Of a DNA stretch of 27,206 nucleotides, positions 1 through 27,206 are shown in pieces. Made by a program: the position numbers and the translations under genes. Origin of the DNA: a virus. Where the stretch lies: positions 1 through 27,206 of the IMG/VR virus record IMGVR_UViG_3300030328_001283. One strand, 5' to 3'. Position 1 is the stretch's first letter, and the number at the start of each line of letters is the position of its first letter. The notes under the pieces were generated by a model, which searched no databases, was not told the DNA's origin, and worked only from the letters and a program-made list of their open reading frames with translations.

Positions 1-453
1 ATTGTCAGGTAAACCTATTTGTAATTGCTGACTACCTGCTGAGGTTTCTATTTCGTTAGCAGTACCTACTACTGCAAAAGTTTGACTATCAAGATCAACA
101 GAGCCAGTTCCACTATCTCCACTAAAATCTAAATCTTCTAAAGTAATTCTAGCAGCTACATAATCTACTACTGCTGCACTTGTTGGAATAGTAGTGTCAT
201 TGTCGTTAGAAGCAATACCATCAGCTTCATCAACAAACTTAGTTATTGTAATATTTTCTCCTGTATCTTTTAGTGAACCAAATTCTAGTGTTCCACTTGC
301 CTTAAAATCTCCTGCATTATTAAGATAAACACCAGTTTGATTTCCTGACCCATCTGTAAGCTCTCTTAACGAAGCACTAATAACTGCATTATCAATGGTT
401 TTGATAAGTCCTACATAAGTGTTTGATATTTTTGTGTTAAATAGACTTGCCAT
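1..453 (-). CDS. Tail-fibre or virion surface protein, 3' end cut off by the window
   Basis: The ORF starts at 453 and stays open for 151 codons to the window edge, so the C-terminus is missing. The N-terminal part contains no enzyme motif. It is rich in Gly, Ser, Thr and Asp, with short beta-like stretches such as LYLNNAGDFK-type and DLDFSGDSGTG segments, as expected of a fibrous virion protein that carries attachment or tail-fibre repeats further along. It follows the connector gene and a 32-residue basic ORF, and it starts inside the end of that ORF (17-nt overlap). I recognise this N-terminal pattern from marine phage structural proteins of unknown role, but I cannot assign adhesion or a receptor. 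It could instead be a head fibre, because its neighbours are head genes. Confidence 0.75.
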   Translation of the reverse strand, partial: MASLFNTKISNTYVGLIKTIDNAVISASLRELTDGSGNQTGVYLNNAGDFKASGTLEFGSLKDTGENITITKFVDEADGIASNDNDTTIPTSAAVVDYVAARITLEDLDFSGDSGTGSVDLDSQTFAVVGTANEIETSAGSQQLQIGLPDN

Positions 454-535
454 AATTTATCTTTTGTTTATTTTTCTTTTTTTTCAAAAATGTTTTTAAT
501 TTCTCTATGTTATTCTTCTTAGGTTTATATCTCAT
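437..535 (-). CDS. Small basic protein, 32 aa (hypothetical)
   Basis: The ATG at 535 overlaps the TGA of the connector gene in an ATGA junction. The ORF ends at 437, inside the first codons of the fibre gene. The product is mostly Lys and Asn, starts MRYKPKKNNIEKLK and has a run of four lysines. The coupling geometry matches that of firm gene pairs here, which is the main reason to report it. It may be a nucleic-acid-binding or head-packaged peptide, or only a translation-coupling bridge. No family is recognised. Confidence 0.4.
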   Translation of the reverse strand: MRYKPKKNNIEKLKTFLKKKKNKQKINYGKSI

Positions 536-1044
536 AATACCCAACCATTAAAAGTTTGATCTTGACTAGGACTTATTTGGTCATTTGTGTTACTTGTATA
601 TTCAGGAAAATTTGATTGATTAAAATTCATGTAATCTACAAATCTTCTACCATAATATTCTCCATTATCTCTTGCCTTTTTTACTATGTAGTCAAGTTCA
701 TCTTTTGAGACAGTCTCAGCAGTCTCGCTACTATGCTTAAATACGCCACCATTTCTTATTTGTATATAATGAAATGGGTAAAATGCTGCTTGTGCATACC
801 ATATTAAAGCAGGTACTATATAATCATTTAACAATGTCTTATATTTAGCGTTTTCACTAAGGTCAATGTCTCCACTTGTAATCAAAGAACTTATCTTATC
901 ATATAACGCTGTTCCTGTTATATTTTTTATTTCTAATTCCTGACTTAATTTGATAAAAGGCAAAATTTTGTCTGTATCAATATTGCCATCCATATTAGAA
1001 TTTCTTATTAAATCTGTTCTATTTAAAAAAAGTGCTGTTGCCAT
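532..1044 (-). CDS. Head-tail connector-like protein (DUF6712-like)
   Basis: The 170-residue product has a mainly helical composition. Its N-terminal half, around residues 28-50, has the pattern of helices followed by a G-T-A-L-Y motif (KNITGTALYDKI), and a hydrophobic Trp/Tyr-rich helix follows near residues 75-95. This resembles Bacteroidota-phage proteins that sit beside the portal and are modelled on gp6/gp15-type head-tail adaptors. It lies 2 nt after the portal stop codon and is coupled by ATGA to the next ORF. Position and helical pattern support a connector that docks under the portal ring. The DUF6712 link is from memory of the family pattern, and a different neck protein is possible. 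Confidence 0.5.
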   Translation of the reverse strand: MATALFLNRTDLIRNSNMDGNIDTDKILPFIKLSQELEIKNITGTALYDKISSLITSGDIDLSENAKYKTLLNDYIVPALIWYAQAAFYPFHYIQIRNGGVFKHSSETAETVSKDELDYIVKKARDNGEYYGRRFVDYMNFNQSNFPEYTSNTNDQISPSQDQTFNGWVL

Positions 1045-1046
1045 AA

Positions 1047-2942
1047 TTATTTCTTTTTCTTCTTGCCAAACATTTTATCATAGTACGCCTTTGTGTACCC
1101 TTTATATCTCATATCTTTAGGTGCTACTGGTACTTTTTGTGCATTTCTAGGAAACTTAAAACCTAGACTTTTAGCTTGTCCTGATGTTATTTGTTTTCCC
1201 ATACCTGCATTATCCCATTTTTTTAAGTATGTCTGTCTATACCATCTATGCTGACAGCGACTTCCCCCTTTGTATAACCATATAGAATATTTGCCTGTAC
1301 CTTTTTTTCCACCTTTAGAAAATTTAGGGTTTACTGCTTTTTTTGTCATTTCTAAAATGTCCTCTTTTCTATATACCTTTTTTGCTCTAACCATTTTTTT
1401 ACAAAATTCCCTAGAATTAGAACCAGTCTTTGTAGGGTTGTAAACATACCTTACTAAAAATTTACTTAATTTTTCTACTGATTGTTTACTTGTTCCATCT
1501 TGAGCACTATCTTTTGTTTTTCTAGCTATACCTGTACTTACAAATTCATATATTTTTGATAGTGTAGATTTCTTTTCTTTATTAAGCTCTTGTATAACGC
1601 CATCTAATTCGTGGTCTTGTTCATAATCTACTGGTCTTTGATCTACTAAATCATAGTCTTTTAAAAGTTCTTCTTCTGTCTGTCCTAAGTTTATTAATTC
1701 ATCAGCAATTTCACTACCTAATTTATCATCTAAATCAGGGTTTTCTTTGCTCATTTGTATTCCAGTTTCTTCTTCTATATCTTCATCATCCATTAGGTCT
1801 GTATCTACCTCAGTAAATTCAAGAGGTTGTAAGGTTACAAAATAAAGTTTTAGACTAATATCATTATAAGCTAATATTTTGTCAAAACAGTCTATTAAAA
1901 TCTCTTGTAGAGGTCTAATAACTGTATTATCAAAAAGCAAACTTGCAGTTTTAATCTCATCTGCATTAGAACCAAAGCCACCATTTTCTCTAATACCTAA
2001 AAGGAAAGGACTAACTATTCTATGACCTATCATTATTTTTCTTGAACACTCATTACTTAAAAATTCATATTGTTGGTGTGCATCAGATAATTGTACTGGT
2101 GTTAAACTTGGTTCTTGTTCTTTAGAATCTGAAAAACTAAGTATAAATTTACCTGCATTACTTGATCCACTAAACTTTTGAGCTATTTTGCTTTCTAATA
2201 ATCTTCTTTCTTCAGGGTTTGGAACTCCATTGTGCATTGAAATTAACATTGTAGGACTTAAACCTTGTTGTATATTGTTAATATGATAATTGCTTATTTC
2301 TTCTTCTAGCTCACAATACTGAATACATCCATTCCAAGAGGGTGTACAATAGTAGTATAAACCTGCTTTATAAGGTTTTATATAATATATTTCTATTGAA
2401 TCTTTACTTGTTCCAAATGCAGCTATTCTTTTAGGTTCTTCATTTGGTTTTATTTTAGACCAGTCTTTAAAATAATAGTATGCTTCAACATCTCCTTTTT
2501 CATTTGCTTTTTCAGCTCTTAATGTTTCTACTGGAAAATGCTCTACTTGTGCTATTGTTTTTCTATCTTTTGAATAAACAACCTGTATAGCTGCTTGACC
2601 AAACAAATAAAAATCATAACATAATTTTCTAACACAGTCTTTATGGAATAATGAGACCATTTTAGCGTACTGGTCAGGTTTTTTATTAGCATTTAAGGCA
2701 TTTAGACCTTTTCCGAATATTTGTTGTGCTATGCCATTAACAGCAGCGTTATTTGTTGCACTACCATTGTATCTGTCTAAGATAAACTGGAAATAATTGT
2801 TATCTTCCCCAAACGAAACCCAGTCTCTATTAGACTGTTCTTTCATTACTGGTGTAGTATAACTACTTAAATTTACTAAACTAATTTCAGACTTTGATTT
2901 TTTTACAAATTGTCCTAAACTATTTCTTTTTCTATTTTTCAT
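1047..2942 (-). CDS. Portal protein with an extra C-terminal domain
   Basis: This 631-residue protein is the likely dodecameric portal through which DNA is packaged and ejected. Residues 1-440 follow the portal pattern of Bacteroidota siphophages: a basic N-terminus, then NGIAQQIFGKGL and LFGQAAIQVVYSKD around residues 70-125, and a long helical stretch with HRIVSPFLLGIRENGGFGSNADEIK-like composition near 305-335 that corresponds to the portal stem and wing. The part from about 451 to 631 is not typical of portals: it is Lys-rich, with SREFCKKMV near 510, KYSIWLYKGGSRCQHRW near 551-567 and a poly-Lys end. Its start overlaps the upstream gene by ATGA. The family is inferred from length, context and general pattern rather than a single catalytic motif, because portals have none. 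Confidence 0.75.
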   Translation of the reverse strand: MKNRKRNSLGQFVKKSKSEISLVNLSSYTTPVMKEQSNRDWVSFGEDNNYFQFILDRYNGSATNNAAVNGIAQQIFGKGLNALNANKKPDQYAKMVSLFHKDCVRKLCYDFYLFGQAAIQVVYSKDRKTIAQVEHFPVETLRAEKANEKGDVEAYYYFKDWSKIKPNEEPKRIAAFGTSKDSIEIYYIKPYKAGLYYYCTPSWNGCIQYCELEEEISNYHINNIQQGLSPTMLISMHNGVPNPEERRLLESKIAQKFSGSSNAGKFILSFSDSKEQEPSLTPVQLSDAHQQYEFLSNECSRKIMIGHRIVSPFLLGIRENGGFGSNADEIKTASLLFDNTVIRPLQEILIDCFDKILAYNDISLKLYFVTLQPLEFTEVDTDLMDDEDIEEETGIQMSKENPDLDDKLGSEIADELINLGQTEEELLKDYDLVDQRPVDYEQDHELDGVIQELNKEKKSTLSKIYEFVSTGIARKTKDSAQDGTSKQSVEKLSKFLVRYVYNPTKTGSNSREFCKKMVRAKKVYRKEDILEMTKKAVNPKFSKGGKKGTGKYSIWLYKGGSRCQHRWYRQTYLKKWDNAGMGKQITSGQAKSLGFKFPRNAQKVPVAPKDMRYKGYTKAYYDKMFGKKKKK

Positions 2943-3382
2943 ATTACAATATACTCATTATCAAATGAATTATTTGTTACATATTGATCCTTATTTATAC
3001 TATAATGGTCATTATCGTTTTTCTGATCTATGTCTTGGTCAGTAACAAATATTCTATCTTTATAAACTCTTTCTTTTTGGTTGCTATCTGTTTGCCATAT
3101 TTCATCATACATTTCCCAAAGACTTAAATTCGTATTCCAGTAATTAAAATCTGCATATAAATCTAAATCATAAAATCTTGCTTCTTTAAAAATACTATTA
3201 CCACTACCATCTACATAATTATTTGTAAACTGCATGTAGTTTCCACTTGTAGTAACTGTATCTTCAAAATATGTAAAGTTTTTGTTTAACGAAGCATCTC
3301 TTACATCAATAGTAAATGACCCTAAATATTCTCTAGGTATTACACTAAGTGTTTGAGATGAATTTGTAGTCAATACTATCAT
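2939..3382 (-). CDS. Conserved structural protein, 147 aa (adaptor or neck candidate)
   Basis: The N-terminus, MIVLTTNSSQTLSVIPREY, looks like a beta-rich immunoglobulin-like or adaptor fold, and the C-terminus has the recurring pattern V-Y-K-D-R-I-F-V-T-D-Q followed by YSINKDQY. I associate this end with short virion proteins of Bacteroidota phages whose role is not known. There are no signal peptide, membrane segment or Cys residues. The gene has its own terminator-promoter interval upstream (3389-3447) and is coupled to the portal gene by an ATGA overlap, which argues for a part used together with the portal. An adaptor, a head-decoration protein and a small tail protein all remain possible. 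Confidence 0.55.
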   Translation of the reverse strand: MIVLTTNSSQTLSVIPREYLGSFTIDVRDASLNKNFTYFEDTVTTSGNYMQFTNNYVDGSGNSIFKEARFYDLDLYADFNYWNTNLSLWEMYDEIWQTDSNQKERVYKDRIFVTDQDIDQKNDNDHYSINKDQYVTNNSFDNEYIVI

Positions 3383-3388
3383 TATGTA

Positions 3389-3415
3389 TATAACGATTAA
3401 AATAAGTCAATTTGT
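3389..3415 (-). promoter_or_regulatory. Putative phage promoter, CAAA box plus TCGTTATA
   Basis: On the minus strand ACAAA (3415-3411) is followed by ATCGTTATA, whose octamer TCGTTATA is at 3396-3389. Six bases separate it from the ATG at 3382. The two elements span 22 nt from the A of ACAAA to the G of TCG, exactly as at 7590-7611 and 5708-5729. It lies just downstream of the terminator at 3421-3447. The promoter role is inferred. Confidence 0.5.
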
Positions 3416-3416
3416 A

Positions 3417-3447
3417 AAATAAAAAAGCACCCTGAAAAGAGTGCTTT
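3417..3447 (-). terminator. Intrinsic terminator after the tail-tube-like gene
   Basis: On the minus strand AAAGCACTC and GGGTGCTTT pair across a TTTTCA loop (9 bp with one wobble pair), followed by TTTATTTT. It lies about 42 nt after the stop codon at 3490. The U-rich tail touches the upstream box of the promoter for the next gene, so termination and re-initiation are compressed into about 60 bp. Confidence 0.8.
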
Positions 3448-3489
3448 ATTATACTAATATTAAGAGTTTATTAGTGCTGAGATAGCAGA

Positions 3490-4014
3490 TTAGTTTACAT
3501 CTATTTGTGTACCCTGTGATTCTGCATTGTATGCTGCTGTTGTAACAAAGTCAGGTGCTTCTGTTTCTTGTGAAACAAATGTTAAAGAGTACCCAAAAAG
3601 GTCTCCCATAGCTGCACCATTACTAAATGTTCCAGTAGTTAGCTCACATCCGTGATCTTTACCTACTAATCTAAAATTACCATTATAATCTTCTACTATA
3701 ATGTGAGGTCTTGATACTGCAAGTAATTTAATCTCAGCTTGTGTTTTTTCTTCTTGGAAGATTAGGTTCATTACAACTGTTGTTTCGTAAAAAGTCGTTC
3801 CATTTTCTCTACTACTTGTTACAGTAGTATCTAAAGTTGATGTACCTTTTACATCAAACTTCATAAATGTAGGACTTCCACCAAAATCAGTTACCATTTC
3901 ATTCGCAATAGTTAAAGCACCTAAAGTACCATAATCAGCAAATGTAATAGATTTAATTCCACCTACCCCTGATTTACAAGGTAACTCTCTCCCTTTTGTT
4001 AATGTACAAGCCAT
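3490..4014 (-). CDS. Probable major tail tube (or other abundant virion) protein
   Basis: The 174-residue protein is rich in Thr, Gly and Phe and looks all-beta, with no membrane or signal segment. It starts MACTLTKGRELPCKSGVGG and near residues 115-150 has GKDHGCELTTGTFSNG, then AMGDLFGYSLTFVSQE, a strand-turn-strand pattern I associate with Bacteroidota-phage tail tube-like proteins. Strong terminators lie on both sides (4036-4062 and 3417-3447), as expected for a highly expressed monocistron set apart from the capsid gene. No TCGTTATA site is found in its upstream gap, so it probably depends on read-through from the capsid transcript. A head-decoration protein is the main alternative. The placement next to the capsid gene, far from the tape measure, makes the tail tube call tentative. 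Confidence 0.5.
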   Translation of the reverse strand: MACTLTKGRELPCKSGVGGIKSITFADYGTLGALTIANEMVTDFGGSPTFMKFDVKGTSTLDTTVTSSRENGTTFYETTVVMNLIFQEEKTQAEIKLLAVSRPHIIVEDYNGNFRLVGKDHGCELTTGTFSNGAAMGDLFGYSLTFVSQETEAPDFVTTAAYNAESQGTQIDVN

Positions 4015-4035
4015 ATTATTATATTTTAAAAGGTT

Positions 4036-4066
4036 AAAAAAAAGGTAGAGTAAAACCCTACCCCTT
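4036..4066 (-). terminator. Intrinsic terminator after the major capsid gene
   Basis: On the minus strand GGTAG and CTACC pair (4062-4058 with 4048-4044) around a GGTTTTACT-like loop that can extend the stem, followed by eight U residues (4043-4036). It lies 13 nt past the capsid stop codon. It probably terminates partly, letting a fraction of transcripts reach the next gene. Confidence 0.8.
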
Positions 4067-4078
4067 TTTATAAATTAT

Positions 4079-5005
4079 TTATACTGTTGGATCGTAAAGT
4101 ACAATTTCGCTTCCGATTCCATACTGAACACCTGCTGTGTATCTAGCCACAAATCTTACATTTTGAGAACCATCTAAGTCTGCCATATCTAAAACTTTTA
4201 CAAGATTTAAATCATTTAATAGACCTGTTCCAAAATATAAATTAGATTTTTGTGCTAACATCATTTGGTTGTCAGAAAGACCATTAGCCATAAAGATATT
4301 GACACCATCAAATGAAAGACCCTGTCCTGAGTACCACATTTGACCTTTATCATCAATACCATTAGCACCAACGCCAATAGAATAACCACCTAAAGCTCTA
4401 ACATACGCTTTCGCTACATTTTTAGAAACATATAGGTTTAAATCTTCTTTACCATAGATTGTATTAGGACAAGCATCTACTACTTTGCCCATTTCTGCAA
4501 TAACATTTGCGTGAGTTACAGTAGTTCCTGTAATGTCAGAAACATCTGAATCTGCTTTTGCTAGTGTAACTAGACCATCATATTCTCCTGCACTTGCATT
4601 TGCACCTACCCAAATATTTGTTTCGTTTTTAGCTGCTATTTCTGCTGAAATATGACCGATAAAAAAGTCTGAAAATTTAGGTGGCATATTTTCAAATGCT
4701 GAATAACCCATTTGAGCTGCTTCCCAGTCAGACACAAAAGGAGTTTTACATAATTCTAAGTTTACTTGAAATTCCTCAGGTTGTATAATTCTCTCAGTAA
4801 GAGTTACATTTCCTGCATCAGTAAAATCACAACTAGTATTTGCGATTAGTCCACTTGTAGCTACCTTTTTGATAACTTCTTTGTATTTAATATTAGGTTT
4901 AACTTCAATACCACCTTGTTCGATAGTGTTTGAAGAAAGGAGAGCTGCTGCGATATATTTTCCTGCAAATTCCCCTGCATAAGTTGATGTAATTGATAAC
5001 GCCAT
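4079..5005 (-). CDS. Major capsid protein
   Basis: The 308-residue protein forms the icosahedral head shell and probably has the HK97 fold. The sequence shows a mixed alpha/beta soluble protein with an N-terminal helical region, a middle section with GHISAEIAAKNETNIWVG near residues 117-134, an A-domain-like part with YVSKNVAKAYVRALGGYSIG around 192-211, and a beta-rich C-terminal end with VRFVARYTAGVQYGIGSEIV near 283-302. Its context is decisive: protease, scaffold, capsid, with a strong terminator directly after it. It lies 10 nt after the acidic scaffold gene and shares that gene's promoter. Less AT-skewed codons and many Ala/Gly residues fit high expression. No delta domain is seen at its N-terminus, consistent with the separate acidic gene acting as scaffold. 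Confidence 0.85.
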   Translation of the reverse strand: MALSITSTYAGEFAGKYIAAALLSSNTIEQGGIEVKPNIKYKEVIKKVATSGLIANTSCDFTDAGNVTLTERIIQPEEFQVNLELCKTPFVSDWEAAQMGYSAFENMPPKFSDFFIGHISAEIAAKNETNIWVGANASAGEYDGLVTLAKADSDVSDITGTTVTHANVIAEMGKVVDACPNTIYGKEDLNLYVSKNVAKAYVRALGGYSIGVGANGIDDKGQMWYSGQGLSFDGVNIFMANGLSDNQMMLAQKSNLYFGTGLLNDLNLVKVLDMADLDGSQNVRFVARYTAGVQYGIGSEIVLYDPTV

Positions 5006-5015
5006 TTTTTAAAAT

Positions 5016-5693
5016 TTATTTATTATTTATTTTACTTAAAACTCTATCTAAAGTTGATAGTTTTCTTCTTTGTGAAAAATGAAATTTATCTTTTTTAACT
5101 ACTGCTTCAGGACTATGTTTAATAGGTTCAGTAGCAGGTGCAGATAATTCTTCTTTCAATTCTTCTTTAACTTCTTCTTCTTCTGAAACTTTATCTTCAA
5201 CGACTTCTTCTTCGTTTACTTCGTTTTCAGAAAATTCTTCTTTTATAGTTCTTGACTTAGGTTGTCTAGGAGTAGCATCTTCTGCTTCTGCTTCGACTTC
5301 TTCTTTATCTTCGTATGATCTCATTTCTTCGACCACTTTTTCTAAATCAGAAACTCTGTCTTTTAATTCTTCATAGAATTTATACAAGTCCTCTTTTTCT
5401 TCTTCGGACTTTTCTTCTGCTTCCACTTCCTCTTTTTCAGGTGCTTCATCAGAAACTTCTCTAACATCAGCAATTACACCTTCTTCTTCAACAACGACTA
5501 ACTCGCCTGATTCTAAGATGTATTCGCCAACTGGCATAGCAACCTTTTCATCTTCTGTTACGATAAAGATTTCTTGCCCTTTTTCAAATGATTCTGCTTC
5601 TACAACAGTACCATTTTCTAACTTTCTTTCTTCAAGTTCTACTTGAATATTCAAAAGTGTACGAATTTTGTTTACCATTTCACTACTTTTCAT
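5016..5693 (-). CDS. Acidic scaffold-like capsid assembly protein
   Basis: This 225-residue protein has two parts. Residues 1-80 look beta-rich and compact, with LENGTVVEAESFEKGQEIF and MPVGEYILESGELVVVEE. Residues 80-200 are extremely rich in Glu with scattered Val and Ser and probably form a coiled coil (YKFYEELKDRVSDLEKVVEE). The end is basic (HFSQRRKLSTLDRVL). A highly charged helical protein directly before the capsid gene is the classic profile of a scaffold that binds capsid subunits through its C-terminus and is removed by the protease. It has its own promoter candidate at 5703-5729. Its exact stoichiometry and cleavage sites cannot be read from sequence. A decoration role for the N-terminal domain is possible. 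Confidence 0.65.
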   Translation of the reverse strand: MKSSEMVNKIRTLLNIQVELEERKLENGTVVEAESFEKGQEIFIVTEDEKVAMPVGEYILESGELVVVEEEGVIADVREVSDEAPEKEEVEAEEKSEEEKEDLYKFYEELKDRVSDLEKVVEEMRSYEDKEEVEAEAEDATPRQPKSRTIKEEFSENEVNEEEVVEDKVSEEEEVKEELKEELSAPATEPIKHSPEAVVKKDKFHFSQRRKLSTLDRVLSKINNK

Positions 5694-5702
5694 AATTACT
5701 TA

Positions 5703-5729
5703 TTTAACGATTTATAAATTTAATTTTGC
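5703..5729 (-). promoter_or_regulatory. Putative phage promoter before the scaffold-capsid genes
   Basis: The minus strand shows GCAAAA (5729-5724) and then ATCGTTAAA, a one-base variant of TCGTTATA, at 5710-5703. Nine bases remain before the ATG at 5693. The spacing between the two elements is identical to that at 3389-3415 and 7585-7611. It would drive scaffold and capsid independently of the protease transcript. Function is inferred. Confidence 0.45.
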
Positions 5730-5733
5730 ATTT

Positions 5734-5889
5734 TTAACTTGCAACTCTGCTTATTACTCCTATGCCTTGAGCCCATATAGAGCCATCACAGCACTCCCTA
5801 GAGTATGTATCTTTATCTTTACATAGACAAGCTCTAGTGCTTCCTTTAGGACTTGTTCTACTTGGTATATATGTTTCTTTAGAATGCAC
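5734..5889 (-). CDS. Cysteine-rich mini-protein, 51 aa, GTG start
   Basis: The only in-frame start is GTG at 5889, because a TAG stop lies directly before it. The ORF overlaps the last 11 nt of the upstream gene. The product carries four cysteines in a tight cluster, ACLCKDKDTYSRECCDG at residues 20-36, followed by SIWAQGIG. The Cys-x-Cys...Cys-Cys spacing suggests zinc or iron binding or disulfides. I recognise the pattern from small ORFs next to capsid genes in Bacteroidota phages, without a known function. It sits between the duplicated scaffold-module genes and the scaffold gene, so a minor head protein or assembly factor is plausible. It is too short for routine gene callers and uses a rare start. 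Confidence 0.6.
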   Translation of the reverse strand: MHSKETYIPSRTSPKGSTRACLCKDKDTYSRECCDGSIWAQGIGVISRVAS

Positions 5890-6268
5890 CTAATAAAGCA
5901 TTTATAGATTTAACAATTTGCCCATCAGAGTTTTGTAAAGAACTCCTATAAGCATCTATTTGGTTAATAGCAACTTTTGCATCACTAGGTACATCTACAC
6001 CCAATTCTTTTGTTGCTTTTATTATTTCATCAGACATCTTTTCAGATTTTTGTACATCTTTTAAAACTTCTTTTATTTTACTACGAATTTTACCATCTAA
6101 TGTACTAATTACTTTATTTATATCTGATTCAACAGAATCTCCTGATTTTTTAATTTTATCATATAGCTTTACTAGATCACTTACTTTTGCTAATTCTACT
6201 TTCTCTAACTCTACCTTATCTTTAGGGAGTTTGTTTAATACTTTGTTTATGTTATGTTTATTAATCAT
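5879..6268 (-). CDS. Stand-alone scaffold-module paralog 1 (129 aa)
   Basis: The predicted protein is almost entirely helical and Lys/Glu/Val-rich, without Cys or Trp. Its first 21 residues are nearly the same as those of the neighbouring 125-residue protein: MINK.NINKVL.KLPKDKVEL. Both have an ATKELGVD or AAKELGVD motif starting at residue 85. The same two motifs occur in the C-terminal part of the XkdF-like protease just upstream, at about the same distance. The gene therefore looks like a duplicated copy of the protease's scaffold tail that gained its own start codon. A role in capsid assembly is inferred from location and helical composition. It follows the other copy by 8 nt in one transcription unit. 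Confidence 0.7.
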   Translation of the reverse strand: MINKHNINKVLNKLPKDKVELEKVELAKVSDLVKLYDKIKKSGDSVESDINKVISTLDGKIRSKIKEVLKDVQKSEKMSDEIIKATKELGVDVPSDAKVAINQIDAYRSSLQNSDGQIVKSINALLGAF

Positions 6269-6276
6269 AATTTTTA

Positions 6277-6654
6277 TTATTTTATTTTTGCTAACGCCTG
6301 TATTATTCTTTCTACTATTGCTAAATTTTCATCTGTATCTTTAACTACAACCCTATAAGGTTTCATAAACATACTAGCATCAACACCTAATTCTTTTGCA
6401 GCTTTTACATCTTTATTAGCTTGATCTTCTGCTTTTTTCTGTATTTGTGATGATTCTACGCTTAAACGACTAGCTTTTGTTTTAATAGCCAGTAATTCCT
6501 TTCTTTTAGAAACAAACTCACTTACTACTTCTTCTATTTTTTTTCTAACTGTAAAAGCATCTTCTTGATATTTTTTATAATCATCTAAAGCTAATTCTAC
6601 TTTATCTTTAGGTAATTTTTTTAATACTTTATTAATGTTGGTCTTGTTTATCAT
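6277..6654 (-). CDS. Stand-alone scaffold-module paralog 2 (125 aa)
   Basis: The protein is helical, starts MINKTNINKVLKKLPKDKVE and has VELALDD near residue 19 and AAKELGVD at 85-92. Both motifs are shared with the C-terminal part of the XkdF-like protease (VELALIDDL at 202, ATKELGID at 266) and with the neighbouring 129-residue protein. The middle section is a candidate coiled coil (SEFVSKRKELLAIKTK). The gene starts 1 nt after the protease stop codon and shares the protease promoter. Most likely it is an auxiliary scaffold or minor capsid protein that arose by tandem duplication. No enzyme motif is seen. Confidence 0.7.
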   Translation of the reverse strand: MINKTNINKVLKKLPKDKVELALDDYKKYQEDAFTVRKKIEEVVSEFVSKRKELLAIKTKASRLSVESSQIQKKAEDQANKDVKAAKELGVDASMFMKPYRVVVKDTDENLAIVERIIQALAKIK

Positions 6655-6655
6655 T

Positions 6656-7579
6656 TTATTTACTTGATTTTATTATTTTTCTTCCTATAGATGCTCTATT
6701 ATTAATTGCTGTAGTATGTTTTTGTATTTTTTTGGTTAATTCTGCTACCTTTGGAGGTAGGTCTATACCTAATTCTTTAGTAGCTTCCTTTATTTGTTTT
6801 CCTATTTTTAAATAAGATTCAAATTCAGCAAAACCTGAATTACTAAGGTTACCTAAGGATCTAGTTTTGTTTTCTATTTCTGAAACCAAACTATCGAATA
6901 ATTTTTTACTCTCTTTATCATATTTCTCTGCTTTAGAAACATAGACCTCTAAATCATCTATTAAAGCTAATTCTACTCTTTCTCCTTTTACAATACTTGT
7001 AATCTGACTAAGTAATAAATCTGCTTTTTCTTCTTCACTAAGTCCAGTAGTATTATCTTGTGGTCTTTCCATTTTATCTGCAAAGTACCCCTCTATTGAG
7101 AATCCTTTTACTTTACCTGTTTTAACATACTCATTCCACACATCATCATTGTTTACTTTGACAGCACCCATCCAAGTACCTACTGGTACATCTAAACCAT
7201 ACTTTCTTGACTTGTCAAATTTAGTATCTTCTACTATCCAACTTTCTACTAGAGTAAGTCCACTTAATTCATGCTTATGTTCTAGTGTTGAATTATTTTG
7301 ATTACCATTTTTAAGGTATAATTGTGATGCTTTCTCTACTGTGTCCTTAGAAAAATAAATATAATATTCATCTTTTCCTGCTTTTCTGTAAATAGGTTTA
7401 TTTGGAATAAGTAATGCACCCATTAATATCTTTTTTTCTTTATTAACTTCTGCAAGTTTTATCTCATCAGACTTTAATGCTAAAAAATTTTCTTCTATTG
7501 CAGGGTTTTCTACTATTGAGATTGCTTCAATGCCCATCATACTTTGAGCTTCATCTAAAATAAGTTCTACGATTCTCAT
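6656..7579 (-). CDS. XkdF-like prohead protease fused to a scaffold-like C-terminal module
   Basis: Residues 45-170 match the XkdF-type phage serine protease pattern: a beta-strand GALLIPNKPIYR, a long YFSKDTVEKASQLYL helix, a conserved His in LEHKHELSG (H101), VESWIVEDTK, then VGTWMGAVKV and the Ser-containing GFSIEGYF (S161). In this family the His and Ser are thought to be catalytic and the enzyme processes head proteins during maturation. Residues 200-307 form a helical, charged tail with VELALIDDL and ATKELGIDLPP, which resembles an internal scaffold that would be released by cleavage. The gene has its own promoter candidate 5 nt before the ATG and heads the head-gene cluster. The fused tail explains why two small paralogs lie directly after it. 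Confidence 0.75.
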   Translation of the reverse strand: MRIVELILDEAQSMMGIEAISIVENPAIEENFLALKSDEIKLAEVNKEKKILMGALLIPNKPIYRKAGKDEYYIYFSKDTVEKASQLYLKNGNQNNSTLEHKHELSGLTLVESWIVEDTKFDKSRKYGLDVPVGTWMGAVKVNNDDVWNEYVKTGKVKGFSIEGYFADKMERPQDNTTGLSEEEKADLLLSQITSIVKGERVELALIDDLEVYVSKAEKYDKESKKLFDSLVSEIENKTRSLGNLSNSGFAEFESYLKIGKQIKEATKELGIDLPPKVAELTKKIQKHTTAINNRASIGRKIIKSSK

Positions 7580-7584
7580 ATTTT

Positions 7585-7611
7585 TATAACGATTTTTAAG
7601 TTAAATTTTGT
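7585..7611 (-). promoter_or_regulatory. Putative phage promoter at the head-gene cluster
   Basis: The minus strand has ACAAAA (7611-7606) followed by AAATCGTTATA, with the octamer TCGTTATA at 7592-7585. Only 5 nt separate it from the ATG at 7579, so the transcript would be nearly leaderless. The ACAAA-to-TCG span of 22 nt is the same as at two other sites. It lies between the tape-measure stop and the protease start. Confidence 0.5.
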
Positions 7612-7613
7612 AT

Positions 7614-9425
7614 TTATATTGCTGCACCATCTACAATATTTCTTTCCAGTCCTTGTGCAGTTGTAACATCATTAGAAACCACATACGCCTGTACAGGTTG
7701 CTGTGATTGATCCCCTATTGCTGTCGCTAATTGATTTAAGCCACTATCTCCAACAGAAGATACATCAGGCAATACAGGAGATGGTGCTGATGGTACAGCA
7801 GGTGTTACATCTCCACCAGTTCCACCCTTTGCAAAGCTCGGTGCTTGTGGTTCTTTACTGCTTGTTATTGATTTTACATTAGCAATACCTGCTGCAACTA
7901 CTGCTGCTGCTGCAATAAAGTTAAAAGGTGGTGGACTAGCTGATAACGCTTTGTTAGCACCTGAAAATGTATCTCTAATTGCTTGTACTACTGCTATTGC
8001 TTTTCCGAATTTACTGTTTTTACCTACTATTGATGCTAAATTACCTAATGCACCTGTAATTGCTTCTTGTTTTGCTACTGCTAAATCCTTTTCTATCTTT
8101 TCTTGCTCGTTTGCATTAGCTTGTTGATAGTCTAATAACTCATTGTTTGCATCTATATATGCTTGTGTTCCTTTTTCGTATGAATCTCTTTTAGCTTTTA
8201 GTCTTTCTGATTCTATTTCTTTTTCTAATTCTAAATCATCTAACATTTGTTGCATACGAGCCATTTCGTTCTCCATCATTTCTGCATTAAATGCTCTTTG
8301 CTCTGATTCTCTAGTTAGTCTTGCTTCATTATCACTAGCTTCTAACTCCATTTTTTCTTTTTGCAAAGCAATATCATTAGATTTTTGTTCAGACATAAAA
8401 CCAGTAATCTGTGCTTCTACTGCTAATAATTCATTTTTTGCTTCTTGTAGTGCTATATTATCTTCATCAAGTCCAGTAAGTTCATATTGTGCTTCTGCTG
8501 CTGCTAATATTGCTTGTGCATTTTCAAGCATAGCTTCTTTTTGACTTGTAAGTGTAGCTTTTAAATCATCATTTGCTTTTATTCTTTCATCAATACTTTT
8601 TAAATCATCATCTCGTATTTGTCTTTGCTGTTCTGCTTGTATATCGTATTGTTCTATTAAACCTTGATTTGCTACCCTTGCTAATTCTGCATCTTTTCTT
8701 AATTGTTTGTTAGCTTTTGCTGTTTCTGTTGCAGCTTTTATATTTTCTGAACTTAGTGCTTCTGTTGTTACTTTTGCTATATTGCTAACTTCTGAAATTG
8801 CTTCTCCAAAATCATTAACAATACCTTTTCCTGCATCAAGAGCTTCTGTACCTATTTCAATAACATCTTCTTTGACACTATTAAGTTCTGCTTTTAATTC
8901 TTTAATTCTTTCAGGATCGTTCCCACCTAACCACGATTGTTCCCATGCTAATTGAGCACCTAATAATGCTGCTTTTATAGCGTTAAAACCAAGTTTTATG
9001 GGTGTTATAGCTATTGTAAGTAGATTTGACATTATTCTACCTAGTGCATCAAAGTTTTCTGAGCTACTAAATATAGCATCAGCTACCTGATTAAATATAA
9101 TTGTTGCTGTTTCGGTTGCAGTTGTAAGAGTGTCCATAACTGCTTGGTTACCTTTGATTGCTTCTGATATAAATTCAAATGCTTTTTGTAGTATAAATAA
9201 AACACCTGCAAATTTAGCAAGTCCACCTATTGTAGAACCTACTTTTTTTACTCCAGTTGCAGCACCTTTTGCTGCTTTACCTATTTTAGAAACACCTTTT
9301 TCAGTCTTACTATTAGCTTCTTCTACTTTTTTTTGCAGGTCAGCTACTTGATCTTGTAATTTCTTTATATTTTTTTCAGCTTCTTTTGCTTGTAACTCAA
9401 AATCAACTACTACTTTTTGTGGCAT
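7614..9425 (-). CDS. Tail tape measure protein
   Basis: This is the second-longest tail gene of the window (603 residues; the 682-residue gene upstream is longer) and the only one with a tape-measure layout. It has an N-terminal coiled coil (residues 5-45), Gly/Ala-rich KIGKAAKGAATGVKKVG, a hydrophobic segment near 70-90, and a hydrophobic helical domain around 125-160. A very long coiled-coil region at about 235-450 is rich in Gln, Glu, Ala and Lys, and a second hydrophobic Ala-rich segment lies near 500-520. The end is Pro/Ser-rich (SAPSPVLPDVSS). In the family the length sets tail length at roughly 1.5 angstrom per residue, which would suggest a tail of about 90 nm. It follows the 682-residue tail protein and a 50-residue ORF that overlaps its start by 23 nt. 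No lysozyme or peptidase domain was noticed. Several ORFs on the opposite strand are shadows of its biased codons. Confidence 0.8.
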   Translation of the reverse strand: MPQKVVVDFELQAKEAEKNIKKLQDQVADLQKKVEEANSKTEKGVSKIGKAAKGAATGVKKVGSTIGGLAKFAGVLFILQKAFEFISEAIKGNQAVMDTLTTATETATIIFNQVADAIFSSSENFDALGRIMSNLLTIAITPIKLGFNAIKAALLGAQLAWEQSWLGGNDPERIKELKAELNSVKEDVIEIGTEALDAGKGIVNDFGEAISEVSNIAKVTTEALSSENIKAATETAKANKQLRKDAELARVANQGLIEQYDIQAEQQRQIRDDDLKSIDERIKANDDLKATLTSQKEAMLENAQAILAAAEAQYELTGLDEDNIALQEAKNELLAVEAQITGFMSEQKSNDIALQKEKMELEASDNEARLTRESEQRAFNAEMMENEMARMQQMLDDLELEKEIESERLKAKRDSYEKGTQAYIDANNELLDYQQANANEQEKIEKDLAVAKQEAITGALGNLASIVGKNSKFGKAIAVVQAIRDTFSGANKALSASPPPFNFIAAAAVVAAGIANVKSITSSKEPQAPSFAKGGTGGDVTPAVPSAPSPVLPDVSSVGDSGLNQLATAIGDQSQQPVQAYVVSNDVTTAQGLERNIVDGAAI

Positions 9426-9555
9426 CTCTGTTTTGTTTTATTTGTTTTATCATTTCTTTAAAACTTTCAGCAAGTTTATATTTACCCTGAGCTATCCTAA
9501 TATTCTCAGTCTCTCCATTTGTTATTTGTAATAGATCAATAATATTTTTTATCAT
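9403..9555 (-). CDS. Small ORF between tail protein and tape measure, 50 aa
   Basis: The ATG at 9555 is fused to the TGA of the tail gene as ATGA. The ORF ends inside the first codons of the tape-measure gene, so without it there would be an unexplained 126-nt gap in a densely packed cluster. The product is probably helical, with IIDLLQITNGETENIRIAQG, then KYKLAESFKEMIKQIKQ and a Ser-rich end. Position directly before the tape measure is where tail-assembly chaperones normally sit, but it is too short for a known chaperone family. Function unknown. Confidence 0.55.
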   Translation of the reverse strand: MIKNIIDLLQITNGETENIRIAQGKYKLAESFKEMIKQIKQNRDATKSSS

Positions 9556-11600
9556 ACCTCATTTAATAATTCTAAACTACTTTCTCCTGTTGTTAGATTT
9601 GTAGTTATGCTGTTAATCTTATATGTATAATTATTTAACGAAATTTTATCGTTCAATTTTAAATTATATATAATTTTTAAAGGTAAATATGCTTTAACCT
9701 TTGTTAATCTTTTCTTTTGTTCAAATACACTTTGTATGTATGTTATATAGTTTTGTTGGAATAAACTACCATCATCAAATGTAAAACCATCTGTGTATTC
9801 ATTTGCTTCTGAACCATAATTTAAGTTTATTTTACTTGTTCCTGAACTTAATGATAAACTATTTGATGGAATTACATAGGTTGTTTTAAGTGCATTAGCT
9901 GATGCAGATTGTTTTAATGGAATTTGAGTTGCACTTGATTGTTGTATAGCATAAAATATTAAAGGTAAACCCAAATAACTTTGTTTACTATCATCTACAC
10001 TCCATCCCCATTGTATATCTGTTGTGCCTAATCTATTATATTGTTGGTGTTCAAAAGGTACTTCTACTTTATAACTACTAGCAGGTGCAGAAAATTCTGA
10101 ATCTGCTGAGTATTTTAGACTACCCCATTCCCTGTTGTTTAACTGTTCAAATTGTTTTGCTAAAAATGTACCTGTGCCATTATACTTAAATTCAATTTGA
10201 TTATAAGGTAAAGCTACATCTACTGTGCTTTCGTTTACATCTACATATTCATTTATGTTGTGTGTAACAGATGATGCTGAATAATAAGCATCTAATTTTT
10301 GTACAACTATTGTGTCTGTGTCATCTACATAAGCAGTTAAATTAAACATCTTAAATATTGCACTTAAAAAATCTATTATTTTCATTTTAGGCATTTGTGC
10401 TTGTATGTTAAAAGGTATAGTTGTTGAAGATGAAAAACTACTTGCTTTCCATGTGTCAGTCCAACCACCACTAATAACCTCTCCACCAATATTACCATCT
10501 ATTTCCCAATATATATTTTGATTGTTAAAAGAAATTGTATCTGTATTACTTACAGTTGATATGTGTACTGTATAACTACCTGCACTTAATGTAAAATTAG
10601 AATTAGTTATAACCTGAGCACCAGTAACACCTAAACTTTGATATGCTAAACTACCATTTCTTTCTACTCTTATGTTGTATTGAATAAGATTACTTGTAGG
10701 AGTTAAACTTAAAGTAAAACCAGTTATGCTGTTAGGGTATGTTACAAGTGAGCTTGATATTACTAAAGCACCTGATGTCATTGTTGTTGTTGCAGGTGGA
10801 GATGATGTTAAACTAAAACTTGGAACTCTTTTATAAGTTGGTTCTACTGTTATTTCAGGTTCTACATCTCCCTTTTTTCTATGCAACCACATATACAAAT
10901 TATAAAATTCTGCATTTGATGTATTAAAAAAATCATCAGAAAAACTTATACTACTGTATTCACTTGTAATTGCATCTATAATTCTTTCTAACCTTATAGC
11001 ATATTTTAGATCAGACCAGTAAACACCATTAGCACCTGAATACCCACCTGTACCTATCCAATATAAATTACCTGCACCATAATTAGAAGCATTAGTATCA
11101 TAATAAAGTTGTCTAGTGTGTGAAATTAATGGTACACATAAATTTGAAAGTCCTGCATTTATTCCTGAGCTTATACTTGAATAGCTATAATCTGTATCAT
11201 AGTCATTTAATTTTGCTAAATCTTTTAATTCACTTTCTCCTAATACATCTTTTAAATTAACAGTATTGCCAAAAAATGTGATCTTATAAGCGTATGCTTT
11301 GTTTTTTTTCATTTGCACACCCTCTAGTTTTATAAAACCTTTTTTAAATGGAATATAATTTAATTGTATTTCAGCACTTACTTTATTTCGAGCATCAAAA
11401 GCATTGTCAATGTCAAAGTTATAATAATGCTTAAATAATTTGTTGTTTGTTTTTGAAGCAGGTACAGAAAAAGACTGTGTAAATTCTGTAAAAATTTTAG
11501 CTATGTCTTTTACATTTTGTATTGTCTGAGTTATAGATACACTTTCATCTTTGAATAAATCTACTCTTTCTCCACTTATATATAATTGTAATTTTTGCAT
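9552..11600 (-). CDS. Large tail or baseplate protein (682 aa)
   Basis: The N-terminus has LYISGERVDLFKDESVSIT and TEFTQSFSVPASKTNNKLF. A conserved-looking stretch at about 105-125 reads YAYKITFFGNTVNLKDVLGE, and the C-terminus ends with KINSITTNLTTGESSLELL. The middle is rich in Ser, Thr, Tyr and Asn, with many predicted beta strands. I associate this layout with large Bacteroidota-phage tail-tip or baseplate proteins. The C-terminal KINSITTNLTTG pattern resembles the end of hub-like tail proteins that wrap the tail tip. It overlaps the 337-residue tail gene by one base (TAATG) and is followed by the 50-residue ORF and tape measure. Host binding or a hub role is inferred from place and size only. 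Confidence 0.6.
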   Translation of the reverse strand: MQKLQLYISGERVDLFKDESVSITQTIQNVKDIAKIFTEFTQSFSVPASKTNNKLFKHYYNFDIDNAFDARNKVSAEIQLNYIPFKKGFIKLEGVQMKKNKAYAYKITFFGNTVNLKDVLGESELKDLAKLNDYDTDYSYSSISSGINAGLSNLCVPLISHTRQLYYDTNASNYGAGNLYWIGTGGYSGANGVYWSDLKYAIRLERIIDAITSEYSSISFSDDFFNTSNAEFYNLYMWLHRKKGDVEPEITVEPTYKRVPSFSLTSSPPATTTMTSGALVISSSLVTYPNSITGFTLSLTPTSNLIQYNIRVERNGSLAYQSLGVTGAQVITNSNFTLSAGSYTVHISTVSNTDTISFNNQNIYWEIDGNIGGEVISGGWTDTWKASSFSSSTTIPFNIQAQMPKMKIIDFLSAIFKMFNLTAYVDDTDTIVVQKLDAYYSASSVTHNINEYVDVNESTVDVALPYNQIEFKYNGTGTFLAKQFEQLNNREWGSLKYSADSEFSAPASSYKVEVPFEHQQYNRLGTTDIQWGWSVDDSKQSYLGLPLIFYAIQQSSATQIPLKQSASANALKTTYVIPSNSLSLSSGTSKINLNYGSEANEYTDGFTFDDGSLFQQNYITYIQSVFEQKKRLTKVKAYLPLKIIYNLKLNDKISLNNYTYKINSITTNLTTGESSLELLNEV

Positions 11601-12613
11601 TATCTAACATTGTTTATATAATCAAAAGATTCTTCAAATTGTATTGTATACTCTATAAGTCTATCATTTAATGATGTTTTGTGAACCATATTACTTGTTT
11701 TGACATTGACTGGTACTATTTCATTTGTAGCAGGATTAGTATATGTTGGTCTAACCATCCAAACATACTCCGACAATAATAGTTCTTCAAACCAAGCATT
11801 AGTATATTCAGGGTAGTAACCTGAACTTAAACTAACAGAATTATTTGCCTGTTTATTAAAAGTGGTTACATTGTGTTTTTTAGTATCATAAGTAGGACTT
11901 CCTGCTGTTGAAAAATCGGCTAAATTTCTTTTATATGTCTCACTTTTTGTATTTGTTGTTTCTACTCTTTTTAAGAAAAACCATAGCTCTTGAATAGCTC
12001 CCCATTTATTAACGAACACTATTTTTCTACCATCTCCATATTTAGTACAGTCTATTCTTTTAAAAGTAACAGTAGTTGTTTCAACTGTATCACTTGTATC
12101 ACTTGCTCCAAAATCTTGAGTTTTTAAATCTCCACCTGAATCTGTATATTGAAAAGCACCTGCTGTACTTTGAGGAACAAATAACTCGTAAGTATCTGGA
12201 CTTGTTGAATAGTTAGGAGTAAACAAAACTTTTCTAGTTGCTATTGTTGGATTGTACCCATCCATAAATGTACCATAACCATCTAATCCAATATGAGTTA
12301 CTGTGTTTGTGTTTGCACCACCATATTGAACAATACTACCCCCTGCATTTACAGCATCATAAAAAGTAATTGCCCTAGATATATCAATATGGTTAGTTTC
12401 AGGATAATCAGCAGGAGTTAAAACTACTGTTGGAGTTAAATAATCCCTGCATAATTCAGCTATTTCAAAAACCACATCTGCACCTGCTGTACAGTCTTTT
12501 ATTATTGTATATCTTAATGTGCTGTCAATAGTTAATTCTAACTTTGCAGACTTAGCTCCTGATGGAGTTGTTAGTGTTTCGTATCTTGGACTTCTTAAAG
12601 GTATTGTAGCCAT
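11600..12613 (-). CDS. Tail structural protein, 337 aa (distal tail candidate)
   Basis: The sequence begins MATIPLRSPRYETLTTPSGA and appears all-beta, with many Thr and Tyr and alternating hydrophobic residues. A motif near residues 200-220 reads KIVFVNKWGAIQELWFFLKR; the last third has YTNAWFEELLLSEYVWMV and then LIEYTIQFEESFDYIN. The W-G-A...L-W-F pattern is one I recall from tail proteins in this group of phages, without a firm role. It is fused by TAATG to the 682-residue tail gene and follows the HK97-gp10-like gene. A distal tail protein or baseplate part is the most economical reading. It is too long and in the wrong location for a standard tail tube, although that alternative is not excluded. 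Confidence 0.5.
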   Translation of the reverse strand: MATIPLRSPRYETLTTPSGAKSAKLELTIDSTLRYTIIKDCTAGADVVFEIAELCRDYLTPTVVLTPADYPETNHIDISRAITFYDAVNAGGSIVQYGGANTNTVTHIGLDGYGTFMDGYNPTIATRKVLFTPNYSTSPDTYELFVPQSTAGAFQYTDSGGDLKTQDFGASDTSDTVETTTVTFKRIDCTKYGDGRKIVFVNKWGAIQELWFFLKRVETTNTKSETYKRNLADFSTAGSPTYDTKKHNVTTFNKQANNSVSLSSGYYPEYTNAWFEELLLSEYVWMVRPTYTNPATNEIVPVNVKTSNMVHKTSLNDRLIEYTIQFEESFDYINNVR

Positions 12614-12616
12614 TTC

Positions 12617-13198
12617 TTATTTATTTGTTCCTAATATTATTCCTTTTTCTACATCTAATGCAAATGCCTTTTGAAAAGCATCAAAATATTTTTCCTGCCC
12701 TTTGTTAAATGGTTTAGAAAAAAAGTGTGTAGCTCTTATACCTGATAAATATATACTTCTTCTTATTAAATATTGCATAGATTTTCTAGGTAAAAATTTA
12801 CCTGTTTTTTTATCTCTTACACCTTTTAGTCCTTTTTGCACAGTCCATTTATTTATTGCTTTTGTTAAGCCACCTTTTTTGCCTGATCCTGTGCCAAATC
12901 TATAAGGACTTGTAGGTGCTTTTTGTATGCCTTTCCATACAGAACCCTTTGGTAATTTATTTGGGTTTGCACCTTTGACCCCCTCATCTACAAACTCTCC
13001 ATAATCTTCCATAAAAAACTGTACAAGCAAAGCACCTTTTTCTACCTCAGTTTTGTAAGACAATGACTTATAAAGTTTACTTGTATTGTTTCTATTAGGG
13101 TATTTACTATCACCCCTGTCTCTACTTAGGTTACTTCTTGATTGCTGTATAACATAATCAGCAAATTTTTTTAATTCTTTTTTACTTTCTTCAAACAT
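12617..13198 (-). CDS. HK97 gp10-like head-tail joining or tail completion protein
   Basis: The 193-residue product contains the features of gp10-like neck proteins: an N-terminal helix with KKFADYVIQQSRSNLSRD, then LYKSLSYKTEVEKG and the key loop MEDYGEFVDEGVKG near residues 63-77. A helix with a basic patch follows, then IRRSIYLSGIRATHFFSKPF near 145-165. In this family the Y-x-x-F-V-[ED]-x-G motif lies in the neck interface. It starts within the stop codon of the barrel-like gene (TAATG) and is followed 4 nt later by the tail cluster. The protein is highly basic, as usual for neck components near DNA. Confidence 0.65.
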   Translation of the reverse strand: MFEESKKELKKFADYVIQQSRSNLSRDRGDSKYPNRNNTSKLYKSLSYKTEVEKGALLVQFFMEDYGEFVDEGVKGANPNKLPKGSVWKGIQKAPTSPYRFGTGSGKKGGLTKAINKWTVQKGLKGVRDKKTGKFLPRKSMQYLIRRSIYLSGIRATHFFSKPFNKGQEKYFDAFQKAFALDVEKGIILGTNK

Positions 13199-14283
13199 TA
13201 TAATTGCCAGTTTACACCTGCTTTTAGATATAATAAATCTTTATCCCAAAATTTAGTTTTTTCATATTCTGTAAATACACCAAAACTTTTTGTAATTTTC
13301 CACCCAAACATAACTCCATAATTGTAATCTATCCAGTCATTTTTGCCTAAAAATCTTTCATAACTAAAATCTTCATTACCTTTTATATGTTTGTGTATAG
13401 GGTAAACATTACCCCAACTATGTAACCACCATTTACCACCATTTCCATAATGGTAAAAATCAAGTCCGACAACTCCTGACAATGTGCCTAAAGTTCCTAT
13501 TGCATCTAGCTCTCTTTTGTTATAATCATTGACAATGTTTTCATAGTCGTTTCTTCTAAAATCTAAATCTGTATCAGCAACTCTTTCTCCATTTTCATCT
13601 AACCAGTACCAGTCAATGTCATCAGGTTGCCCATCAAAATCATAATCTATATAGTAAGCAACATCATTATAGCCATATTCGTATGCTAAATCCCACCAGT
13701 TTACATCATCAGGTGCAAGGTATTCAGCAATAGGAGAATAGCCATAAGGTTTGTGTGTTCTTACAACTGACCCTATACTGAAATTAAATTTCTTAATAGG
13801 TAATCTAAATCTAAAGTCAGCAGCTTTATAATCTAAATTAATTAGACCATTTTGTTGCATCTCTATTTTTGCACTCCAGTATTTTGCTAAATATCTTACA
13901 AAATATCTTTGACTAGAAAACTCTCTACCCCTTTGTTTTCCTTTTGTATATTGAAATAAATATTCAAGTCCTTTTATTGATCCTGAGTTAGATTGTAAAC
14001 TAGAGTTTTGCTCTGTACCATCATAAAACTTTTTAGCTTTATTTTCGTAGTCAAATCTCGCAACTCTACGCCATCCAAAACTTAATAAATAGTCATTAGA
14101 TTTTTCAGGTGTTATATCTACTACTTCTCCCTCTTGTGTTACAAAATATCTGTCAGGTGTAAATAGTGGACTACTTTCTGTGTATGATGTGTATAAGGTA
14201 GAATACTTAAAAACATCTTTAAAAAATTGTCCTTGTATGTTTAGTGATATTAATAAAAATAATATAGTTAGTAATTGTTTCAT
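13198..14283 (-). CDS. Exported barrel-like protein, 361 aa
   Basis: Residues 1-19 are a clear signal peptide, MKQLLTILFLLISLNIQGQ, with a probable cut near Gly18-Gln19. The mature chain has amphipathic alternating Tyr/Phe/Trp-rich strands (LLSFGWRRVARFDYENKAK; YFVRYLAKYWSAKIEMQQN; FNFSIGSVVRTHKPYGY), an acidic loop with DYDFDGQPDDIDWYW that resembles a calcium-binding site, and a last strand ending in Leu (YLKAGVNWQL). This is a typical outline for an outer-membrane beta barrel. I know similar exported proteins from marine Bacteroidota phages, where function is unknown. It sits inside the tail cluster, directly after the exported thioredoxin-fold gene. Possible roles are superinfection exclusion, envelope modification at lysis, or a virion part. 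None is proven. Confidence 0.6.
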   Translation of the reverse strand: MKQLLTILFLLISLNIQGQFFKDVFKYSTLYTSYTESSPLFTPDRYFVTQEGEVVDITPEKSNDYLLSFGWRRVARFDYENKAKKFYDGTEQNSSLQSNSGSIKGLEYLFQYTKGKQRGREFSSQRYFVRYLAKYWSAKIEMQQNGLINLDYKAADFRFRLPIKKFNFSIGSVVRTHKPYGYSPIAEYLAPDDVNWWDLAYEYGYNDVAYYIDYDFDGQPDDIDWYWLDENGERVADTDLDFRRNDYENIVNDYNKRELDAIGTLGTLSGVVGLDFYHYGNGGKWWLHSWGNVYPIHKHIKGNEDFSYERFLGKNDWIDYNYGVMFGWKITKSFGVFTEYEKTKFWDKDLLYLKAGVNWQL

Positions 14284-14284
14284 G

Positions 14285-14620
14285 TTAAAATTTGTTTTCT
14301 ATTAGTTTGTCTATGTGTGTGTTTATAAGCTCAATACAGTTTTCAGGTAATTTTAGGTCTATGCCACTTTCTACTCTTACTATTTCTTTGCCATTATGAT
14401 ATAATACAACAGTAGGTAAATATTTTATATTTTCTTCTTTAAATAAAACAGCTCTTTCTTCCATTGTAAAATAGTACACATTATAAACCTCAAAAGGTGT
14501 CAGCTTAACTTCTGATTCTTTAACGAAACCTGCTGAAAATTGTACTACACTTATATCATTTTTAAACTTCTGACCGAATACTGTATTGCTAAGAAGCAAT
14601 ATAAAAATTAAAATTCTCAT
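14285..14620 (-). CDS. Exported thioredoxin-fold protein lacking the CxxC motif
   Basis: The protein has a signal peptide, MRILIFILLLSNTVFG, probably cleaved before Gln17-Lys18. The rest resembles a short thioredoxin: strand ISVVQFSAGF, a helix, strand VYNVYYFTM, helix ERAVLFKEE, then the cis-Pro region IKYLPTVVLYHNGKEIVRVE, and a C-terminal helix. The active-site position after FSA has FVKES, so the usual WCxxC cysteines are absent and no Cys remains in the mature chain except one near the end. It is therefore not a redox enzyme and may be a binding or chaperone domain. It is coupled by ATGA to the coiled-coil gene before it and lies 1 nt before the exported barrel gene. These three may form one envelope-related module. 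Confidence 0.65.
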   Translation of the reverse strand: MRILIFILLLSNTVFGQKFKNDISVVQFSAGFVKESEVKLTPFEVYNVYYFTMEERAVLFKEENIKYLPTVVLYHNGKEIVRVESGIDLKLPENCIELINTHIDKLIENKF

Positions 14621-14928
14621 CTGTTTTTGCTTATTTGATATAACCTATCATCTATTTTTTGTAAGTTTTCTTTAATTTCGTTTATGTCCTCTGAGAGTAC
14701 ATCCTGCTTTTCCTCTAACCTTTGTACTGTTGATCTTACTAGCTCATCTTTATATTGAAATTCAATAGGGTTTACAGAGTTGTCTTTTAAGTCCTCTACA
14801 TCTGCTGAGTTTTGTGCAACTGATGATGACAAAGTAAAATATGTCGTAGCTAGAGATATTGTAAAAAATATTATTACTCCAATAGTTTTAAGGTCAAGCG
14901 TTAATTTTGAATTTTCTGAAACTTCCAT
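14617..14928 (-). CDS. Membrane-anchored coiled-coil protein, 103 aa
   Basis: One hydrophobic segment, TIGVIIFFTISLATTYFTL at residues 16-34, is followed by a soluble coiled coil with heptad-like KDELVRSTVQRLEEKQDVL and INEIKENLQKIDDRLYQI. The N-terminal part, MEVSENSKLTLDLK, is polar, so the topology is most likely N-in with the coiled coil outside. Proteins of this shape occur among spanin subunits and phage membrane proteins, but no lipobox or second membrane segment is seen. It is coupled by ATGA to the exported thioredoxin-like gene, which suggests a joint role in the envelope. A tail chaperone role is unlikely because of the membrane anchor. Confidence 0.6.
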   Translation of the reverse strand: MEVSENSKLTLDLKTIGVIIFFTISLATTYFTLSSSVAQNSADVEDLKDNSVNPIEFQYKDELVRSTVQRLEEKQDVLSEDINEIKENLQKIDDRLYQISKNR

Positions 14929-14929
14929 T

Positions 14930-15400
14930 TTAGCATATAGTTATATCGTTATTTATTATTATATCCATATTAGCTGACCACCCTACTAATTCATTTTCAA
15001 ACCTATCAAAAAAAGGTTCACAGCTAGGGTCTCCATCTAACTGGTATTTGTTTGTGTATAGTGTTCCTCTTTTTAAGACTTGCACTACTTTGTTTATTAC
15101 ACCTAACTGTGTGTTAAGTATATCTTGCTCGTTAGTGTTTCCAGTAAATATATCTATTGTTTCTTGCTTTTGCATATTGACAATATCCATAGTGAGCAGG
15201 GTAATGTTAAATCTCAAAACCTGTTCTTCTATTGTTACACTATTAATAATAATATGACCGAGTGGAAATATATCTTGCTTTCTAAGATTGATTTGTGTGA
15301 TGTCTCCAGTAGTTACTGTATTGATGTTTATGTCATCTAACAACTGGTTCTTTATTGTTTCACTTACTTGGTAAAACCCTCTTACTCCCTGATTGCTCAT
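14930..15400 (-). CDS. Tail terminator-like protein, 156 aa
   Basis: The 156-residue protein begins with MSNQGVRGFYQVSETIKNQ, then shows GHIIINSVTIEEQVLRFNITLLTMD, with strand-turn-strand spacing, and near the C-terminus DPSCEPFFDRFENELVGW followed by NMDIIINNDITIC. The layout, an N-terminal helix, a beta sheet and a W-x-x-x-hydrophobic strand at the end, is like that of tail-terminator proteins of siphophages. The DPSCEPFFDRFENEL segment is familiar to me from Bacteroidota phages. It lies between the chaperone-like gene and the exported trio. I cannot confirm the fold from sequence alone. Confidence 0.45.
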   Translation of the reverse strand: MSNQGVRGFYQVSETIKNQLLDDININTVTTGDITQINLRKQDIFPLGHIIINSVTIEEQVLRFNITLLTMDIVNMQKQETIDIFTGNTNEQDILNTQLGVINKVVQVLKRGTLYTNKYQLDGDPSCEPFFDRFENELVGWSANMDIIINNDITIC

Positions 15401-15403
15401 TTA

Positions 15404-15475
15404 TTAAAACTTTTTTTTATTTTTCTGTTTTCTAGTTCTTGCTTTTCTTTCATATAAGTCAGGGTGTACAAACAT
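15404..15475 (-). CDS. Very small basic ORF, 23 aa
   Basis: The ATG at 15475 is 11 nt after the stop of the 216-residue gene, and the stop at 15404 is 3 nt before the next ATG. It fills an 85-nt gap completely. The product is MFVHPDLYERKARTRKQKN plus a short Lys/Phe end, strongly basic. It could be a real mini-protein or only a leader. The compact fit and the well-spaced stop and start are the reasons to keep it, with low confidence. Confidence 0.35.
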   Translation of the reverse strand: MFVHPDLYERKARTRKQKNKKKF

Positions 15476-15485
15476 TGATGTAGGT

Positions 15486-16136
15486 CTAACTTAGTGATAT
15501 TTTCAAATCTTTCAACACGCCCTTGAGAGAGTGCATATATTGATTGAAACCATCCATATTTTCTTGAAAAGTTAGAAACGCTGTCAAGTCCCCCTTGTTC
15601 TCCTTTTCCAAATAACTCGCCATAGTCTTTGACAAGTCTCTCCCTAAACGAAACAAAAAAAAAATTGAGCCCATAACAGCAGACATTGGCATTTCTAATA
15701 GCTCATTTTTTCTGTCTAGGTCATAATCTTCAATTAAATATTTGTCTTGTATTCTATCTTTTACTGGTCTGTATAGCACATTCATAGCAAGGTGCATGTT
15801 ATCCCAGTTAGATATATGGGTGTCTAAGTCAATATATTCTCCAAAACTTATATTATTAAGATCAGGAATAAAACCAAACTCTTTGCTTTCTAAATAAAAG
15901 CTGTGCATAAGAGGTGGTTTCTTCTCAAACATATCATTAATAATTTTAGCTACTCTTTCTGCATCTGACATTTTCATTTGTCTTACAGCTTGTGCATCTA
16001 AATTGCAAAAAATCTCTATCATTTTGCATTGTACAAAATATGGATCATCATTTTGCTCTTGTAATTTGTGAAACTTTTGATATTGACCTAAAGTGATTTC
16101 GCTTAAATCATTAGGAACACTTAACTTCTTTTTCAT
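15486..16136 (-). CDS. Conserved tail-cluster protein, 216 aa (possible tail assembly chaperone)
   Basis: The product is helical and begins MKKKLSVPNDLSEITLGQYQ. A central conserved-looking stretch reads FIPDLNNISFGEYIDLDTH at about residues 90-108. Helices with SNWDNMHLAMNVLYRP and AVMGSIFFLFRLGRDLSKT follow. There is no signal peptide; the one hydrophobic stretch is short and probably a buried helix. Proteins with this profile are common between terminase and tail genes in Bacteroidota phages, and the size fits a tail assembly chaperone, but no frameshift pair is seen. It has its own octamer promoter 5 nt before the ATG and a strong terminator upstream. Confidence 0.5.
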   Translation of the reverse strand: MKKKLSVPNDLSEITLGQYQKFHKLQEQNDDPYFVQCKMIEIFCNLDAQAVRQMKMSDAERVAKIINDMFEKKPPLMHSFYLESKEFGFIPDLNNISFGEYIDLDTHISNWDNMHLAMNVLYRPVKDRIQDKYLIEDYDLDRKNELLEMPMSAVMGSIFFLFRLGRDLSKTMASYLEKENKGDLTAFLTFQENMDGFNQYMHSLKGVLKDLKISLS

Positions 16137-16141
16137 AACTA

Positions 16142-16149
16142 TATAACGA
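16142..16149 (-). promoter_or_regulatory. Octamer TCGTTATA before the tail cluster
   Basis: The minus strand carries AATTAAATTCGTTATA, with the octamer at 16149-16142, and 5 nt remain before the ATG at 16136. A CAAA box at the usual distance is not visible, though AAATCG lies upstream. It is located directly downstream of the terminator hairpin at 16175-16231. It likely restarts transcription for the tail genes. Confidence 0.45.
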
Positions 16150-16174
16150 ATTTAATTTACGATTTTTAATAAAT

Positions 16175-16231
16175 AAAAAAGTGAGCTAAACACACACCAA
16201 ACCACTTGGAAAATGTGTATGTCTGCTCACT
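16175..16231 (-). terminator. Long hairpin terminator
   Basis: On the minus strand AGTGAGC (16231-16225) pairs with GCTCACT (16186-16180). An inner GACATACACA / TGTGTGTTT segment can extend the stem around a TTTTCCAAGTGGTTTGG loop. TTTTTTATTT follows (16180-16171). This is longer than the other terminators and ends the 95-residue gene's transcript 46 nt after its stop. Confidence 0.75.
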
Positions 16232-16276
16232 ACCAAACTACTCAAATTAACTAACTAAACTGACTTATGAAAAATC

Positions 16277-16564
16277 CTAAGTGGTTTCTTGTAGCTTCTT
16301 TAAGTTAATAAATTTTTCTTTTATTCTACGATACTTTAATATTGTTTTATTTTTATCTTCTCTATAATCACTTATAGCTACCTTGTGCTGTGCTAAATCC
16401 TCTTGTATTCTAATTACATAAAATGCAATATCAGTAATAGCTTTAGATAATGCCTGAATTTCTTTATTATTAGGTCTTGCTTTACCCCACTTTAAAGCTA
16501 ACTCAGTTACAAGGTTCATATTAGTATAATATTTAAGATCGTGCAAGTTCTGTATTTTATCCAT
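16277..16564 (-). CDS. Hypothetical helical protein, 95 aa
   Basis: The sequence MDKIQNLHDLKYYTNMNLVT is followed by ALKWGKARPNNKEIQALSK and a long helix with IRIQEDLAQHKVAISDYRED, ending in a Lys-rich helix KYRRIKEKFINLKKLQ. The last 50 residues are a good coiled-coil candidate. No membrane or catalytic motif. It is the last gene before the long terminator at 16175-16231 and follows a small membrane-protein ORF by 18 nt. Function unknown. Confidence 0.65.
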   Translation of the reverse strand: MDKIQNLHDLKYYTNMNLVTELALKWGKARPNNKEIQALSKAITDIAFYVIRIQEDLAQHKVAISDYREDKNKTILKYRRIKEKFINLKKLQETT

Positions 16565-16582
16565 ATCTAAATTTAATAAATT

Positions 16583-16684
16583 TTATCCATAATAGATAAC
16601 CATAGCTAACCAATACATAAAAAATATTGATGCTACAAATAAAAACTCTCCTAAAATCTTTAGTATAAATTTAACTTTTTTCAT
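16583..16684 (-). CDS. Single-pass small membrane protein, 33 aa
   Basis: The ATG at 16684 lies 14 nt inside the end of the preceding ORF and the stop at 16583 is 18 nt before the next ATG. The product is MKKVKFILKILGEFLFVAS followed by IFFMYWLAMVIYYG, one hydrophobic helix with a Lys-rich cytoplasmic start. It may be a membrane-active peptide. Small TM ORFs of this kind are frequent in phage accessory stretches. Confidence 0.5.
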   Translation of the reverse strand: MKKVKFILKILGEFLFVASIFFMYWLAMVIYYG

Positions 16685-16832
16685 ATTCTATTTTGTCTAG
16701 TCCTGTTATGTTACTCCAATAGGTTGTGGCATAAGTTACAAAATTGTCTATATGCCTTTGCCCATCAAATTCTTTTGTTACTGTTGTTATTCTTCCAGTA
16801 TTAGTTGTAAAATGTATTGTTGCTTTTATCAT
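16671..16832 (-). CDS. Hypothetical protein, 53 aa
   Basis: It starts at an ATGA junction with the ORF before it and ends 14 nt into the small membrane-protein ORF. The sequence MIKATIHFTTNTGRITTVTK is followed by EFDGQRHIDNFVTYATTYW, which predicts a beta-beta-alpha unit. The codon use and the chained overlaps support that it is translated. No family recognised. Confidence 0.6.
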   Translation of the reverse strand: MIKATIHFTTNTGRITTVTKEFDGQRHIDNFVTYATTYWSNITGLDKIEYEKS

Positions 16833-16993
16833 AATATTGTAAAATGTTTTGCACCTCTACGAGCTTTTTGTTTTGCCTTTAGTAATGCTTGTTTTGGACT
16901 TATAGCTTCTACCTCTACTATATCGTAGTCATACCCACTATCTTCATCTCCTATAAAAGATAAAAACCAATATTCTATTTTATATACTTTCAT
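16829..16993 (-). CDS. Hypothetical protein, 54 aa, with octamer-like site upstream
   Basis: The product is MKVYKIEYWFLSFIGDEDS, then GYDYDIVEVEAISPKQALL and a basic end KAKQKARRGAKHFTIL. The pattern of a strand, acidic loop, strand and helix (EVEAISPKQALLKAKQKA) suggests a small alpha/beta domain. A GTGTTATA site, a variant of TCGTTATA, lies 7 nt upstream (17001-17008). It follows the terminase large subunit and starts a chain of three small overlapping ORFs. Confidence 0.65.
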   Translation of the reverse strand: MKVYKIEYWFLSFIGDEDSGYDYDIVEVEAISPKQALLKAKQKARRGAKHFTIL

Positions 16994-17000
16994 ACTGCAA

Positions 17001-17008
17001 TATAACAC
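17001..17008 (-). promoter_or_regulatory. Variant octamer GTGTTATA
   Basis: The minus strand reads AAATAAGTGTTATATTGCAGT before the ATG at 16993. The site matches TCGTTATA except for TC replaced by GT, with a 7-nt gap to the start codon. It could drive the chain of three small ORFs. It is the weakest member of the set. Confidence 0.3.
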
Positions 17009-17043
17009 TTATTTAGTTATCCACGAAATATTTAATATCTTTT

Positions 17044-18252
17044 TTAGGAAATATAGTAATTACCTCTGTTTTTATTCTGTAATTGATATGTTACACTATA
17101 CCTAATAGGATCAAGAAGATGGTTAAATTTGTCAATAGGTGTGTTAGATTTTCGTTCTAGCCATGCGTAATTATTAAGTTCTTTGATGAGGTTAATGCTG
17201 TCCTCATCTACTATTAAATCGTAGTCTTGCAATAAGCTAATACCAAAAGTTATAGATCCTTGCCCCTTTATACTTGGAACTATATTACATCCTGCTGCTC
17301 TTATTTCTGAGATTAGTCTAGGTTCTGCTGAATCTGCTACTATTAAAGAATCTCCTGCAAACTGTTTATTTAGAGAAACTAGCTGACTGGTTACAAGTCT
17401 TGGTTTATAAAAACATTCTTTTAAATATATCTTTTTATTCACTATGTCTATACTTGTAGCTACCAAACTGCTAGGATCTGAAGCGAAGCCGTAATCTTGT
17501 CCATATACTGTTTTACCTACTTCTTTAAATTTACCTATATTCCAATTAGTGAATATAACGCCCTCTGCTGCACTTAACCACCCACCTAACATTTGATGTT
17601 TGTATTTCTCAGGTCTCCTTTTCTTGATATTCTCTATTTGCTGTAAATAGCTTTGTGATAGGTTTTCTTTGTTGTCTATGTATGTTGTATGTATATATGT
17701 AATATTGTCTTTGGTTGTATTAGAACCCTCTTGTATTCCTTTGTCCTCAAAGTATCTTCTATATATCCAATGTTCTTTGCTTGTAGGGTTTAGTATTAGG
17801 ATCACTCTATTATGACTTCCCTGCTGTCTCACAGATAGGTCTATTTTATCAAATGTGTCCTCTGAGGTCAATTCCTCTGCTTCATCTAAAACAAAGGTTG
17901 TTACGCCTTGTAATGACTTCAGGTTAGCTGTTTGGTCTCCACTTGATGTTTTAATACCCTTAAAGATTATCTTGCTTCCTGAACGCTTATTTTTGATTTC
18001 ATCTTTTGTTATATAAAAGTCATCAAATATATTAAGCAGTTCTAACTTCTCTATAAATTCAGGAATAATAGACACATAAGCAGATGCTAGTGTATATCGT
18101 GTAAATAGTATTGTATGACCTTTCTCGTATGTAAGTAAGACTAATAAGAGATTTATACTAAAAGATTTTCCTGACCCTCTACCCCCAGTTATTATAAAGT
18201 AGCGTGAATCTGTTTGTGTGATAGGTGCATACTTTTTGTTTATGTCTATCAT
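17044..18252 (-). CDS. terL: Terminase large subunit (packaging ATPase-nuclease)
   Basis: This 402-residue protein powers DNA packaging and cuts the concatemer. The Walker A motif GGRGSGKS is at residues 23-30, and the Walker B motif FVLDEAEE is at 120-127 with Asp123 and catalytic Glu124. The coupling-type motif ILNPTSKEHW follows near 153-162. The RNase H-like nuclease begins at QDYGFASDP (Asp253) and continues with IVADSAEP (Asp307) and LLDPIRY (Asp382), giving the three metal-binding acids. Length and motif spacing fit the Terminase_3/PBSX-type group. The start overlaps the small subunit gene by ATGA. Packaging type (cos or pac) cannot be read here. Confidence 0.95.
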   Translation of the reverse strand: MIDINKKYAPITQTDSRYFIITGGRGSGKSFSINLLLVLLTYEKGHTILFTRYTLASAYVSIIPEFIEKLELLNIFDDFYITKDEIKNKRSGSKIIFKGIKTSSGDQTANLKSLQGVTTFVLDEAEELTSEDTFDKIDLSVRQQGSHNRVILILNPTSKEHWIYRRYFEDKGIQEGSNTTKDNITYIHTTYIDNKENLSQSYLQQIENIKKRRPEKYKHQMLGGWLSAAEGVIFTNWNIGKFKEVGKTVYGQDYGFASDPSSLVATSIDIVNKKIYLKECFYKPRLVTSQLVSLNKQFAGDSLIVADSAEPRLISEIRAAGCNIVPSIKGQGSITFGISLLQDYDLIVDEDSINLIKELNNYAWLERKSNTPIDKFNHLLDPIRYSVTYQLQNKNRGNYYIS

Positions 18253-18521
18253 TTAAAGTTTATCAGGTCTTTAAAATTGATATTAAAACCCTCACTAGAA
18301 TTAATATCTACCGATTCTTTTGGTTTACCATATCTATATCCAAAGTACAAACTCATAGCCCTGTCTGACCCCTCTTTAATCTTTTTACCTAATGTTTTTA
18401 TAACCTCATCATTGTCAATAAGATTATCTAACTTTTCTATTAACCTTTCCTCATCTGCTTTTTTTGGTCTCCCTGCAAATCCTTTTGTAGAGTGTCCACC
18501 ATTATTTTTTCTTTTATCCAT
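18249..18521 (-). CDS. terS: Terminase small subunit-like DNA-binding protein
   Basis: The 90-residue product is basic at the N-terminus (NGGHSTKGFAGRPKKADEER, with an AT-hook-like GRPKK) and continues with helices (LIEKLDNLIDNDEVIKTL) and an RAMSLYFGYRYGKPKE segment typical of short TerS-like proteins. It is directly upstream of terL, with ATGA overlap. It probably recognises packaging sites and assembles into a ring. It has a TCGTTATA site 28 nt before its start, which begins the late region. The short length (most TerS proteins are longer) makes the specific family uncertain, but context is strong. Confidence 0.75.
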   Translation of the reverse strand: MDKRKNNGGHSTKGFAGRPKKADEERLIEKLDNLIDNDEVIKTLGKKIKEGSDRAMSLYFGYRYGKPKESVDINSSEGFNINFKDLINFK

Positions 18522-18549
18522 TATTAATAAAATATTAATTAATTAATTA

Positions 18550-18557
18550 TATAACGA
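18550..18557 (-). promoter_or_regulatory. Octamer TCGTTATA at the start of the late region
   Basis: The minus strand has a run of eight T and then CGTTATATAATTAATTAATT. The octamer covers 18557-18550, 28 nt before the TerS ATG, the longest gap in the set. It lies between the methyltransferase stop and the terminase genes and so could separate early from late transcription. Confidence 0.45.
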
Positions 18558-18572
18558 AAAAAAATTATTGTT

Positions 18573-19229
18573 TTAAAATAACTCTTTTTGATCTGTTTTA
18601 AATTCTACCATTTTACCCATAGCAGTATCTAGTATTGTTTTACCTGCAACATAATCTACTAAATTATTTGCAATTTTTCTTGTGGGTTGTTTTCCTTTAT
18701 ATTTAGTAAAATCGTAATCGTGAAATTCACTCATAACTTTTATCACATTCTTTACTCTTGTAAAGTCAGGATTTTTTCTGTCGCTTATTATATGTGGTAA
18801 TTTAAAGTTACACCAATATAAATGTCTGTTTCTTTTTTGTGCAGGTATTAAAGGTTCATAATATGGTATTACATTCTCTACTACATACTTCCCATTAAAA
18901 AAATTATCTAAAAAAATTATTTCCTCGTACAACCTCATATCAGGGTATCTTAATTTCCATTTACTATTGTCTGTTTGTCTTTTACCTTTAAATGTAAAAT
19001 TCATTCTACTATGTGTAGGACAAGGTGGAGAACTCCAAATAAAATTGTATTCTTTGTAATGGTCTAACAAGTATTGGTGTGCATCTGCAACAACAACATT
19101 GTCTTTAGGAAACCTCTCTTTGTATAATTTTGCTAATTCTTCATCCCACTCTACAGCTGTAATTTCGTGTTCATCTCCCCACTTATATCTATTACCACCT
19201 AAACAAGCATATAAATTAAGTATTTTCAT
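18573..19229 (-). CDS. DNA (cytosine-5)-methyltransferase-like protein, compact
   Basis: Residues 6-12 (LYACLGG) form motif I for AdoMet binding, and residues 66-74 (SSPPCPTHS) form motif IV with the catalytic Cys70 after Pro-Pro. VVENV at 116-120 is the ENV motif VI, and QKRNRHLYW at 131-139 matches motif VIII. At 218 residues it is far smaller than typical C5 methyltransferases, leaving only about 75 residues for target recognition. It can either methylate cytosine with low specificity or make a hydroxymethyl-type change, but no extra domain is seen. It overlaps the upstream DUF5664-like gene by ATGA and ends the replication-modification cluster. Protection from host restriction is the usual role. 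Confidence 0.85.
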   Translation of the reverse strand: MKILNLYACLGGNRYKWGDEHEITAVEWDEELAKLYKERFPKDNVVVADAHQYLLDHYKEYNFIWSSPPCPTHSRMNFTFKGKRQTDNSKWKLRYPDMRLYEEIIFLDNFFNGKYVVENVIPYYEPLIPAQKRNRHLYWCNFKLPHIISDRKNPDFTRVKNVIKVMSEFHDYDFTKYKGKQPTRKIANNLVDYVAGKTILDTAMGKMVEFKTDQKELF

Positions 19230-19606
19230 TTTGTATAACTTCCAAATTGTTCATCATATCCTATTTGGTCTTTAGGTTCTCTATTTCTATTGTATTGATC
19301 TTTATACCATTTCTCATCTCTTTTGTTCTCTAACTCTTTTTCTAGGTTTGCTAATGCTCTCCACGCTACCTTTGCTGAGTGAAGCTGACCATCAGTATCA
19401 ACTTTACCTGCTTCAAATAAGTGTCTTGTTAGTGCATCTAATTCATCTGTGCTTTTTTCTCTATCCCAATGTAAAGGTTTGTCAGGATGATGCTGTTGAT
19501 TTCCTACATACGATACTTTAGCAACCTCAGCTAGTGCCTTAGGGAAATATTTAATTAGTCCTGTATATATAGGTATTTGTTTTCTTTTGTTTTTGTCTGT
19601 TTCCAT
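19226..19606 (-). CDS. dATP/dGTP diphosphohydrolase-like protein (DUF5664 type)
   Basis: The 126-residue protein has the signature run of this family at residues 15-65: TGLIKYFPKALAEVA, then SYVGNQQHHPDKPLHWDRE, then KSTDELDALTRHLFEAG. The acidic residues in EVAK and DELDAL probably hold metal ions as in MazG-like all-alpha NTP pyrophosphohydrolases. Related proteins act on purine dNTPs in phages with modified or 2-aminoadenine DNA, but most members are uncharacterised. It sits between the adenine methyltransferase (immediately adjacent) and the cytosine methyltransferase (ATGA overlap), so a link to nucleotide pool control or DNA modification is reasonable. No PurZ-like gene is visible in the window. 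Confidence 0.75.
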   Translation of the reverse strand: METDKNKRKQIPIYTGLIKYFPKALAEVAKVSYVGNQQHHPDKPLHWDREKSTDELDALTRHLFEAGKVDTDGQLHSAKVAWRALANLEKELENKRDEKWYKDQYNRNREPKDQIGYDEQFGSYTK

Positions 19607-20323
19607 TTAAAATATTTGTAATTGTTCTGTATGTTGATTTAATCTTAATTTTGCTTTTTCATAATACTCTTTATCAATTTCATACCCTGCAAGATTGTAT
19701 TTTAAATTATGACAAGCAATAGCTATTGAGCCACTTCCTAAATGTGTATCTAATATTTTATCTCCCTCTTTTGCATAATTCATAAGCAACCACTCGTATA
19801 ATTTTACTGGTTTTTGTGTAGGATGTATTCTTTTTTCTAACCCTCTACCATAATCATTAATCATTTTTGTGTTCATTGTTCCTGCTTGAACATTACCACT
19901 CCATTGAAAATCAAACATAGTAATTCTATTTTGACAATTTGTAGCTGCTATATCAGCGTGAGAATAAGTGCTTTTTAAAAAAGGTGTTACTAACTTATTA
20001 TGTATTATTCTACCTTGCCCAAATAACTTTTGTGCTTCTCCATAATAATTACATCCCCAAATAATGTGCTTTTTAGAAACTCTTAGCACTTCATTAAAAT
20101 AATCTATTGTAGGTGGTACTTTATTCCAGTCCTTTTGTTTATGCCCTTTTATAACATAATTTTTTTGTTCTCCTGTACTTAATTTGCCTTTTGTTTTAAT
20201 TCTTTTTCCTTTGCTAAAACTTAAACCTATGCCATAAGGAGGATCTACGATAGCTAAGTCAAATTGATTATCTGACATTTCTTTCATAGCTTCTACACAG
20301 TCTTGGTTATATAGGTTTATCAT
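19607..20323 (-). CDS. Adenine-specific DNA methyltransferase (beta class)
   Basis: I choose the ATG at 20323, which overlaps the upstream stop in an ATGA junction; an ORF extended to 20347 would add eight residues. Motif IV, VDPPYG, lies at residues 26-31 and precedes the target-recognition part, while the AdoMet-binding motif DTHLGSGS comes near the C-terminus after HPTQKP. This order (IV before I) marks the beta class of N6-adenine or N4-cytosine methyltransferases; DPPY favours adenine. The 238-residue length is usual for phage solitary enzymes. No restriction enzyme gene is near, so it likely protects phage DNA or marks it. Confidence 0.9.
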   Translation of the reverse strand: MINLYNQDCVEAMKEMSDNQFDLAIVDPPYGIGLSFSKGKRIKTKGKLSTGEQKNYVIKGHKQKDWNKVPPTIDYFNEVLRVSKKHIIWGCNYYGEAQKLFGQGRIIHNKLVTPFLKSTYSHADIAATNCQNRITMFDFQWSGNVQAGTMNTKMINDYGRGLEKRIHPTQKPVKLYEWLLMNYAKEGDKILDTHLGSGSIAIACHNLKYNLAGYEIDKEYYEKAKLRLNQHTEQLQIF

Positions 20324-20787
20324 AAAACTTTTTCTTTCCACTCCCAACTCTTGACTACTCTCTCAATGCTTTCTATTTTGTCTCTATCGTTTGGAACTTC
20401 TATTACTAATTTTACTAATGGGTTTTCTAGTTTTTTTTGTAATGTGCTGCACTTGTTTTCTAAGTAGTGTATTCTGTCTATCTCATCTACACCTAAATTG
20501 CTTCTAAAAGAAAACATGTTGTATATCTCTTGTATTTGTTTATTGTGTTTTTTATACATTTCAAAGTTCTTTACGCTGTGTATAAGTGTAGCGTGATTTA
20601 CTGGCTTATTATTTGATTTTAAGAATAGTGCTATGTTTACCCATCTCATGCCAAGTTTTTCTCTTAGTATGTGTATAAGTAGTGATCTCATTTCTATTAT
20701 GTTTCTCTTTCTACTATCTTCAAATATATTTATGCCTGATAGTTCTATTATTTTGTTTGCTATTTCTAAAGGTTTTAAATTATTCAT
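20320..20787 (-). CDS. DnaA domain IV-like DNA-binding protein, 155 aa
   Basis: Residues 26-90 read as a helix-turn-helix of the type in the C-terminal domain of the replication initiator DnaA: KRNIIEMRSLLIHILREKLG, then RWVNIALFLKSNNKPVNHAT and LIHSVKNFEMYKKHNKQIQ. NHATLIHSVK is close to the DHATVLHAV-type signature that contacts the DnaA box. No ATPase domain precedes it; instead a C-terminal coiled coil with IHYLENKCSTLQKKLENPL follows. It lies between the FEN exonuclease (8-nt overlap) and the methyltransferase. It may bind DnaA-box-like sites to start phage replication or to interfere with host initiation. Confidence 0.7.
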   Translation of the reverse strand: MNNLKPLEIANKIIELSGINIFEDSRKRNIIEMRSLLIHILREKLGMRWVNIALFLKSNNKPVNHATLIHSVKNFEMYKKHNKQIQEIYNMFSFRSNLGVDEIDRIHYLENKCSTLQKKLENPLVKLVIEVPNDRDKIESIERVVKSWEWKEKVL

Positions 20788-21493
20788 TTCGTAATTTTAA
20801 TAAATTATAACATTCTACATATTTCTGTCTTGCCTTGCCTTTGTATTCTTTTTTAAATAGTTCGTATAGTCTTTTAGTGTATTGATATTTTGTTTTGCAT
20901 CCTTTGTAGTATTTCTCTGCAAACTTTTTGCCTTTACCTCTAAAGTAATTTACATTGTCTGCACTATCTCCTGCTATCATTTGTTCGTAAAAGTTGTATA
21001 GAGCTTCTTGTTCTGTTATGTCTAAAACTTCTTTTTTATGATAATTCCACATCAAGCAAGGAAATTGTTTATAGTCTTTGTCTATTGCACATATTATTAC
21101 TTGTTCTCTACCTGCTTCTTTTTGTATTTCGTACCAATGCTTTGCTACTAAGTCATCTGTTTCTATTCCATATCCATATACACTACTATAATTTTGTTTT
21201 ACATAGTCGTGCATTTGGTGTAATAATGGTGGCAGCTCTTGGTTTTTTCTGTTTGCTTTATATACTGGTGTTATCTTTTTCCTGAAGTTTCCTTTGCTTC
21301 CATTAAATGTTATGACATTTTTTACATCATAAACATCATCTATATCATTTATTATTTTCATAAACTGCTCATCAAATTTACCTGCTGCATCATTGATGTC
21401 TCTGTAATATATATCTTCCAGTTCTTCTTTATTTTTTCTAGTCCTGTAACAACTTGCAAATACTAAGCTGTCTGCATCAAACAATACTATCAT
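20780..21493 (-). CDS. 5'-3' exonuclease / flap endonuclease
   Basis: The 237-residue protein follows the FEN/PIN-like layout: LFDADSLVF at residues 4-12 with Asp6 and Asp8, the helical-arch-type segment FRKKITPVYKANRK near 70-83, IETDDLVA at 110-117 with Glu111, Asp113 and Asp114, AIDKDYKQF at 136-144, and MIAGDSADNV at 172-181 with Asp176 and Asp179. These acids bind two metal ions. The last 50 residues contain a helix-hairpin-helix-like basic region (GKGKKFAEKYYKG). It removes RNA primers or processes recombination flaps. It overlaps a small membrane-protein ORF at its start by 17 nt. Related phage enzymes are about 230-290 residues. Confidence 0.9.
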   Translation of the reverse strand: MIVLFDADSLVFASCYRTRKNKEELEDIYYRDINDAAGKFDEQFMKIINDIDDVYDVKNVITFNGSKGNFRKKITPVYKANRKNQELPPLLHQMHDYVKQNYSSVYGYGIETDDLVAKHWYEIQKEAGREQVIICAIDKDYKQFPCLMWNYHKKEVLDITEQEALYNFYEQMIAGDSADNVNYFRGKGKKFAEKYYKGCKTKYQYTKRLYELFKKEYKGKARQKYVECYNLLKLRNE

Positions 21494-21611
21494 ATAATAT
21501 GTATAAAAAAGTTAATATTAGTCCTGCTATTGATATGCAGGTTAATTTCATAGTCTCTTTGTACTTTTCATCAGACCTACCTTGTCTTGATCTATACTGT
21601 CTTTTTTTCAT
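21477..21611 (-). CDS. Small single-pass membrane protein, 44 aa
   Basis: The sequence is MKKRQYRSRQGRSDEKYKE followed by TMKLTCISIAGLILTFLYI and a short LYDSIV tail. The strongly basic start and one hydrophobic helix predict N-in topology. It overlaps the ORF before it by 20 nt and the exonuclease start by 17 nt. Function unknown. Confidence 0.55.
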   Translation of the reverse strand: MKKRQYRSRQGRSDEKYKETMKLTCISIAGLILTFLYILYDSIV

Positions 21612-21747
21612 CTTGTTTTCTTAATATATTACCCTCTAAATCTATAATGGTATATCCCTGTCTTAATAATAGGTTTAGTGCTTTGGTTTGTTCTTTAGCT
21701 CTTTCTTGCAACCTATATGTTTCAAATATTTCGTTACTTATTGGCAT
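21592..21747 (-). CDS. Hypothetical protein, 51 aa
   Basis: It starts 16 nt after a perfect octamer. The product is MPISNEIFETYRLQERAKEQ, then TKALNLLLRQGYTIIDLEG and a basic tail NILRKQDEKKTV. The GYTIIDLEGNIL part predicts a beta-turn-beta, preceded by an amphipathic helix. The coding-strand octamer before it, together with the overlap with the next ORF, supports translation. Confidence 0.6.
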   Translation of the reverse strand: MPISNEIFETYRLQERAKEQTKALNLLLRQGYTIIDLEGNILRKQDEKKTV

Positions 21748-21763
21748 AATTTTTTATTTGCAA

Positions 21764-21771
21764 TATAACGA
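21764..21771 (-). promoter_or_regulatory. Octamer TCGTTATA before the exonuclease unit
   Basis: The minus strand reads AACATAAATTTAATAATTTTCGTTATATTG, with the octamer at 21771-21764, 16 nt before the ATG at 21747. AAC lies about 17 nt upstream of the CGTT core, compatible with an ECF-type -35. It falls in the gap after the PD-(D/E)XK gene. Confidence 0.5.
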
Positions 21772-21788
21772 AAATTATTAAATTTATG

Positions 21789-22202
21789 TTAATAATTATT
21801 TAAATTAATTATACTGGCATCATTTTCTTTTAGCAGATAAACCTCTTTCTTTAGTCTTTTCTTAGTCCAAAGTGATGTGTCAGGCAAGTATAACTTAACA
21901 GAGTTTGGCATTTGTAAATCATCAAGCCAATACATATAATTACCTTTTGGGTCATTAATAAAATATAATCTTACATCAATATCAGGTGTTTCCATTAATG
22001 CTTTATATTTCTTAGCTTCTAATAGTTTTTCTTCATAATATTTATCACGAAACTTATATTCGATTATGCAAGATTTTTTTTTAGGTGTAAAACCTTTAGC
22101 ATCATAAGCATATTGACCCCCAACCCATTCTAAATCCCATCCCATTACATTTAGGATCATACTTACAGCTTTTTCCCACTTATGTATTTTGCTAATTTCC
22201 AT
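21789..22202 (-). CDS. PD-(D/E)XK-type nuclease-like protein, 137 aa
   Basis: Key residues are consistent with the fold: a helix at the start (HKWEKAVSMILNVMG), Asp34 in YAYDAKGF, then Glu48 and Lys50 in CIIEYKFR, followed by a helix with EEKLLEAKKYKALME. The D...ExK spacing of 14 residues fits a PD-(D/E)XK core. The C-terminal half has a strand (VRLYFINDPKGNYMYWLDD) often seen in endonucleases of this kind. It overlaps the 70-residue gene by 11 nt. A Holliday-junction or restriction-like endonuclease is possible, but the substrate cannot be told. Confidence 0.55.
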   Translation of the reverse strand: MEISKIHKWEKAVSMILNVMGWDLEWVGGQYAYDAKGFTPKKKSCIIEYKFRDKYYEEKLLEAKKYKALMETPDIDVRLYFINDPKGNYMYWLDDLQMPNSVKLYLPDTSLWTKKRLKKEVYLLKENDASIINLNNY

Positions 22203-22404
22203 TTTCCCAAATTTTATTCAAATCAGCTATCCATTGATTTATCTGTTTTGGGTTACAGGTGCAAGGGTTTGATAAGTTATGTTTATAGTAGGTTCTGTGC
22301 AGGTCGCATACCATTTCAAATTCTTTTCTTGAAATGACTGATTTTTTTGCCATCCTAAATTTTTTCCATTTTTGTCTGTCATCTTTATTAAATTTAGTTA
22401 CCAT
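22192..22404 (-). CDS. Small Cys-containing protein, 70 aa
   Basis: Basic start (FNKDDRQKWKKFRMAKKSV) followed by FEMVCDLHRTYYKHNLSNP and CTCNPKQINQWIADLNKIW. The C...H...CxC arrangement could bind zinc. The C-terminal NPKQINQWIADLN helix is one I recall from Bacteroidota-phage small genes next to nuclease genes, without function. It overlaps the ORF before it by 7 nt and the next by 11 nt. Confidence 0.65.
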   Translation of the reverse strand: MVTKFNKDDRQKWKKFRMAKKSVISRKEFEMVCDLHRTYYKHNLSNPCTCNPKQINQWIADLNKIWENGN

Positions 22405-22556
22405 CTTTTTATTTTAATATTGTTTAATGATTCTTTTCTCTCATCACATCCACAACTTTCTTTACCTCTTTTATGTGCTATCCATGTAGCTATTCTTTTA
22501 CCTTGTCCTAATGTGATTATGTTTATTACTTTTTCTATTATGTTTCCTAGTTTCAT
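22398..22556 (-). CDS. Small protein with CxC, 52 aa
   Basis: The ATG at 22556 forms an ATGA overlap with the nuclease gene before it, and the stop overlaps the start of the next ORF by 7 nt. The sequence MKLGNIIEKVINIITLGQG continues as KRIATWIAHKRGKESCGCD and ends in a Lys/Arg-rich tail. The GKESCGCDERKE end recurs in Bacteroidota-phage small proteins in my experience. An amphipathic N-terminal helix followed by a Cys pair could sit on the membrane inner face or bind metal. Confidence 0.6.
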   Translation of the reverse strand: MKLGNIIEKVINIITLGQGKRIATWIAHKRGKESCGCDERKESLNNIKIKRW

Positions 22557-22978
22557 ATTTCTTTATATTTATATAGTAATTCTTTTTTAATAAGATATGC
22601 TTTTTTTTGTTTAGTATCTCCTCTACCTATAAACTTTTTATATGTTAAATTGTTTTCTGTTATACATTTTTTTATGTTGTTTACCATAAACCAATTATAT
22701 TGTAAGCCATCATATATTACCCACCACAATGCTTTTGTTGTACTTAGTGCTGAGGGTTTATTATCAAATTCTATTTCTATTACTATATTTCCTGTGTGCA
22801 TACTTTTTTTGTCTGACTTTACCTCTACTCCTATTTCTAATTCAGGTATGTATATATCCCAGTCTTTACAATATCCTTTTTGTATATATGCTTTTGGGTA
22901 TTTTTCTTGTATTTTTTCTAATACAATGTTTTCATATATTTTTCCTACTTTTAAATCAGATTGAAAAACATCATTCAT
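22553..22978 (-). CDS. PD-(D/E)XK endonuclease-like protein, 141 aa
   Basis: The protein starts with a helix containing GKIYENIVLEKIQEKYP (Glu16), then Asp39/Asp41 in KDWDIYIPELEIG and the EVK motif in GVEVKSDKK (Glu52, Lys54). This is the usual E...D...ExK pattern of archaeal-type Holliday-junction resolvases and related nucleases. SMHTGNIVIEIEFDNKPS and ALWWVIYDGLQYNWFMV follow as central strands. It may resolve branched intermediates before packaging. It overlaps the sigma-like gene before it by ATGA. Confidence 0.7.
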   Translation of the reverse strand: MNDVFQSDLKVGKIYENIVLEKIQEKYPKAYIQKGYCKDWDIYIPELEIGVEVKSDKKSMHTGNIVIEIEFDNKPSALSTTKALWWVIYDGLQYNWFMVNNIKKCITENNLTYKKFIGRGDTKQKKAYLIKKELLYKYKEI

Positions 22979-23454
22979 AATAATTTTTTTAACTTTTCTT
23001 TAACTTTGTTGTATGTGTTATATAGTGAGTAGTATGGTATTCCTGTTTTTCGTGATAATGATGCTACGCTTTCATCTTCTTGGTTTAACATCAAGAAAAC
23101 TTTTTTATCATACCAGTACATATTGTCTAATGCTTCTAATATTATTTTATACTTTCCCTCATAGTCAATGTCTGTCTGTGTTGCTCTTAACTTTTCTGTA
23201 CCTACTCTTTTTATATTTTTTCCCTTTCTCTTTAGATCAATAAACATTGTTCTTAATGTTAAGTAGATATAATAATAATTTATTTCGTGCTCTTTATAGC
23301 TTATGTCTAAACCCTTTTCTAGTTTAAGTTGTATTTTAATATACATTTCTTGGACTAAATCACGAGATGTCTCATAGTCTAAACCAAACGATCTACAAAT
23401 TTCTATCCAGTCATTATTCTTTGCGAACAACAACTTCATACTTTTTTCTATCAT
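22975..23454 (-). CDS. ECF-like RNA polymerase sigma factor
   Basis: The 159-residue protein has the two domains of a minimal sigma-70 factor. Residues 26-42 (DYETSRDLVQEMYIKIQ) match region 2.1/2.2, and 60-77 (YYYIYLTLRTMFIDLKR) match 2.3/2.4. A linker follows, then a C-terminal helix-turn-helix at 128-155 (ESVASLSRKTGIPYYSLYN). This architecture is that of ECF (group 4) factors, though divergent. It could redirect host polymerase to phage promoters; the recurrent TCGTTATA sites are the obvious candidates. It lies between the RecA-like gene and the resolvase-like gene. Confidence 0.75.
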   Translation of the reverse strand: MIEKSMKLLFAKNNDWIEICRSFGLDYETSRDLVQEMYIKIQLKLEKGLDISYKEHEINYYYIYLTLRTMFIDLKRKGKNIKRVGTEKLRATQTDIDYEGKYKIILEALDNMYWYDKKVFLMLNQEDESVASLSRKTGIPYYSLYNTYNKVKEKLKKLL

Positions 23455-23462
23455 AACTACTC

Positions 23463-24281
23463 TTAGTCAAGAGGATCATATAAATCCCCAACTATTATTG
23501 GTAGTCCTAGCTCATTTATTTCAAAGCTAAAAGTATCAAAAGCGTAACCTCTGCTTCTTTTACACTTAACTGTAATTCGTTCTTTGTGTACGCTGTTCTT
23601 TTCAAGTTGTATTTGTGTTTCTGTTTTCTTTTCTAGGAAACTTCCTAAATGTCCTGTTGGTTTCTCTGAGCCAAAATTACTATGTATTACTAATATAATA
23701 TGTATATTGTAAACTTCACTCCATTCCATTATTTTCTGTACAACATCATTTGCTTCTTGTATATTATTCACATCATTACATAAATCTGCTACCCCATCAA
23801 TAATACAGCATCCTATGTTTTCTTTTGTCTTTAGACAATGCTCTATAAATTCTACTCTTGTTTTTGGCATAAGTGTTCTCAAACTATAAGTATGATAGCA
23901 CCCTTGTTCATTGTATTTATTCATTGATAGAACTCTTTTAAAAACTCTACCACAATGCCAAGACCCTTGTTCTGTATCAAAGTGTAACAGGCATCTTCCA
24001 TTTCTATGACCTTTAATGTTTCCACCAAAAGTATTACCCCCTGACAAATATACACTTGCCAACAAAGATATAAAAAAAGTCTTTTTGCTTTTTGGACTAC
24101 TTTGGATAAATGAAAAAGACCCATAAGTGCCGAGTGGTATAGGCAATAGTTGATCTCCTGTGCTAGATTTTATTAGCTTTTCTCCCATTGAGATTGCTAC
24201 TGGTGGGTATGAAAGTTCTTTGTTTGTGTCTATGAAACAGCTTTTCTCTATCTGCTTCATTAAGTCTTGGTGGTTTGTCAT
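23463..24281 (-). CDS. RecA/DnaB-fold ATPase (RepA-like helicase or recombination ATPase)
   Basis: The 272-residue protein contains a P-loop-like segment SSPKSKKTFF at residues 61-70, where the expected G-x-x-x-x-G-K is degenerate and Ser and Lys replace the first Gly and Gly-Lys pair. The Walker B strand CCIIDGVADL is at 158-167, and HIILVIHSNFG near 193-203 fits motif H3/H4 of hexameric helicases. A C-terminal strand-rich part with QIQLEKNSVHKERITVKCKR follows. The pattern resembles AAA_25/RepA-like ATPases that serve as replication helicases in small phages. It is in its own position after the terminator at 24293-24330. The atypical Walker A needs attention. Confidence 0.75.
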   Translation of the reverse strand: MTNHQDLMKQIEKSCFIDTNKELSYPPVAISMGEKLIKSSTGDQLLPIPLGTYGSFSFIQSSPKSKKTFFISLLASVYLSGGNTFGGNIKGHRNGRCLLHFDTEQGSWHCGRVFKRVLSMNKYNEQGCYHTYSLRTLMPKTRVEFIEHCLKTKENIGCCIIDGVADLCNDVNNIQEANDVVQKIMEWSEVYNIHIILVIHSNFGSEKPTGHLGSFLEKKTETQIQLEKNSVHKERITVKCKRSRGYAFDTFSFEINELGLPIIVGDLYDPLD

Positions 24282-24292
24282 GTGTCTAAGAT

Positions 24293-24330
24293 AAAAAAAA
24301 AGAGGATAAGATACTAAGCCCTTACCCTCT
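24293..24330 (-). terminator. Intrinsic terminator after the SSB-like gene
   Basis: On the minus strand AGAGGGTAAG and CTTATCCTCT form a 10-bp stem with one G-U pair around a GGCTTAGTAT loop, followed by eight U. It lies 28 nt after the SSB-like stop codon and 12 nt before the RecA-like start. Confidence 0.9.
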
Positions 24331-24357
24331 TATTCAAAAAATTAAAAAACAATTCTC

Positions 24358-24672
24358 TTAAAATGGTAAATCTTCTTTCTTGTAGGCATCTTCTGTACCT
24401 GCAATTATGTGATCTTTGTTTTCTTGCTTTTCTGCAAGTTGAACATTACCATCAGTCCATATTACTTTTCCATTACCTAATGTATGTTTTTTCTTTTTAG
24501 CTTCTCTCTCCTCTTTACTTTGAGAATCGTAAAGCCATACATTATTTCCAAACCTAGTTTGGTCATTTACAGATATTGTAAAGTTATAGTAAACTGCACC
24601 ATCTTTGCCTTTTACAAATTTTTCTTTTGGTAGTCTATCTACCCTGATACTCGTACTTATTAATAAACTCAT
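24358..24672 (-). CDS. Single-stranded DNA-binding-like protein, 104 aa
   Basis: The sequence shows an OB-fold-like start, ISTSIRVDRLPKEKFVKGKD, then YYNFTISVNDQTRFGNNVWL and NVQLAEKQENKDH, and ends with an acidic tail EDAYKKEDLPF. The D-L-P-F tip matches the SSB C-terminus that recruits partner proteins. It is adjacent to the ERF-like annealing protein (10 nt gap), a usual pairing in recombination modules. A terminator follows. It is shorter than cellular SSB. Confidence 0.8.
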   Translation of the reverse strand: MSLLISTSIRVDRLPKEKFVKGKDGAVYYNFTISVNDQTRFGNNVWLYDSQSKEEREAKKKKHTLGNGKVIWTDGNVQLAEKQENKDHIIAGTEDAYKKEDLPF

Positions 24673-24682
24673 AATATAATTT

Positions 24683-25216
24683 TTAAATTAATGATTCTAA
24701 TTCTGTTTTCTGTTCTTGTGTTACTGTATATTTTTCTTCTACATAACTCATAGATTTACCTGCCTTTAAAACTTTTATAACATCAAACCAGTCTTTAGTA
24801 CCTTTAGTAATTTTAGGTTTGTTATTATGGTTGTGTGTGGCATCTGCATCCTGTGTGTCATCTATCAGAAATAAATTACCAAGTGCATATTTTTTTCCAT
24901 AGCTACTTGCAGTTCCAAACTTCTGTGGCATTTGCATACCCTTTTGGTCTAGCTCTACACCTACTATTGCACTTGCTTTCATTCTCATCAAACCATCAGT
25001 TATTAATGCTGTTGATTTAATGGTATGACTATCAATAAGTTTTTCACTTATTCTTACTGTTAGTCCTAGTGGTATTAGAAAAGGTTTTATAGCTTCAAGT
25101 ATATCTTCTGCCGACCTATAATAATACCTGCCAAATTTATTAAACTTGGTTTTTTTTGCTTTTAATTCTGTTTGAATCTTAGCAATTTTATCGTTAAATG
25201 ATTGTTCTTTTTTCAT
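24683..25216 (-). CDS. ERF-family single-strand annealing protein
   Basis: The 177-residue product shows the ERF signature: an N-terminal helix (FNDKIAKIQTELKAKKTKF), the KFGRYYYRSAEDILEAIKP block at 27-45, strands with GLTVRISEKL and ALITDGLMRMKASAIV, and the conserved QKFGTASSYGKKYALGNLF at 98-116 with the acidic DDTQDAD following. ERF proteins anneal complementary single strands and circularise or recombine phage DNA. It starts 23 nt inside the end of a small coiled-coil ORF and is followed by the SSB-like gene. Confidence 0.9.
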   Translation of the reverse strand: MKKEQSFNDKIAKIQTELKAKKTKFNKFGRYYYRSAEDILEAIKPFLIPLGLTVRISEKLIDSHTIKSTALITDGLMRMKASAIVGVELDQKGMQMPQKFGTASSYGKKYALGNLFLIDDTQDADATHNHNNKPKITKGTKDWFDVIKVLKAGKSMSYVEEKYTVTQEQKTELESLI

Positions 25217-25385
25217 CTATTAATTTTTCAATTTGTATTTGCTTAAATTCTAACTCTTGTTTTAAGATGTTAGTTTTCTCTTTTTCTTTACCTAGAGCTT
25301 TTTCTAATGCTTCAACTCTATGATGTAAATATTCGACCATTAAACTACTATAATTATGCTTCTCCATACTTTCTATGGTATTCAT
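25194..25385 (-). CDS. Small coiled-coil protein, 63 aa
   Basis: The product is MNTIESMEKHNYSSLMVEY followed by a long helix LHHRVEALEKALGKEKEKT and IQIEKLIDEKRTII, a clear coiled-coil candidate. A second ATG at 25367 would shorten the overlap with the previous gene from 32 to 14 nt and may be the true start. It overlaps the ERF gene by 23 nt. Function unknown. Confidence 0.65.
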   Translation of the reverse strand: MNTIESMEKHNYSSLMVEYLHHRVEALEKALGKEKEKTNILKQELEFKQIQIEKLIDEKRTII

Positions 25386-25548
25386 CTTTTAAGTCCTCTA
25401 ATGCTCTATTTCTAATATCTAAAGCTCTAATATGTCTATTTCTTTCTTCTGTGTGATATTTAATATCCCATTCACAAGATTCAATAGTTTTTTCTAGCTC
25501 TATTTGATCTTTAGTTTTAAGTTCTTCAACTATAATTTGTTCTGTCAT
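25354..25548 (-). CDS. Small helical protein, 64 aa
   Basis: The sequence MTEQIIVEELKTKDQIELEK continues with TIESCEWDIKYHTEERNRH and ends RALEDLKDEYHRKYGEA. It is one long helical unit with Glu/Lys heptads. It is the first gene after the terminator region 25617-25649, although no octamer is seen upstream. It may bind the next coiled-coil protein. Function unknown. Confidence 0.65.
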   Translation of the reverse strand: MTEQIIVEELKTKDQIELEKTIESCEWDIKYHTEERNRHIRALDIRNRALEDLKDEYHRKYGEA

Positions 25549-25608
25549 AAATAAATTTTAAATTAAACTTAATGGCAAGTTATTAAAAAAATATTTAATA
25601 AACTAATT

Positions 25609-25665
25609 CCAAAGACAAAAAAAAAGGATTAACCTAAATTAACCCCCTTTTCCCCAAAGACAAAA
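25609..25665. repeat. 12-bp direct repeat flanking a terminator
   Basis: CCAAAGACAAAA occurs at 25609-25620 and again at 25654-25665, in the same orientation, 33 bp apart, with the terminator stem between. A similar repeat elsewhere was not seen. It may be a regulatory site or slippage remnant. Confidence 0.5.
25617..25649 (-). terminator. Intrinsic terminator after the NinG-like gene
   Basis: On the minus strand AAGGGGGTTAA and TTAATCCTT can pair with two unpaired G residues around a TTTAGG loop, followed by nine U (25625-25617). It lies 40 nt after the NinG-like stop. Confidence 0.75.
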
Positions 25666-25688
25666 TGAACAGAACTAATCAAAATTAA

Positions 25689-26090
25689 TTATTTATCCAT
25701 TAAATCTACAAATTCTTTATATCTATTTATCAACGAAATTAGATCCTCATTTGATAACTTAACTGTCTTTTTACTTTCTAATAGTAATTCCTCTGCTATA
25801 TCGTAACCATATTCCTTATTAAGATTTAAGGCAAACTGGTATTGTTTTCCTTGAGACATAACATTACAACCATAACATTGAGGTCTTGCATTTTTTTCTG
25901 ACCATCTTAATACATAATGTCTCCTGCTTATAAAATGACCACATTGCATGTAATCTTTGTAGTGTTTTTTTACTCCACAAGTATAGCACTTTACAATACC
26001 TTTTTTATCTGCTGATTTTAGTCTTATATATTGACTAAATAATATATCTAACTTTTTGATTAATGATTTTCTACTAACCTTTCTAGGCAT
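25689..26090 (-). CDS. NinG/Rap-like recombination protein
   Basis: The protein has the NinG zinc-binding layout: CYTCG at 35-39, CGHFISRRHYVLRW at 50-63 and CYGCN at 72-76, with a basic N-terminus (MPRKVSRKSLIKKLD) and a C-terminal YQFALNLNKEYGYD helix. In lambda the Rap/NinG protein is a structure-specific nuclease that acts on branched recombination intermediates. The His and Cys spacing also recalls HNH-type zinc fingers. It overlaps the upstream 80-residue gene by 8 nt, a usual position in the early recombination region. Confidence 0.85.
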   Translation of the reverse strand: MPRKVSRKSLIKKLDILFSQYIRLKSADKKGIVKCYTCGVKKHYKDYMQCGHFISRRHYVLRWSEKNARPQCYGCNVMSQGKQYQFALNLNKEYGYDIAEELLLESKKTVKLSNEDLISLINRYKEFVDLMDK

Positions 26091-26325
26091 CTTTATCTTG
26101 TGCTTGTAAGAATTTATTACCTACTTCTTGATTGATCTTAGATATAGCTCTATATATATATCTACTATTTTTTCTAATATTGTTTTTTTGAGATTTAGAT
26201 ATATTTATACCTATATTATTAGCTATATAATTAGATTCAATTTCTAGTAATCTATCTATTTTTTTCTTTTTAGATACTGATTTATACTGTACAATTTTGT
26301 CTATAATGTCTGTATTAAAACTCAT
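26083..26325 (-). CDS. Hypothetical protein, 80 aa, first gene of the early region
   Basis: The sequence starts MSFNTDIIDKIVQYKSVSKK and continues with KKIDRLLEIESNYIANNIG and IRKNSRYIYRAISKINQEV, a helical and highly basic product. The pattern is familiar to me from Bacteroidota phages, always near NinG, without a known role. It follows a promoter region with an octamer 12 nt upstream and a host-like -7 box 179 nt upstream, so it probably is expressed first. A DNA-binding regulator is possible. Confidence 0.65.
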   Translation of the reverse strand: MSFNTDIIDKIVQYKSVSKKKKIDRLLEIESNYIANNIGINISKSQKNNIRKNSRYIYRAISKINQEVGNKFLQAQDKDA

Positions 26326-26337
26326 ATTGTTTATAAA

Positions 26338-26345
26338 TATAACGA
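26338..26345 (-). promoter_or_regulatory. Octamer TCGTTATA before the early region
   Basis: The minus strand has TTGTTAATTAATCGTTATATTTATAAACAATATG, with the octamer at 26345-26338 and 12 nt to the ATG at 26325. An AAAT stretch lies at the CAAA position but no clear box. It would act in addition to the host-like promoter further upstream. Confidence 0.45.
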
Positions 26346-26368
26346 TTAATTAACAATAATTTAATAAC

Positions 26369-26420
26369 AAAGAAAGAAAAAGAAAAAGGACAAAAAGAAA
26401 AAGAAAGAAAAATACCCCCC
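26369..26420 (-). other. Purine tract and C6 run in the early leader
   Basis: On the plus strand 26369-26412 is almost all A and G (one C at 26391), followed shortly by six C (26415-26420). On the coding strand this is GGGGGG and then a long U/C-rich tract. It lies within a 193-bp gene-free stretch (26326-26518). A replication-origin element, antitermination site or structured leader is possible. No hairpin with a U tail was found here. Confidence 0.5.
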
Positions 26421-26503
26421 TAAAAAAGAACTAATTTATTTACACGATCCAATAGGAGTGATTACCTAAAGTTTAGCAACTTAGACTGATTTGCGACAGC
26501 TCA

Positions 26504-26511
26504 CAAATATA
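26504..26511 (-). promoter_or_regulatory. Bacteroidota-type -7 promoter box TATATTTG
   Basis: The coding strand reads TTTTTTATATATTTGTGAG, matching TAnnTTTG exactly. A -33 TTTG is not clear, only T-rich sequence. It lies 8 bp after the tiny membrane gene and 179 bp upstream of the first early gene. It would be read by the host primary sigma factor, in contrast to the octamer sites. Confidence 0.5.
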
Positions 26512-26518
26512 TAAAAAA

Positions 26519-26641
26519 TTATTTTAAATAAAATTTTCTGTATTTATAAAAAACTTTAATTACTAAAAATAATAGTATTATACTAAAAATGTTTAGGTGT
26601 GGTTCTCCACATATTCCCAGTAAGTGTTTAAGTGTTTCCAT
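26519..26641 (-). CDS. Small membrane protein, 40 aa
   Basis: The sequence METLKHLLGICGEPHLNIF continues with SIILLFLVIKVFYKYRKFY, i.e. an amphipathic start with CGEPH, one membrane helix and a basic tail. LLGICGEPH is a recurring motif that I recall from tiny ORFs beside holins in Bacteroidota phages. It starts 1 nt after the upstream stop. A role in lysis is plausible from position. Confidence 0.65.
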   Translation of the reverse strand: METLKHLLGICGEPHLNIFSIILLFLVIKVFYKYRKFYLK

Positions 26642-26642
26642 A

Positions 26643-26768
26643 TTATCTTCCTTGACCTCTATATTTTTTTTTGTATTGTTTTGATGTCTTTAATCTACTA
26701 GCGTTTTTACTATGAGGATGTGATTTTCTTTTTCTCTTTCTATAAGCAGATATAATTTTTCTTGCCAT
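26643..26768 (-). CDS. Small basic protein, 41 aa
   Basis: The ATG shares its A with the holin stop (TAATG). The product begins MARKIISAYRKRKRKSHPH and ends KTSKQYKKKYRGQGR. Over 40% Lys/Arg, no hydrophobic core. The SK-x-YKKKYRGQGR ending is one I recognise from marine phage mini-proteins with unknown function. RNA or DNA binding is likely from charge. Confidence 0.65.
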   Translation of the reverse strand: MARKIISAYRKRKRKSHPHSKNASRLKTSKQYKKKYRGQGR

Positions 26769-27206
26769 TATTTTTTATTGCCAGTAATTATATTTGCACC
26801 CTTTTCAAATGTACGCCCACCAAAAAATGAAAACACAACTGCTAACATAACTTTCTCAAAAGTATCGTTCCATAATGAATTAATTTGAAAATCTATTGAA
26901 TTTACACTATCTAAAATACCTGCTAATGAAAAAACTACTATGCACCATATTAATACTAAGGGTCTTACATTTTTACTTAGCCAACCTGAGTTTACACTAT
27001 TCATATCTGCTTTCCACCTGTTAGTAACAGAATCCATCTCTTTGTTTTGTTGGTCGTAAATAAGCTGTTGTAGCTTTATTTTATCCTCTTGTGATACATC
27101 CGACTTAGTTATTTCAGATAACGCTTCTTGTGGACTTGTAACGCCTTGTAGGACATTAGCTAAAGTAGGGTTTATAACACTAGCTGCACCTAATAAAAGT
27201 TTTCCT
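26768..27206 (-). CDS. Holin of the 3-TM type (gene-transfer-release family), 5' end cut off
   Basis: The reading frame continues without stop through the window edge, so the gene is partial and its real start lies beyond 27206; the first ATG in view at 27037 is internal. At least 145 residues are seen. Residues close to the window edge (NPTLANVLQGVTSPQEALS) fit the soluble N-terminal part. Then come TNRWKADMNSVNSGWLSKN, VRPLVLIWCIVVFSLAGIL, and a second helix with KVMLAVVFSFFGGRTFEKG. The W-K-A-D-M...W-L-S-K-N-x-R-P and F-F-G-G-R-x-x-E-K signatures match the 3TM holin family. It would permeabilise the inner membrane so that an endolysin, not in view, reaches the wall. Confidence 0.8.
   Translation of the reverse strand, partial: GKLLLGAASVINPTLANVLQGVTSPQEALSEITKSDVSQEDKIKLQQLIYDQQNKEMDSVTNRWKADMNSVNSGWLSKNVRPLVLIWCIVVFSLAGILDSVNSIDFQINSLWNDTFEKVMLAVVFSFFGGRTFEKGANIITGNKK

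Follow-up and report, generated by a model that had tools for sequence, protein, structure and literature searches.

Phages phiEco32 and 7-11 encode sigma factors that appear to be the closest precedent for the locus described here, in the sense of likeness and not of descent. In Salmonella phage 7-11, the sigma factor SaPh711_gp47 directs host RNA polymerase to the late operons, as was tested experimentally, and the late promoter is bipartite (GTAAtg-16-aCTA), with starts 6-9 bp from the promoter element (PMC8948821). The gp36 promoters of phiEco32, which are found before middle and late genes, have the element tAATGTAtA and start 6-8 bp downstream of it; they are single-element promoters, which the same paper links to missing region 4 homology (PMC8948821). 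The word leaderless is absent from this paper. In F. psychrophilum, the SM6 promoters form a cellular ECF regulon, which includes type IX secretion and others (PMC9723704).

The window, which is the whole stretch of 27,206 nucleotides analysed here, belongs to an uncultured phage, and its octamer TCGTTATA very probably serves as the -10 element in a late promoter of ECF type that is specific to the phage and most likely read by the phage's own sigma. A conserved element before late operons together with a sigma encoded by the same phage, a feature of the phiEco32/7-11 type, is found here as well. With 7-11 the window shares a small phage-encoded sigma, as proposed here, and a bipartite promoter before late operons, whereas motif, host phylum and phage type differ and only the promoters and sigma of 7-11 were tested experimentally. 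With phiEco32 it shares a phage sigma and a short conserved element, but in the window the protein includes a region-4-like domain and the promoters include a -35-like block. SM6 differs in serving cellular genes.

The nearest named phages are the Nonlabens phages P12024L/S (Inhavirus), whose TerL is 55.7% identical; megablast of the window against named phages gives no match. Their sigma gene, annotated with PF04542, lies just upstream of the terminase gene, and CGTTA-type sites number six and five on their coding strands, with no promoter annotated in the record. They differ from the window in a sigma that is about 25% identical, in a CGTTAATA-type -10 element and in the -35-like block ACAAA. 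Late control by phage sigmas is known from other phages and apparently has not been described in Bacteroidetes phages, since no sigma-driven late promoter of such phages was found in the open-access literature, where the motif strings also returned nothing.

The octamer and its upstream block

Exact copies of the octamer, which reads TATAACGA on the plus strand, begin only at positions 3389, 7585, 16142, 18550, 21764 and 26338, the six sites that an earlier note had counted. The whole window has no exact copy on the other strand or inside any gene, and each of the six stands with TCGTTATA on the coding strand in a gap 5-28 nt before a start codon (6, 5, 5, 28, 16 and 12 nt, respectively), also as that note described. 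Its view that this placement is not random is borne out, since gaps make up 6.8% of octamer positions (0.068^6 = 1e-7). TCGTTATA is the top-ranked octamer among the gap octamers of the window, and Markov models of order 1-3 predict 0.12-0.76 coding-strand copies versus the six observed. With one mismatch allowed, 39 copies are counted versus 28.7 by chance in shuffles, only a slight excess; what carries the signal is thus the set of exact copies confined to gaps and to one strand. Two variants had also been listed. That at 5703 (TCGTTAAA) is genuine and its upstream block is perfect; that at 17001 (GTGTTATA), which lacks both the CGT core and the upstream block, is rejected.

Table 1. Candidate promoter elements and the putative sigma factor gene of the window
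Feature	Position	Strand	Remark
-10-like octamer TCGTTATA	3389..3396	-	candidate promoter of portal operon, gene start 3382
Predicted +1, gene 3382	about 3383		1-nt leader
-35-like block CAAATT, gene 3382	3409..3414	-	read from sequence
-10-like variant TCGTTAAA	5703..5710	-	candidate promoter of gene starting 5693
Predicted +1, gene 5693	about 5697		4-nt leader
-35-like block CAAAAT (within TGCAAAAT), gene 5693	5723..5728	-	
-10-like octamer TCGTTATA	7585..7592	-	candidate promoter of maturation-protease-like gene starting 7579
Predicted +1, gene 7579	A of ATG		leaderless
-35-like block CAAAAT, gene 7579	7605..7610	-	
-10-like octamer TCGTTATA	16142..16149	-	candidate promoter of tail operon, gene start 16136
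Predicted +1, gene 16136	A of ATG		leaderless
-35-like block AAAAAT, gene 16136	16162..16167	-	
-10-like octamer TCGTTATA	18550..18557	-	candidate promoter of gene starting 18521; predicted leader about 23 nt
-35-like block TAAAAC, gene 18521	18570..18575	-	sequence context
Octamer TCGTTATA	21764..21771	-	before small ORF starting 21747
ECF-like sigma factor gene, 159 aa	22975..23454	-	proposed reader of promoter
TAATTTTG	25680..25687	-	match to Bacteroidetes host -7 consensus TAnnTTTG
Octamer TCGTTATA	26338..26345	-	before gene starting 26325; predicted leader about 7 nt
-35-like block TAAATT, gene 26325	26358..26363	-	

The octamer is half of a two-block motif, in which the second block, (C/T)AAAA(T), lies upstream at a fixed distance: TCGTTATA stands 13 nt after AAAA and is followed by 5 nt and by the predicted +1, a purine. 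Of 40 non-redundant TCGTTATA sites, 36 have AAA at -17..-15, independently of the distance to the ATG (16/18 sites at 5 nt and 20/22 at other distances). The T/purine initiator step is likewise placed at a fixed distance downstream of the octamer, irrespective of the ATG; T at position 12 with a purine at 13 occurs in 17 of the 22 sites with the ATG at a distance other than 5 nt, and 76 of 78 family sites have a purine at position 13. The two-block motif and its fixed initiator are established by these counts. The motif search that the earlier note had asked for, run as unsupervised EM with T-runs masked, recovers CGTTATATA and also the host-like TATATTTG; without masking, the de novo search finds only terminator T-runs. 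The window has no match in Rfam.

A translation signal in the mRNA, acting as a Shine-Dalgarno substitute, would fit the many sites in which the octamer is exactly 5 nt before the ATG. This explanation is very improbable. Across family sites the ATG lies anywhere from 3 to 39 nt away, yet the spacing of the -35-like block and initiator to the octamer is constant, and the majority of genes in these genomes have no octamer; in flavobacteria, initiation is adjusted through A at -3/-6 and through mRNA structure (PMC6847099). The octamer could instead be bound by a phage activator or repressor, as an operator overlapped by an ordinary host promoter, since regulator sites also lie close to the +1. 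This is quite unlikely: the octamer is non-palindromic and strictly oriented, and its spacing to a -35-like partner and to an initiator step is fixed. Moreover, TAnnTTTG, the -7 element of the Bacteroidetes primary sigma, is absent at all six octamer sites, and E. coli-type sigma-70 sites (TTGACA-17-TATAAT-like) stay at shuffle level (97 in 3300-22000 versus 94.9 in shuffles).

A terminator hairpin lies at 3447-3424, directly upstream of the 3389 site. The 21764 site has no clear -35-like block and is the weakest of the six, and the 26338 site precedes a recombination-type gene and not a virion gene, which counts against a late-virion reading. The gene starting at 26325 lies upstream of a NinG/Rap-like nuclease gene. 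The gene starting at 18521, located just upstream of TerL, is small-terminase-like by position.

Conservation in related phages

The comparison set consists of 33 genomes, which are 31 uncultured ones, including the window, and P12024L/S. CGTTA-type sites are found before orthologs of the genes starting at 3382, 5693, 7579 and 16136, which are the virion operons, in 31, 30, 29 and 28 of the 33 genomes, respectively. Conservation before the same operons is thus established in relatives, and it supports the phage-specific promoter element suggested in the earlier note, which had named its absence as refuting. For the other units, the site precedes 18521 orthologs in 12 genomes by automatic assignment, with more visible in the upstream sequences, 26325 orthologs in five genomes, and the ortholog of the 21747 ORF in one (G029). 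In gaps close before starts, CGTTAWW occurs 166 times in the 33 genomes; the 1,260 permuted patterns average 8, and CGTTAWW ranks first. Antisense copies in gaps number 19.

The strict 17-base form of the promoter was searched in 2.9 million viral contigs, and all 86 matches that were read (86/86) are at gene (reading-frame) starts. In cellular genomes (257 Gb), only 2/56 matches are at a gene start, one of them in a gene of the same phage family inside an archaeal MAG, so the pattern is noise there. A chance or compositional artefact of AT-rich gaps, in favour of which one-mismatch counts barely exceed shuffles, has almost no probability left, being refuted by the conservation before orthologous operons, the permutation rank and the placement of the strict pattern.

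Within genomes, the base that precedes CGTTA is the same in 228 of 294 pairs, versus 122 in shuffles (maximum 156). One genome, G008, has CGATATATA at all four late units, and its sigma is the most divergent in the uncultured set (branch 1.08). The promoter therefore changes in concert within genomes. The T/A switch is not matched cleanly by any single residue of sigma region 2.4.

The putative phage sigma factor

The protein encoded at 22975-23454 belongs to a PHROG of unknown function (phrog_31712). Its match to TIGR02937 (E=2.3e-6, 27.3 bits) is below the NCBIfam cut-off of 42.9 and the protein itself has no hit in the Pfam search; its identity rests on profile, homologs and model. PF04542 is found in 14 of 29 homologs, and a profile search matches the protein to ECF SigE/SigW in the PDB. 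The AlphaFold2 model (pLDDT 87.8) consists of two sets of four helices, between which the linker at 88-93 is of low confidence, and its best PDB matches in Foldseek are the ECF sigmas SigH, SigL, SigE, AlgU and E. coli sigmaE; the ECF sigma of Cronobacter phage GAP52 is among the weak hits of a viral fold search. In the model, a short linker connects a helical region 2 domain to a helical region 4 domain, and regions 1.1 and 3 are missing, which is the ECF (group 4) architecture. This sigma fold, together with the profile and homologs, identifies the product as a putative ECF-type sigma factor.

A homolog is present in 33/33 related records, 21 of which were chosen without use of the sigma, and in 12/12 checked records of at least 20 kb that were found by the promoter pattern alone. 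The co-occurrence is limited by pattern-found records shorter than 19 kb, which are fragments and have the gene in 0/13 cases, and, since all related records carry the sigma, no sigma-less relative serves as a negative control. A search of cellular genomes with conserved peptides found no relative of the sigma, and thus neither a prophage nor a named host.

A host ECF sigma could read the promoter instead, with the phage gene doing something else, as flavobacteria have several ECF sigmas and F. psychrophilum has the SM6 class with a CGT -10 box (PMC9723704). This is unlikely, given the rarity of the strict pattern at cellular gene starts, one of the two being a phage-family gene, the presence of the sigma gene in every long related record, and the promoter change, which affects the sites of a phage genome in concert and is greatest alongside the most divergent phage sigma. 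Dependence of the promoter on the phage sigma is suggested only indirectly, by this concerted change with sigma divergence.

Proposed late programme and its transcripts

In the programme that we infer, the early genes, including that of the ECF-like sigma, would be transcribed by host RNA polymerase carrying the primary sigma of the host. The phage sigma would then associate with the core polymerase of the host and recognise CGTTATA through region 2 and the AAAA block through region 4, and the late operons would be switched on together. The promoter stands before the virion operons and before a small number of other units. On the early side, TAnnTTTG is found in or beside gaps on the coding strand of the window only at 26504, 25680 and 234. 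The copy at 25680, TAATTTTG, lies 131 nt before an early-type gene starting at 25548 and is also present in three relatives (G001, G002 and G027). Before starts, TAnnTTTG occurs 127 times versus 70 for the reversed pattern, and with this modest enrichment the early-promoter side of the model is weak.

Of 84 non-redundant sites, 39 have the ATG 5 nt downstream of the octamer. The predicted +1 falls on the A of the ATG at several operons, so the late mRNAs there would be leaderless or nearly so; the 16136 and 3382 families have no conserved downstream methionine. In F. psychrophilum, leaderless mRNAs make up only 5.5% of those mapped (PMC9723704). The balance leans slightly towards a widespread marine Bacteroidetes phage lineage that uses its own ECF-type sigma for the late programme and starts most virion operons with leaderless mRNAs. 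If so, late phage translation would differ in kind from most host translation, leaderless mRNAs being rare in the host group, and the predicted transcripts would offer a clear test of phage translation in bacteria that make no use of Shine-Dalgarno sequences.

The findings would give a function to a protein family listed as unknown in PHROGs and define a late regulon for an abundant uncultured marine phage lineage, whose promoter pattern can be used to recognise it in metagenomes. Dozens of naturally co-varying sigma/promoter pairs may indicate which sigma residues read which promoter bases.

Gene content of the window

The window, which has a G+C content of 29-33%, carries practically all of its genes on the minus strand. 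PHROGs matches comprise portal, terminase large subunit (TerL), tape-measure-like, maturation-protease-like, Erf-like, NinG-like, methyltransferase and holin proteins, and by this gene set the window is that of a tailed phage. The closest named phages are the Nonlabens (Persicivirga) phages P12024L/S, with a TerL identity of 55.7%, so a Flavobacteriaceae host is likely. From gene content and precedent we infer which genes are early and which are late; host-type promoters ahead of early genes show modest enrichment only. The diphosphohydrolase-domain protein (Table), together with its methyltransferase-like neighbours, may point to nucleotide modification.

Features of the window, with the matches or observations attached to each
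Feature	Position	Size	Basis or remark
Window	1-27,206	27,206 bases	IMG/VR virus record
ECF-like sigma factor gene	22975-23454 (-)	159 aa	NCBIfam, profile and fold comparisons
Gap before the sigma operon	24282-24357		Neither octamer nor TAnnTTTG (host -7 consensus) found; terminator-like hairpin present
Protein with dATP/dGTP diphosphohydrolase N-terminal domain	19226-19606		PF18909, E=1.6e-11; between two methyltransferase-like genes
Small protein with DnaA C-terminal-like DNA-binding domain	20320-20787		PF08299, E=7.8e-4 (below cut-off); NCBIfam DnaA model, E=8.8e-7
Gene whose listed GTG start is probably wrong	16829-17008		Apparent true start: in-frame ATG at 16991-16993 (MKVYKIEYWF)
Leader of the operon before TerL	18522-18572		TTGATTAATCAA or TTGAATAAACAA often on the predicted start or immediately downstream of it; orthologous leaders in the related genomes G006, G009, G011, G014, G017, G026, G027, G029
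Conserved early leader	25549-25688		Begins TAATTTTGATTAGTTCTGTTCATTTT; in the window followed by a terminator-like hairpin ahead of the early operon

The octamer and its upstream block

The octamer TCGTTATA, which the earlier note had placed six times in short gaps before start codons, is half of a two-block element. An exact recount of the window agrees with that note in coordinates, start distances, strand and gene placement: the six copies are all on the coding strand and in gaps, and the octamer ranks first among those of the gaps, which hold less than 7% of octamer positions. A wider sample takes in viral-contig loci with relatives of TerL, portal or the sigma protein, together with the window and both P12024 genomes. 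It contains 199 exact octamers; 94 are in a gap with a start no more than 60 nt downstream, and every one of these 94 is on the majority coding strand. The second block is an AAA at -17 to -15 upstream of the octamer, present in 36 of 40 non-redundant sites and usually preceded by C or T, and its spacing does not depend on the ATG distance (16/18 with the ATG 5 nt away, 20/22 otherwise). Six of seven window sites (the six exact copies and the variant at 5703) have this block, the exception being 21764.

CGTTAWW was counted across 33 whole genomes: the window, P12024L, P12024S and 30 uncultured relatives. Gaps shortly upstream of starts contain 166 copies, first in rank against 1,260 permuted patterns (mean 8), and there are 19 antisense copies in gaps. 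CGTTA-type sites recur ahead of orthologous genes: for the window gene start at 16136 (tail operon) in 28 of the 33 genomes, for 7579 (maturation-protease-like) in 29, for 5693 in 30, for 3382 (portal operon) in 31 and for 18521 (the gene preceding TerL) in at least 12. An unsupervised motif search with T-runs masked returns CGTTATATA first and the host-type TATATTTG lower in the list. The element of P12024L/S is CGTTAATA-like, with ACAAA upstream.

The ECF-like sigma gene and its association with the promoter

The sigma protein matches the NCBIfam sigma70-ECF model with E=2.3e-6, under the curated cut-off, and a profile of 29 homologs retrieves the ECF factors SigE and SigW in PDB; 14 of these homologs match Sigma-70 region 2 and 27 match phrog_31712, of unknown function. 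Its AlphaFold2 model has two domains of four helices each (mean pLDDT 87.8), whose mutual placement is uncertain (pTM 0.47). The top PDB matches in Foldseek are ECF sigmas, mostly within transcription complexes, many viral matches are phage ECF sigmas, and the public record of the P12024 homolog carries PF04542. A homolog is found in all 33 long related records (partial in G009), 21 of which were picked via TerL or portal, independently of sigma.

A scan of 2.9 million viral contigs for a strict pattern (CAAAAT, 13 nt, CGTTATAT, 4 nt, ATG) gave at least 120 stretches, and among the matches listed all 86 that were read stand before an open reading frame. When 25 pattern-found records were searched whole, the sigma gene was present in every one of the 12 that reach 20 kb and in none of the 13 shorter ones, an absence that may be expected if these are fragments and is not proof. 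The same pattern has 56 matches in 257 Gb of cellular genomes, 45 within reading frames and two at gene starts. One of these two, L460 (CP070803.1, 136001-144000), in a MAG labelled Candidatus Woesearchaeota archaeon, holds a gene of this phage family together with its late promoter, and probably represents phage sequence that entered the archaeal genome through binning or assembly.

With a shared trans-acting reader, promoters within a genome are expected to change together, as is observed: of 294 within-genome pairs, 228 have the same base before CGTTA, against a mean of 122 and at most 156 after shuffling, an agreement inflated by kinship of the genomes. In the uncultured relative G008, whose sigma sits on the longest terminal branch among the uncultured set, each of the four late operons carries CGATATATA. 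No single sigma residue explains the T/A switch.

Predicted transcription starts and comparison with known systems

Downstream of the octamer, position 12 is T and position 13 a purine in 17 of 22 sites with the ATG not at 5 nt, and the purine recurs in 76 of 78 family sites; a T/purine step that keeps its distance from a -10 element resembles a transcription start. Taking position 13 as +1, transcription would begin on the A of the ATG wherever the ATG is 5 nt from the octamer (39 of 84 non-redundant sites), and a distance of 6 nt would leave a 1-nt leader. Leaderless late mRNAs are a prediction from the fixed initiator position. The 16136 and 3382 families have no conserved methionine downstream of the ATG, so these ATGs look like true starts. 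Leaderless transcripts are only 5.5% of mapped mRNAs in F. psychrophilum (PMC9723704), and in F. johnsoniae 87% of leaders are predicted to be longer than 10 nt (PMC6847099).

Among long-leader sites, 10 of 20 carry TTGATTAATCAA or TTGAATAAACAA; the former, a perfect palindrome, could be an operator. The early leader, whose start is common to the relatives G001, G002 and G027 and variant in G021, has no Rfam match and possibly acts in attenuation or antitermination.

Phage sigma factors that switch on late operons are already known, such as phiEco32 gp36, whose promoter is a single element (tAATGTAtA), and phage 7-11 gp47, whose promoter is bipartite (GTAAtg-16-aCTA), transcription beginning 6-9 bp away from it (PMC8948821). 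No description of the present system was found in the open-access literature. It would work in the manner of that of 7-11, the likeness proposed being one of mechanism, but here the probable host belongs to another phylum, the promoters have an ECF-style CGT -10 element, as do flavobacterial SM6 promoters (PMC9723704), and the late mRNAs are predicted to be leaderless.
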